Shown here: positions 1 through 43,159 of the stretch, one piece after another
How the letters are laid out: every line of letters begins with the position of its first letter
Position numbering within the stretch: position 1 is the stretch's first letter
Virus record (IMG/VR): IMGVR_UViG_3300025652_000144
Coordinates: 1-43,159 of that record
Direction: 5' to 3' (one strand)
Length of the DNA: 43,159 nt
Origin: a virus
The notes under the pieces: model-generated
The model's database searches: none
The model's input: only the letters and a program-made list of their open reading frames with translations
What the model was told of the DNA's origin: nothing
Made by a program: the position numbers and the translations under genes

Positions 1-549
1 ATCACGCTGGTAGCAGGTACAAAGCAGGACATACCCAGCGCAGGCAACCGACTGCTAAAAGTAGTCCGAAATATGTCGGACGCTACAGGAAGTGCTACAG
101 GCAAACGAGCTGTACGGTTAGTAGACCGAGAAGTACTCGACTCACAAACGCCCAACTGGCACGACGCAACTTTATCAGCTAGCACTGACGCGGCGCATAC
201 GACTATCGTCAAACACTATGTTTATGATGAGGCCAACCCACGTAATTTTTACGTGTATCCAGGCGTGGACGGCACTAGTAGTTTCTTAGAAATTATTTAC
301 TCCGCTAACCCGTCTATCGTTTCTGAAGGCGGAGATTTAAGTATCCCTGACATCTACGCTAACGCAGTGCTTAACTACGTTTTGTACATGGCATATATGA
401 AAGATGCGGATTTTGCGGCTAATTCTCAGCGCGCGCAAACGCACTACCAACTGTTCAGCTCATCTGTACTAGGTAAAGGCGCGGTTGACGTACAAACTAC
501 TCCTAACCAACCGACAGGTTCAATGATGCCTACAGGCGTTCCCGTGTAA
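1..549 (+). CDS. phage adaptor-like protein (DUF6682-type), 5'-truncated by window edge
   Basis: The reading frame is open from base 1, before the first ATG at 73, so the gene starts outside the window; 182 residues are visible. The visible N-terminus (ITLVAGTKQDIPSAGNRLL) followed by VVRNM, with a later NFYVYPGV segment, resembles the DUF6682/adaptor proteins found between capsid and tail genes of podovirus-like phages. By analogy it would form the head-to-tail connection below the portal. It lies 14 nt before a gene whose C-terminal part also looks adaptor-like. The end is supported by a TAA stop at 547-549. The family assignment rests on residue patterns only. Confidence 0.6.
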   Translation: MTLVAGTKQDIPSAGNRLLKVVRNMSDATGSATGKRAVRLVDREVLDSQTPNWHDATLSASTDAAHTTIVKHYVYDEANPRNFYVYPGVDGTSSFLEIIYSANPSIVSEGGDLSIPDIYANAVLNYVLYMAYMKDADFAANSQRAQTHYQLFSSSVLGKGAVDVQTTPNQPTGSMMPTGVPV

Positions 550-563
550 CGTTAGGATAGAGT

Positions 564-2567
564 ATGGCAATTAACTGGGATACATTAGAAAGAGATTTTT
601 CTGGCTTAACAGACGGGCAGAACATTGGTAAATTCTCTGGCGACCTGAATGTACAAAACCCTATTACCCCTGATAATAAGAAATTCAGCTATTGGGGAGA
701 GAAGGGTAGAGGTGACTTAGCGGGTTACGGAACAGAGGGTGATACAGGCATTACCCGTGGCGGGCTAAGAGACAGCTCTGCTCGCCTAGTTATAGCACAA
801 GGTTGGGATGGCCTTGCTGCAGAAGGCCCGTACTGGTCATGGGGTAGTAGACCAACCACAGGGCAGTTTGGGGGTGGACTCAGCTTTGACACACCTTTGG
901 GCAAAGGCCAAACGATGCACGCTGGGGTGTGGATGTATGTCCCTGCGGATTTTGATTTCAGAGCAACACCAGGTTTTTTAAAGACGCTTCGTTTTACTAG
1001 AGACGAGACCGGCGGGAAGATGGAAATCCAGCCATTTGCAGACCTTAGTGACGGAACACTGACAGGGTGGAACTTACAAGATGAGGATTTCCAACCAGCT
1101 GGAGGAGGAGGCCGCGATACTTCAAGAGTTTTAATAAAAGGCCAATGGAATTTTATTGCATTTTCTGCCTACCTTACAGACGTAACGTCAGAGGTTAGAA
1201 AAAGACTTTGGATTAACGACGAACTGACCTACGAACAAATAGGAGAGACCAACGGCACTTTAACGGCGAGGTGGTACAACAACGGGTGGCAGACAGATAA
1301 TCACCCATCGACTACTTTCAGAACACTGAACAGTGCTACTGATGCAGTTAACGGAATGATGGTCTTTACATATTGGAACGGTGGAATACCTACAACCGCA
1401 ACTTCACCCTGGCCTTCAAATAGAGGAACATACCCTGTACAGGATCAAGCATTAAACATAGACAGTGTCGTAGTCCACACTAATGAAGCGGATCTGGGAA
1501 CAGATGCTTCTGGTAATAAATACATAGCATCAACAGATGTTTTCCCAACCAACTCGACAGTGGATCAAGTAGCGCCCACCCTATCAAGCCCCACTGGTAC
1601 TAAGACAGGCACAACAACAGCAACAGGCACTGTCACTACAAATGAAGGTAACGGTACGCTGTATTGGCTAGTAGATACAAGCCCTACGACCGTTCAAGCA
1701 ACAGTCTTGAGTACAGGCGCTACACAGGCAGTCAGCTCGACAGGCGAAAAGGTTGTCTACGCAACAGGACTACCCACCAGCACCTTACAGTATTTCCACT
1801 TCGTCCATAAGGATGCAGCGGGGAATGACTCAGCCGTTACGCACTCGGGCTCTTTTACTACAGACGCAGCAGCGCCAGTTGACAATAATGAGTCCAGTAA
1901 CACGCTTTACGAAGCACTTTTACCCAGCATTATACCAATGGTTCCTGCTTGTTCAGACACGCTGATCGAGAACAGCATCCGTTCAGCTGTGGTAGAGCTG
2001 TGCGAGAAGTCTGAGGTTTATCAAACAGAGCAGATTATAGCGTCAACCAGCGGTGTGTATGACTACACGCTGACCGCGCCCGCTGACACAGCGATAGAAA
2101 AAATACTTTCTATACAGTACAACGGCGTCGACCTAGAGCCCATCACCCCCGCGTTACTTGATCAGCGCCTACCTAAGTGGCGCACAGAGCCCGGCGAGCC
2201 TCAGTATTACGTTAAGACAAGCTCAAGCACAGTTCGTATTGCACCAGCTCCATCTACCGGCGCTACAGATGCGCTCTTGTTACGCCTTATATTGAAACCT
2301 ACTCACACTAGCACAAGCTGTGATGACGACGTGATGAATGATTATCGCGACACAATCATCAACGGCGCGCTGTTTAGATTATTACGACTACCTAGCAAGG
2401 ACTGGACTGATTATTCAGCCGCCAGTGTTTACGGGTCTTTATTCACAGAGCAGCTCGTTGACGCAGAAAGACGCGCACGATCAGCTGACACAGGAGTAGC
2501 AAGGAAAGTAAATTATGGCGGAATTAAAAGCAGGCGATATAGACGCGGTTACCGATCCATCCGTTAG
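564..2567 (+). CDS. virion protein: lectin-like + FN3-like + adaptor-like fusion (667 aa)
   Basis: The start ATG has AGGA eight bases upstream. Three regions can be read. Residues about 60-310 look like a concanavalin/laminin-G type beta-sandwich (for example HAGVWMYVP and QWNFIAFSAYL). Residues about 335-435 are Thr/Ser-rich and resemble a fibronectin III or Ig-like fold ending in HSGSFTTDAAAP. Residues about 440-667 (SNTLYEALLPSIIPMVPACS onward) are helical and resemble a tail-adaptor subunit. The combination suggests a connector protein displaying a sugar-binding head on the virion surface; that role is inference. The 3' end overlaps the next gene by 53 nt in another frame, so the basic C-terminus (KSRRYRRGYRSIR) is encoded within the overlap. 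Confidence 0.6.
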   Translation: MAINWDTLERDFSGLTDGQNIGKFSGDLNVQNPITPDNKKFSYWGEKGRGDLAGYGTEGDTGITRGGLRDSSARLVIAQGWDGLAAEGPYWSWGSRPTTGQFGGGLSFDTPLGKGQTMHAGVWMYVPADFDFRATPGFLKTLRFTRDETGGKMEIQPFADLSDGTLTGWNLQDEDFQPAGGGGRDTSRVLIKGQWNFIAFSAYLTDVTSEVRKRLWINDELTYEQIGETNGTLTARWYNNGWQTDNHPSTTFRTLNSATDAVNGMMVFTYWNGGIPTTATSPWPSNRGTYPVQDQALNIDSVVVHTNEADLGTDASGNKYIASTDVFPTNSTVDQVAPTLSSPTGTKTGTTTATGTVTTNEGNGTLYWLVDTSPTTVQATVLSTGATQAVSSTGEKVVYATGLPTSTLQYFHFVHKDAAGNDSAVTHSGSFTTDAAAPVDNNESSNTLYEALLPSIIPMVPACSDTLIENSIRSAVVELCEKSEVYQTEQIIASTSGVYDYTLTAPADTAIEKILSIQYNGVDLEPITPALLDQRLPKWRTEPGEPQYYVKTSSSTVRIAPAPSTGATDALLLRLILKPTHTSTSCDDDVMNDYRDTIINGALFRLLRLPSKDWTDYSAASVYGSLFTEQLVDAERRARSADTGVARKVNYGGIKSRRYRRGYRSIR

Positions 2568-2952
2568 TGATATACGCGACGAGTGGAACTGGGTCAGGCC
2601 TGGTATAGAAGAGCTGCTAGCGGCGCAACCGCAGTTAACTTACAGACCAGAAGATGTTTATGCAAAGTGCGTAAACGGCGACGCGGTCTTATGGACAACC
2701 GACGAAGGTTTTTTAGTTACTAACGTTCTCTACGACGAATACAGCAAGGACAAAATATTTTTTATCTGGATCGCGTGGGCAAAAAAAAGAGGGGGCGCTA
2801 ACGGAATTAAGCACGTACCTTTTTTCTGCACAGAAGCGAAAAAAGCAGGGTTAAACAAAATACAGTTTCAATCTAAGACAGACGCCCCTATTGATTTTTT
2901 TACTAAAAATGGGTGGCAAGTAGATACGATAGTTTACACACGAGGTTTGTAA
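2515..2952 (+). CDS. GNAT-like acetyltransferase-fold protein (145 aa)
   Basis: The start ATG is preceded by AAGGA at a spacing of nine and lies inside the end of the previous gene. The layout matches a small GNAT fold: a helical N-terminus, strands around DAVLWTTDEGFLVTNVLY, then IFFIWIAWAKK, a helix KHVPFFCTEAKKAG, and a final IDFFTKNGWQVDTIVYTRGL, which resembles the GNAT ending with F..K.GF. A classical acetyl-CoA loop (Q/RxxGxG/A) is not clear; the nearest stretch is KKRGGANGIKH. Similar small proteins sit among tail genes of many podophages. An enzymatic function is uncertain; it may be structural. Confidence 0.5.
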   Translation: MAELKAGDIDAVTDPSVSDIRDEWNWVRPGIEELLAAQPQLTYRPEDVYAKCVNGDAVLWTTDEGFLVTNVLYDEYSKDKIFFIWIAWAKKRGGANGIKHVPFFCTEAKKAGLNKIQFQSKTDAPIDFFTKNGWQVDTIVYTRGL

Positions 2953-3521
2953 TGGGCGGCAGTTCACCAAAACAACACACATCAGCAGCCGAAGAAGTCA
3001 ACGCCAAAGTCGGGCTTGCGAAAAAGAAGTTCTTCAACGCGAACCTAGACCCGCTAAACCAAATGGAAATGGAGGACGCGGCGACTGATAAGATGAAAAA
3101 CACGTTAAGAAACCGCAGCGCGGCCGACGCTATGCAGACGATGACGGCTAACCCCCAGTTAAGCCAGGTTATGGATCTAGGTAGGGCCGCCGAAATGTCT
3201 AAAGGTTTACAGGGCCAACTCGGTAACGCTACCCGCAAGGCAGGCGAAATACAGAACACTCGGCTAGCTGGAGCCATAGGCGTGGCCGAAGGACAACAAG
3301 CTGACAACTCCCAAGCGATGACGACCCTCGCTAACTTAGGCGCATCCGAGCAACTCCAAAAAATGCAAAATAGAGAATTAAAACGAAGCTCCAACATGAA
3401 AGCAGCCGGAGGAATTCTAGGCGCTGGACTGCAGAAAAAGTTCGGTGGCGAAGGGAAAGATAATTGGTTCACCAAAGGGCGCGATGGTATGGCGGCGCTT
3501 AAAGGCGCGGGGTTATATTAA
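2952..3521 (+). CDS. small internal virion protein candidate (189 aa)
   Basis: I place the start at the ATG of a TAATG overlap with the preceding stop, giving MGGSSPKQHTSAAEEVN; GAGG lies seven bases upstream. The frame stays open 39 nt further up, but that would push the start into the previous gene without a ribosome site. The protein is Ala/Gln/Met-rich, strongly helical, with a short glycine/alanine segment near residue 155 (AAGGILGAGLQKKFG). Position and composition match the small internal core proteins (T7 gp14 role) that precede the large ejection proteins in podoviruses. No catalytic motif is seen. The assignment rests mostly on context. Confidence 0.5.
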   Translation: MGGSSPKQHTSAAEEVNAKVGLAKKKFFNANLDPLNQMEMEDAATDKMKNTLRNRSAADAMQTMTANPQLSQVMDLGRAAEMSKGLQGQLGNATRKAGEIQNTRLAGAIGVAEGQQADNSQAMTTLANLGASEQLQKMQNRELKRSSNMKAAGGILGAGLQKKFGGEGKDNWFTKGRDGMAALKGAGLY

Positions 3522-4108
3522 TGGGGATGAGACCAGTATCGACGATCGCCAATAAGGCGGCTCAGAGCTCTTACGGCAACGGCGGGATAACCTACAGCGA
3601 CAGCACGGGCGGCGCGGACAGAGCCTTAGCACAGATGACGCAGATAGATTATCAGCGGTATCTTGATGTCTACCGTCCTAAAGAACTTGAGTTAATAGAA
3701 AAGGCGAAGACAGACACTTCACTAATCGACCAAGCGAAGTCCGACCTCGAGACCACTAACCCTTTAATGCAAGGCGTTGCAGACCGTACCGCTAGTCGCT
3801 ATGGCGCGACACTTACGCCCATGCAGCAGAAGCAGCAAAAGCTGACCCTAGACAGGGGCAACTTATTAGGCGGTATCCAAGGCATATCTGACGCAAGAAT
3901 CGCGCAACAGGATCAGAACCGCGCATTGATGGGCGACTTAATAAACATTGGGCAAGACGTAAATCGTTCGTCGCTAGGTCAGATGCAGGCGGCGGCAACA
4001 AACGAAGTTAACCGAAAAAATGCAAACTCTTCCGCTAGGGCAGCACGCCGAGCGCAAAACACACAGATGGCAGCGTCGTTAGCGATGTTTGCTATATTTG
4101 CTTTATAG
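3521..4108 (+). CDS. small internal virion protein candidate with C-terminal hydrophobic end (195 aa)
   Basis: It starts at the ATG of a TAATG overlap. The protein is helical and Gln/Ala/Asp-rich with long heptad-like stretches and ends in a short hydrophobic segment (MAASLAMFAIFAL). Such a tail could insert in the host inner membrane during DNA ejection, as proposed for small core proteins of podoviruses. Together with its neighbours it forms a tandem of ejection-type genes of rising size (189, 195, 644 and 2131 residues). No enzymatic motif is visible; the role comes from context. Confidence 0.5.
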   Translation: MGMRPVSTIANKAAQSSYGNGGITYSDSTGGADRALAQMTQIDYQRYLDVYRPKELELIEKAKTDTSLIDQAKSDLETTNPLMQGVADRTASRYGATLTPMQQKQQKLTLDRGNLLGGIQGISDARIAQQDQNRALMGDLINIGQDVNRSSLGQMQAAATNEVNRKNANSSARAARRAQNTQMAASLAMFAIFAL

Positions 4109-4117
4109 GTAAGTAAA

Positions 4118-6052
4118 ATGGCCACAGTTCCACAACACCCTTTTATGCAAGGCCTTAGCGGCGGAATAAGCGCGGGCCAACGCTACGAGGCTCTTCAGTC
4201 GAGCGGCAACACGAATGCCATAAATGCTCGAGCCGCTGCATATAAACAGCAGTCTTTAGAGAACGAGGACTTATTAAACCAACGATACAACGAACTTAAT
4301 CAGGCAGGGTATATAACTGGCAACAGCTTTGACAAAGCGAAGTTCGCCGCTGCCCTAGAAAACAACGACCCTAACGCCGTACAACTAGCAAGTCGTTTTG
4401 CTAACGAAGCCAACCCAAACAAAGATTTTACGTTTAATTCTTTAAGTGAAGCACCCCCTTCGGAAGACGGAGTCAAGCGGTTTACTGTCGGCGGCGAGTG
4501 GGCCAAAGAAAACCCAGTCCAAAAAGGCATGAGGTTTTTAACCGGAAAAGGATCGGCGCGCGACGAAGACCCGGTCGAGTTCGGCACAGCAGAAGAGATA
4601 GCCCAGCAAGTTAGTACCCGTTTCAACGTTATGAGAAACAGGCCAGGCGTCGCTGGAAAAACACGTAATATAAGCGCAATGAACAAAATCGACGACTCCC
4701 AGGATAGAGTGGAGCAAGCGACCGGTAAGGTGCAAGCTCTTGTCGAGGACACAATCGCCCTAATCGACGACCCAGAACTGTTACGCGAAGTGCAGTTGGG
4801 ACTAGGCCGGATTACAGACCCGCAGGAAAGATTAGACGCCTTAAGAACGTGGGCGAGCGAGCTGTCAAACGCTCCTGATGAAATGGTGCCACCCGAAGCT
4901 AAAGAAGCCCTAGCGCAAACGACGCAAGAAGCCCTCGCAGAACTCTCATCTGCGCAGCAAGCTCCTGCAGGTAAAGAAGAAGACCGAGTGCCTAAAGGCC
5001 CAATGTCTGCGGAACAGGTACGCGCTAATGTCGCCTCCGACACAACACCTGAGCCTGCAGTATTCGGCACAATAGAGACTATAGAAGATAACGCAAGCTC
5101 CGCAGAGGACGCCGAACAACAAACCAAAAAAGCCATACGCGAAGAAGATATAAGCGAAGTTCAAAACTGGCTCAAAGAAAACAACATAACCAAGTTAGAA
5201 GACGTGGTAAAACTAGAGCGAAAAACGCAACAAAGTCTTCGAGCCTATCTCTCGCAGTACGCTGTTACCGATGCGCAAAAAAATGATTTCCAAAAGAAAT
5301 GGTCGAATGTTGTCGAGACAGGCCAGCAAGGGCTAAGCACAAAAGACGTCGCAAACATTAGCCAGGTTGAGCGGCAGTTTGGTCTAAATCAGAAGAACTA
5401 CAACCTCAATCGAAAAAAAGAACGGCGCTTAGAAAATGCGGCGCGGGTTGCGGCGGGCCTAAAAGTAGATGCGGCCAGAGAAAAAGTATTTAAGGACACG
5501 ATAGAGTTAGGTGAGTCGGTACAAAACGCGATGTTCACAAACACAGAAAAAGATGCGGAAGGCGCGCCTGAGTTTGAATGGAACGAAGCGTCAGTAAAGG
5601 CTCTATCCGGCCCTAATGGCGGCTTGACTAAAATGATGAACAAACTAGATGCAGCTTATCGCATGCAAGCCAATGGCAAGGCCAGCAAAGCAACTAAAGC
5701 CCGAATCGAAGAATACGAAGCAGCATTAAACGCCGGTATCAGCTCGCTCCTACAAGGCGCAGGCATGAGCGAAGACTACGGCGGTTTCCTAGCTAATTTC
5801 TGGCCTACTAAAGACGGTGGCTCACCAGAAGGAGCAGACGCAACCTACTCTAGAATTAAAGTAATAAGAGACGGCAAAGGTAACATTGTCGCTTTCAGAG
5901 CACTCGATCCGTCCTCACAAGGCGTGGTGGATGAGAAGGTTCCCGCCGCTACGTTTAAACGTATCCTAGGCGCGAGAGCATACGAGTTCTTCGAGAAACA
6001 GGTAGTTGGCGCTGAGTCAAGAGCAATGGACACAGATAGGCCTGCTACATAA
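4118..6052 (+). CDS. internal virion (ejection) protein candidate, gp15-like position (644 aa)
   Basis: The start ATG follows the previous stop by nine bases with a weak TAGGTAAG upstream. The protein is almost wholly alpha-helical and charged, rich in Glu, Lys, Gln and Ala, with coiled-coil-like stretches at roughly residues 345-480. It begins with a short ordered motif, VPQHPFMQGLSGGISAGQRY, of the kind seen at the start of large internal virion proteins. The stop overlaps the ATG of the giant downstream protein (TAATG), implying coupled synthesis. By order it takes the place of the middle ejection protein (T7 gp15). No catalytic site is seen. Confidence 0.5.
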   Translation: MATVPQHPFMQGLSGGISAGQRYEALQSSGNTNAINARAAAYKQQSLENEDLLNQRYNELNQAGYITGNSFDKAKFAAALENNDPNAVQLASRFANEANPNKDFTFNSLSEAPPSEDGVKRFTVGGEWAKENPVQKGMRFLTGKGSARDEDPVEFGTAEEIAQQVSTRFNVMRNRPGVAGKTRNISAMNKIDDSQDRVEQATGKVQALVEDTIALIDDPELLREVQLGLGRITDPQERLDALRTWASELSNAPDEMVPPEAKEALAQTTQEALAELSSAQQAPAGKEEDRVPKGPMSAEQVRANVASDTTPEPAVFGTIETIEDNASSAEDAEQQTKKAIREEDISEVQNWLKENNITKLEDVVKLERKTQQSLRAYLSQYAVTDAQKNDFQKKWSNVVETGQQGLSTKDVANISQVERQFGLNQKNYNLNRKKERRLENAARVAAGLKVDAAREKVFKDTIELGESVQNAMFTNTEKDAEGAPEFEWNEASVKALSGPNGGLTKMMNKLDAAYRMQANGKASKATKARIEEYEAALNAGISSLLQGAGMSEDYGGFLANFWPTKDGGSPEGADATYSRIKVIRDGKGNIVAFRALDPSSQGVVDEKVPAATFKRILGARAYEFFEKQVVGAESRAMDTDRPAT

Positions 6053-9000
6053 TGGCAGACTACTGGGACGAGTTCTTTGATCAAGAGGCTAACACTGTCA
6101 AACCGGCTGCCAACGAGGGCCCAGGGGAAGTTGTCCCCGAGTCCACGCTTGGCGGCACATTCGTGCGTGGACTCGACGCAGGGATGGAGACGGTCGTCGC
6201 AGACGTCGACTATGCGCAAGGCCTTGTTCAACAGTTAGTAGGTTTTGAAGATGCGGCCGCCGACAATATAGCGGCGGGTCGACAAACAGCAGAACAAGCA
6301 GGCCGAGGTTTCGAGGGCACCGAGACCACCCAAGAGTTTTTCGATAACCCCACCTTCAGTGGCTTACTAAACCAATCAGCAAAACTGTCCGGGCAGATGA
6401 CGCCGTACCTCATATCAACTGTCGCAAGTGGCGGCACAGGGGCTGTGTTAGGGGGCGTAGCAAAAGCCGGTTTAAGCGGCGCTAGCCGTATGGCCGCAAA
6501 ACGAGTCGCCCGCGACGCTGTGAATAGAACCGCTAAAGGAACGGCTACACCCGACGAAAAAGAATTAGCCGAGTTAGTTTACCAAGCACACCGCAAATCT
6601 ACCTTGAGTGGCGCAGCCAATAGCATAACCGCTAAGCGCAGTATTCTGGCTGGAGCAGGCGCTAGCGAATACACGTCGATGTCCGGCGCTAACTTCGCTG
6701 AGAACTTAGAGATAGATGGACTAAGTAAAGACGACGCAGCGTTGCGCGCCGGGGCTGTCGCAATCCCTCAAGCATTAATCGGCGTTGGCGGCGAAGCTGC
6801 AATAGCCAAAACTTTCCTAGACCGCGTTGGTAAGGTAGCTAAAGCACGAGGATCTGACGGGTCAATATTCGGAAACCTAGCAAAAGAGGTGGGGCGAGGC
6901 GCAATAAAATCAGCCTCTGTTGAAGGTGTAACTGAGGTCGCCCAGGAAGGCTTGCAGACAGCACAGCGCATGCAGGTAGACGAAGAATACACGAAAGAAG
7001 ACGCGTTAATGCGACTAGGCGAAGCGGCGTTCGGTGGTTTTATAGGCGGCGGATCAATGGGGGCAGCAGGCGGATCTCTGGTCAGTAGCGCCTCGTCGGT
7101 AAAATCCATAATGCAGCAGGCAGGCGAGTTCATTGAAAGCGCCCGCGAACAAAGGCTAGACCAAGATATAAACCGTGAACAGTACGGTGATATGAACCCG
7201 TTCACTACGGAAAAAGAATCTAAGCAGACTATAGACGCGCAGATTGCCGCTATGCAGGACGAGACTACCGAACGTGATAGCGTCTGGATAGCCGGTAACA
7301 CCCCAGAATATGACATTCCTGAAAATGGACAAGTCACAACACTAGATATTGACGGCGAAGAACACTACGCAGCTTTCGTACCGGGGCGCGGCACAATAAT
7401 ATCGAAGTTCTCCGACACCGTAGAATCCGTAGTCCAAGACAACGCGACTGATGATGTACTGCAGCAAGTATTAGGTTACAGCGACGGCAAAGTCGCAGGC
7501 GCAGATGTGGTTATCCAAGTCAAAGACGTAAACGGGCGCGTCGTATGGGAACAAGCCACAACAGAAGACAACGTAAGTGCGGCCTACGCAGCTGGCGACA
7601 GACAGGTGCCTAAAGGCGGCAGCATAGAACGAAAAACTGTAGAGCAAGCATTAGAAGAAAGAAAAAAACTGGTTGACGAAGAACAGGGCCCTAACGTCAG
7701 AAACATTGATATGGAAGACGAAGACGGGGAAGGCGTCCTAGCGAAATTTAAAAGAGAGAAATACCAACAAGAGGAAGACCAGAAGTTAGACGAAAATATA
7801 GAAGGTAGGGGTATCACACGCGAGGACGTCTTCGCAGCTGAACAAGAACTAAGAGAAGAATTCGCTATCCTGAAAGAAAAGGCTAACAAATTAAAAAGAG
7901 AAAAAAGGGACGCGAAAACACCGGGTGCATTAGTCCGCGCAGATACGAAACAAAAAGCCCTCGCCAAGCAGATGAAAGCGCTTAAAGAACAAAAACAAGA
8001 GCTGGATAAACTGCAGCGAGACTACCGCTTTAATACTGATGATGACAAAGTCGAAGTAGACGTTGACCGCGAATTCGGCCCGGACAGCGGGTTCACGGTC
8101 GCAGAAGAAGGCGGTTTCAAAAACGTCGTGCCCGAAACAGTTACGACTACAACAGGCCCCGACGGTAAAGGTAAAAAAACCACACGTATAAAACTAGACG
8201 AAGACGGTAACCCAGTCCCGTTTAAATACCAGCGCCGTAAATCTCGTAAGAAATACCCAGAGACCCAATCAATTAGGGGGAGATTTAAACAGGTATTCAA
8301 AGACGCGTACCCCGAAATAAACTTCCGGTTCAAGCAGTTTGCAGATATGCCGGACAGCGTCCTGAAAAAAGCTGTAGAACTCCAAGAAGAAAGTCCAGAC
8401 ACCCTCATCCGTGTGGTCGAAAATGAAGATGGCAGCTTCGGCATAGAACAGTCAGCCTTGCCACCTGAAATGCGCTCGCAGCCAGAAATCCCAAGATCAG
8501 GTGGCATACCACAAAAACCGTCTGAGCTCCTCGTACCCACCGTGGCCGTGCGACTGAAAGAGGAATTAAACAAGGCCACAAAAAGTGTCTACGCTAAGTT
8601 CCGCGCGGGTAAAAAAGGCGGGAGAGTTTTACTAAAAAAAGGCGAGCAAACCACCGTCCGTGGGCCTGACTCAGATAAGGACATACCCGTTAATTTAGCG
8701 GACTTAGTTAAGTTTGGGCAACGCATACAAGAAGGCGACACCCGAGGACTTTTCACCCAAGGCGGGCGAATGAGAGCAGGCCGAAACGGGTTAATGGCGG
8801 TTTTGTCTGAGCTAACCGCGCAAGGCTACGAAGTAAAAATCGGCGGGGTGACGATAACAACAGAACTCCTTGATAACCTAGCCCGCGCGAAGAAAAAATA
8901 CGGTCGAGACCAGGCGGTAGCGATCAAAAACGGCGAGGATAAGCCCCCGGAACCAGCCATATTAACTCAGTTTGATCGACTGGCTACATTCAGTAGCGGC

Positions 9001-12000
9001 GGCAAGCAGACCACGTTAGGTAAGTTGCTGAACGTCACCGCATCTGACGCGTTACCTAAAGATAAGCAGTACACCTTCCGCGTTCCTGGCCTAGTAGAAT
9101 TCACCGGGACTAAGGAAGAAGTCAACGCGTACATCGAAGAATATAGTGATATTTTTGACGACGAAGACCTTGCGAATCTTACAGTATCCGATTCTCGGTT
9201 CATAGACGGAGAACCTCGCGAGAGAGTTCTAGTAGAGGGCGACCTAGACGCCATCTTAGATAGGAACGAGGATAACCAATTCCAGAACGAGGCCGATCAA
9301 ACACTCGCGGATGATGTAAAACAAGAAAAAAATGACGTCGGGTTAGAAGAACCTGGTGGAGAACAACGAGGGCGTATTACAAGAAACGAGGAGACCGGAG
9401 AGCTAGAAAAACAGCCTTTCGCGGGCACTAACAACACGACAGCAGTCAAATATGGAAAACGCGGAAAAGGCGAACCCGAGGTTGCTATTGGGTTAGAAGA
9501 AAGAAAACCAAACCAAGGGCGACAAGACGACCGCAGCGATCAAAAGTTCGATAAGCCTGAGGAGGGTATAAAAGGTACGGCAGAAACAGGCCCTAGATTA
9601 CCTCCGTTTTCAATTAATAAGTTGAAAACTACTTTCGCAAAAATAGGCATGAAGATCGCGGAGTTCGAAAAGACTCCGGAGGTAAGCGCAGCGAATAAAC
9701 TGGCTACGAAAATAGCTAACACCGCCATGCGTAACTTGAAGCTAAAAAACCCTGTCGCGATCGTTAGTATGCAAGGCCTGCTGGACGCTACGCCTGAACA
9801 ACTAGCACAGGTTTTTGCCGACCCTAATGTCGCTGAGTACGTCGCTGGACAAGCCCAAGCGATGAAAAAGGATAAGAAAAAAGGCCGGTATGTAGGCTTC
9901 GGTGACGCTCATTTTGTCATAGTAGACAACCAAACAAAAAACCCTGTGCAGCTAGCACTAACCGTTGTGCACGAACTAGGCCACGCACTTTTTAAAGAGC
10001 AGCTTGTAGCGTTAGAGACCAACCCGACATTAAACAAGCGGCTAGTAAAAGCCTATAAGAAAGCTCTCGAAGACCCTAAAGCTCCGAAGTCTTACAAAGG
10101 AGAAAAAGGATTCGAAGAATGGTACGCAGACCAAGTAGCGATTTACGCTAAGAATGAATACTTTAAAGAGCGGGTAGACAGTGAGAAGAGTAGACCTCGC
10201 GGGGAAAGCACTGCTAAAGAACATCGCGGTATAGTCCAAGCTAATATAAAGGCGCTAGGTAAAAAACTAGCGGACATGTACAAGTCTTTGTCTAAAGAAC
10301 TGCAGAAGCGGTTCGGTAAAGACGCATACAGCCCAGACTTTGACGCCTACATAAAAGACGTCGTAAAAGCTAACAAAGAAAACAATCAAGAGGCGTTACG
10401 AGACCCATTTCAGGCAGCCCGTTTTGAAGTTAAAGTCAAAGTCCAAGAAGACGCGAAGGCGGTAGAAGAAACTCGACCCGCAGGCCTCACGCCGTGGCTA
10501 CAGAAACAAATTAAGGACATCATAGCGAGCGACGCGTTTACGCCCGTGTACAACCTTATTACTACCGCAGACTCACGCTTGCGAAAGGTTGCTGGGTCTA
10601 AGGTAGCCGACATGTTTTACATTAGAGCTCAGACCGGGCCGCAACAAGGCCGCGCGCTCGGTATGTTAAAAGCCGCGACAGTGGCAGGTAACGAGTGGTT
10701 TACTAAGCTAGAGGAGGCCGTAGGAGACTTCGACTCTCCAGAGTCAGACGCTGCTTTTGAAGAGGCTTTCTCAGACACACCCACAACGGAGCTTTCAGGT
10801 AAATCTCTAGCGATACGCAAATGGTTCGAAAGCATCCACGACGATTACATCGCCCCCTCTAATACCGACGTTAAAAAACGCGATAACTATACACCAGTAG
10901 CGTTGAAACTCAGTGAGGTTGCCGAGCGCCCAGAGGTATTAGCTAAGCTAATTTTGGAGGCAGACCCTGAAGCCGACAAGAAGAAAGTGGACGAAGCTAT
11001 TGCCACCCTCGTCGAGTATCAAGAAGGCATACTCAATGGCGACCCCGTCGTTATCAAAGGCATTGACCCTGCAAAAAATATCGAGAAGGCGCGACTACTC
11101 ACTAACAAAGTCGACCCTAAAAAACTTCGCGAAGCTGGTCTACTTGAGACGCCGCAAGTAGCTACTGTTCAATACTTAAAACACACCACAAAACGCGTCG
11201 AGTTTAACCGGCACACCAAAGACGAACGCGGCTTCGATACCCTAAAACAAGAGATGGATAAGCTGCCACCTAAACAGCGCGCAGAAGCCAAAATGATAGT
11301 GCATACCTATTTAGGGTATAACACTAAGCCTCTGTCCCCTTTTTGGCGCAAGGTGAACAGCGCACTGACCTTAATTAATATTGTCGGCATACTCCCGCTA
11401 GCTGTGCTGGGGTCTATCCCTGAATTAGCTGGCCCAGTAATAGCCTCTAAAGAGTTCGGAGCTATTACGACTGCCTTCAAAGAAATCGTTAACACTATAA
11501 AGAATCGCGACGAGGCGATAAGACTCACACGGGATATTGGCACGGTCACCAGCCAGTCAACATCCAACATAATCATGTCGCAGGCCGAGTCCGAGTGGAT
11601 GACTGATGGGTCTCGAGCAGCTACCGACACTTTCTTCAAGGTTATTGGCCTCGATCTTTTTACTCGATTCACTCGAGAGTTTGCGGGCAACATGGGCGTG
11701 AAGTTCTTAGAAGAGCACGCGTCACCCGACACCATTAACCCACGCTCTGCGCGTTATTTAAAAGAGCTAGGCGTGACTGCAGAACAGGTCAATGATTGGG
11801 TGCGCGGCGGTAAAGAGTTCAATACTTCTGAAGAGTCGGTAGCAGTTAAGCAGGCATTGCAGCGTTTTACCGAGACAGCCACACTGAGACCGAGTTCAGC
11901 AGAGCGACCTATATGGGCATCTGACCCACGATACGCGCTGATCTGGCAGTTGAAAGGATTCTTCTATTCATACGGTAAAGTTATCCTTGGCGGCACGACT

Positions 12001-12447
12001 AAAGAAGCGGGCAAAAGAGCCGTTGAAAGCGGGCTATCTGGAGGAGAAGTAAAGGTGCTCGCTGGCTTAGCGGGCGCGGGAAGTGTCTTCGCCCTATTAG
12101 GTATCGCTACACTGCCACTTGCGATGATGGGTATGGAGCTCCGTGAATACACTAAATGGCTCGCAGCTGCAGCGTTACCTGGTTTCAGCCCAGACGATAA
12201 AGATTATTTCAAAACCGACAGTATGGACTGGGGCGAGTACCTGATGGCGGCATTCTCCCGTGGGTTCGCTGCTGGCCCGGCCACAGTCGTCAGTCAGATG
12301 ATGCAAGCTAAAGAATGGGGTGGGGGCGCTAACGGCGCTATAGCTGCTGCACTCGGCCCAACCGCCGAAAAAGCTAACAACATATTCTTTGGCTCAGGCC
12401 TAGATAGCACCATTAGGAATAAAACACTGCCAACAGGACTTCTTTGA
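6052..12447 (+). CDS. giant internal virion protein with HELGH metallopeptidase motif (2131 aa)
   Basis: It starts at the ATG of a TAATG overlap. Glycine/alanine-rich hydrophobic stretches lie around residues 120-155, 240-260 and 320-345. A very charged middle part holds Lys/Glu coiled coils around residues 530-660. A zinc-protease signature HELGH lies at residues 1307-1311 in a VVHELGHALF context, with EEWYAD at 1355-1360 as a possible third-ligand region. Hydrophobic segments near 1775-1800 and 2000-2030 could span a membrane. Size and position match the large ejection proteins (T7 gp16 role) and the 'large polyvalent protein' class of phage polypeptides that carry enzymatic modules. The peptidase could act on cell wall or host proteins after ejection; this is inference. 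Confidence 0.65.
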   Translation: MADYWDEFFDQEANTVKPAANEGPGEVVPESTLGGTFVRGLDAGMETVVADVDYAQGLVQQLVGFEDAAADNIAAGRQTAEQAGRGFEGTETTQEFFDNPTFSGLLNQSAKLSGQMTPYLISTVASGGTGAVLGGVAKAGLSGASRMAAKRVARDAVNRTAKGTATPDEKELAELVYQAHRKSTLSGAANSITAKRSILAGAGASEYTSMSGANFAENLEIDGLSKDDAALRAGAVAIPQALIGVGGEAAIAKTFLDRVGKVAKARGSDGSIFGNLAKEVGRGAIKSASVEGVTEVAQEGLQTAQRMQVDEEYTKEDALMRLGEAAFGGFIGGGSMGAAGGSLVSSASSVKSIMQQAGEFIESAREQRLDQDINREQYGDMNPFTTEKESKQTIDAQIAAMQDETTERDSVWIAGNTPEYDIPENGQVTTLDIDGEEHYAAFVPGRGTIISKFSDTVESVVQDNATDDVLQQVLGYSDGKVAGADVVIQVKDVNGRVVWEQATTEDNVSAAYAAGDRQVPKGGSIERKTVEQALEERKKLVDEEQGPNVRNIDMEDEDGEGVLAKFKREKYQQEEDQKLDENIEGRGITREDVFAAEQELREEFAILKEKANKLKREKRDAKTPGALVRADTKQKALAKQMKALKEQKQELDKLQRDYRFNTDDDKVEVDVDREFGPDSGFTVAEEGGFKNVVPETVTTTTGPDGKGKKTTRIKLDEDGNPVPFKYQRRKSRKKYPETQSIRGRFKQVFKDAYPEINFRFKQFADMPDSVLKKAVELQEESPDTLIRVVENEDGSFGIEQSALPPEMRSQPEIPRSGGIPQKPSELLVPTVAVRLKEELNKATKSVYAKFRAGKKGGRVLLKKGEQTTVRGPDSDKDIPVNLADLVKFGQRIQEGDTRGLFTQGGRMRAGRNGLMAVLSELTAQGYEVKIGGVTITTELLDNLARAKKKYGRDQAVAIKNGEDKPPEPAILTQFDRLATFSSGGKQTTLGKLLNVTASDALPKDKQYTFRVPGLVEFTGTKEEVNAYIEEYSDIFDDEDLANLTVSDSRFIDGEPRERVLVEGDLDAILDRNEDNQFQNEADQTLADDVKQEKNDVGLEEPGGEQRGRITRNEETGELEKQPFAGTNNTTAVKYGKRGKGEPEVAIGLEERKPNQGRQDDRSDQKFDKPEEGIKGTAETGPRLPPFSINKLKTTFAKIGMKIAEFEKTPEVSAANKLATKIANTAMRNLKLKNPVAIVSMQGLLDATPEQLAQVFADPNVAEYVAGQAQAMKKDKKKGRYVGFGDAHFVIVDNQTKNPVQLALTVVHELGHALFKEQLVALETNPTLNKRLVKAYKKALEDPKAPKSYKGEKGFEEWYADQVAIYAKNEYFKERVDSEKSRPRGESTAKEHRGIVQANIKALGKKLADMYKSLSKELQKRFGKDAYSPDFDAYIKDVVKANKENNQEALRDPFQAARFEVKVKVQEDAKAVEETRPAGLTPWLQKQIKDIIASDAFTPVYNLITTADSRLRKVAGSKVADMFYIRAQTGPQQGRALGMLKAATVAGNEWFTKLEEAVGDFDSPESDAAFEEAFSDTPTTELSGKSLAIRKWFESIHDDYIAPSNTDVKKRDNYTPVALKLSEVAERPEVLAKLILEADPEADKKKVDEAIATLVEYQEGILNGDPVVIKGIDPAKNIEKARLLTNKVDPKKLREAGLLETPQVATVQYLKHTTKRVEFNRHTKDERGFDTLKQEMDKLPPKQRAEAKMIVHTYLGYNTKPLSPFWRKVNSALTLINIVGILPLAVLGSIPELAGPVIASKEFGAITTAFKEIVNTIKNRDEAIRLTRDIGTVTSQSTSNIIMSQAESEWMTDGSRAATDTFFKVIGLDLFTRFTREFAGNMGVKFLEEHASPDTINPRSARYLKELGVTAEQVNDWVRGGKEFNTSEESVAVKQALQRFTETATLRPSSAERPIWASDPRYALIWQLKGFFYSYGKVILGGTTKEAGKRAVESGLSGGEVKVLAGLAGAGSVFALLGIATLPLAMMGMELREYTKWLAAAALPGFSPDDKDYFKTDSMDWGEYLMAAFSRGFAAGPATVVSQMMQAKEWGGGANGAIAAALGPTAEKANNIFFGSGLDSTIRNKTLPTGLL

Positions 12448-12800
12448 TGACCAAACTGTTTAAATACTTTTACTTAGACGAGTTTCAATGCTCCGAAACC
12501 GGCGAGAATCAGATAGACGCTGACTTCGTCCATAAGCTCGATGAGCTGCGAGAGGCGTGCGACTTCCCGTTCGTTGTGAACTCAGGCTACCGGTCGCCCG
12601 ACCACAGTGTGGAGACGGTTAAAAAAGCGCCGGGAACTCACGCTAGAGGCATAGCGGCTGACATCAAAGTATCCGGCGGGGCGCAACGAATGCTGGTTGT
12701 CGCTAAAGCCCTAGAGCTTGGGTTTACCGGGATCGGCGTAGCCAAAACTTTTGTCCACGTAGACACGAGACAAGGCCAAAAAGTCCTATGGGTCTATTAG
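12447..12800 (+). CDS. M15-family peptidase, candidate endolysin (117 aa)
   Basis: I choose the ATG at 12447, which shares its A with the preceding TGA stop; a TTG three bases earlier is the alternative. The protein has the VanY/M15 peptidase layout: SGYRS at residues 46-50, zinc ligands H65 and D72 in THARGIAAD, and H104 with D106 in FVHVD. The family cleaves peptide cross-links or stem peptides of peptidoglycan. Length is typical of compact phage M15_3 endolysins, with no signal peptide, so export needs a holin. Small membrane proteins follow directly. Family assignment is firm; the exact bond cut is unknown. Confidence 0.85.
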   Translation: MTKLFKYFYLDEFQCSETGENQIDADFVHKLDELREACDFPFVVNSGYRSPDHSVETVKKAPGTHARGIAADIKVSGGAQRMLVVAKALELGFTGIGVAKTFVHVDTRQGQKVLWVY

Positions 12801-12808
12801 TTTGTAGC

Positions 12809-12833
12809 ATTATATTAGCCAAGCTAATATAAT
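12809..12833. promoter_or_regulatory. operator-type palindrome, site 1 (upstream of lysis gene)
   Basis: A perfect inverted repeat with 11-base arms, ATTATATTAGC and GCTAATATAAT, is separated by CAA. Its core (12814-12828) matches the shared motif ATTAGYNNNRCTAAT found upstream of six other blocks. It lies nine bases after the endolysin stop and 35 bases before the next ATG. No T-run follows, so an intrinsic terminator is unlikely. Confidence 0.6.
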
Positions 12834-12868
12834 ACCGAGCAAGTACATCAACCGTTGAGGAATACATT

Positions 12869-13117
12869 ATGCGTTACTTACTTATTTTACTAGCTTGCGT
12901 ACCCGCGCTAGTTCTCGGACAGTCCTTAGAAGAAACCGGAACGCTTCACCGTTGGGACTACATTGACTTAGTAATGGGGGTTTTATCCACAATGGGTGGC
13001 GGAGCCGCGTTAGCAGCTTACGTCCCACTAAAAATCCAAAAAGCCATTCCTGGCGTCCGAATGCTGATTAATCTTGTTGGTCAGAATTTCCGCAACGCTA
13101 AAAATAACAAAGACTAA
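12869..13117 (+). CDS. small membrane protein, holin candidate (82 aa)
   Basis: The ATG has GAGG eight bases upstream. Residues 1-18 form a signal-like hydrophobic segment (MRYLLILLACVPALVLG). A second hydrophobic stretch lies at about 32-53 (IDLVMGVLSTMGGGAALAAYV), followed by a basic C-terminus ending in NAKNNKD. Two membrane segments, a charged tail and a position right after the endolysin gene fit a holin. A palindromic operator candidate sits just upstream, so this gene may open its own transcript. Holin sequences are too diverse to confirm by reading. Confidence 0.55.
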   Translation: MRYLLILLACVPALVLGQSLEETGTLHRWDYIDLVMGVLSTMGGGAALAAYVPLKIQKAIPGVRMLINLVGQNFRNAKNNKD

Positions 13118-13134
13118 ACCGGGGGAGAGGTTAT

Positions 13135-13377
13135 GTGGAGAACTTTACTAATGAGACCATCGCAGCAATCGGTATCGGAGGGTACATCGCTCTCCAACTC
13201 TTCTCTAACGTCCTTGAAAAAATTTACGAAAATCGCTCAAGTCGCCGTGCTGGCCACGACTGCGTTTCTTCTGATGAGTTCCACCAACTCAGAAGAAAGC
13301 TCGAAAGCCACATCGCACATTGCAGAATCAACACAGAAATAGAGCGGCAACTTAAGGATCAGAAACGAAATGGATGA
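13135..13377 (+). CDS. small membrane-anchored coiled protein, lysis-associated candidate (80 aa)
   Basis: A GTG start at 13135 lies seven bases after GGAG and gives MENFTNETIAAIGIGGYIAL, then one hydrophobic segment (about residues 9-27) and a charged helical region (DEFHQLRRKLESHIAHC). A single N-terminal anchor with a helical body fits an inner-membrane spanin or a holin-like accessory. The ATG at 13133 opens a different frame of 69 residues over the same DNA, which looks less protein-like but cannot be excluded. The 3' end overlaps the next small frame by eight bases. Confidence 0.5.
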   Translation: MENFTNETIAAIGIGGYIALQLFSNVLEKIYENRSSRRAGHDCVSSDEFHQLRRKLESHIAHCRINTEIERQLKDQKRNG

Positions 13378-13528
13378 CGCGGCCGTTATTGCCAAACGTA
13401 ACAAATCAATCGCGGAGCAGATAGATGCTATCAAGAATGATAAAGACCTCGCTATGCGCAGGACTGTTCATAGCTCAGCTATGTATGAGCTTGGGCGCAA
13501 AAGCTCAAAACTGCGACCTAAGCGCTGA
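13370..13528 (+). CDS. possible 52-aa basic protein overlapping both neighbours
   Basis: The ATG at 13370 follows AAGGA by eleven bases and opens MDDAAVIAKRNKSIAEQIDA, ending in KLRPKR. It overlaps the end of the previous frame by 8 nt and the start of the next secreted protein by 104 nt. The peptide is charged, helical and without a membrane segment. It could be real and coupled, or could be leader sequence. No family is recognised. Confidence 0.3.
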   Translation: MDDAAVIAKRNKSIAEQIDAIKNDKDLAMRRTVHSSAMYELGRKSSKLRPKR

Positions 13529-13946
13529 TCCAATAAGTTGCACGGTTAAGATAGCAGCCGAATGGTCTCAACCGACGAGCCGAGAAGATGGGTCACCGTT
13601 AACACAGCCTGAGATTAGTAAATACCAACTCGTAGCTGTGCAAGCCAGCGGTATAAGTTCAATCCCTACAAAAGACGTACTAACGTGCGGCCAGTGTTGG
13701 GACGTACCGGCTAGCGATACGACGGCAACCATCAACAAAACGATTAAGTTAAATAAAGCGGACGTCATAGACGACGGTAATGTAAGTATTGCGGTAGCTA
13801 TACGAACGTTTGATGACGCGAGCAGAGCTTCTGAATGGACAGACTTGTCATATGTTGATTTAGTTTTCCCTCAAGAAGTTATTAATGAGTTGGTGCCCCC
13901 CATAAAAAAGACCCAACTGTTAAACGTCGTGATTACTTTCGAGTAA
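13425..13946 (+). CDS. secreted FN3-like protein (173 aa)
   Basis: GGAG seven bases upstream supports the ATG at 13425; a second ATG four codons later is possible. Residues 1-28 form a signal peptide (MIKTSLCAGLFIAQLCMSLG core) with a likely cleavage after AKA-Q. The mature part has paired cysteines (NCDL...ISCTV and CGQCW) and a fibronectin III-like pattern (VKIAAEWSQPTSREDG, KYQLVAVQASG, VSIAVAIRTFDDASRASEWT). No lipobox is seen, so it is not a classic outer spanin. It may be a periplasmic or surface accessory, or a virion decoration. The function is unknown. Confidence 0.55.
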   Translation: MLSRMIKTSLCAGLFIAQLCMSLGAKAQNCDLSADPISCTVKIAAEWSQPTSREDGSPLTQPEISKYQLVAVQASGISSIPTKDVLTCGQCWDVPASDTTATINKTIKLNKADVIDDGNVSIAVAIRTFDDASRASEWTDLSYVDLVFPQEVINELVPPIKKTQLLNVVITFE

Positions 13947-13994
13947 TTATCGACTGGCTTCTAATATTCATTAACGGTCTTTTTTAGGAAAAAT

Positions 13995-14756
13995 ATGAGC
14001 GCGGTGAAGAGGTTTCTAAAGGTGTTGAGTAATATGTTTAAAAGTATTTTAGGTTTCGAGTGTGTGTCGCGAACGCCGGTACTTCCGGGTGATGGCCTAT
14101 CGGTAGGGCGAGACACTATCGCGGTACACAACCTCGCAACTGATGGGCCTTTGGTTTATGAGGCTTGCGTTGGGTCTATGCCAGTGACAAGTAATACCAG
14201 CACTGCTGACTACAGAGAGCAGCCATATTACGATTCCAGCACCGGTCAGATTGACCATAACGCCAGCTGGGGTCAACAGGGCTACCTAAGCGACCACCGT
14301 TTTTACCACCTAACAACCGGCCAGGTAATACGACTTGAGCGTTTATCCTTTTACGACGGCTCAGGCACTGAGCCTGAAGGCGGCGGGAGCAGCCGTCTGC
14401 GGTTGGATGTCACATTTTCAACACGCCAAAACCGAAGAAATTTACCGCCCCTGGGTGAGCCCAACAATTTCTATTTCGCTCCGAGAAATCCATATACTGC
14501 CTCTACTATTCCTGGCACACCGTTTAAGCCGATCAATAAAATTGTCGTTGACTTTCCTTACGATGAAAGGACTGAGGTATTGGAATATACCCTGGCTACC
14601 GACGATAATTTTGATGATTACGGCAGCATCGGCCTCTACGACGACACCAATGCTCTTACGATGGGTAGCAGCAAATTGCTCAATGGCGGTGTCCCTCACG
14701 ACCACGGTAATAACATTGCAGGCCACACGCGCCCTTACAGGGTGACCATCACATGA
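13995..14756 (+). CDS. hypothetical beta-rich virion-associated protein (253 aa)
   Basis: AGGA precedes the ATG by six bases. An amphipathic N-terminal helix (MSAVKRFLKVLSNMFKSILG) is followed by a Gly/Thr/Asp-rich beta-type protein with no recognised domain. It ends in an ATGA overlap with the next gene. With the next two genes it forms a coupled trio of similar composition between the lysis cluster and the nozzle gene, which suggests minor virion or tail-decoration proteins. I do not recognise a family. Confidence 0.5.
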   Translation: MSAVKRFLKVLSNMFKSILGFECVSRTPVLPGDGLSVGRDTIAVHNLATDGPLVYEACVGSMPVTSNTSTADYREQPYYDSSTGQIDHNASWGQQGYLSDHRFYHLTTGQVIRLERLSFYDGSGTEPEGGGSSRLRLDVTFSTRQNRRNLPPLGEPNNFYFAPRNPYTASTIPGTPFKPINKIVVDFPYDERTEVLEYTLATDDNFDDYGSIGLYDDTNALTMGSSKLLNGGVPHDHGNNIAGHTRPYRVTIT

Positions 14757-15322
14757 AGCGCGCAAGACAACCGACCCACGACTTAAGGCTGGCCTCTCCC
14801 GACGAAACTTTCACGATGATACCTGCTCATTTTTCACTAAAGGAAGATGCGTTCGCCGGTTACGAAATCGGCGACGGGCAATCAGCTTTTTTAGATGGCA
14901 ATAGCTCAAATAACGCAAGCGCACCGGTTCGCTTCGCTAACTACCCTGAGCATTCAAACACTGTTCAAATTCGAAAAATTAGGTGGCAAAACAAGTTTTA
15001 CGACGATTCTGGCGCACATACTTACGATGGCCTATTTAGTAATTATCAAATAACGCTAACCGTTGATCAGGACGCCACTGCTCTTCTGACGGGTGGGCGC
15101 AGTTGGAGAAAGGTACGTTTTCGAAATTTCGACGCCGACACAGAGATGACTCTCTACCGAAAAGACGCAATTATTATTGCTAAGCCGGGTAGGGATACGC
15201 TGCCGGGTACGTCCACTGTTAGCTGGTACTGGGGAACCACCCACACCGCCATCAACAATATTTTTAAGCCTACAGTCAGTAGTGTGAATGTCGAGTGGTT
15301 TTACGAAGAGGAGTACAAGTGA
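14753..15322 (+). CDS. hypothetical beta-rich protein (189 aa)
   Basis: It starts in an ATGA overlap with the previous gene and ends in a GTGA overlap with the next, so all three are probably translated together. The sequence is rich in aromatic and polar residues (YQITLTVDQDATALLTGG, STVSWYWGTTH) typical of beta-structure in phage tail proteins. It has no signal peptide or membrane segment. No family is recognised; a virion role is inferred from position. Confidence 0.5.
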   Translation: MKRARQPTHDLRLASPDETFTMIPAHFSLKEDAFAGYEIGDGQSAFLDGNSSNNASAPVRFANYPEHSNTVQIRKIRWQNKFYDDSGAHTYDGLFSNYQITLTVDQDATALLTGGRSWRKVRFRNFDADTEMTLYRKDAIIIAKPGRDTLPGTSTVSWYWGTTHTAINNIFKPTVSSVNVEWFYEEEYK

Positions 15323-15966
15323 GCTTTTTATTATCAGGCGTATCGAGCGTGGCTAATGCAGTCGAAGGCACAGTTGATGCTGACAGCTTTATCACTGATT
15401 GCCGGGCCTTCTTACAAAGCAAAGTACCTGAAGGTTTTTTAGCGCCTTCTTATGACGAGCTCTTCGCGATGATGGAAGCATCCTTCGCGATAGCCGGGGC
15501 AGGCCCAACAGCACTCCATCGCACGATCAAAGACGCAAGCGGTAATTTGGTCAACACCACTAAAATGATTTCCAACAACCAAGTGCTGCTCAGTGTTAAA
15601 GACGTTGCGGCTAATAGAGTAGTCGCCGTCTTATCAGGCGACTTAGCAAAAGGCCAATTTACGTTTACTAACGGCTACCGCAGGCCAGACCAGCAAGGCA
15701 GTGTTAGCTGGGTGTTTAGCGAGGCTGTCATGGACGCTAGTACCGATTGGTTTTACGACAACGACGTTACCAGCATACGCTGCGTATACCCCACAGTAGT
15801 CTACGGACACCTGCAATTTTTAACCGCGCTGCTTGAGGCCGATGGGTGCATCAGCTCTAACGAACAGACGATGACATCGCCTTCCTACGGCGAAACAACA
15901 ATATTGACAATAACCTTTGACCGTGAAGAGAAAGCACGGTTGAAAGCAATTAAAGACGGAGATTAG
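15319..15966 (+). CDS. hypothetical protein (215 aa)
   Basis: I choose the GTG at 15319: it overlaps the previous TGA (GTGA) and has a strong GAGGAG five bases upstream, whereas the GTG at 15295 lies inside the previous gene with no ribosome site. The product begins MSFLLSGVSSVANAVEGTVD. The middle part has beta-structure like its neighbour (GSVSWVFSEAVMDASTDWFY). The WFY ending of this motif recalls VEWFYEEEYK at the end of the upstream protein, so the two could share a fold. Function unknown. Confidence 0.5.
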   Translation: MSFLLSGVSSVANAVEGTVDADSFITDCRAFLQSKVPEGFLAPSYDELFAMMEASFAIAGAGPTALHRTIKDASGNLVNTTKMISNNQVLLSVKDVAANRVVAVLSGDLAKGQFTFTNGYRRPDQQGSVSWVFSEAVMDASTDWFYDNDVTSIRCVYPTVVYGHLQFLTALLEADGCISSNEQTMTSPSYGETTILTITFDREEKARLKAIKDGD

Positions 15967-15968
15967 TA

Positions 15969-16277
15969 ATGGCAGTAATTTTAAGCACAACAGGTTCAAC
16001 AACTACTTATTACCCTAACTCGGCGGGGGTTCATGTTCCCGATGATTCATTGATAGCAGTTAGTGGCGCTGCAGGTATAAGCGGTAACCTAGAATACAAA
16101 ACCTCAGAAAACACTTGGGTTGACGTTCCAGATAGCGACGGCAATGCGACTCTAGCACCTGAGTACTTAAAACCAATACTCGGTGGTAATGGCCTCTTCG
16201 TTAGGATTAAAGTGACTCAAGCACCGACCACAGACGCGCCTTACGCTTTCCACGTAAACTTCGACGGACGCCGGTAA
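15969..16277 (+). CDS. small hypothetical virion-type protein (102 aa)
   Basis: It starts two bases after the previous stop. The protein is Thr/Ser/Gly-rich and beta-type, with NTWVDVPDSDGNATLAPEYL resembling small head- or tail-decoration domains in which a 'value plus noise' pattern is repeated. It ends with YAFHVNFDGRR. It lies seven bases before the nozzle-like gene. No catalytic features are seen. Confidence 0.45.
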   Translation: MAVILSTTGSTTTYYPNSAGVHVPDDSLIAVSGAAGISGNLEYKTSENTWVDVPDSDGNATLAPEYLKPILGGNGLFVRIKVTQAPTTDAPYAFHVNFDGRR

Positions 16278-16284
16278 AAAGCCA

Positions 16285-18042
16285 ATGGCCTATTTTAAAC
16301 AGAAGTTTTTTTCGGGTATTGCACCTGCCTTATCGGCTAGGCTGCTCCCAGAAAATGTAGGCCAAACAGCCGAGAATATTGACTTCGAGTCGGGCAGCTT
16401 GACGCCTATAAAAAACGACAGCTTCGTCGCGGATTCTACAGCGGGTACATCGTCAATATACCTCTATGAGGCCCCTGACAGTGTAAATCAAGATTTTTGG
16501 TTTGAGTTTAGCGACGCTAACGTAATGGTTAATCCGGCACCGCTTGCTGATGAGACACTTAGACGGGTTTACTACTCCGATGCCGCGTACCCAAAGTGGA
16601 CAGACTACTCGCTAGCTATCAGCGCGGGTCAAACGGCACCGGACGCATCTTACAGGCTCGGCGTACCACAACCTGACGTAATCCCGACTACCCAAGTAAT
16701 ATCAGGCAGCCCAAACGCAGACCAAACACCTGATGACGTTTCTTACGTTTACACCCTTGTCGATGACAATGGTCAGGAGGGCGCGCCTAGCCCGGCTAGC
16801 TCCCCGATACAAAAAACAGATACGGAAACGGTACGGGTAACAATCCCAATCGCTTCTATAACCGCTAACTCAATAACCGGCAAAAACTACCGTATAACGA
16901 GCGGGCAAGCACAGATACGCATATACCGGTCTAACACTGGTACAACAGCGACTGCTTTCCAGTTCGCGGGGCCGGTAAACTGGCCTGCTACTTATTTTGA
17001 CGACGATGTCATATCTACGGGCTTAGGTGAACTCTTACCGAGCGAGACTTGGATAGGCCCGCCAGACGATGACACAACTCTTTACCCTTCGGGGCCGCTC
17101 CAATCAATGATACCGTTAGCTGCGGGTGCGTTCTGTGGATTCACGGGAAAACGGTTCTGTATTTCCGAGCCTTACCTGCCGCATGCGTGGCCTGTCCAAT
17201 ACCGCATAACACTCGACAGGGACATAATAGCTATCGCCTCAACGCGCGGAGGCGTCGTCGCGCTTACTGATGGCAAGCCAATATTTGTCACAGGCACTGA
17301 GCCTTCAGCAATAACCAGCATCACTGTTGATTTTGCGCAAGCCTGCATCAACAAAGATTCTGTTGTTGACATGGGAGATTACGTTATCTACGCAGGCCCC
17401 GACGGTTTGTGCGCAGTTGAAGGTAACGAAGGCAAGCTGTTAACAAAAGGGCAGATTTCACCTTCACAGTGGAACGCTGACTTTTTCCCTACGACTATTA
17501 AAGCCTTCCGCTACGAGGGTACTTACGTCGCGTTTTATTCCGACGCGGGTTCTCACAAAGGCTGGGTGTTCGATCCACGCGGCGACTCTGCTTCACTCTC
17601 TACTTTTACGACCACGGACGAAGTTATTAGCGGTTATGTTGACCCACGCGATAACGAGTTGTACCTACTGTTCAATACCTCAACCCCGTCAATCAATAAA
17701 TACAGAGGTCATAGCACTAACAGGACAGCTAAATATAAAAGTATGGAGTACGTTACATCTACACCGGTGCCAATGGGGTGGGTGAGCGTGGTGACCGACA
17801 CGTACCCAGTGTATGTAAAAGTTTGGAGGGACTCTGTACAGGTGGCTAACTACCAGCTGACTAAACCAAACACGGATCTTATTTTTTCTGCTGACGCAGG
17901 GGCGAACGACACTGTTTTACAAGAGCCAATTATGAGATTGCCCGCAGGGTTGGGCCAGTCATGGGAGGTGGAAGTCAGTGGCGATGGAACGATACACGAA
18001 TACTGTTTAGCCCAGTCGATAGAAGAGATTAAAGCAGTATGA
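16285..18042 (+). CDS. tail nozzle-like structural protein (585 aa)
   Basis: The N-terminus (SARLLPENVGQTAENIDFES) and C-terminus (MRLPAGLGQSWEVEVSGDG, then AQSIEEI) match a recurrent pattern of podovirus tail proteins of the gp12/nozzle type, in which the C-terminus reads RLPAGR..DWEVEVSG followed by a LA.S..EL motif. The middle contains repeating blade-like segments (GGVVALTDGKPIFVTGTE, DYVIYAGPDGLCAVEG) consistent with a beta-propeller. Such a protein closes the tail tube. Its position far from the adaptor gene, after the lysis cluster, is unusual compared with T7. It ends in an ATGA overlap with the fibre gene. Confidence 0.55.
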   Translation: MAYFKQKFFSGIAPALSARLLPENVGQTAENIDFESGSLTPIKNDSFVADSTAGTSSIYLYEAPDSVNQDFWFEFSDANVMVNPAPLADETLRRVYYSDAAYPKWTDYSLAISAGQTAPDASYRLGVPQPDVIPTTQVISGSPNADQTPDDVSYVYTLVDDNGQEGAPSPASSPIQKTDTETVRVTIPIASITANSITGKNYRITSGQAQIRIYRSNTGTTATAFQFAGPVNWPATYFDDDVISTGLGELLPSETWIGPPDDDTTLYPSGPLQSMIPLAAGAFCGFTGKRFCISEPYLPHAWPVQYRITLDRDIIAIASTRGGVVALTDGKPIFVTGTEPSAITSITVDFAQACINKDSVVDMGDYVIYAGPDGLCAVEGNEGKLLTKGQISPSQWNADFFPTTIKAFRYEGTYVAFYSDAGSHKGWVFDPRGDSASLSTFTTTDEVISGYVDPRDNELYLLFNTSTPSINKYRGHSTNRTAKYKSMEYVTSTPVPMGWVSVVTDTYPVYVKVWRDSVQVANYQLTKPNTDLIFSADAGANDTVLQEPIMRLPAGLGQSWEVEVSGDGTIHEYCLAQSIEEIKAV

Positions 18043-21000
18043 CCGTAAAGACTAATCAGCCTACTAAAGTACCTGCTCTCCCGTCAGTACCGCAAGCAGG
18101 TATCTCACCTGAGCTGGCTACATACCTGCGCAACTTAAACGATGCGGTAGACATTCGCCTGGGCAGAAAAGGCGACGCTCGGGATAGGGCAGTTACACTG
18201 CGCGAGCTGATAGAAGGCGGAATTGTATTAGAGGCGAACAGCGGCGCGTTCAACACGAACATTATTAATGGGCGGACTGTCGGCATGGGCCCGACAACGG
18301 CTCCCGAGCTACCTATAAGGCCAACTCAAGCAGCAGGACTTAATGTAGCACCACTGTATTCGCAGCTTTACCTTACGTGGGACTCACCGACGTACCTCGG
18401 CCACTTGTTTACTGAGATTTACCGACACACGGCGGACGTCTTAGGGGACGCAGAATTCCTCACGTACGCTGTTGGCGCGGCCTATGTTGACCCTGTCGGC
18501 GGCGGCCAGACTTTCTACTATTGGATACGCCACGTTTCTAACACAGGTAATGTTGGTCAATGGAACGCAGCTGCCGGGACAGTCGGCACGACTCCAACGG
18601 ATGTATCAGTTCTTCTAAGCAGACTCAACGGCGCGCTTAGGGAAAGTGAGCTTGCCGCCTCGCTTACAAGTAGAATCGATCTAATTGATGCTAGCGGCAG
18701 TGTTAACGGCTCAGTCGCACAGCGTATAGCGGCCGAAGCGACTGCACGCACCGGCGCGGTGACTGGCCTACAGGATCAGATCAACACTCTGTCCGCTGTA
18801 GCAGACTGGGACAGTACGATAGCATACAGTAACAACGATCTCGCCGTGTATAGCGGCAATCTGTATAAGGCGCTAGCGTCTAGCACTAATGTGCAGCCCG
18901 ACACGGATGACACGAAATGGCAGGATTTAGGCGCATATAGCAGCTTGGCAGAAGTTGTTGCAGCTAACGAAGCAGCTATAACACAGTTGAACACCGTCAC
19001 CTCGGGTTCAACCTCTGCGAATGCTCTCGCCCTTACGTCTGTTATAGCCACAACCGGAACTAACACAGGCGCGATCAACGAGCTGAACAACGTGTCAGCC
19101 GACAGCACGTCAGCGACTGCGCTGCGTATGTTTGAACTGCAGGCGATCGTTGACGCCATTGATGCGCCACAATGGGCGCACGAAAGTATTTCCACATCTT
19201 ATGCTGTAGGCGACGTTGTTATATCTGGTCTAAACAACAGCGCGGTGTGGTCATATGGTGCGAATATACCCGCCGCTCTAGACATAATCTACGACCCAAC
19301 CCAACGCGCTATTGAGATACCTAAACTACCTGGCGGCGATGTGGCGACGGGTATAACCTTCGACGCGTTCGACATCGGCGACGCGGATAGTTTCACCATA
19401 TCATTTGATGTACGAGGAGATGAAGATAAAAGTGGAGGCCTGTTCGCAAGAGTGTATGGAGGTAGCCGAGCCAATGTAGGTAATCACGCTTACGTGTCAT
19501 ACTCACTTGATGCCGACAACACGTTGGTTTACCAAGCGGTCTCTAGCGATACTCTCCCTATTACAGGGCTGTCGTATGCGTCCGCTACTGGTACAGTCGA
19601 AGATGAGGAGATCTTTGCAGCCTGGACTAACTGTAGTTTTACAGTCACTCCTTCGTCTGGAAAAGAGGACTGGTTATACTCGTTAAGCGTTTTAAATTGG
19701 TCGGGTAACGCTAGCAATAGCCTCTACTTAAGAAACATAAAAATAACCGAGAACCTCGCATCGGGTGCAACGGGCCGGTCTTGGGACTACTCATCACGCG
19801 CACGTAAATGCGTAGCTGCACATTCAGCCAAGTCACTTAGTGATAGTGATTACTGGGAAGACATCGGTTCCGCGCGTTCGGCATTAGAAACGTCTCGTGT
19901 GCAAGGCGACATAAAATCCCTTAACGACATAAGCGCGGCGAGCGACTCAGTCAATGCGCGCGCAATAAAGCAAGTGTCGGCAATGTTGGGTGGGAGCGGC
20001 TCTACGATCGAACAACTGCTTTCATCTACAGCATCAGCAGACGGTCTTAACGCGCAATACACCTTAAAAATTGACAGTAACGGGGCTGTTTCTGGGTTCG
20101 GACTGTCATCACTAACAAATACAGCCGGGGACAACACTACTGAGTTTATTATTAACGCGGATAAATTTCAGGTTATAGCGCCAAATGCATCAGACCTAAA
20201 TAATGCTGAAACATTTTTTAGTGTCGTCACATCTGATGTATACGAACAAGACGAGTTTGGTAACAGTACCGGAGTGGTGAGTGTCCCTGCAGGCGTATAC
20301 ATGGCCGACGGGTTTATAAAAAACGCTTCCATTACAGGCGCGAAGATCGGTAACGCCGCGATTGACTCTGCACAGATAGCAGACGCGTCTATTAACAGCG
20401 CGAAGATCGGCCACACTATCCAATCCGAGAATTGGAACGACGTTACAAAATCAGGCTGGAGGATAAGTAAGGCCAACGACACTATAGAAGCAGGAGGTAT
20501 TAATATATGGGACGCCGAAGGAAATGTAATACTAGCTAGTGACACAACTGAGGCTCAGATACGAAACGGCAGCCAAAAGTGGTCTGATGTCAGCGGGACT
20601 GGTCGACCGGCTGACGATGCCACACGAAATGTGTTTAGAGGGGCTTACAATTCTTCGACAACCTATGCGATTAACGACATGGTTGTCTACTCAGGGCAAG
20701 TTTACATCTGCATACAAGGTGGCAGTGGTAACGCGCCTAGCGGGACTACGGCATCTACTGGCTATTGGAGTATTTTCAGTGAGCGCGGCGAGCAAGGTGA
20801 GGCAGGCACAGCTGCTAGAAGTGTTTCCCTAAGCGCGCCTACGCAAGCGGTTACATACACAGCCGCTGGGGTCACGCCTAACCCATCCAATTCGTTTACG
20901 GTAACCGCCACGGCACTAAATACAACAGGGACATCCTATTACGAGTTTAAGTTAAACGGTGTAAGCTCTGGTGTAACTACTAGTGCTACGTATTCATACA

Positions 21001-24000
21001 CGCCCCCTAACAATTACTCTAGCCTACCTAGTGTCATTACTGTCGACTTAAGAGAGGGGTCGACGACGAACCCAATCCTGGCGTCTGATACGTTTACCAT
21101 ATTTGGTATTAAGCCGGGCGAAGACGGCTCCGCTGGCGCTGATGGAACAAGTGCCGCGCAGTTAGTAGATCGTGCTCAAGGTAGTAGGGGCGCTACACGC
21201 GCAGATATATCTTACGACGCTTCAGAAAACGCCCTTTCCTTACAAAGCGATAGCGATTCAAACTTCGGAGTCGTTTTTCCACCTTTTGCAGTGCAAGCAA
21301 ACGAAACCTATAAAATAAAATTCAGTTACAAAACTACCGTTAGTACTAGCAGCGGGCTGTATGTTCGAATAATACAAGATGATGAGCTTTTACCTGCTGG
21401 TAAACTGTACATAGAAACAAGGTCTACGGAGTCTCAAGCCGCTGACGTAAAAGATGTAGGGTATAACGGAGCTGGCGTACCGGGCTACGTATCAGTGTTC
21501 TCTAATCGAGGCGTACCTGACACATGGGCTACTGAGGAATACATCTATGTTGTCCCTGCAAATGCTGTAAACGCGGGGATTCAATTCCTAAATTGGGATG
21601 GGTTAGGTTTTCGGCCCTTACTAATTAAAAACTTAGAAGTTATTAAAGAGGCCGAAGCTGCGTTAACAGTTGTTTTAAGTAACGAAGCTCATACAGTTCC
21701 CGCCAGTAACGCGGGAGTCGTAAGTAGTTACGCAGGTTCGGGCACAGTTATTCGAGTGTATGAAGGCGTTAACGAACTCGATTACGATGGAACAGGGACA
21801 AACGCTAGCGGTTGGACAGTAGCGAAAACCGCAACTGGTATAACTGCAGGCACACAAACTGGCCAAGGGAACGTAGATTATTCTGTAGTTATTGGTAACC
21901 ACAGCAATATGACCGCAGATGTCGCTACGGTTAACTACACTATCACAGGCAAAAGAGCATCAGGCGTAGCGTTTGAGGTTACAAGAACTCAGACACTTAC
22001 TAAGTCAAAAGAGGGCGCTCAAGGTTCTCCCGGCAGCAGCGTGTCTATCAACGGCACTAGTTATGACGCAACGACCGGGGTAACGACCGTTACGTTTAAC
22101 GACACTAATGGCTCTATAACTATTACCGACGGGCAAGACGGTACAAACGGTCAGCCCGGTCAGCCCGGTCAGCCCGGTACAAGCGCTACAAGCGCAGGCG
22201 TAAAAGTTGTTTATGCTAGTTATTCATCCGGAACTGATAAAAGTTTTACACAAGGCACGCGACAATTTGTTAAGTATCATGAATACACTGGCGCTGCTCC
22301 ATCACTAGACGATATACCTGCCACTGGCTTTGTAAGATTTATAGGAGAAGATGGATCTACGCCAACAAACTCAGGTGTAATACCAATTTATGCAAATAAT
22401 GCAACCGGTTCTGGTAAAAGCCTTGTGCAAGGCGCTCGAACATTTGTTAATTTTTACGAATGGACAGGCAGCGTGCCTACGGGTGCTCCTAACGGTTTAA
22501 CTTACGTTAAATTTGAAGGAACCGATGGAGCTAACGGCGAAGATGGAACTGACGGTGAAGATGGAACCAACGGTGCAGATGGTGCATTAGGCGGTGGGTT
22601 GGATTTTGGTTTTACCAACACTGAGATAGATGCAACAGGGGCGGTTAGCAAAACAACTACATCCGCTAATTATGATGCGAGTATCTACACAAACAACGCG
22701 TACACGAGCGGTTGTTTTTTAACGTTCAAAACACTGACTAATGACGTATCTTACATGGTTGCGTTGAATGACAATCCTTCTTCTAGCTCATACTTCAGTA
22801 CGTTGGATTACGCTTGGTGGTTATCTAAAAACGGAGTCATACAAGCCTACGAAAGCAACGTTGGTAAGGCGCTCGATAGCGGGCAGCCTAATACTTATGC
22901 TGTCGGTGATATATTCTCTATTACCTACGACAACGATAAAGTTCGCTACCTCCATAACGGCGTTGTTAAACGCACTGTAGCCGCTAACACGGATAGAACA
23001 TTTCATTTCGACTCGACTTTACAACAAAACTCATCGGGCGCTTCGATCCAAGGTGTTAAAGTATTTACTAATATAGCGTTTGCCCCGCAGGGTCAGGTCG
23101 GCGTTAATCAGTCAACAATCATAGGCACGGACGTCGATTGGGTGGCAGATGCTCCTATGCCATTGGTTCTGGGAGATTGGAAAAGACAGATTAATTGGCA
23201 AGAAACCGCTTCTATTATCGAACCACCGATTAATGGCGGGCCTTTCGGGGACTCGTCTAATTTCTTTTTGAGGCTTAGTGGTAGAGGCACAACGCAACCA
23301 ATAGGCTGGCAGGCCAGAGCCGCGTATTACTTTTCGAACAACAAAAATTCTACCTACTGGTTTACGTGCTTTGTAAAACGCAGGAGTAATGATAATTCGG
23401 CCTCTGATAAGCTTAAGGCGGGTTTTTATAGCGGGTTGACAACAACTGCTGAGGGTGCTAACCGAGTTATACGTGTTGATTACAATACTGATGACAACGA
23501 TGGTAACCCTCAGAACCCTTACTTCACCCCAAACTTCGGCATAAATGATTTTCCAGATACCAATGACTGGTACTTAGTTGTAGGCGTAGTTCATCCTCAC
23601 AACTATGCGGGGGAACCGTCTGGGATAAGCGGTGTTTATGACCTTGAAACAGGCGCTAAAGTACCAGGCCAAACTTCGTCTACCGAGTGGAAGTGGGTCG
23701 ATAGCTACACAAAAAATGATAACTACTGGCGGCTTGGGTTTTACACCACAAGCACTTCTTATGGTGCCAGCACCCAACAGACCATTATCAATGCCCCGAC
23801 CGACAGGGGCTATTTTATTGTTCGACCGTCGATTTATATAACCGACGGCACGCAACCAGACCTCCAGTCGATCATGAACAACAACCAGGTCGCGATAACT
23901 CCGCAGAACATCGGAACTTATATACAAGACCTATCGGTTGATACGCTGCATATTGCAGATAATTCAATTTTTGTACCTCGACTTATTGAGTATGCTGGCA

Positions 24001-24515
24001 GCTCTGGCAGCTCTGCTAATCTGAATGCTGGCAGTTGGAGAGAGTTGGACGTTTTAGGATCGACTGAGACGCTTGACTTTTCTAACACTATGACTAGCAC
24101 TTCTATCCTTATATACGCTAGCTGGGACTATTCTTTCCACCATTATAATACAAATGCAGGGCCGAAAGGCGCTACTAGCGGCTCTAGCTGGGGCGACTTC
24201 CGCATCCAAATTTTAGTCGAAGACTTTTACGCTGGTACTTGGACTTTAAGAACATCTATTGATTTGTTTAACGCGCTACCGGGTTATTTCGGCGGTACTT
24301 ACGCCACTGCCTCTAACCCGCACAATACAAATGCGGATAGGTGGGTCGCTTTTTCTTTAGCCGATACCGTAAACCGAGGTGCTGTGCGTTTTAGGACTGT
24401 AAGCTCCATATATGTCACAGGTTGGCAGGTCAACTCGGGGGCCTATGGCGGCTCCATCGACGTCGATAGGACTTGGCGGGAAGGTAGGGTTCTTCTTATG
24501 GGGGGTAAAAAATAA
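18039..24515 (+). CDS. giant tail fibre / host-recognition protein (2158 aa)
   Basis: It starts in an ATGA overlap with the nozzle gene. An FN3-like domain spans residues about 92-195. Two short carbohydrate-binding-like modules lie near residues 256-300 (YSNNDLAVYSGNLYKAL) and 868-912 (YAINDMVVYSGQVYICIQ). Phage-lambda J-like helical linkers with repeated LNTVTSGSTSANAL and LNNVSADSTSATAL motifs lie at about 310-370. Collagen-like Gly-X-Y runs lie at 1365-1381 and about 1494-1518. Two tandem copies of a ~55-residue unit occupy about 1387-1440 and 1447-1500. The last ~130 residues are aromatic and Gly/Ser-rich, a likely receptor-binding tip. Role: adsorption to the host surface. Repeats and low-complexity runs suggest modular evolution by recombination. 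Confidence 0.8.
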   Translation: MTVKTNQPTKVPALPSVPQAGISPELATYLRNLNDAVDIRLGRKGDARDRAVTLRELIEGGIVLEANSGAFNTNIINGRTVGMGPTTAPELPIRPTQAAGLNVAPLYSQLYLTWDSPTYLGHLFTEIYRHTADVLGDAEFLTYAVGAAYVDPVGGGQTFYYWIRHVSNTGNVGQWNAAAGTVGTTPTDVSVLLSRLNGALRESELAASLTSRIDLIDASGSVNGSVAQRIAAEATARTGAVTGLQDQINTLSAVADWDSTIAYSNNDLAVYSGNLYKALASSTNVQPDTDDTKWQDLGAYSSLAEVVAANEAAITQLNTVTSGSTSANALALTSVIATTGTNTGAINELNNVSADSTSATALRMFELQAIVDAIDAPQWAHESISTSYAVGDVVISGLNNSAVWSYGANIPAALDIIYDPTQRAIEIPKLPGGDVATGITFDAFDIGDADSFTISFDVRGDEDKSGGLFARVYGGSRANVGNHAYVSYSLDADNTLVYQAVSSDTLPITGLSYASATGTVEDEEIFAAWTNCSFTVTPSSGKEDWLYSLSVLNWSGNASNSLYLRNIKITENLASGATGRSWDYSSRARKCVAAHSAKSLSDSDYWEDIGSARSALETSRVQGDIKSLNDISAASDSVNARAIKQVSAMLGGSGSTIEQLLSSTASADGLNAQYTLKIDSNGAVSGFGLSSLTNTAGDNTTEFIINADKFQVIAPNASDLNNAETFFSVVTSDVYEQDEFGNSTGVVSVPAGVYMADGFIKNASITGAKIGNAAIDSAQIADASINSAKIGHTIQSENWNDVTKSGWRISKANDTIEAGGINIWDAEGNVILASDTTEAQIRNGSQKWSDVSGTGRPADDATRNVFRGAYNSSTTYAINDMVVYSGQVYICIQGGSGNAPSGTTASTGYWSIFSERGEQGEAGTAARSVSLSAPTQAVTYTAAGVTPNPSNSFTVTATALNTTGTSYYEFKLNGVSSGVTTSATYSYTPPNNYSSLPSVITVDLREGSTTNPILASDTFTIFGIKPGEDGSAGADGTSAAQLVDRAQGSRGATRADISYDASENALSLQSDSDSNFGVVFPPFAVQANETYKIKFSYKTTVSTSSGLYVRIIQDDELLPAGKLYIETRSTESQAADVKDVGYNGAGVPGYVSVFSNRGVPDTWATEEYIYVVPANAVNAGIQFLNWDGLGFRPLLIKNLEVIKEAEAALTVVLSNEAHTVPASNAGVVSSYAGSGTVIRVYEGVNELDYDGTGTNASGWTVAKTATGITAGTQTGQGNVDYSVVIGNHSNMTADVATVNYTITGKRASGVAFEVTRTQTLTKSKEGAQGSPGSSVSINGTSYDATTGVTTVTFNDTNGSITITDGQDGTNGQPGQPGQPGTSATSAGVKVVYASYSSGTDKSFTQGTRQFVKYHEYTGAAPSLDDIPATGFVRFIGEDGSTPTNSGVIPIYANNATGSGKSLVQGARTFVNFYEWTGSVPTGAPNGLTYVKFEGTDGANGEDGTDGEDGTNGADGALGGGLDFGFTNTEIDATGAVSKTTTSANYDASIYTNNAYTSGCFLTFKTLTNDVSYMVALNDNPSSSSYFSTLDYAWWLSKNGVIQAYESNVGKALDSGQPNTYAVGDIFSITYDNDKVRYLHNGVVKRTVAANTDRTFHFDSTLQQNSSGASIQGVKVFTNIAFAPQGQVGVNQSTIIGTDVDWVADAPMPLVLGDWKRQINWQETASIIEPPINGGPFGDSSNFFLRLSGRGTTQPIGWQARAAYYFSNNKNSTYWFTCFVKRRSNDNSASDKLKAGFYSGLTTTAEGANRVIRVDYNTDDNDGNPQNPYFTPNFGINDFPDTNDWYLVVGVVHPHNYAGEPSGISGVYDLETGAKVPGQTSSTEWKWVDSYTKNDNYWRLGFYTTSTSYGASTQQTIINAPTDRGYFIVRPSIYITDGTQPDLQSIMNNNQVAITPQNIGTYIQDLSVDTLHIADNSIFVPRLIEYAGSSGSSANLNAGSWRELDVLGSTETLDFSNTMTSTSILIYASWDYSFHHYNTNAGPKGATSGSSWGDFRIQILVEDFYAGTWTLRTSIDLFNALPGYFGGTYATASNPHNTNADRWVAFSLADTVNRGAVRFRTVSSIYVTGWQVNSGAYGGSIDVDRTWREGRVLLMGGKK
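22149..22178 (+). repeat. 9-bp tandem repeat encoding collagen-like Gly-Gln-Pro
   Basis: The unit GGTCAGCCC occurs three times in a row with a fourth partial copy. It encodes GQPGQPGQPG within the tail fibre. Copy number could change by slippage without frameshift. Confidence 0.85.
22197..22518 (+). repeat. tandem duplication of a ~55-residue fibre module
   Basis: Two diverged copies follow each other: copy 1 carries VYASYSSGTDKSFTQGTRQF and copy 2 carries IYANNATGSGKSLVQGARTF, followed by similar KYHEYTG/NFYEWTG and FVRFIGEDG/YVKFEGTDG. The similarity is clear in protein; the DNA has diverged, so the duplication is old. Confidence 0.7.
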
Positions 24516-24907
24516 TGCCTAAAAACATGAGCGTTTTTTCTAACAGTCGCTTGTTTTTGTGGACGACCCAAGGCGACGCTTCATTACCAATAAACCAAGC
24601 GGACGGTGATAGGGTTACTGTCAATGGTAAATGGGACTCTAGGTACAGACTAAATGAAGCTGGCACAGCGGCTGAATTAAAGCCTTCTATGCCGCTTTCT
24701 GTAGACCCGCCTGCTATTGCAGCTAACAATTTAGACGAAGCAACTATTTTTGGTTTGCCCGAAGGAACTGTCTTTACAGTAGAGGGACAAACTGAAATTG
24801 TAGAAGGATCTAGCGCAAAGTTTTCTACCGATCTAGCTGGAAAATACACTTTAGTATTTTCACATCCACTCTATTTGGACACTAGCGTTGAGGTGACCGC
24901 CGTATGA
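24515..24907 (+). CDS. small fibre-associated protein (130 aa)
   Basis: It starts in a TAATG overlap with the fibre stop and ends in an ATGA overlap with the next gene, so the three are coupled. The C-terminal part (FGLPEGTVFTVEGQTEIVEG, then FSTDLAGKYTLVFSHPLYLD) resembles a small Ig-like or carboxypeptidase-regulatory-like beta-domain common in proteins encoded after phage tail fibres. It may be a fibre cap or assembly factor. Function inferred from position only. Confidence 0.5.
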   Translation: MPKNMSVFSNSRLFLWTTQGDASLPINQADGDRVTVNGKWDSRYRLNEAGTAAELKPSMPLSVDPPAIAANNLDEATIFGLPEGTVFTVEGQTEIVEGSSAKFSTDLAGKYTLVFSHPLYLDTSVEVTAV

Positions 24908-25287
24908 AGCTAACCCTAAGCGCGAACAAAGTAGCTGAACAGCGAACCGCGATTAACGTAATACGCGACGCTAGAGAAGTAGCCCCCGTTGAGGTGACTA
25001 TTTCTTTGGGTACATTCACCCTCGACTGCGATGAAAAAGCAGATTCTCGAATGAGTAACGCGCTGCTGTTGTGGGATTCGTTAAATATTACAACGTTGGA
25101 TTGGACGCTGTCAGATAACAGCGTTGTGACGTTAACTAAAACGCAGCTGCAAGAGATGTACGATGCAACGCTCGTGGCTCGCGGTTCGCGCTCACTTAAT
25201 TTACATGCTTACGCCGCCAGCTTAAAAGCAACGCTCCCCGTAGAAGATTTTGCTTATATGTTCGACGCAGACCTTTGGGATATTTAG
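24904..25287 (+). CDS. tail-accessory protein with DUF4376-like part (127 aa)
   Basis: The ATGA overlap gives the start. The region EKADSRMSNALLLWDSLN, then WTLSDNSVVTLTKTQLQEMY and AYAASLKATLP, matches the DUF4376 pattern seen in small proteins or fibre C-termini next to tail fibre genes: a residue run 'D..S...I..A...W......WT..DN..V.LT..EL......' and a helical end. The family's biochemical role is unknown; it is a tail or fibre accessory. It ends with ADLWDI, two bases before the chosen start of the next gene. Confidence 0.6.
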   Translation: MKLTLSANKVAEQRTAINVIRDAREVAPVEVTISLGTFTLDCDEKADSRMSNALLLWDSLNITTLDWTLSDNSVVTLTKTQLQEMYDATLVARGSRSLNLHAYAASLKATLPVEDFAYMFDADLWDI

Positions 25288-25288
25288 T

Positions 25289-25879
25289 TTGCTAGAGGCC
25301 GATTGGGAGTTATCAGATAGGCCTCGGAAAATGGCTTTATTGATTGATGACTGTCAGGTCTCTTATTTATCCCCTACGAGTAGTATTGTAAATAATGTGA
25401 AACGGCTTTTAAACGAGTTTAGGGGCGTAGGCGCTGAGATATTTTGGAGCGTATTCGTGTGCCGCGAAGATGACGGTCAGTTTGGTTCTTTAGATAGGTT
25501 TTATGGGGCTAGGTTTAAAGAAGTTTTGTATACAGACGCCGATGGTGAGCAGGTATTGCCTGAGCTCTCTCCTACGGAGGATGAAGCATCAGAAAAACGG
25601 TTACATGTAAGTAGAAGTTTAGATATGTTCCGCTCTTTTAACCTTGACGAGCGACTATCTGCTTGCTCAATAGACACAGTAGTTATTGTCGGGATGTGGA
25701 CTGATCATTGCGTTACTGCCACTGCTTTTTCGGCTATGTCTTACGGTTACGATGTTGTAGTTGTTAGTGACGCTACTGCGTCGTGTAGCGACTTACATAA
25801 TAACGCTCTACAGCTACTAGGTTCTACAGTGGCTAAGGTACTAGACACATCTAGCGTTTTAAAGGACTTTAAAAAATGA
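25289..25879 (+). CDS. isochorismatase-like cysteine hydrolase (196 aa)
   Basis: The family fold is clear: a first strand with catalytic-type Asp (MALLIDDCQVSYL), an intermediate EKRLHVSRS with the expected Lys, and VVIVGMWTDHCVTATAF holding the nucleophile-position Cys. VVVVSDATASCSDLHNNAL follows as in the family. Start is uncertain. TTG at 25289 has GGGA upstream and lies just after the previous stop; ATG at 25250 overlaps the previous gene; ATG at 25331 would start at MALLIDD. Members hydrolyse isochorismate, nicotinamide and related amides; the nicotinamidase metal site is not evident. The substrate is unknown. It sits between tail genes and a spermidine-synthase-like gene, with which it overlaps (ATGA). 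Confidence 0.75.
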   Translation: MLEADWELSDRPRKMALLIDDCQVSYLSPTSSIVNNVKRLLNEFRGVGAEIFWSVFVCREDDGQFGSLDRFYGARFKEVLYTDADGEQVLPELSPTEDEASEKRLHVSRSLDMFRSFNLDERLSACSIDTVVIVGMWTDHCVTATAFSAMSYGYDVVVVSDATASCSDLHNNALQLLGSTVAKVLDTSSVLKDFKK

Positions 25880-26586
25880 AAAACAGTACCTATCAAGCTG
25901 TAATTGATACAGGCCGGACAACGCTTCTTGATACTTCTTTTAGTGAGTACCGGGCGCGTATAGAAGTAATAAATGGGGAGGTAGTATGGTTTCAGGGTGA
26001 CGAACCTATACTCTCTTGCTACCCAAACCACGGCTGCCCTTTAGTAGAAGCTGTCGATATTAAAGGCTTTAATAATAAGATTTTAGTGGGCGGGTTAGGT
26101 CTTGGGTTTACTAGCGAAGCGGCAAGTAAATATGGCGATGTAACGACTGTTGAAATACTGAGTGACGCTATTAACTTTTATAAAGCTGAAAACTCAGAAG
26201 TTGGCTTCGAGATCGTCCATGGAGATTTTAAAGACTACATAAAGTCTAGTAAGGGTAGCTACGATTACATACTAATGCAGTTAGATTTCCCTGGGTATGA
26301 CATCGGCTATCGGTATTGCCTTGAAAGTAATGCAGATATGTATACAAAAGAGTTTATGGAGTTGATTACTAAGCGACTCGCGCCTAACGGTGTTTTTGTT
26401 GTAGAAGCTGTTTGTGAGCACAATAAAGCAACGCCTTTCGGTAGGATGTTAGAAAAAAGCGGTTTTCACGTAACCTCTAATAGAAAACCATTTAACCAAC
26501 GATCACAAGTTTTCGATTACATGCGTTTTATTTGTAGAGTCAAAAAGGGTCTATTTAACCGAGGAGAACACCATGCACAAAGGTAA
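25876..26586 (+). CDS. spermidine-synthase-like / SAM-methyltransferase-fold protein (236 aa)
   Basis: It starts in an ATGA overlap. Residues about 75-105 contain the nucleotide-binding loop ILVGGLGLGFTSEAASK, followed by VTTVEILSDAINFYK with the acidic residue at the end of strand 2. Then come VHGDFKDYI and YDYILMQLDFPGY, which corresponds to the aminopropyltransferase 'D..Y D.I..D' region. This is the layout of the SpeE-type Rossmann fold; a methyltransferase of the same superfamily is the alternative. Encoding such an enzyme would let the phage alter polyamines used to neutralise DNA, but the substrate is not deducible. A late-region position argues for a virion or DNA-packaging link. The C-terminus overlaps the next tiny gene. 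Confidence 0.65.
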   Translation: MKNSTYQAVIDTGRTTLLDTSFSEYRARIEVINGEVVWFQGDEPILSCYPNHGCPLVEAVDIKGFNNKILVGGLGLGFTSEAASKYGDVTTVEILSDAINFYKAENSEVGFEIVHGDFKDYIKSSKGSYDYILMQLDFPGYDIGYRYCLESNADMYTKEFMELITKRLAPNGVFVVEAVCEHNKATPFGRMLEKSGFHVTSNRKPFNQRSQVFDYMRFICRVKKGLFNRGEHHAQR

Positions 26587-26671
26587 AAAATGTATCAACG
26601 CTAAACCGGGCACTAAATCACCTGTGAAGTCTGGGACTAAGAAAGCCCGCAAGACTAAGAAGTCTTATTAA
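26573..26671 (+). CDS. 32-aa very basic peptide
   Basis: ATG is preceded by a strong GAGGAG six bases upstream. The peptide MHKGKKCINAKPGTKSPVKS continues with Lys/Arg-rich GTKKARKTKKSY. It overlaps the previous gene by 14 nt in another frame and the next by one base (TAATG). About half of its residues are Lys, Arg, Ser or Thr, like a histone-tail or protamine-type DNA-binding peptide. It could neutralise DNA in the capsid or coat nucleic acid. No family is recognised, but the ribosome site and coupling support a real gene. Confidence 0.6.
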   Translation: MHKGKKCINAKPGTKSPVKSGTKKARKTKKSY

Positions 26672-26922
26672 TGGCTACTAAGACCAGCAAGCCTAAACGC
26701 AAACGGAACTACGCCAAAGAGTACGCGCGCGATCATGCCTCGCCAACGCAGAAGAAGCGTCGCGCGGGGCGCAACACTGCGCGTGCGAAGATGGCAGCAG
26801 CGGGTAAAGTAAAGAAAGGCGATAAGAAAGATGTCCACCACAAGGATCACAACACTCGCAACAACAAAGCGAGCAATTTAAAAGTGACAACACGCAAATT
26901 AAACCGTGGTAAGCTGCGCTAG
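26671..26922 (+). CDS. small HNH-type endonuclease (83 aa)
   Basis: It starts at the ATG of a TAATG overlap. A basic N-terminus (KPKRKRNYAKEYARDHASPT, then QKKRRAGRN) leads to the HNH core KKDVHHKDHNTRNNKASNLK, in which HH, N and N occupy the metal- and phosphate-contact positions; TTRKLNRG follows as in the family. Small HNH proteins of this kind are widespread in tailed phages and can nick DNA at packaging or act in homing. This gene ends the late plus-strand block. A palindrome follows five bases after its stop. Confidence 0.75.
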   Translation: MATKTSKPKRKRNYAKEYARDHASPTQKKRRAGRNTARAKMAAAGKVKKGDKKDVHHKDHNTRNNKASNLKVTTRKLNRGKLR

Positions 26923-26926
26923 TTAC

Positions 26927-26941
26927 TGTCACATTGTGACA
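26927..26941. promoter_or_regulatory. TGTCACA-T-TGTGACA palindrome
   Basis: Perfect 7-base arms with one central base lie just after the HNH stop. The right half-site TGTGACA recurs at 27153-27159, followed by a further GTGACA at 27160-27165, close to the integrase start. No T-run follows, so it is more likely a protein-binding site (integrase arm site or operator) than a terminator. Confidence 0.4.
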
Positions 26942-27171
26942 ATTGAAGAGTAAAAGTGGGTATTTAATAGTAAATATGAGTAATTATCGTACTATAATTT
27001 ACCTCCACTTAAGTTAGGTAAGTCTAAGTATTTAAAGAGAAAAGTAGCTAAAAGTAAGATCCCAGCTATCGCAACCCCCTAGGGGACGCCATCTCTTTAA
27101 GTGCTTGTTCTTACTTAATTTTTTAGCCTTCAATCTTTCCTTGTGCCAATTTTGTGACAGTGACATAATTC
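26942..27171. other. candidate attP region with interleaved inverted repeats
   Basis: This AT-rich, gene-free stretch upstream of the integrase contains several structured elements. TATTTA/TAAATA arms lie at 26961-26976. TTAAAGAGA (27032-27040) pairs with TCTCTTTAA (27092-27100). AAGTAAGA (27052-27059) pairs with TCTTACTT (27109-27116). The two pairs interleave rather than nest. In their middle lies a spacer-less 10-bp palindrome CCCCTAGGGG (27076-27085). This is the right place for attP core and integrase/Xis arm sites. No tRNA-like sequence was recognised, so the host attB cannot be named. Confidence 0.4.
27141..27169 (+). promoter_or_regulatory. possible sigma70-type promoter for the integrase
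   Basis: TTGTGC (27141-27146) and CATAAT (27164-27169) are spaced by 17 bases and lie 43 bases before the integrase ATG. The -10 is good and the -35 weak. The GTGACA repeats fall in the spacer, and operator site 2 lies immediately downstream. Confidence 0.3.
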
Positions 27172-27174
27172 GCT

Positions 27175-27191
27175 TATTAGCGTCACTAATA
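27175..27191. promoter_or_regulatory. operator-type palindrome, site 2 (integrase)
   Basis: TATTAG and CTAATA are separated by CGTCA. The site matches the shared motif and lies 20 bases before the integrase ATG and just after the candidate promoter, where a bound protein would block transcription. Confidence 0.6.
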
Positions 27192-27211
27192 TCCGCACAG
27201 GAGTTGCAAAG

Positions 27212-28243
27212 ATGGCCACCTTCGTCAATCGACCCACGGGCACACTCGCCCGAATCCGTAAGCACGGATTCCCCACCGTTTCGAAAACATTTAAAACTAA
27301 GACAGCCGCGCGCGCGTGGGCCAACAAAACTGAAGACGCGATGGATTCAGGCGCGTGGCTTGCCGACGAAGAGGCGGCAACGATTACTGTCGCGCAGATG
27401 TTTGACCAGTGGCAGGCTTACGTCCACCCGATCAAACCTTTTTGTAAAAGCAAACTTTCATCGATCGAGTTCCTCAAGCTGCATTTTGGAAGTTGCTCAC
27501 TGGCTGAAGTGACGCCTAAACTCGTGATGGATTTCGGTGCTAAACGTCGACAAAACGTGGCGCGTGCAACGCTGCAAAAAGAGTTGTCGTATTTTGCTCA
27601 GGCCGTCGACTTCGGCGTGACTATGTTTGACTTACCTATTAAAGGTAATCCTGTTAGAGAAGCGACACGCGCAATGGCGCAGATCGGCATGACGGGGGGA
27701 GGGCGTCAGCTTGAACGCAGGCTTAACAAGGGAGAGTTCGAGCGCCTAATTAGCGCCGCTTCACACCGTGCTAGTCGCTGGATGGTGCCTGTGATTGAGG
27801 TCGCCGTTCACACCGCTATGCGGCGTGGGGAAATACACGGTCTGCGATGGTCTGATCTAGACTTCGAGGCTGGCACAATCTTCATTCGCGACCGAAAACA
27901 CCCCACCGAGAAAATAGGTAACGACCAAACCATACCTATGTTTTCTCCTGCTCGCTCAGCTTTGTTAACGGCGAGACAATACTCCAAGTATGAGGACACC
28001 GTGTTCCCTGTTAAAACAGCTAAGGCTATTACCGCTGCGTTTACCCGAATAAAAAACGATGCAGGGATCGAAGACTTGCGTTTTCACGACTTACGCCATG
28101 AAGGCGTCTCACGTTTATTCGAAAGAGGCTGGACTATTCCGCAGGTGGCGGCAGTCAGTGGGCACAGAGATTGGGCCCAGCTTAAACGCTACACGCAACT
28201 TAAACCAGGCGAACTGTTAGAGAACTACGAGAGAGTCAACTGA
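27212..28243 (+). CDS. int: tyrosine-type integrase (343 aa)
   Basis: AGGAG precedes the ATG by eight bases. An N-terminal arm-binding region and an SAM-like core-binding domain (about residues 55-150) precede the catalytic domain from about 170. Catalytic residues can be placed: R204 in TAMRRGEIHGLRW, H292 and R295 in HDLRH, H318 in SGHRD, and the nucleophile Y327 in KRYTQL. It would integrate the phage DNA at attP, probably in the repeat-rich region just upstream. The 3' end overlaps the convergent excisionase-like gene by 19 nt. Its presence marks a temperate phage. Confidence 0.92.
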   Translation: MATFVNRPTGTLARIRKHGFPTVSKTFKTKTAARAWANKTEDAMDSGAWLADEEAATITVAQMFDQWQAYVHPIKPFCKSKLSSIEFLKLHFGSCSLAEVTPKLVMDFGAKRRQNVARATLQKELSYFAQAVDFGVTMFDLPIKGNPVREATRAMAQIGMTGGGRQLERRLNKGEFERLISAASHRASRWMVPVIEVAVHTAMRRGEIHGLRWSDLDFEAGTIFIRDRKHPTEKIGNDQTIPMFSPARSALLTARQYSKYEDTVFPVKTAKAITAAFTRIKNDAGIEDLRFHDLRHEGVSRLFERGWTIPQVAAVSGHRDWAQLKRYTQLKPGELLENYERVN

Positions 28244-28428
28244 CTTGATAAATAGTCGGCGACAGCTTCGGTGGGGAATAGATACTTCTTACCGCGTTTA
28301 ATGTGCGGTATATCGAGTTTACCCTTGTGGATTTGATTGTAGAGTGACTGTATTTTAAACGTAAGAGGCTGGCAAGGCTCCGCTAAATCCATAAATACCC
28401 CATATTCTTTTATTAGTAGGTCTTTCAC
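28225..28428 (-). CDS. excisionase/AlpA-like winged-helix protein (67 aa)
   Basis: The start is a GTG with GGAAG about seven bases upstream. The body SLYNQIHKGKLDIPHIKRGK, then YLFPTEAVADYL, is the MerR/AlpA-type HTH_17 pattern (helix-turn-helix, basic wing GKKYLF, final helix). Such proteins act as excisionases or transcription regulators. It converges on and overlaps the integrase gene by 19 nt and has operator site 3 just upstream, in its own unit below a terminator. A directionality factor is the likely role; a regulator of the operator family is the alternative. Confidence 0.7.
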   Translation of the reverse strand: MKDLLIKEYGVFMDLAEPCQPLTFKIQSLYNQIHKGKLDIPHIKRGKKYLFPTEAVADYLSSQLTLS

Positions 28429-28451
28429 TTATCACTTCCATTGGTTTTTAT

Positions 28452-28466
28452 ATTAGCGGTGCTAAT
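28452..28466. promoter_or_regulatory. operator-type palindrome, site 3 (excisionase-like gene)
   Basis: ATTAGC and GCTAAT are separated by GGT. In the gene's direction the site is followed by ATATAAAAACC and lies 23 bases before the GTG start. Confidence 0.6.
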
Positions 28467-28530
28467 TTACTGTGGTTAGTTTAACCAAAAACAAGTTGTT
28501 TGAGAACCTCATACTCGCGTTTTTTAAAAA

Positions 28531-28577
28531 ATTAACGCACTCTTTTTGCAACAGTTGTACTAAAAGAGTGCGTTAAT
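28531..28577 (-). terminator. intrinsic terminator after the HTH regulator gene
   Basis: Perfect 16-base arms, ATTAACGCACTCTTTT and its complement, lie around a 15-base loop; on the minus strand the stem is followed directly by a run of T. The stop codon of the regulator gene (28573-28575) falls inside the first stem arm. It would separate the upstream minus-strand operon from the excisionase-like gene. Confidence 0.75.
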
Positions 28578-29142
28578 AGAAACGGATGGCTAGGAGAGCA
28601 AACTTCTTTAGCACTTTACTAGATGGAGGGAGTGTATCGCACCCGTAGATGTTAAAGGTTTTAACGCCGCGTTCTTTTACGACAAAGACTTTCGGTTTAA
28701 TAGCACCGTCGAGATACTTCATCTCGATAACTTCTAGGTGAGATCCGTGAACGACATCGAACTTTCTACCAAACGCTTTGAAAGAAGGGACATCGACTTC
28801 GATTAAAAATGAATGCTCGGATTCTGAGGTGTAGTGAGAGGCCGTAGTTTTCTTTTTTGCCGCATCCGACAATTGGTAGTGCGTTTCTATCTGTTTAATA
28901 TTTGGCAACTGCGCAATTATTGTCGGATCGATTTCGACAGGAGAAACGTCAAGGAAGTTAGCCATTTTAATGACCGCTTGAGGCCCCATCTCAGTGAGAT
29001 TATTTAGGTATTGAGAGATGGCACCTTGTGTCCAGCCTAACTGTTTAGCAGCTTTGACTTGAGTAAACTTCATCTCTGATTTTTTTCTCTCCCAAATCCG
29101 TCTGAGATTATTCGCGACTTCCTTTTGGTGTGCTTTGTTCAT
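28573..29142 (-). CDS. HTH transcription regulator, CI-type repressor candidate (189 aa)
   Basis: I start at the ATG at 29142 because GGAGG lies five bases upstream; the frame is open 39 nt further. Residues 27-67 form an HTH_3/XRE domain: FTQVKAAKQLGWTQGAISQY, with the recognition helix TQGAISQYLN, then a further helix ending in NFLDVSP. The C-terminal half (FLIEVDVPSFKAFGRKFDVV onward) is beta-type and may be for oligomerisation. I do not see the Ser/Lys dyad of S24/LexA-type self-cleaving repressors. It is the best candidate for the protein that binds the seven palindromes. Its gene overlaps the nuclease gene by 35 nt and ends in a terminator. Confidence 0.75.
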   Translation of the reverse strand: MNKAHQKEVANNLRRIWERKKSEMKFTQVKAAKQLGWTQGAISQYLNNLTEMGPQAVIKMANFLDVSPVEIDPTIIAQLPNIKQIETHYQLSDAAKKKTTASHYTSESEHSFLIEVDVPSFKAFGRKFDVVHGSHLEVIEMKYLDGAIKPKVFVVKERGVKTFNIYGCDTLPPSSKVLKKFALLAIRFY

Positions 29143-29536
29143 TATCCCCTCCGAGGGCAGTCCGTGAGATCCAGCCTGCAATGTCCTTTACTGGTAGGCT
29201 GTGCTCGTTGAAGTAGGCTTTGGTGATCGGAACCCCAAAGTCATCGCATATTATCACGCCTCTCTGCGCATTTCCTATTACTAATGCGACATCTGGGGTG
29301 CTTTCTTTAGCTCGGTTGAGCCATGCGATTTGCAAAGGAGAGAGACAAGTGCGGAGGACAGTCGACTCTCTTTTGGGCAAAGTCTTAATGAATTTATATT
29401 CTACGAACAAAGCTCCAGCTGGCCCCATATAGTAACTGTCGGGCACACCTCCGGTATAGGTGTCGTGAATCTTCCAGCGGTACACATCAGGGTGTAGCTT
29501 TTTATGGACAGACCTGATGAAAGAGTGCTCAGTCAT
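29108..29536 (-). CDS. PD-(D/E)XK nuclease, VRR-NUC-like (142 aa)
   Basis: The signature GGVPDSYYMG...LFVEYKF places catalytic residues at D33, E46 and K48 (PD-x12-ExK). VRR-NUC and Holliday-junction-resolvase-type small phage nucleases have this layout. It would process branched or replicative DNA. The ATG lies only two bases from the T-rich tail of the upstream terminator and has no Shine-Dalgarno sequence. Translation may therefore depend on read-through transcripts, or be leaderless from a promoter inside the terminator. It overlaps the repressor-like gene downstream. Confidence 0.7.
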   Translation of the reverse strand: MTEHSFIRSVHKKLHPDVYRWKIHDTYTGGVPDSYYMGPAGALFVEYKFIKTLPKRESTVLRTCLSPLQIAWLNRAKESTPDVALVIGNAQRGVIICDDFGVPITKAYFNEHSLPVKDIAGWISRTALGGDNEQSTPKGSRE

Positions 29537-29537
29537 A

Positions 29538-29564
29538 TAAAATAAAGGGGGGCGAACCCCCCGA
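29538..29564 (-). terminator. GGGGGG-TTCG-CCCCCC intrinsic terminator
   Basis: On the minus strand a six-pair G-C stem closed by a TTCG (UUCG) tetraloop is followed by TTTATTTTAT, seven bases after the stop of the upstream gene. A GC stem, an extra-stable loop and a T-rich tail make a strong intrinsic terminator. The next gene's start codon follows two bases later. Confidence 0.85.
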
Positions 29565-29570
29565 TATTAC

Positions 29571-30263
29571 CTAGGCAAACTGCTCGTACATTGCCTCGGC
29601 TTGCTTGTAGTCCTGCTCGACAGCCCAGCCGACCCATGATACATCTGCGTTCATAAAGGTCTGGCCCGACTTGTTCTCAGTCGACACGCCTGCGATTTTC
29701 CACAGGCCTGCAAAACGATCGCCACCTTTCATAGCGATCTGAGAGTTCCAGGCTTTGGACACGCGCAGCTTACTCTTGGCAAAGTCCATAACGATTGGCG
29801 TCTTAGACAGTTCGCCAGTGGTTGGGTCTTTGAGCAAAAGAACGTGACCATGCGTCTCATCAGCCGACCATTCGTCGGGTAATTCTTGTTTGCTGATGTA
29901 CTCGTTAGCGTCGGCTAAGTTACTGAACGTACCGCCGTAACCACCACCTTTCTTAATGTCGCGCCAAACGGCGTACTCATTATTGAAGTGGAGAGACAGG
30001 GCGTAGACGAAGCCGCCGTAGTTCTGCTTGGTTAAGTTGTTGATGAAGTCACCGACGTCGCAACCGTCGATATAATCGCCGTGGTGCTTGTCGACTTCGT
30101 TGTTCATCTTCTGCAACAATTTAAGGCGAGGGATGGTGACCGCGTTGCCGACATTCTCGTTACCACGACCTGCGCCTTCTACGGCTTGCAAGTGGGCTGG
30201 AAGAGCATCGTTTGCGCTGTCTGCTGTTAGTTGGATTGAAACTGCTGTGTTTGATTTAGCCAT
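29571..30263 (-). CDS. hypothetical early protein, possible ssDNA-binding protein (230 aa)
   Basis: GGAG precedes the ATG. The sequence contains VTIPRLKLLQKMNNEVD, GGFVYALSLHFNNEYAVWRD, HGHVLLLKDPTTGEL and a final WVGWAVEQDYKQAEAMYEQF. This overall pattern is common in phage replication modules, where it is often listed as hypothetical and in places suspected to be an OB-fold ssDNA-binding protein. There is no acidic SSB-type tail. It lies in the replication block and is followed by a very strong terminator, suggesting high expression. The ssDNA-binding role is inference. Confidence 0.5.
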   Translation of the reverse strand: MAKSNTAVSIQLTADSANDALPAHLQAVEGAGRGNENVGNAVTIPRLKLLQKMNNEVDKHHGDYIDGCDVGDFINNLTKQNYGGFVYALSLHFNNEYAVWRDIKKGGGYGGTFSNLADANEYISKQELPDEWSADETHGHVLLLKDPTTGELSKTPIVMDFAKSKLRVSKAWNSQIAMKGGDRFAGLWKIAGVSTENKSGQTFMNADVSWVGWAVEQDYKQAEAMYEQFA

Positions 30264-30302
30264 TGAGTATTTACTCCGCTGCTGGTTAGTTTAGTGGTTG
30301 GT

Positions 30303-30668
30303 TTATAAGGATCGGAAATTGACCCTGCGCACTTCGCGTGGCGACAGACCAGGAACTGGTTGTTCTAGCTTGAGCAGTTCCTTGTATGCCGTCGACGAAA
30401 CACGTCTTTGTAAGAGACTGAAATCCTGTGTATCGATGATGTGCTGGTACAGAACGTCCCAGTCATCGACTTCAGGTACAGTGTCTTGGTTAATAGACAC
30501 GCTGGCACTGTCGTTAGCTGTACGCGACAGACCCTGCTTGTCTAATTCTTCGATGAGCCGGTAATCCAGATCGACTCGCTTCTTGTTAAGCTCTTTAAGC
30601 TCAGCGTTGACAACTGTTAAGGCGTCCTTTATTTCTGCCCTGGCTTCAATTAGTTCGTTGATATTCAT
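30303..30668 (-). CDS. hypothetical coiled-coil protein (121 aa)
   Basis: The ATG overlaps the helicase stop (ATGA). Residues 1-45 form a coiled coil (ARAEIKDALTVVNAELKELN, then KKRVDLDYRLIEELDKQG). The rest (SASVSINQDTVPEVDDWDVL, SSTAYKELLKLEQPVPGL) resembles the C-terminus of a small conserved phage protein in replication modules that has no known function. It is between the SNF2 helicase and a possible ssDNA-binding protein and is probably cotranscribed with both. Confidence 0.55.
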   Translation of the reverse strand: MNINELIEARAEIKDALTVVNAELKELNKKRVDLDYRLIEELDKQGLSRTANDSASVSINQDTVPEVDDWDVLYQHIIDTQDFSLLQRRVSSTAYKELLKLEQPVPGLSPREVRRVNFRSL

Positions 30669-32026
30669 GCGGCTTTCCTCGTGTCGTTGAGCGTTTTTAA
30701 AATCCCTAGTAAGTTGTCCATGCGTTCGACTTTACTTCGTAGTTTTTCGTAGACGTCAGGCTCCCAAGTATCGCGAGCTGCGATATGGATAACTTCCGTG
30801 CGTTGCGTTTGCCCTGCGCGATAGATGCGGCGGTTGAACTGTTGATAATGCTCAGCGTTGTAAGTAGGCGAGGCCCAGATAACGCTGGTCGCTTTTGTCA
30901 TCGTGAGGCCGTGACCTGCTGATTGCGGGTGACAGAACACAACTTGTAACTGCCCGGCTTGCATCCGGTCGACGATGTCTTTGCGTTTATGTGCAGGCGT
31001 GCTGCCATCGATGGTCGCGTGTTTGATCTTGAGCTTGGTTGCCAGATCAGCTAAGTGACGTTGTTCGTGCTTCCAGTTGAACGCAACAAGTGAATGTTTG
31101 CGTTCGAGAATAAGCTGCATCACTAAGTTGTAACGCTCGTCGTGTACTGACTGCACTTCGCCATCTTCGGTATACACACTGCCCGTGCATAGCTGCAGTA
31201 GTTTCTTAACTTTTGCGCCTGCGTGGATCGCGTTGATGGTTTGACCGTCGGTTTCTAGTACGGAGTCATTAGCTAGGGTTTTGTAGGCTGCCATGATCTT
31301 AGGCGGCAGTGTGACCAAGCTGGTCTGGTAGGTTTGCTCTGGCATGTCGAGGCAGTCTTCGAGCATGAAGCGCACGTTGATGTCGCTGATGGCCGCTGCA
31401 ACAATAGCCTCTGCATCGTCTTTGTCTTTCCACTCGTTAGCAAAGCCGTTGAATTTAGGCGAGCACACCGACGCGCGGAATGAATAGAAACGTCTGCCTA
31501 GTCTCTCGCCATCGTCAACTATTAAGGTTGGGTGCCAGATGTCCGTAATAGTGTTGCTGTTGGGTGTACCTGACATGGCTATGCGGTACTTGAACTCTTG
31601 CGCTATTTGTAATGCGGCTTTACTACGCTGTGAGTCTTTGTTTTTGAACGCGGTGAACTCGTCGATACATAACGTTTCAAAACCAGTGAGCAGCTCTGTG
31701 TTTTTGAGAATCCACTTAACGGCATCGTGGTTAGTGATAACGATGCTAGCATCACTCTGGAAAGCCGCTTTACGATTCTTGGCATACGCAACGGCGTAAG
31801 TGATGTCAGGTTGGAACTTATTAAGGTCATCGCCCCAGCTGGCTTCGAGAATCGAGAGCGGGGCAAGCACGAGCATTCGGCCACCTTTGTTGCGCTTGTG
31901 GTTATCGGCGTAAGCATCGATAACACTGCGCGTCTTACCTGTTCCAGGGTCGCTTGTGATTAAACAGCGATCCTTACTAAGAATAAAACGTGTTGTTGTA
32001 CTCTGATGTTTAAACGGTTTAAACAT
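30665..32026 (-). CDS. SNF2-family SF2 helicase (453 aa)
   Basis: I start at the ATG at 32026 (MFKPFKHQSTTTRF). The open frame runs 54 nt further up, but that part overlaps operator site 4 and the end of the previous gene. Walker A is SDPGTGKT (residues 25-32), motif II IDEFTAFK with D122-E123, motif III MSGTP near 151-155, and motif VI QFNRRIYRAGQT. These are the hallmarks of the SNF2/Rad54-like SF2 helicases found in many phage replication modules, where they help replication or branch migration. The gene is preceded by an operator-like palindrome 26 bases upstream and so seems to open its own unit. Confidence 0.88.
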   Translation of the reverse strand: MFKPFKHQSTTTRFILSKDRCLITSDPGTGKTRSVIDAYADNHKRNKGGRMLVLAPLSILEASWGDDLNKFQPDITYAVAYAKNRKAAFQSDASIVITNHDAVKWILKNTELLTGFETLCIDEFTAFKNKDSQRSKAALQIAQEFKYRIAMSGTPNSNTITDIWHPTLIVDDGERLGRRFYSFRASVCSPKFNGFANEWKDKDDAEAIVAAAISDINVRFMLEDCLDMPEQTYQTSLVTLPPKIMAAYKTLANDSVLETDGQTINAIHAGAKVKKLLQLCTGSVYTEDGEVQSVHDERYNLVMQLILERKHSLVAFNWKHEQRHLADLATKLKIKHATIDGSTPAHKRKDIVDRMQAGQLQVVFCHPQSAGHGLTMTKATSVIWASPTYNAEHYQQFNRRIYRAGQTQRTEVIHIAARDTWEPDVYEKLRSKVERMDNLLGILKTLNDTRKAA

Positions 32027-32052
32027 ATCATCACTCGTTGATTGGTTTAGAA

Positions 32053-32069
32053 TATTAGCAGGACTAATA
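32053..32069. promoter_or_regulatory. operator-type palindrome, site 4 (SNF2 helicase)
   Basis: TATTAG and CTAATA are separated by CAGGA. A further CTAAT half-site continues at 32070-32074 at a six-base step, as also seen at site 7. The site lies 26 bases before the chosen helicase ATG. Confidence 0.55.
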
Positions 32070-32750
32070 CTAATGTTCAATAAAAATTACTGGCTCTTCG
32101 CTAGCCCAGCAGATGCCACAGTCGGTACAGCTCGGTGTTTTACCCAGCTGCTCGGGACACGTAACGTGGTTCGAGGTTCGCGCTCCGTGTTCATCGGTAA
32201 CCAGCGCGATGTAGTTAGTAGCACCTGACGTATCGTCGGAGAAACGTATTCGCCAGCGCTCTTTGTACGACGTGTTGAGTTTGTTAACTAATTTACCAAT
32301 ACGCGATTGAACCGGGTGGTGCGTATACCCAAAAGCATTGAGGTTAGGGAACTGCATTAACATCTTTTTCCAGAAGGTTACGTATTTCTCCTCGTAGAAA
32401 TCACCGAGTACATGCAACCGAACAACGAATCCTTTTGGATACTTAAGTGCAAGACCACTGAGCTGGTGGGTTAACATTGGCTGGAAGTTAGGGTCAGTGT
32501 GATCAAAGCGGTGGGCGAATGGCATGTTGTTGCCGTAACACACATCCCACTGGTCACAAGAAGTAGGGCACGTTGCCCGCTCTTCTAGAGTCAGCGAGAA
32601 CATGGGCATACCCTTCCACTTCTTAACGCTTACTTTGTTTCCTAGCTTTTTGTTTTGGCTTCCGCTTTTCAACATGTTGAGGGATGCGGGCTTGAGACTT
32701 TTTTTGTACCTGCTTCTTGCGTCTTGGATCTTCCTTGCTGTTAATGTCAT
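32070..32750 (-). CDS. Gp88-like cysteine-rich phage protein (226 aa)
   Basis: AGGAG eight bases upstream supports the ATG at 32750, which makes the first 128 nt overlap the previous gene. The core GMPMFSLTLEERATCPTSCD continues QWDVCYG. A second Cys cluster near the C-terminus (CPEQLGKTPSCTDCGICW) completes a probable metal- or cluster-binding protein of the phage 'gene product 88' type, known in several tailed phages. The function of that family is not established. The RLHVLGDFYEEKYVTFWKKM segment is also typical. It is the last gene before the helicase unit. Confidence 0.6.
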   Translation of the reverse strand: MTLTARKIQDARSRYKKSLKPASLNMLKSGSQNKKLGNKVSVKKWKGMPMFSLTLEERATCPTSCDQWDVCYGNNMPFAHRFDHTDPNFQPMLTHQLSGLALKYPKGFVVRLHVLGDFYEEKYVTFWKKMLMQFPNLNAFGYTHHPVQSRIGKLVNKLNTSYKERWRIRFSDDTSGATNYIALVTDEHGARTSNHVTCPEQLGKTPSCTDCGICWASEEPVIFIEH

Positions 32751-32904
32751 CGAGTATCTCCTGTCGAATACGCGCTCCGGTGGTTCGATCCATACGGGTT
32801 AGCAGTTTAATTTCTGATTTTTTGAGTTGGTGAGTGAACCAATACATCGCCTCGGGTGGGTCAGTCTTCAGCGTGTACTTGATGTCGCCATAGAACATTT
32901 CCAT
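32623..32904 (-). CDS. small protein with highly basic tail (93 aa)
   Basis: It starts in a TGATG overlap with the upstream 55-residue gene. The N-terminus is mixed (MEMFYGDIKYTLKTDPPEAM); the last 35 residues are mostly Lys, Arg and Gln (EKRKPKQKARKQSKR end). This basic tail is encoded in the 128-nt stretch that also encodes the start of the Gp88-like protein. A nucleic-acid-binding role is possible. No family is recognised. Confidence 0.55.
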   Translation of the reverse strand: MEMFYGDIKYTLKTDPPEAMYWFTHQLKKSEIKLLTRMDRTTGARIRQEILDDINSKEDPRRKKQVQKKSQARIPQHVEKRKPKQKARKQSKR

Positions 32905-33071
32905 CAGGCGGGCTGAATGTCGTAGATGTGAAACGATGTATCGGTTGGCTCTCGTGGCTCTCTGCCAAACTGTTTAGCCGCTTCGTTGACGGCTTCCTCG
33001 TCTGGCCGGTCTGTTTCAATCTGATATTGGTATGTCTCAATGATCTGAGCAGTGACGAAATGTTTTTTCAT
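32904..33071 (-). CDS. 55-aa acidic hypothetical protein
   Basis: A strong AAGGAG eight bases before the ATG supports this short gene. Sequence: MKKHFVTAQIIETYQYQIET, then DRPDEEAVNEAAKQFG and a C-terminus FHIYDIQPA. It overlaps the DUF3310 gene by 4 nt and the next gene by one base, so it is an integral link of the operon. It has no membrane segment. No family is recognised. Confidence 0.65.
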   Translation of the reverse strand: MKKHFVTAQIIETYQYQIETDRPDEEAVNEAAKQFGREPREPTDTSFHIYDIQPA

Positions 33072-33307
33072 TCTTGTCTCCTTGGGTCTTTACCCATTGA
33101 ATATTGTAAGTACCAGATAGCTTTTTCTTTGTCGATGTCGCTCGATGCGTGCTTCTTGTTCATCCTCCATGTGTATTTAAATGCAGCTACTTCAGCGTAT
33201 TTTTTTACAGCTTCTTCACCGAACACTTCTACCATTGCGTCGATGCATTCGATGTTATCTAGCGCGTAGTGAGAAGGGCGGTTAACTTCTTTTTTATCTG
33301 CGGTCAT
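33068..33307 (-). CDS. DUF3310-type phage protein (79 aa)
   Basis: The pattern VNRPSHYALDNIECIDAMVE, EVAAFKYTWRMNKKH and DKEKAIWYLQYSM matches DUF3310, a small family wide-spread in phage replication modules (sometimes annotated 'nucleotide kinase', although it is too small for a P-loop kinase and none is visible). The role is unknown, probably nucleotide or DNA metabolism. It overlaps both neighbours by 4 nt. Confidence 0.8.
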   Translation of the reverse strand: MTADKKEVNRPSHYALDNIECIDAMVEVFGEEAVKKYAEVAAFKYTWRMNKKHASSDIDKEKAIWYLQYSMGKDPRRQE

Positions 33308-33540
33308 GTTGTCCTCGTAAGAGCTGTTACTTTTGATGTGGTTTCAATAACGACGCGAGCCCCGCACGATAAAATGGGTTTATCGGTCTCTGAATAACGC
33401 ACTCTGCACGGGCCATCAATAATGACATCGTGCGCGTAAGTGTTGGTTTTACCCGCTTTTACTGTGATGACCGGCTCGTCCGTTCCGTTCTTTAGGTTTG
33501 CTTTGATCTTGTGTTGGTTGACGTGAATGTAAGATTTCAT
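33304..33540 (-). CDS. conserved small phage protein (78 aa)
   Basis: I start at ATG 33540, which has GAGG five bases upstream and forms an ATGA overlap with the previous stop; the frame is open ten codons further up. The pattern MKSYIHVNQHKIKANLKNGT, then VITVKAGKTNTYAHDVIIDG and PCRVRY...CGARVVIET is one I recognise from many tailed-phage early regions as a short conserved hypothetical. It is beta-rich, with no catalytic residues apparent. Function unknown. Confidence 0.65.
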   Translation of the reverse strand: MKSYIHVNQHKIKANLKNGTDEPVITVKAGKTNTYAHDVIIDGPCRVRYSETDKPILSCGARVVIETTSKVTALTRTT

Positions 33541-33839
33541 AGAAGCCTCTCTGGTGGTACAAGTACCCACATACCTTTGCGGTAGGGGAAGGCTTTGGTT
33601 TTGACGAGCTTGAACTGCTCGCTGTGTATGGTTTTCTTAAGGAGGAATAAGACGATAGAAACAATAAGGCCGCCGACAATGGCTGCCATCATGCCTGCAT
33701 ATGTACCTGCCAGGGCGTACATGAGAAACCCAGTAACAGCTATGTCGATGGGTATGTCGTAGGTAATAACTTTACGTATACCGAATTTAAATATAAGAAA
33801 CAGAAGGCCGAGGGCTGAAAGTATTCCTGCAGTAATCAT
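33537..33839 (-). CDS. small three-segment membrane protein (100 aa)
   Basis: AGGAG lies before the ATG (AGGAGTTATTT). Hydrophobic segments can be placed at about residues 2-20 (ITAGILSALGLLFLIFKFG), 30-47 and 49-67 (MMAAIVGGLIVSIVLFLLKK), then a basic, soluble tail (FPYRKGMWVLVPPERLL). It is the last of three consecutive membrane-protein genes. Roles that fit are superinfection exclusion, membrane anchoring of replication, or lysis timing; none can be chosen. Confidence 0.6.
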   Translation of the reverse strand: MITAGILSALGLLFLIFKFGIRKVITYDIPIDIAVTGFLMYALAGTYAGMMAAIVGGLIVSIVLFLLKKTIHSEQFKLVKTKAFPYRKGMWVLVPPERLL

Positions 33840-33915
33840 AAATAACTCCTATTGTGGCTATAGCAAAAAGTGCAAGTTCAAAGTAAGTAAACAGGTCGAA
33901 CAGTGCTTTGATCAT
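33787..33915 (-). CDS. 42-aa single-pass membrane peptide
   Basis: The ATG lies in an ATGA overlap with the upstream 50-residue gene. There is no own Shine-Dalgarno, so translation would be by coupling. One hydrophobic segment (ALFDLFTYFELALFAIATIG) is followed by VIYDYCRN and a polar tail. It overlaps the next gene by 53 nt. A longer open frame extends upstream, but its N-terminal part is out of phase with the overlapping genes and looks non-coding. Confidence 0.4.
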   Translation of the reverse strand: MIKALFDLFTYFELALFAIATIGVIYDYCRNTFSPRPSVSYI

Positions 33916-34064
33916 AGAAATGTACCGATGGTGTAGTAGAACAAGAGAGCAACAACTGCGATTGCTGCGGCGACATAAAAACCGATGGTGAATGCCTGAG
34001 CTAATATCGCTAGCACTAGAGCGAATACAATGGCTAAAGCAAAATAAACAATGAGGTTGGTCAT
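33912..34064 (-). CDS. 50-aa two-segment membrane protein
   Basis: ATG at 34064 lies in an ATGA overlap with the upstream gene, with GGAG ten bases before. The protein is nearly all hydrophobic: MTNLIVYFALAIVFALVLAI, then a short turn (LAQAFTIG) and a second segment FYVAAAIAVVALLFYYTIG. Two transmembrane helices with a minimal loop resemble small phage membrane toxins, holin-like proteins or exclusion proteins. Its early-region location argues against a lysis role. Confidence 0.55.
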   Translation of the reverse strand: MTNLIVYFALAIVFALVLAILAQAFTIGFYVAAAIAVVALLFYYTIGTFL

Positions 34065-34297
34065 GGCGCGTGATCTCCGTAGTAGGGCGAAGCGTGAACT
34101 TCGTTATATAAGATTGTGTCGCCGTCCTCATTGATCTCGACGTCTTCGAACATGGTCGCTTCGCAGCAGTCCGATACGTACTTAATTAAGACGTCGTTAG
34201 CGACGCTACCCCAGAACTCGGTAGGGCCAATCCCTAGGTCGGTATTTGATCCTGTGCAGGGCTGCTTGCATTCTTCACATATATAGGGTGGGTACAT
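34061..34297 (-). CDS. small zinc-ribbon-like protein (78 aa)
   Basis: I choose the ATG at 34297, eight bases after AAGGAG; a TTG six bases earlier is too near to the ribosome site. The N-terminus MYPPYICEECKQPC has cysteines at 7, 10 and 14, and YVSDCCEATMF carries two more near the middle, a likely zinc knuckle. The rest is acidic. It heads the chain of small membrane-protein genes and overlaps the first of them by 4 nt. No family name is recognised. Confidence 0.6.
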   Translation of the reverse strand: MYPPYICEECKQPCTGSNTDLGIGPTEFWGSVANDVLIKYVSDCCEATMFEDVEINEDGDTILYNEVHASPYYGDHAP

Positions 34298-34299
34298 AA

Positions 34300-34566
34300 T
34301 CAAGGCTCCTTAACTTCAATTTCCGTGTAGTAAGTGTTGCCGTCGTGTTTTTCCTTAGTTGCTATGTAACCAAGTAAGTTGACGTAGTGGCGTGATGGCC
34401 CGTATGTAAAATACCAATTGTTTTCGTCGTCTTCTTGCAGAATCGACCATATGTGATCTTCGCTGTAGCCGGTTTCTTGCATTGCTTGGGCGCGTGTATC
34501 GAAGAAATCGCCGTTGTGATCTCTTATTTCCTCAAAGGGGAAATCTTCGTCTTGAAATACGGGCAT
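34300..34566 (-). CDS. hypothetical acidic protein (88 aa)
   Basis: AGGAGAG seven bases upstream supports the ATG. The protein has MPVFQDEDFPFEEIRDHNGD, FDTRAQAMQETGYSEDHIWS and YGPSRHYVNLLGYIATKEKH. This pattern of Asp/Glu plus aromatic residues suggests a small soluble protein with a helical N-terminal half and a beta C-terminal half. Acidic small early proteins in phages can be inhibitors or DNA mimics; here that is speculation. It lies 16 bases after the nuclease gene. Confidence 0.55.
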   Translation of the reverse strand: MPVFQDEDFPFEEIRDHNGDFFDTRAQAMQETGYSEDHIWSILQEDDENNWYFTYGPSRHYVNLLGYIATKEKHDGNTYYTEIEVKEP

Positions 34567-34582
34567 CTTTTTCTCTCCTTAG

Positions 34583-35338
34583 TTAATCGACTCCCCATAC
34601 GCACTGTGGGTCATCGCCTTTTCTGAACGAGCACCAGCGGCAGGAATTCTTGCTAGGTGTCGGTGCGAAATCTTCTTCTGTGGTCATTGCGATTGCTCGC
34701 TTGTGCCAGTTAGGGGCGAACACCATCGCTTCTTCGCGGGTGTAGCTCTTAACGGTGGTCTCGTTCTGGTCTAGATACCAAAACTCGACGTTGACGAATT
34801 GAATGTGCGGGTAGCGGAAGAAAGTACCGATGGCATAGAGCAGGCCTTGTTGTGAATGGCCAATCTCGTTGCCATACTTCTTACCTGTTTTGTAGTCGAT
34901 GACGCGCGCGGATGTCTCGTCTTCGTTGACTAGCGCATCGAGCTTGATGCGTGCCCAGGTGGCTTTTTCCATCCAGCCTACGGGTTTCCAGTCTAGGTCA
35001 AAGCCCCAGTCTCCTTCGAGTTCTACCTTCGCATCAGCGTACAGCTCTCGCAGTTCTTTGAACTGGCCTTCGAACTTTTCTAATTCTTTAGGTAACTCAC
35101 CGATTGATCCGTTTACGTAATCTTCAGCCAGTTGATGGATATGCGTACCGCGATCAGCTGCTGGGCCACTAGGTTCTTTGACACCTTTGACGCGACTGAT
35201 GTATGTTCGATATGGGCACTCTTCGTAAACTTTGAGTGCTGAGTAAGACCAGGCTCTGACTTGCCCCATCTTCTCAGGCTTTTCGAATTCTTTTATCTTG
35301 CTTTGATCGGGACGTTTCTCTTGAACTAAGTTAACCAT
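34583..35338 (-). CDS. RecB/Cas4-like PD-(D/E)XK exonuclease with Fe-S cysteines (251 aa)
   Basis: GAGGAT precedes the ATG by seven bases. Motifs are in order: AADRGTHIHQLAEDYV with H66; RIKLDALV with D134; ARVIDYKTGK with D148 and K150; SQQGLLYAI with the Q-x3-Y motif. Cysteines C41 (ECPYR) and C233, C236 and C246 (SCRWCSFRKGDDPQC) are placed as in the iron-sulphur-binding AddB/Cas4 nucleases. It would resect DNA ends in phage recombination or replication. An operator palindrome lies 23 bases upstream. It heads the operon of small early genes. Confidence 0.88.
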   Translation of the reverse strand: MVNLVQEKRPDQSKIKEFEKPEKMGQVRAWSYSALKVYEECPYRTYISRVKGVKEPSGPAADRGTHIHQLAEDYVNGSIGELPKELEKFEGQFKELRELYADAKVELEGDWGFDLDWKPVGWMEKATWARIKLDALVNEDETSARVIDYKTGKKYGNEIGHSQQGLLYAIGTFFRYPHIQFVNVEFWYLDQNETTVKSYTREEAMVFAPNWHKRAIAMTTEEDFAPTPSKNSCRWCSFRKGDDPQCVWGVD

Positions 35339-35361
35339 TACTAATCCTCGTTATAGTAAAG

Positions 35362-35380
35362 GTATTAGTATAACTAATAC
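35362..35380. promoter_or_regulatory. operator-type palindrome, site 5 (exonuclease operon)
   Basis: Perfect 8-base arms GTATTAGT and ACTAATAC are separated by ATA. The site lies 23 bases before the ATG and is 18 bases wide between the stop of the primase-helicase (35381) and the nuclease gene. Confidence 0.65.
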
Positions 35381-37882
35381 TTACAAAGCTGCGAGTAACT
35401 TTTTATCGCTGTCGTCAAAATACTTTTCGATAATTTCTTCGTACCGCTCGTCGTTCATGACCCAGTTGGTTTCTACACCGCGAATTGGGCTACAGATTCG
35501 ATCAGCTAAGTGAGCGCGTTTGCGTATTCTTTCTAGTCCGCACCGCTCTGCTTTTTTAGTGAATTCGCGCTGCGACAAGCGGTCGTCAGTCAGCACGATG
35601 TAGACAATTCTTAGATGTTCTAGGGGAACCATTGTGTAAGGACTGTTGCGATCCGCGATCCACGCTTTGAGGAAGCGTTGCGCGGTGAGGATTTCTTGTC
35701 CCTGCATTACATTCGTCAGCTCTATATCAAGCAAATCGACGAAGAAATCTAAGTCACCATTCTTAACGGCTGAGAAGAATTCCTCTATGATTGACATAGT
35801 GACTTGCTGCATTTTAGCCTTGGCCGTATTCTCGATTGGTGTACGCACTAATCGTTTGTCTACTTTGTACGTGCTAAGTATTCCTGCTAAGTTCGGCAAC
35901 TCTTTTTCTATTTCATCGATGTTGGCGATGACTTCTGGGTACACCTCTTCGAGTTTCTTTTCTTGTCGGGGCGCTATGTTGTAGCGCCTGTCGCCTTCTT
36001 CAATCTTTACTGCATCTGCACGGTTAGTGAGGAAGATAAAGTTAGTGAAGTTAGGCATCTCAACTTGGTTGCTACGCATCGCTCGTATGGTCATAGTATT
36101 TTCAGTGATGGCGTTCTTGAGTTTGTCAGCAATCTTCATCGCGCCTGAGTTGGCCGAGGCCATGTGGAACTCATCGACAACTAAGAAGATAGCTTGACGC
36201 ATGTACAAGTTGAACTGTTCTTCTATGTTCTGTAAGGCTCGCATCGGTACGTGCTCGTCACCGAACAAAGGCCTGAGTACCTTGGTGTAGAAGATACCTT
36301 TACCTGTGCCAGGCACACCTTGCATCACCCAAGCGGTCATTGCTTTGCGCCGTGTTTGAAAGATGTACGCTAGCCAGTTAATAAAACGCTCGGCTTCGTC
36401 TGCCTCACCGCCTAGAATGTGCTTGGTGAGTTTGTACACCAAGGGGCAGGCGTCTTGTAGTTTATCGATGTCGCCCATAGTGAGCGGTTCGTCAGGCTCT
36501 ACAGGGTTGAGCATGTAGTCTGTTTGTCGATACATGTTGACGTGGTAGGGCACGTTAGTCAGGTTCACTGCAGCGTCGTTCGATGCCGGGTCAAAAACGA
36601 CTCTTGCATCGGGTATGAAATCGGGCTTAGGCCTACCGTGCGATCGCATAAACCCTTCGGTGCTGGATGAGCTGCACGGAAGTAGTGGGAACTCTTTTGT
36701 AAACTGGTTGAGGTTAGGGTCAAACACGCCGTTGTAGTAAGTATCGGTATAGTAATCACGAAGAACGATAGGTTGGTTGGCTCGGCCTTGCTTATCAAGC
36801 TCTGCTTTGTAACTCTCAAACAGGGTTGCGTAGAAATCAGGATCTGACTTCTCGATCGAGAACAGCGGCTCACCTTTGAAGTTGTGCATATACGTCGGAT
36901 CATCGAGCATAAAAAAGTAAGCATTGCTGTCGCCTCCGTTTATGTTGCAGCGTATGTAAGGCGGCTGGGTGTCGTCGACGATGGTGATCGACATCCTGTC
37001 TGGGTTTTGTAGAACTTCTTGTGTCTTGTTGGCTAGCGTCACCATAGTGACCTTAGCCTTCTTAGCATTAAATCCTTTAGCAGTACGTAGCTCATTCTTA
37101 ACAGCGTTAGACTGCTGGTGGATGACTTCAGGGCTGATGTCTTCCATCAGCGCGGCTAGGTCTAGCGTTGGGTATTTACCCACGACCCGCGTGACCCGCT
37201 CTGAGGGAGAGGCGAACGGGTCAGCGGTGGGATCTTCAAAGGTAGGAGGAGCAATGAAGATGAGTTTAGAGTTGTCAGCGACGCTCAGATCAACAGGATA
37301 CTTGAGTGAATGTCCGTTGGCTGACAGCTCGATCTGGGACTTAAACAAGTCGGATTCGAAGTTCGCAGACTGCAAAAATAGCTTCATGGCTTTTGCAGGC
37401 ATAGCGTAGGTCAGAAAAATAAATATATGTAGCGATACTTTTTCAGCTTTTAGCCCGAGGCTTGATGAAGCCTGAGCAATATAGCTGACGTTGTGAAACG
37501 GTTCAGGCAGCTCGGCTAACACCTGCGCAGCTAATCTGGTAACGTCATTCGCCACGAACTTAGCAGGCTGTATGTTGCCTGGTAGTTTGATGCCGTCTAT
37601 GTCCAGCACCAGCAGGTTCGAGTAGGCTATGCGATCGCATTTTCCTGCTCGGCTCTCAGCGTTTAGTGGTCTCTTTAGCGGGCCTTTGAGTAAGCAATGG
37701 CCGCTGTTACCGTGCGCGTTGAGTCTAGCCTCGAACTGAGCTAGACCGTTCTCGTCTAGTGATACCTGTTCGTGGTACGAGTTTACTTTTTTGACGTGGG
37801 GGTAGGGAGTAAACCCATCTACCGGTGAATGTTTTTTAGATAACTTGAGGCCATTACTCGCCTCTAGAAATGTGAGTTCCAT
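35381..37882 (-). CDS. PrimPol-like primase fused to SF3 helicase (833 aa)
   Basis: GGAGGG precedes the ATG by a few bases. The N-terminal part has archaeo-eukaryotic primase signatures: LLVLDIDGIKL with D94 and D96, KVSLHIF with S150 and H152, and a VDLSVADNSKLIF acidic region at about 198-205. The C-terminal part has an SF3-type (DUF5906) ATPase: Walker A GVPGTGKG (522-529), Walker B IFLVVDEF, and NFIFLTNRADAV as motif C/sensor. This is the replicative primase-helicase of the phage and would work with the family A polymerase. A palindrome lies 20 bases upstream. It is followed, 42 bases later, by the nuclease operon. Confidence 0.88.
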   Translation of the reverse strand: MELTFLEASNGLKLSKKHSPVDGFTPYPHVKKVNSYHEQVSLDENGLAQFEARLNAHGNSGHCLLKGPLKRPLNAESRAGKCDRIAYSNLLVLDIDGIKLPGNIQPAKFVANDVTRLAAQVLAELPEPFHNVSYIAQASSSLGLKAEKVSLHIFIFLTYAMPAKAMKLFLQSANFESDLFKSQIELSANGHSLKYPVDLSVADNSKLIFIAPPTFEDPTADPFASPSERVTRVVGKYPTLDLAALMEDISPEVIHQQSNAVKNELRTAKGFNAKKAKVTMVTLANKTQEVLQNPDRMSITIVDDTQPPYIRCNINGGDSNAYFFMLDDPTYMHNFKGEPLFSIEKSDPDFYATLFESYKAELDKQGRANQPIVLRDYYTDTYYNGVFDPNLNQFTKEFPLLPCSSSSTEGFMRSHGRPKPDFIPDARVVFDPASNDAAVNLTNVPYHVNMYRQTDYMLNPVEPDEPLTMGDIDKLQDACPLVYKLTKHILGGEADEAERFINWLAYIFQTRRKAMTAWVMQGVPGTGKGIFYTKVLRPLFGDEHVPMRALQNIEEQFNLYMRQAIFLVVDEFHMASANSGAMKIADKLKNAITENTMTIRAMRSNQVEMPNFTNFIFLTNRADAVKIEEGDRRYNIAPRQEKKLEEVYPEVIANIDEIEKELPNLAGILSTYKVDKRLVRTPIENTAKAKMQQVTMSIIEEFFSAVKNGDLDFFVDLLDIELTNVMQGQEILTAQRFLKAWIADRNSPYTMVPLEHLRIVYIVLTDDRLSQREFTKKAERCGLERIRKRAHLADRICSPIRGVETNWVMNDERYEEIIEKYFDDSDKKLLAAL

Positions 37883-37902
37883 TAACCCTCCTACAGGTCA
37901 AG

Positions 37903-37919
37903 TATTAGTCCGGCTAATA
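37903..37919. promoter_or_regulatory. operator-type palindrome, site 6 (primase-helicase)
   Basis: TATTAG and CTAATA are separated by TCCGG. It lies 20 bases before the primase-helicase ATG, between it and the csrA-like gene stop (37937). Confidence 0.6.
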
Positions 37920-37936
37920 TACACGGGCGGCAAAAA

Positions 37937-38116
37937 TCAGCTGATCTTTTTTAGGTATATTTCTTCGCGATCGATTTTGACGTCGTTTTCAGCTTCGAAA
38001 GTTAGCCGAACTTGGTTTTTGTCGATCTTTGATACCTTAATACTTGCTAGTAGGCCGTTCTGATCGTGGATAATTATGTTTTGGTCTGGTTTGCGTGTGA
38101 GCACTAGTCGTGACAT
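37937..38116 (-). CDS. csrA: CsrA/RsmA-family translational regulator (59 aa)
   Basis: The sequence MSRLVLTRKPDQNIIIHDQN, then NQVRLTFEAENDVKIDREEI (residues 34-53) and YLKKIS, matches CsrA throughout: the initial LxLTRK strand, III, NQVR(L/I).(I/F)EA and V.I.REEIY. L6, R8 and R50 correspond to E. coli CsrA L4, R6 and R44, which contact RNA. The family dimerises and binds GGA in RNA hairpins, often over ribosome sites. The start codon overlaps the polymerase stop (TAATG), so it is coupled to the polymerase. It is too short for usual gene-length cut-offs. It may control host or phage messages; target unknown. Confidence 0.88.
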   Translation of the reverse strand: MSRLVLTRKPDQNIIIHDQNGLLASIKVSKIDKNQVRLTFEAENDVKIDREEIYLKKIS

Positions 38117-39924
38117 TATTTGCTATATCCTTTGTCGAACCCACCTTCTGCAGCGAGAGGTAGGTCTGGAGCCCATGATGGGGGAGTACACATGTGAGAA
38201 ATTAATTTTTCCATTGTAGCATGAGGATCTTGCTCGGAGCCAAGAAAAATAATTTCATCGTGTACGGTTAATACTATGTCCCCTATTAAAGTTGGGTCTC
38301 TTTGTATCCTGAGCATGCCGTCAGTGATAATAATGCGCGCTAGTGCTTGCACAATATTCTCAACGATGCTTCCGCCCCAGGTGTACTCTTTTTTACGTGC
38401 CTCGTAAGTCAGTTGCCCGGACATGCTGTCTATGGTCAAGTTGTGGTACTTGAGGGCGAGTTTATTGGGCAGATAAACACTGCGATCGGTAAAGGTCAAG
38501 CAGCGCCACTTCTCAAAGTAACCTGCGTTCATGGTAGAGGCGAGCTTTTCTTCCATGCGCCGCCATAACAGCGGTATGTTAGGGTAGGTTGAACGGTACG
38601 TGTTGACGATCTTTTGCGCTTGGTGCGTTGGCAGCTTAAGCGGTGGGCCCATAACGCCGGTCTCTAGCGTCCGGTCAAACGTAGCGTGCCCCATTCCGAA
38701 ACCTAAGCCAAGCACTGCTACCTTACCGACGAATCGTTCAGTTGGGTCGTCGTACTTATTGATGGTTCGGTTATAAATATTTTTAGCAAAGATACTGTAG
38801 ACGCATTTGTTGGCTCTGAACTGCTCAAGCAGCTCAAGCTCACCGGCTAGCCAGGCTAAGACGCGTGCTTCGATAGCTGACAAGTCAGCGACAAAGACGA
38901 GCTTCCCTTCGGGGGCTTCCAACGCTAGGCGCAAGGGTGAGTTGCGCGGCATGTTCTGCACGTTAAGTTTTTCGGCTCCTCCGAATCTCCCCGTGTGGGC
39001 GTTGTAATAACCGATCGGCATGCTGATGGTGCCATCTGGGTTACGTGCGTCGATGAAGCGTTGTGCCCGGGTCTCACTGATGCGACTCTTTGCTGCGCCT
39101 CGTGCTGCCCATATATGGTCGTAGTTAGGGTTGGCTTTTTTTAGTTCTAGATACCCTTTGTCTGCTTTGCCGAACGCAGGTATCGGTTTTCCTGTGGTGG
39201 GGCTGGTCTTAGTGGGTACGGTAAGGCCTAACGATTCAACCAATTCGGCAAATTGCTTGTTACTTGAAAGTATTTTGGCGTCATACCCGCTGGCTTCAAT
39301 AAGCCCTTTACTGCGTGCGATTTCTGAGTCGCGGTGTTTGGTTAGCATTTCGAGGTTCGCGATCAGCTTTGGCTCGCAGAACATACGGCAGGTCATGTCA
39401 ATCAAATCGTGCTCGTCGTCTATGACGGCCGTCGACAGCGTTCTGTAAACCATATAAGTCAGCTCGACGTCCTGTATGCAATACTCACCGAGCTCTTCTT
39501 CTAGGTCAGGGCTTAGGTCTAGTATGCCTTTGGTTTTTTCAAGGGCATCGCCTTTTCTCAGTTTTTCATCGTCAGGCCACATACGCATGGCTACTTCTTT
39601 TAATGACGAGCCTCTACCGGGCCAGGTGGCTTTCGCTAGGGCTTTGGTATCAGCATAATAAGCTGGAGTAAGGCCGTAATAACGAGTGAGGATGTAGCCG
39701 TCGAAAGGGGTGTTGTGCGCTATGAGCGTGGAGTTGCTCCAGTCTATTTCTCGTAGCGCGTCTTCGGTCTCTTCTGAGTTGTACCATTGTGTTTCTCCAT
39801 CGTCGATTTTTATACCGACGCCATGTACATGGAACTCCTTGGCTTTTACGTAAGACATGGTGTTGAGTTTTGTTAGGTTGTGTTTTGAGTCGTAGTAGGT
39901 CTCAAAGTCAAGCGTGACGTGCAT
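38116..39924 (-). CDS. family A DNA polymerase with 3'-5' exonuclease (602 aa)
   Basis: I start at ATG 39924, eight bases after AAGGA; the frame is open 72 nt further. The exonuclease is DEDDy type: D6 and E8 (LDFETYYD), D75 (HNTPFDG), and Y148/D152 (YCIQD). Polymerase motif A has D347 (ADLSAIEARVLAWLAGE), motif B R397, K401 and L405, F409, G410 (RFVGKVAVLGLGFGMG), and motif C H555, D556 and E557 (VHDEI). L405 aligns with E. coli Pol I F762 and F409 with Y766. There is no 5' nuclease domain. It is the replicative polymerase; its stop overlaps the csrA-like gene. Upstream it overlaps the small 79-residue gene by 17 nt. Confidence 0.92.
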   Translation of the reverse strand: MHVTLDFETYYDSKHNLTKLNTMSYVKAKEFHVHGVGIKIDDGETQWYNSEETEDALREIDWSNSTLIAHNTPFDGYILTRYYGLTPAYYADTKALAKATWPGRGSSLKEVAMRMWPDDEKLRKGDALEKTKGILDLSPDLEEELGEYCIQDVELTYMVYRTLSTAVIDDEHDLIDMTCRMFCEPKLIANLEMLTKHRDSEIARSKGLIEASGYDAKILSSNKQFAELVESLGLTVPTKTSPTTGKPIPAFGKADKGYLELKKANPNYDHIWAARGAAKSRISETRAQRFIDARNPDGTISMPIGYYNAHTGRFGGAEKLNVQNMPRNSPLRLALEAPEGKLVFVADLSAIEARVLAWLAGELELLEQFRANKCVYSIFAKNIYNRTINKYDDPTERFVGKVAVLGLGFGMGHATFDRTLETGVMGPPLKLPTHQAQKIVNTYRSTYPNIPLLWRRMEEKLASTMNAGYFEKWRCLTFTDRSVYLPNKLALKYHNLTIDSMSGQLTYEARKKEYTWGGSIVENIVQALARIIITDGMLRIQRDPTLIGDIVLTVHDEIIFLGSEQDPHATMEKLISHMCTPPSWAPDLPLAAEGGFDKGYSK

Positions 39925-40147
39925 GTTGGCAGTCCTTTGCGATTGGTTGGTTAGCGTTGCATTCTTGTGCAGCGTAAATGTCGGCGTACCGTTCATTAAA
40001 TTCTTCTAGTAAATATTTGTGGGTTAGAGGCCTGCGGCCAAGTAGGTAGACCTCAAGGTATTCTCGGAATTGGTCAGTGTTAACACCGGCTTTTTGGTGT
40101 AACTCCCTGGTTGATGCGTCTATTTTTAGATATTTTTGAACTTTCAT
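39908..40147 (-). CDS. hypothetical small protein heading the polymerase operon (79 aa)
   Basis: A strong AGGAGG precedes the ATG. The product starts MKVQKYLKIDASTRELHQKA and continues helical and charged (QFREYLEVYLLGRRPLTHKY, LLEEFNERYADIYAAQEC). It could be a small helical adaptor or antirepressor-like protein; no family is recognised. It overlaps the polymerase gene by 17 nt and has operator site 7 just upstream, so it is first in the polA-csrA operon. Confidence 0.6.
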   Translation of the reverse strand: MKVQKYLKIDASTRELHQKAGVNTDQFREYLEVYLLGRRPLTHKYLLEEFNERYADIYAAQECNANQPIAKDCQHARHA

Positions 40148-40164
40148 TACTTCCTCCTAGAAAA

Positions 40165-40186
40165 TAATAGTAACACTAATACTAAT
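40165..40186. promoter_or_regulatory. operator-type palindrome, site 7 (polymerase operon)
   Basis: TAATAG, TAACA, CTAATA: one mismatch from the consensus left arm (AATAG instead of ATTAG). A second CTAAT half-site follows at 40182-40186 as at site 4. It lies 17 bases before the ATG of the small first gene and overlaps the likely promoter. Confidence 0.5.
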
Positions 40187-40200
40187 AAGGTCGGCATTTT

Positions 40201-41325
40201 TTAAGCCGCTTTTAGCTCAGCCTCCATAAAGGTTACTTCGCCCCAAGGTGCATTAAGTTTGTTAGACGTTGATACCCACAGTACGGGGTATTCGGGTTCT
40301 TCGCCGAAATCGCTTGCTTCAAGGTCAGTTAAATACACGGCAGCTTCTATGTCGGGGTAGTTCTCGGCTATGTATCTAAATGCTGGTGCGAACCTTGTGC
40401 CGCCACCGCCTTTTGTTGAGGTGTCGGCGGGCCATTCGTCGTCACGGTCTAAATCGATTGTTTGTCGAACTTCTGTGTCTACGTCAATGATGCGTACTGC
40501 GGAAGGGCGCAGTTGTGAAAACACCGCGTGAACCTCTGAGATGAAAGTCTGTTGGTACGCGTCGCATGAGCCGCTAGTGTCGCGGATAATAGCTAGTTCC
40601 CCGGCGCTTTCGCTGTGCATTGCAGGTAGATACTCGTCTTCTGATATGTAAGCGCGGTTGGGTTTGCGCCATGAATAGTCGTCGTTGGTTAACTGAGAAA
40701 TAAACGGCCATAGCACAGAGCGCCAGTCGACTTTGGGCTCGAGTATGTCCTTGAGGAAATGCTCCATACCGCCAGGTAATTTGCCTACTGCTTTAGCTTG
40801 CTCTACAGCGTTGACTGTAGCAAGTTGCCACTCTGCCTCTAGCTGAGCGTCTGACTTTGGGGTAAGCCCGGTTTTTGGGCTGTCTTGAACTAAGCCCCAA
40901 GAGCAAGGTTTATGACCTTCAGGCATTCCGTTAGCACTGAGTTGGTTATAAATAGCTTCTGGTGTCATATCGTCAAATGGTTTGTGTAAAAGGCCGCCCT
41001 TCGGTAAACAGAACCCAGCGTTTACTAGGATGGGGTTGATGGCGTAGTCACAAGCAACATTCCACAATTCTTTATCGCGCTCACCTCGCCGTTGCGAATG
41101 GCAACCTGTGCAATGCAATACTTCGTGAGCTAGCACAGTGCGTAACTCGTGCGGCGGCATTTTCTTGACAAAGTCAGGATTGTAAAAAAGAGAAACGCTG
41201 TCTGTGGCTGCGGTGGGTACGTCCTCGGTTTCTTCCAACTTGAGTTTGAGTATTAGCGTCCCGAAAAAAGGCTCGTCTAACACTAAGTTAGCGCGGCTTT
41301 TTACCATGATGCGGTTAGCTTCCAT
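40201..41325 (-). CDS. metallopeptidase-like + VWA-like protein, DUF2201 type (374 aa)
   Basis: AGGAG precedes the ATG by six bases. The N-terminal part has a zincin-like motif HEVLH (H67, E68, H71) followed by WNVACDYAIN with D93, exactly the arrangement of 'putative metallopeptidase' DUF2201. The C-terminal part begins IIRDTSGSCDAY, with a MIDAS sequence DTSGS (249-253), and has a later AVYLTDLEA with the second conserved Asp: a von Willebrand A-like domain. In bacteria such VWA proteins are partners of MoxR-type AAA+ ATPases; here that ATPase is encoded two genes upstream. It overlaps the Nmad5-like gene by 11 nt. Function in phage unknown. Confidence 0.75.
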   Translation of the reverse strand: MEANRIMVKSRANLVLDEPFFGTLILKLKLEETEDVPTAATDSVSLFYNPDFVKKMPPHELRTVLAHEVLHCTGCHSQRRGERDKELWNVACDYAINPILVNAGFCLPKGGLLHKPFDDMTPEAIYNQLSANGMPEGHKPCSWGLVQDSPKTGLTPKSDAQLEAEWQLATVNAVEQAKAVGKLPGGMEHFLKDILEPKVDWRSVLWPFISQLTNDDYSWRKPNRAYISEDEYLPAMHSESAGELAIIRDTSGSCDAYQQTFISEVHAVFSQLRPSAVRIIDVDTEVRQTIDLDRDDEWPADTSTKGGGGTRFAPAFRYIAENYPDIEAAVYLTDLEASDFGEEPEYPVLWVSTSNKLNAPWGEVTFMEAELKAA

Positions 41326-42097
41326 TAGCTGCTCCTAAGATTCTTGCAGTGAGTATAGTTTGGTTGGCAATAGTAGAGTCAAACTTAATTTCTTCTTTGA
41401 TTTGTTTGGCTTTTTCGGCCCTTGTTTGTTTTACGTGCATTTTGCTGATTGTTTCAGACGGTAGTAAACTTTCTGCTGCAGGCCATGCGTCTAGTAGTTG
41501 TTTGACTGTGTTAACGGTTTGTACGAGGTTGTGTATTTGACGGCCATATTCGGTGCGCTTGTCCTTCTGGGCTCGTCTTTGGTCAGATAGCGCAGTAATT
41601 AACTCCTTTATTTTAGTTTGATCCTCAACGCGAAGTTGTTCAATCACCATGTCGAGCTGACTTCCGTAAAACTGCGAGGCCCTTGCAGAAGCCACAGCAA
41701 TCTCTAAAGGCGTATTAAAAGTTATAGTTACTGAACGACCTCTGCGCGGGGACGAGGTGGCGGGGTGCGGCCAATGAAAAACTACGGAACCAAGCTCCTT
41801 AAAAATAGGTTTGTTGTAGGATTCCAAAAAGAGAGTCTCGTAGTAACCGCTTATTACGGATGTTCTTCTTACTTCATCACTAACTATAAACTTGCCTTCT
41901 AGGTGAGCGAACTCTTCTTTGTATAACTTATGTATGCGCTTTGCGTACTGCTGCTGGGGCATATTCTCGATTGCTTTTTTTACAGCGTCTGCTGTTGTGG
42001 TTGGGGTTGTAATCATTGGGTTTGCTAGGTCGAAGGCCCCTAGTGCCGATCTTTCGATTTTTGAGCGTAATACTTCCGTCATGCGTACTGATGCCAT
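41315..42097 (-). CDS. Nmad5-like protein (260 aa)
   Basis: AAGGAG lies ten bases before the ATG. The helical N-terminus (VRMTEVLRSKIERSALGAF) and the C-terminal motif VNTVKQLLDAWPAAESLLP resemble the phage family labelled 'putative nucleotide-modification-associated domain 5' (Nmad5), in which 'T..qLL..WPEa...P' recurs. The middle includes a helical charged region (TKIKELITALSDQRRAQKDK). The name of the family rests on genome context in earlier comparative work, not on biochemistry. It sits between the VWA/peptidase gene and the MoxR ATPase, so may act with them. Confidence 0.5.
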   Translation of the reverse strand: MASVRMTEVLRSKIERSALGAFDLANPMITTPTTTADAVKKAIENMPQQQYAKRIHKLYKEEFAHLEGKFIVSDEVRRTSVISGYYETLFLESYNKPIFKELGSVVFHWPHPATSSPRRGRSVTITFNTPLEIAVASARASQFYGSQLDMVIEQLRVEDQTKIKELITALSDQRRAQKDKRTEYGRQIHNLVQTVNTVKQLLDAWPAAESLLPSETISKMHVKQTRAEKAKQIKEEIKFDSTIANQTILTARILGAANGS

Positions 42098-42123
42098 GAT
42101 ATTTATCTCCTTGGTGTATTTAA

Positions 42124-43122
42124 TTAAAGTAAGACGTCAGCGTTTTTTACTGTCCAGTCTGTAAATGGCTGTTCAGCAGCTAACCGGTGTTCTTTTGAGA
42201 GCATGTCGCGGATGGTAACGACCTGGAACTCTGCAGGCATGCGTGCTACGTATTTCATGAGGGATGCAAAGTTACTTACTTTTACTCGGCTTGCGAGTGC
42301 GCCTGCGATGGCGTAAAGCAGGCTAACGTCTTCGGGTACTTTAGTCTTGGTGGGTTCTTTCTCTAGCTCATCGAGGTCAGGAAGGTCTTGCAAGATTGTT
42401 TTGTAGGCGACATATTCGCCTGCAGGGCCGTCACCGATAAGTGATGCAGCTCCATAGAAAGAATCCTCCATAAAAGGTAACTTTTTATTGAGCATCTCCC
42501 AAGTACGTGGAGTAGGGGAGGCGTTCTCAGCGGCGTCGATTTTATGTAGTAGGTTAGGTCGATACCGTAAGAAGCCCGTGATTGACGGGTCGATGTTCGC
42601 GCTTACTGCCCATGCGCACCAGTCATCGATGTTAGCGGCTAGTTCATAGTGAGCAAACCGGGTTTTTACAGGAGTAGGCATTTCTTGTACAGCTGCGCGG
42701 TCTTTGGCGCGGTTACCACAGGCGATTTTAATAACGTTCTTTGGTAAGCGGTACGTACCGATCTTGTCATCTGTTAGTAATTGAAGCAGCGCGTTCTGTG
42801 TTGCTTTAGGTGCAGTTGTTAATTCGTCAATTAATAGTATGACCAGTCCCTCGTGGTCGTACCCTGGGTAATCTTCGGGTACGCCATAACAAGTTTTATA
42901 AGTGCCGTTGGCTTGTTCGACAACTTTTAGTCCGCCGCGAACGTCGACAGGATCGAACAGGTTTGCGCGTACTTCAAAAACAGTCGCGTTCATTAGGCGC
43001 GCTAAGCCATAAACAATCTGCGATTTACCTACTCCAGGTGGGCCCCAGATCATGCTGGGTATTTTTGCTTTAGCGTTGACTTGCAGTTCTTTGAGCAGTG
43101 GGATGGGTGTAATGTTTTTCAT
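42124..43122 (-). CDS. MoxR-type AAA+ ATPase (332 aa)
   Basis: AGGA precedes the ATG. Walker A GPPGVGKS is at residues 27-34, Walker B VILLIDELTTA with D99-E100, and sensor-1/arginine-finger region IACGNRAKDRAAVQEM then TPVKTRFAHYEL. The sequence DPVDVRGGL fits the MoxR clade, which remodels protein complexes with VWA-domain partners. A metallopeptidase/VWA protein is encoded two genes downstream. It may help disassemble or mature a target complex, host or phage. Upstream bases 43123-43159 show no gene, and the first genes of the early block lie outside. Confidence 0.85.
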   Translation of the reverse strand: MKNITPIPLLKELQVNAKAKIPSMIWGPPGVGKSQIVYGLARLMNATVFEVRANLFDPVDVRGGLKVVEQANGTYKTCYGVPEDYPGYDHEGLVILLIDELTTAPKATQNALLQLLTDDKIGTYRLPKNVIKIACGNRAKDRAAVQEMPTPVKTRFAHYELAANIDDWCAWAVSANIDPSITGFLRYRPNLLHKIDAAENASPTPRTWEMLNKKLPFMEDSFYGAASLIGDGPAGEYVAYKTILQDLPDLDELEKEPTKTKVPEDVSLLYAIAGALASRVKVSNFASLMKYVARMPAEFQVVTIRDMLSKEHRLAAEQPFTDWTVKNADVLL

Positions 43123-43159
43123 AGCTACATTCCTAGTAATTTGGTGGGTTTAATTGAAG

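Follow-up and report, generated by a model that had tools for sequence, protein, structure and literature searches.

Scattered 17-bp palindromes as probable operators of a CI-like repressor in a group of uncultured marine phages

Seven near-identical 17-bp palindromes stand ahead of the early, integration and lysis genes in the window analyzed here, a 43,159-nt stretch of marine virus DNA. Very probably these palindromes are operators at which the CI-like repressor encoded by the phage itself binds as a dimer, and the lysogeny of the phage group would then be run by a decentralized regulon. Sequence comparison establishes that the motif exists and is conserved, that it is linked to repressor and integrase genes, and that it co-varies with the recognition helix of the repressor. 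A literature search returned no description of an ATTAG-N5-CTAAT operator family.

Palindromic Sites in the Window

The ATTAG-N5-CTAAT core is exact at six of the seven sites and carries a single mismatch at the other, while the 17-bp consensus is perfect at five, with one mismatch each at 28451 and 40165 (Table 1). Only 4.0% of the window is intergenic, yet all seven sites are wholly intergenic, with gaps to the start codon of 18–27 bp at six sites and 40 bp at the lysis-region gene. The core positions, the spacers in gene direction and these gaps had been given in a preliminary description of the window, and all of them are confirmed. The chance expectation of 0.01 quoted there is of the right order, as the computed values are 0.047–0.051 for the 15-bp core and, once the whole 17-mer with Y and R at the spacer ends is required, about 0.0009. 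That description also placed a site ahead of each transcription block, which is correct for small blocks of one to four genes and incorrect for whole transcription arms, because within largely co-directional runs a site recurs after every one to four genes. Its reading of the genes, described there as not exhaustive, had noted no copy inside them, but an exact core occurs at 10938–10952 within a virion gene; this copy may be there by chance (P about 0.05) or may be a site of the roadblock type.

Table 1. Palindromic sites and associated genes in the window (positions in nt).
Feature	Sequence	Position	Strand	Details
In-gene exact core	TATTAGCTAAGCTAATT	10937..10953	+	16/17 bases of long consensus; within 2131-aa virion gene (6052-12447)
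Operator 1	TATTAGCCAAGCTAATA	12813..12829	+	40 bp before ATG of 82-aa gene; promoter-like TTGTAG-17-TAATAT overlaps
82-aa gene, lysis region		12869-13117		Comes after endolysin-like gene
Operator 2	TATTAGCGTCACTAATA	27175..27191	+	21 bp before ATG of tyrosine integrase gene
Tyrosine integrase		27212..28243	+	Pfam Phage_integrase, 1.1e-26
Excisionase-like HTH_17 protein		28225..28428	-	HTH_17, 2.8e-05
Operator 3		28451..28467	-	One outer mismatch; 23 bp before GTG of excisionase-like gene
CI-like repressor, 189 aa		28573..29142	-	HTH_3, 9e-09; putative operator binder
VRR-NUC-type nuclease gene		29108..29536	-	Named by inference; neighbor conserved in relatives; overlaps repressor gene start
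Operator 4	TATTAGTCCTGCTAATA	32053..32069	-	Before SNF2 helicase gene (ATG 32026); TTGAAC-17-TAATAT overlaps
Operator 5	TATTAGTTATACTAATA	35363..35379	-	25 bp before ATG of PD-(D/E)XK exonuclease gene (34583-35338)
Operator 6	TATTAGCCGGACTAATA	37903..37919	-	21 bp before ATG of primase-helicase gene (35381-37882)
Operator 7		40165..40181	-	One core mismatch; 18 bp before ATG; 79-aa gene and DNA polymerase (38116-39996)
Operator duplex predicted as the repressor's site	TATTAGYNNNRCTAATA			

A CI-Like Repressor as the Candidate Binder

The putative binder has a lambda-type XRE helix-turn-helix (HTH) followed by a beta-rich C-terminal domain, and the XRE/HTH_3 domain is present in 33 of 33 family members. 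Lambda CI chains match it at 1.6e-07 to 2e-05, and Gln28 and Gln39, which are invariant in the repressors, align with lambda Gln33 and Gln44. In an AlphaFold2 model (mean pLDDT 86.7) residues 39–46 form the recognition helix, with Gln39 as its first residue. The closest solved structures are the lambda CI N-terminal domain (NTD) and a lambda-186 CI hybrid; the top Foldseek match of the full-length model is 7jvt, a hybrid of lambda NTD and 186 C-terminal domain (CTD) (E 1e-6, TM about 0.5, 14% identity). Beyond the HTH no sequence match was found, and the C-terminal likeness to 186 CI is a weak fold match only. Peptidase_S24, the family of the self-cleaving Ser-Lys domain that makes lambda-type repressors RecA-inducible, matched neither the window repressor nor appeared among the 25 families listed for the 33 members (E<=1).

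The repressor gene is co-directional with the upstream nuclease gene, overlaps it and has no obvious promoter of its own, and a divergent cI/cro arrangement with clustered OR operators is absent, the operators being single and scattered. A Pfam search with the nuclease product gave no match, and no tRNA was found in the window. Among 50,697 isolate phage records no repressor homolog was detected at E 1e-5, and the isolates that come closest in their polymerase, primase and helicase (KPP25-like phages and Aeromonas phiA008) reach only 30–38% identity.

Conservation and Co-Occurrence With the Repressor

The motif is conserved through a large uncultured marine phage group, in early and late regions alike. 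The window and its relatives hold 221 exact copies in 1.21 Mb (76 non-redundant), mostly 10–40 bp ahead of ORF starts, with T at position −1 and A at position +15 in 88% each, Y at position 5 in 96% and R at position 9 in 98%. The preliminary description had made its regulon depend on conservation and on the motif not being equally common inside genes, and both were found; the relatives do have an in-gene class, conserved inside the DNA polymerase gene.

When co-occurrence is counted by VRR-NUC group, operators are present in 19 of 20 groups with a full-length repressor and in one of nine without (Fisher P=1.8e-5), and an integrase accompanies the full-length repressor in 17 of 17 groups and is found in none of the nine that lack it. 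Six repressor-less contigs whose whole records were searched (L008, L009, L075, L079, L080, and L081) contain no repressor, integrase or motif. There are departures from this pattern. One repressor-less cluster (L143, L145, L146, L149, and L151) retains one or two sites; the L154 group has a full-length repressor, yet only two degenerate sites; L070 and L045 have degenerate sites only; and the distant relative L004 has an integrase while repressor and sites are both absent. Together with the co-variation described below, conservation and co-occurrence support the protein-bound, phage-wide regulon proposed earlier and single out the HTH protein, one of its two candidate regulators.

The same operators could serve a Cro-like protein that shuts off early genes during lytic growth rather than a lysogeny repressor. 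Such a protein may repress its own operon, the gene lies in the early cluster without a divergent promoter of its own, and two groups without an integrase (L069/L132 and L076/L078) still have short versions consisting of the HTH alone. However, the full-length protein accompanies the integrase in every group that has it, both are missing from nine of nine others, and in size and predicted fold the protein resembles CI, with what is modeled as an oligomerization-type C-terminal domain. We therefore regard a Cro-like role as improbable, though it is the strongest of the alternatives.

Natural Specificity Switches

Two natural changes in the repressor are matched by changes in the sites. First, in the L061 clade the recognition helix changes from TQGAIS to KQSNFS (repressor KQSNFSHY); the sites of this clade, including those in the newly found contigs L196, L199, L200, and L201, are all TAGTA-N7-TACTA, and none has the ATTAG core. 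Second, in L152 and L193, whose repressors share 42% identity, Arg replaces Gln39 and the A at half-site position 2 gives way to G: this position is G in 11 of 16 half-sites vs 4 of 308 in Gln39 phages (P=6e-14 over half-sites, although half-site and contig counts overstate independence because related phages have common ancestry). In the repressor of phage 933W, too, the residue that opens the recognition helix determines operator position 2 (PMC3317979). For the mixed TAATA[CG] half-sites of L026, L034, L044, L045, and L074, no specific repressor residue could be matched.

These switches bear on whether the binder might instead be the excisionase-like protein, the other candidate of the preliminary description, or a host regulator. 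The excisionase carries an HTH_17 domain, and lytic relatives have lost it and the integrase along with the repressor, so presence and absence alone cannot separate the two proteins. The sites nevertheless change when the recognition helix of the repressor changes, and a host regulator would neither vanish with the phage repressor nor switch specificity phage by phage. A search of genome contigs returned two binned phage contigs (L086 and L087) and one lone repressor homolog (L085), which is chromosomal in a bacterial metagenome-assembled genome (MAG). There, repressor and sites occur without excisionase or integrase, and the only two exact 17-mers in 3.4 Mb lie on its 10.5-kb contig; no further copy of the homolog was found in 143 relatives of this MAG. 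Conversely, L166 has the excisionase but no site, and its covered stretch contains no repressor. On L085 and L166 the excisionase is rejected as the binder, and we consider either protein a very unlikely substitute for the repressor.

Apparent Promoter Overlap and Probable Mode of Action

The sites appear to overlap promoters, most clearly at the SNF2 gene. On the gene strand, 14 of 70 sites have TTGA exactly 17 bp upstream of the TAATAT in the right half-site, compared with zero to three sites at other offsets and none at the 17-bp offset on the other strand. This −35 signal comes mainly from SNF2-type promoters (10/19 vs 4/57 elsewhere). SNF2 and primase sites show an extended TGnTAATAT, and exonuclease sites show TTGC-18-TATACT. 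A strict sigma-70 consensus scan of 26.5–41 kb of the window found no promoter at the sites, and promoter-like matches were fewer than chance, so the promoter assignment is drawn from position-specific enrichment in the relatives only. The apparent overlap suggests steric repression, in which bound repressor would act by covering the promoter.

Some XRE proteins are transcription activators, and the sites might accordingly bind one. This is about as improbable as a different binder, since the palindrome appears to cover the −35/−10 spacer and the −10 element itself, an arrangement typical of repression for non-MerR proteins, and relatives without the protein and the sites (L008) still carry the same genes. 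Least probable of all is that the palindrome acts as an RNA hairpin in 5′ leaders (a translational or processing element), also raised in the preliminary description, or as a hairpin promoter like those used by the N4 virion RNA polymerase. The inverted repeat does sit 18–40 bp before start codons on the sense strand, and given a complementary Y-R pair it could form a 7-bp stem closed by a 3-nt loop. But spacer positions 5 and 9 lack base-pair covariation (C-G 15, C-A 22, T-G 15, T-A 19; P=0.81), and bases able to pair occur at positions 6 and 8 in fewer cases (22) than chance predicts (27.5). The sites also vary together with a DNA-binding protein, and much of the palindrome would be upstream of the transcript because the right half-site doubles as the −10 element. 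The RNA hairpin is rejected on the lack of covariation and the promoter overlap, and the N4-type promoter because the 2131-aa and 2158-aa proteins match virion-structural or tail families, not RNA polymerase.

A Proposed Decentralized Regulon

With a CI-like repressor acting at these operators, every block of early, integration, excision or lysis genes would have an operator laid across its promoter, in place of one OL/OR region. When repressor is present, every operator would be occupied and RNA polymerase blocked promoter by promoter, keeping the dormant virus silent; loss or inactivation of the repressor would open all blocks at once. The repressor gene itself may be under operator control, and the outcome of the regulon would be lysogeny and superinfection immunity.

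More speculatively, and with less than even confidence in the whole, we hypothesize a marine temperate phage family with a fully decentralized CI regulon, in which single recognition-helix changes (e.g., Gln39 to Arg with A2 to G2) split immunity groups, operators in the phage's own DNA polymerase coding sequence serve as roadblocks or mediate looping, and a bacterial chromosome has captured a copy of the repressor beside type VI secretion genes, where this copy gives phage immunity or regulates host genes.

Statements on lysogeny control in uncultured marine phages have so far mostly depended on finding an integrase. In this group, the repressor, its probable operators and the target promoters can be recognized in the sequences of more than 100 contigs, lytic relatives that have lost the whole module provide natural controls, and the two repressor/operator switches offer a direct and cheap binding test. 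Such a reading would allow immunity groups and temperate vs lytic lifestyle to be predicted from metagenomes for this phage group.

Comparison With Known Systems

Lambda CI and its OL/OR operators (TATCACCGCCGGTGATA type) share with the present system a 17-bp palindrome, the half-site TATxA and a lambda-type HTH, and a palindrome of about 17 bp would likewise suit a dimer. In lambda, however, the operators are clustered in two control regions, whereas here they are single and scattered through the genome, no divergent cro was seen, and the C-terminal domain has no S24 peptidase match. The non-lambdoid phage 186 CI forms a 14-mer wheel and uses distal sites in regulation (PMC8053113). The full-length model is closest to the hybrid carrying its CTD, although that similarity is a weak fold match and many more promoters carry operators here.

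Mycobacteriophage L5 and its cluster A relatives have tens of repressor sites genome-wide, in promoters and transcribed regions; their repressor/site immunity groups co-diverge, and the lytic derivative D29 has lost the repressor (PMC6550527, PMC9283540). Scattered sites, some of them in genes, co-diverging repressor/site groups and repressor-less lytic forms are common to both systems. Stoperators within genes halt elongation; an effect of this kind is a possible role for the in-gene sites here. Unlike the L5 stoperators, asymmetric, transcription-oriented 13-mers to which the repressor binds as a monomer through two DNA-binding domains, the 17-bp sites here are dyad-symmetric and would fit a CI-type dimer. 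In SP-beta, the master repressor MrpR acts through one conserved element (SPBRE) before many prophage promoters (PMC10516654). That layout is shared, but MrpR has a tyrosine-recombinase fold and SPBRE is a 15-bp motif, unlike the CI-like 17-bp system described here.

The phiC31 repressor recognizes conserved inverted repeats (CIBs) about 17 bp long, which, as in the present phages, are palindromic and dispersed among early promoters; its host is unrelated and, to our knowledge, so is its repressor. The present system has the general form of a dispersed prophage operator regulon, with one operator type before many promoters that co-varies with one phage repressor. Dispersed operators were already known; the present version is new in being palindromic and of the CI type, with some operators lying within the DNA polymerase gene.

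Probable Palindromic Operators in the Window and Its Relatives

The seven palindromes of the preliminary description were all recovered where it had placed them, with the spacers it had read in gene direction. Six of them lie 18–27 bp upstream of a start codon, and the remaining one lies 40 bp upstream. Five match the consensus TATTAGYNNNRCTAATA exactly and two carry a single mismatch, and all seven lie entirely within the intergenic DNA that makes up 4.0% of the window; chance would supply approximately 0.05 copies of the 15-bp core and 0.001 of the 17-mer per window. The preliminary description, whose reading inside genes was not exhaustive, had overlooked an exact core at 10938, within a 2131-aa virion gene. 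Taken by itself, this core has a chance probability of ~0.05, and therefore no functional role is claimed for it.

The replication proteins of this 43-kb virus contig are just 30–38% identical to those of the closest cultured phages, and the HTH protein has no homologue in any isolate phage record searched. Relatives (~160 loci) came from IMG/VR scans in which the primase, polymerase, VRR-NUC, and HTH proteins served as queries. Conservation in related phages, proposed earlier as a check, was confirmed, with 221 exact cores in 1.21 Mb (the window and the first 84 relatives). Whole-record searches counted 3–15 motifs in each of 11 motif-bearing contigs and zero for a reversed control pattern. 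Sites in relatives precede exonuclease, SNF2, primase, excisionase, polymerase-operon, and other genes, and on longer contigs also tail and other late-region genes. Separately, many relatives have operator pairs ~200 bp apart around the SNF2 start.

The logo of 76 sites with different flanks is symmetric: T occupies −1 and A occupies +15 in 88% of sites each, position 5 is a pyrimidine in 96%, and position 9 is a purine in 98%. An RNA hairpin is an unlikely source of this pattern, since positions 5 and 9 stay pyrimidine and purine yet lack base-pair covariation, and the bases at positions 6 and 8 could pair in fewer sites than expected by chance. A dimeric protein bound to DNA would be expected to leave symmetry of this kind, with no pairing.

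In ~24 relatives, the coding sequence of DNA polymerase also contains an operator in its 3′ part, ~320 bp upstream of the one at the primase gene. The Ile-Ser-x-Ala-Asn codons there are always ATT AGY nnn GCT AAT, while nearby synonymous sites vary, and in other clades a palindrome occupies the polymerase position in a shifted register. This internal operator is absent from repressor-less relatives and from the window.

Coordinates and strands of features in the window and in related loci
Feature	Locus	Coordinates	Strand	Remark
Virion, tail, lysis genes	window		+	
Integrase (int)	window	27212-28243	+	tyrosine integrase
Excisionase-like gene (xis)	window	28225-28428	−	
HTH protein (repressor)	window	28573-29142	−	CI-like, 189 aa
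VRR-NUC-type nuclease	window	29108-29536	−	name by inference
Terminator-like hairpin	window	29547-29562	−	GGGGGG-TTCG-CCCCCC, then T-rich tail
Pam3 gp34-like protein	window		−	
DNA polymerase A, primase-helicase, PD-(D/E)XK nuclease, SNF2 helicase	window		−	
MoxR-type ATPase, metallopeptidase-like genes	window		−	names by inference
Polymerase-internal operators (examples)	L002; L011; L030	3389; 2604; 8895		relatives
Operator pairs at SNF2 start (among others)	L023; L040; L012	13156/13357; 14943/15150; 6065/6272		relatives
Pseudoknot RNA	L011	10490-10550		relative
Cro-sized repressor version	L069; L076	11909-12169; 15546-15806		relatives
Solo repressor homologue	L085	6839-7429		bacterial MAG contig
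17-mer sites	L085	304; 6499		near-match at 7953

The Repressor as Candidate Operator-Binding Protein

In most relatives, a repressor homologue occupies the corresponding position, with the VRR-NUC gene on one side and xis/int on the other. When co-occurrence was counted over groups of contigs formed by VRR-NUC identity, operators were found in 19/20 groups with a full-length repressor vs 1/9 without (P = 1.8e-5), and integrase in 17/17 vs 0/9. Whole-record searches of six relatives (L008, L009, L075, L079, L080, and L081) yielded no repressor, integrase, or motif, and the more distant L004 has an integrase and neither repressor nor motif. Operators persist in just one repressor-less group. Its near-identical contigs (L143, L145, L146, L149, and L151) no longer encode repressor, xis, or int but still have an operator or two, at the exonuclease and SNF2 genes, a state that a recent lytic derivative would be expected to show. 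Integrase-less relatives in two groups (L069/L132 and L076/L078) carry an HTH-only version of the repressor (~86 aa).

Presence and absence alone cannot tell the repressor from xis and int as the binder. In the L061 clade, the recognition helix is KQSNFSHY in place of TQGAISHY, and the sites of the seven contigs found with its repressor are TAGTA-N7-TACTA, without the ATTAG core (background, 19 in 2.5 Mb). Gln39 is the first recognition-helix residue in an AlphaFold2 model, and the lambda residue with which it aligns, Gln44, reads A2. Arg replaces Gln39 in relatives L152 and L193, whose repressors are just 42% identical to each other, and half-site position 2 is G in 11/16 of their half-sites vs 4/308 in Gln39 phages, although half-sites, like contigs, are not independent units. 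In the 933W repressor, position 2 is likewise set by the first recognition-helix residue (PMC3317979). Finally, a Gammaproteobacteria MAG contig (L085, CAJXUC010000071.1) encodes a lone homologue, 37% identical, that adjoins the type VI secretion genes TssB/TssC/Hcp with none of the other phage genes beside it; the exact 17-mer occurs twice in the 3.4 Mb of this MAG, both times on the homologue's 10.5-kb contig. The two switches and the solo homologue therefore tell the repressor apart from xis and int.

The AlphaFold2 model combines a lambda-type HTH with a beta-rich C-terminal domain (mean pLDDT 86.7). Its closest solved proteins by sequence profile are lambda CI N-terminal domains, and the first match by fold is a lambda-186 hybrid CI. 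The S24 peptidase family came up neither for the window protein nor among the 25 families listed for 33 members at E ≤ 1, so RecA-driven self-cleavage would not be expected.

Probable Promoter Overlap and Candidate Leader Elements

TTGA lies exactly 17 bp ahead of the right half-site's TAATAT in 14/70 sites in gene direction, at other offsets in 0–3 of 70, and never at the mirrored distance on the other strand; the enrichment comes mainly from SNF2-type sites (10/19 vs 4/57 elsewhere). Exonuclease sites match TTGC-18-TATACT, and SNF2 and primase sites match an extended TGnTAATAT. From this spacing and these hexamers we infer that the core promoter lies under the operator, where bound repressor would keep RNA polymerase out. 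The case for this promoter-exclusion step is less strong than the case for binding, because no strict sigma-70 promoter was found at the window sites scanned.

The repressor gene overlaps the nuclease gene, and the terminator-like hairpin that precedes the latter, between the gp34-like and nuclease-repressor genes, suggests that the repressor may have a transcript of its own. At ~37 loci in relatives, L011 among them, a conserved H-type pseudoknot RNA (ACGG-NTTGATCC-A-CCGT-TGGTCAC-AACGGATCA) lies in the gap that separates the Pam3-gp34-like gene from the start codon of VRR-NUC; some phages (L002, L070, and L074) have it in tandem. Covariation is strong, with 98.3% of cells paired, both sides changed in 7/10 pairs, and a score of 0.51 vs 0.19 shuffled. 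It has no Rfam match. The window does not have it; a plain GC hairpin stands at the corresponding place there. The pseudoknot could be a riboswitch or a protein-binding leader for the nuclease-repressor genes.

Comparison With Known Systems

Dispersed repressor sites are reportedly found in phiC31. In cluster A mycobacteriophages the dispersed sites are the stoperators, 13-mers that are asymmetric and to which the repressor binds as a monomer (PMC6550527, PMC9283540), and SP-beta has dispersed SPBRE sites bound by the recombinase-like MrpR (PMC10516654). The palindrome of lambda CI is equal in size to the one described here, but lambda's are grouped in two clusters; the present system has a lambda-type DNA-binding domain and palindrome, and its layout is stoperator-like. 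With dispersed repressor sites already known, we file this lambda-type domain and palindrome in a stoperator-like layout, together with the polymerase-internal operators, as a putative new variant.

Follow-up and report, generated by a model that had tools for sequence, protein, structure and literature searches.

What does a homologue of the bacterial regulator CsrA do between the DNA polymerase and primase genes of a phage? The stretch of DNA analysed here, which we call the window, comprises a complete IMG/VR record (43,159 bases). It encodes an integrase and a helix-turn-helix regulator and therefore probably belongs to a temperate tailed phage. A first-pass annotation of the sequence had pointed to a short csrA-like gene between polymerase and primase, and this location is correct, the neighbours being polA and a DUF5906/VapE-type primase-helicase gene. 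The genes of the block are as follows.

39908..40147, minus strand: 79-aa ORF that immediately precedes polA and opens the p79-polA-csrA block (ORF list)
38116..39996, minus strand: polA, DNA polymerase family A (PF00476, DNA_pol_A, E=7.6e-25)
37937..38116, minus strand: csrA, 59-aa CsrA-family protein (Pfam PF02599, PHROG 9500, AlphaFold2, PDB fold matches)
35381..37882, minus strand: primase-helicase (DUF5906/VapE-like; PHROG 24712), directly downstream of csrA (Pfam, PHROG)

The 79-aa ORF had no match in Pfam or PHROG. Judging from homologues such as that of locus L006, the true start of polA is probably an internal ATG at 39921 (MHVTLDFETYYD).

The assignment of the small gene to the CsrA family rests on several searches. 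Pfam CsrA (PF02599) matched the ORF with E=4.9e-14 and 52.5 bits, above the cut-off of 27, and PHROG 9500 ("CsrA-like regulator") matched it with E=1.4e-11. The Pfam alignment covers residues 4-56 of the ORF and positions 2-50 of the 53 in the profile; the earlier description of an end-to-end match thus holds for nearly the whole profile but is slightly generous, as a loop after the first strands has about 4 extra residues in the phage protein. A profile built from 54 relatives retrieved bacterial CsrA, RsmA and RsmE structures from the PDB at 1e-10 to 1e-11, while a single-protein phmmer search of the PDB gave no match at 1e-3. The product, modelled by AlphaFold2 as a monomer, not a dimer, was predicted to adopt the CsrA fold (mean pLDDT 93.1), and its 14 best fold matches in the PDB were all CsrA, RsmA or RsmE (probability 1.00, TMq 0.57-0.79).

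The residues that contact RNA are also present. In an alignment with the E. coli protein, E. coli L4, T5, R6, R44 and E46 correspond to L6, T7, R8, R50 and E52 of the window protein. All five are kept, including the L, R and R positions singled out by the first-pass annotation (L6, R8 and R50), and R7 is replaced conservatively by K9. In E. coli CsrA, L4 and R44 matter most for RNA binding (PMC7652899). The H43 position is occupied by D in the window protein and in 94% of the members of the phage group. The equivalog cut-offs of the NCBIfam CsrA models TIGR00202 and NF002469 were missed (40.9 vs 70.1 and 41.1 vs 73 bits). The window protein is a member of the CsrA family, which does not imply equivalence to host CsrA. 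It is predicted to be a CsrA-type translational repressor that forms a dimer and binds RNA. The gene itself is no surprise, since phage CsrA proteins are already known. The expectation that it would be missed by gene callers does not hold generally, csrA being annotated in several Vibrio phages in GenBank.

What sets the gene apart is the constancy of its position. A scan of IMG/VR with the csrA protein gave 104 relatives with csrA in the same genomic place, which marks the ORF as more than a chance reading frame, and the order vwa-polA-csrA-primase-exonuclease-helicase was found in nearly all of the 80 loci kept, as far as the contigs reach. Three further scans used the primase as query, so that the presence of csrA did not drive selection. 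In the pooled set csrA lies directly upstream of the primase in 290 of 290 loci with a readable primase start, with no locus lacking it; these loci include contigs fetched repeatedly and hold 164 distinct csrA DNA sequences and 154 distinct proteins. The slot between polA and primase does not vary in any of them. When a csrA-less phage polymerase was used as query, 80 further loci were obtained, to which KPP25 and RHph_TM27A were added, and csrA was absent from all 82 of these more distant polA relatives within the stretches covered. Being fixed in the phage group and absent from these relatives, csrA is a trait of one clade.

Such constancy could in principle reflect a degenerate or neutral copy retained by hitch-hiking, since the gene is short, lies in a compact operon and usually has no Shine-Dalgarno (SD) sequence. 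The relatives argue otherwise. Identity to the window's CsrA drops to 25%, and yet among the 154 distinct proteins L2 is conserved in 100%, L4 in 99%, T5 in 92%, R6 in 98%, R44 in 100% and E46 in 96% (E. coli numbering); PF02599 was matched by all 54 diverse relatives tested (E<=1e-3). This points to purifying selection, and we regard hitch-hiking, already disfavoured, as very improbable.

The spacing of the block bears on how csrA is expressed. In the window the TAA stop codon of polA overlaps the ATG of csrA by 1 nt at 38116, which confirms the TAATG junction reported earlier. Across most of the 290 loci the distance from the polA stop to the csrA start is between -11 and +11 nt, and an SD-like motif precedes csrA in only 61 of 290. 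With this tight spacing and the usual absence of an SD, we infer that csrA is likely to be translated by coupling or re-initiation. That csrA is made when replication starts, as the first-pass annotation put it, is suggested by the position of the gene.

Several other features of the window were noted. The 40201-41325 gene encodes, by Pfam, a DUF2201 metallopeptidase and VWA domain (173.6 bits), and the PHROG 1314 label "HNH endonuclease" looks wrong. An Nmad5 protein (nucleotide modification associated domain, PF18757; 41315-42097) lies between it and a MoxR-like ATPase; the MoxR-VWA pair is conserved together with the replication block. In the late region an isochorismatase-family hydrolase (25250-25879, PF00857, E=1.5e-28) adjoins a 236-aa ORF that may have a spermidine synthase or methyltransferase fold, and the two are possible metabolic cargo. 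Beside the integrase, the sequence CAACCCCCTAGGGGACGCCATC at 27060-27110 is similar to the 3' end of a tRNA and is a possible attP; a search for it in 289 genomes gave only two weak matches, whose loci were run through ARAGORN, and no convincing host. Three MAGs (Neomarinimicrobiota, Planctomycetaceae and Rhodospirillaceae) that hold relatives of the primase were considered as hosts and rejected, as these relatives look like binned phage contigs. Of the nearly identical polA-csrA-primase loci L301 and L302, one was assigned to a MAG of Planctomycetaceae and the other to one of Rhodospirillaceae; since near-identical loci fall in two phyla, the binning is unreliable and at least one host assignment is wrong.

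The position of csrA also bears on whether the protein acts on the host. Genes for host manipulation are typically patchy in distribution and mobile in position. Here csrA showed neither the patchiness nor the variable position of a host-directed auxiliary or moron gene, lying between polA and primase in 290 of 290 loci, and being so fixed among the replication genes speaks against a host-metabolism gene of patchy occurrence. The proposal that host mRNAs (those of metabolism, of motility or of defence, such as cas) are the main targets of the phage CsrA, with or without competition with host CsrA or sponge RNAs, does have indirect points in its favour: the RNA-binding surface is wholly retained, plasmid RsmQ alters hundreds of host proteins and just 16 of 733 plasmid proteins (PMC9928087), CRISPR-Cas of Serratia is repressed by RsmA and an anti-CRISPR role has been proposed for phage RsmA (PMC8450108), and knock-down of the csrA homologue of PTXU04 gave smaller plaques (PMC11879866). 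Against it stand the invariant slot of csrA and the candidate sites described below, which are concentrated on the neighbouring phage genes and go with the presence of csrA. We consider a mainly host-directed role unlikely, though one to be kept in view. The rewiring of host translation, the leading idea of the first-pass annotation, accordingly gives way, as csrA never leaves the polA-primase slot and its candidate sites lie on phage replication genes.

The sites that CsrA is known to bind have GGA in the loop of a hairpin, which often covers the Shine-Dalgarno sequence (PMC7652899). In the window three hairpins of this kind were found near the starts of genes in the block.

40145..40169, minus strand: candidate CsrA site, hairpin UAUUAUUUUC-UAGGA-GGAAGUAAUG (hairpin class enriched in relatives)
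37903..37919, minus strand: second GGA-loop hairpin upstream of the primase, UAUUAG-CCGGA-CUAAUA (leader comparison)
37882..37901, minus strand: candidate CsrA site, primase SD hairpin UUGACCU-GUAGGA-GGGUUAA (covariation in 38 distinct relatives)

The 79-aa ORF has both its SD and its start codon covered by the first. The 3' arm of the primase SD hairpin extends to the start codon; this hairpin appears in both the MFE and the centroid fold of the 65-nt leader, with a stability no better than that of shuffled sequences. The two primase-leader hairpins are spaced 20 nt apart, GGA to GGA. The upper one was rejected as a CsrA site, because the palindrome that forms it (TATTAG-N5-CTAATA) carries GGA in the loop in 1 of 80 leaders, the window's own, and recurs at other intergenic sites. 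The palindrome is a dispersed DNA element with copies in the window at 27177, 28453, 32055, 35365, 37905 and 40167, one of them mismatched; the copies are intergenic or in leaders, before the integrase, helicase, exonuclease, primase and 79-aa ORF, and similar elements occur in the csrA-primase gaps of relatives. It looks like an operator of the phage helix-turn-helix regulator (28573-29181, minus strand) or a promoter element. No Rfam family, CsrB-like RNAs among them, matched the window.

We compared the leaders of relatives. A GGA-loop hairpin over the SD was found for the gene upstream of polA in 62% of 47 non-redundant leaders and for the primase in 40% of 80, versus 20.5% of the 560 other genes with an SD in the same loci (Fisher 7e-9 and 2e-4, respectively; these and the other p-values overstate the evidence, because the compared sequences are related). 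With loops of at most 6 nt, the shares of the three sets were 60%, 34% and 12%. The loop is constant while the stems vary: before polA we found CAUCC-AGGA-GGAUG, ACGUC-AGGAG-GACGU, GUCG-AGGAG-CGAC, UAGUAC-AGGAG-GUACUA, GUCAU-AGGAG-AUGAC, AGUU-AGGAG-AACU and others. Most loops read C/U-A-GGA, which fits in part the CAGGA repeat of CsrB and lacks the first A of ANGGA.

The arms of these hairpins match each other within a leader. When arms were swapped between leaders, the pairing score dropped from 7.99 to 2.84 for the gene before polA (z 10.6) and from 5.80 to 3.29 for the primase (z 6.3). A slight excess of pairing was seen for the other SD genes too (2.92 vs 1.92), so that the signal may in part be a general one. 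In the primase stem, for which 38 distinct hairpins could be aligned in one register, 5 of 7 pairs changed on both sides, with double changes in 21 cells compared with 7.6±2.1 in shuffles (0 of 500), the best of all slid registers. For most of the leaders folded, including the window's own, the energies (MFE z-scores) were no better than those of shuffled sequences; the support for the hairpins is complementarity and covariation, not minimum free energy. The primase hairpin was weak or absent in most of an AT-rich sub-group of loci (L163-L229).

Where else does the hairpin occur? It was found in 50% of 24 leaders of a family of about 102 aa encoded between vwa and polA, and in 6-17% of the leaders of exo, hel, moxR, orf260 and RT226. 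As that family alone is also high, the signal lies around polA, csrA and primase. The family, which we take to be DUF3310-like, is matched by PHROG "nucleotide kinase" families; at L006:3488-3811 and in about 24 related leaders its ribosome-binding site (RBS) forms a near-palindromic hairpin, UACU-AGGAG-AGUA. The CsrA regulon may include this family as a third member.

The hairpins might instead function in translational coupling or in control by a different regulator, for instance autocontrol by the polymerase or primase, with csrA a passenger or acting elsewhere. T4 DNA polymerase (gp43) represses its own translation by way of a hairpin close to the RBS (PMC3014915), the stop and start codons of the block are closely packed, and the folding energies are unremarkable, all of which would suit such a role. 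On the other hand, the loop holds GGA, the determinant of CsrA binding, while the stems vary, and the hairpin is missing from csrA-less relatives with a related polA. By the same gene-choice rule it precedes polA in 28 of 47 csrA-containing loci vs 1 of 23 csrA-less ones (Fisher 4e-6), a contrast of one clade with another that amounts phylogenetically to about a single event and in which the upstream gene was identified by rule and not by established orthology. We think this explanation quite improbable.

The reading that we prefer, with a probability of roughly 0.55, is that the protein is a phage-internal, self-limiting translational repressor of replication genes. CsrA would be made by translational coupling to polA and would bind GGA in hairpin loops overlapping the RBS of the short gene that precedes polA. 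Repression of that gene would, through coupling, damp polA and csrA itself. CsrA would also bind the GGA-loop hairpin over the primase RBS, and the resulting negative feedback could limit or time the output of replication proteins. There is precedent in E. coli, where a site that covers the SD of csrA lets the protein repress its own translation (PMC7652899). A fuller version, in which throughout this large group of uncultured aquatic phages a core-operon CsrA represses the polymerase-csrA unit and the primase via co-evolving hairpins, as a self-contained, RegA-like viral Csr circuit derived from a bacterial regulator, comes near to an even chance but falls a little short of it. Internal and host-directed roles may also occur together.

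How does this compare with what is known of phage CsrA? A survey in 2020 found csrA in 30 of 2,517 phage genomes (PMC7366521), further phage csrA genes were found in IMG/VR (PMC8450108), and according to a 2025 study the role of phage CsrA homologues had not been tested before (PMC11879866). In the open-access literature searched, we came across neither an obligate polA-csrA-primase block nor candidate sites on phage genes. What goes beyond the known is the constancy of the csrA slot together with the hairpins at adjoining start sites. Most proposals on phage CsrA look to the host, and the present group offers a specific and cheap test on phage leaders.

The nearest isolated phages show about 31-35% identity in the polymerase (KPP25, RHph_TM27A) and primase (KPP25, phiA008); csrA was not found in the examined stretches of Kochitakasuvirus KPP25, Aeromonas phage phiA008 and Rhizobium phage RHph_TM27A. 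Other mobile elements do carry CsrA, namely F116 (RsmM), Lessieviruses such as JC1, Vibrio phages, PTXU04 and the plasmid with RsmQ; the Vibrio phage copies are 38-41% identical to the window's. In other phages csrA lies among hypothetical or structural genes, as in JC1, where gp47 (csrA) adjoins capsid genes (PMC9144972), and has been discussed as host-directed or as a moron. Here, in contrast, it is an obligate member between polA and primase with candidate local sites, which sets it apart from the patchy copies so far listed in phages.

Bacterial CsrA, RsmA and RsmE (PF02599) share with the window protein the sequence family, the predicted fold, the RNA-contact residues and candidate GGA-loop sites over the SD; they differ in the H43 position and the extra loop, and the window gene sits in a phage replication operon. 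T4 RegA offers an analogy of role and location only. It is a small dimeric RNA-binding repressor that occludes translation starts, and all T4-related phages carry its gene in their core replication cluster (PMC3014915). RegA is an unrelated protein, however, with unstructured, A+U-rich sites, whereas the candidate sites here are GGA-loop hairpins. In these uncultured aquatic phages a bacterial global regulator seems to have been turned into a dedicated regulator of viral replication.
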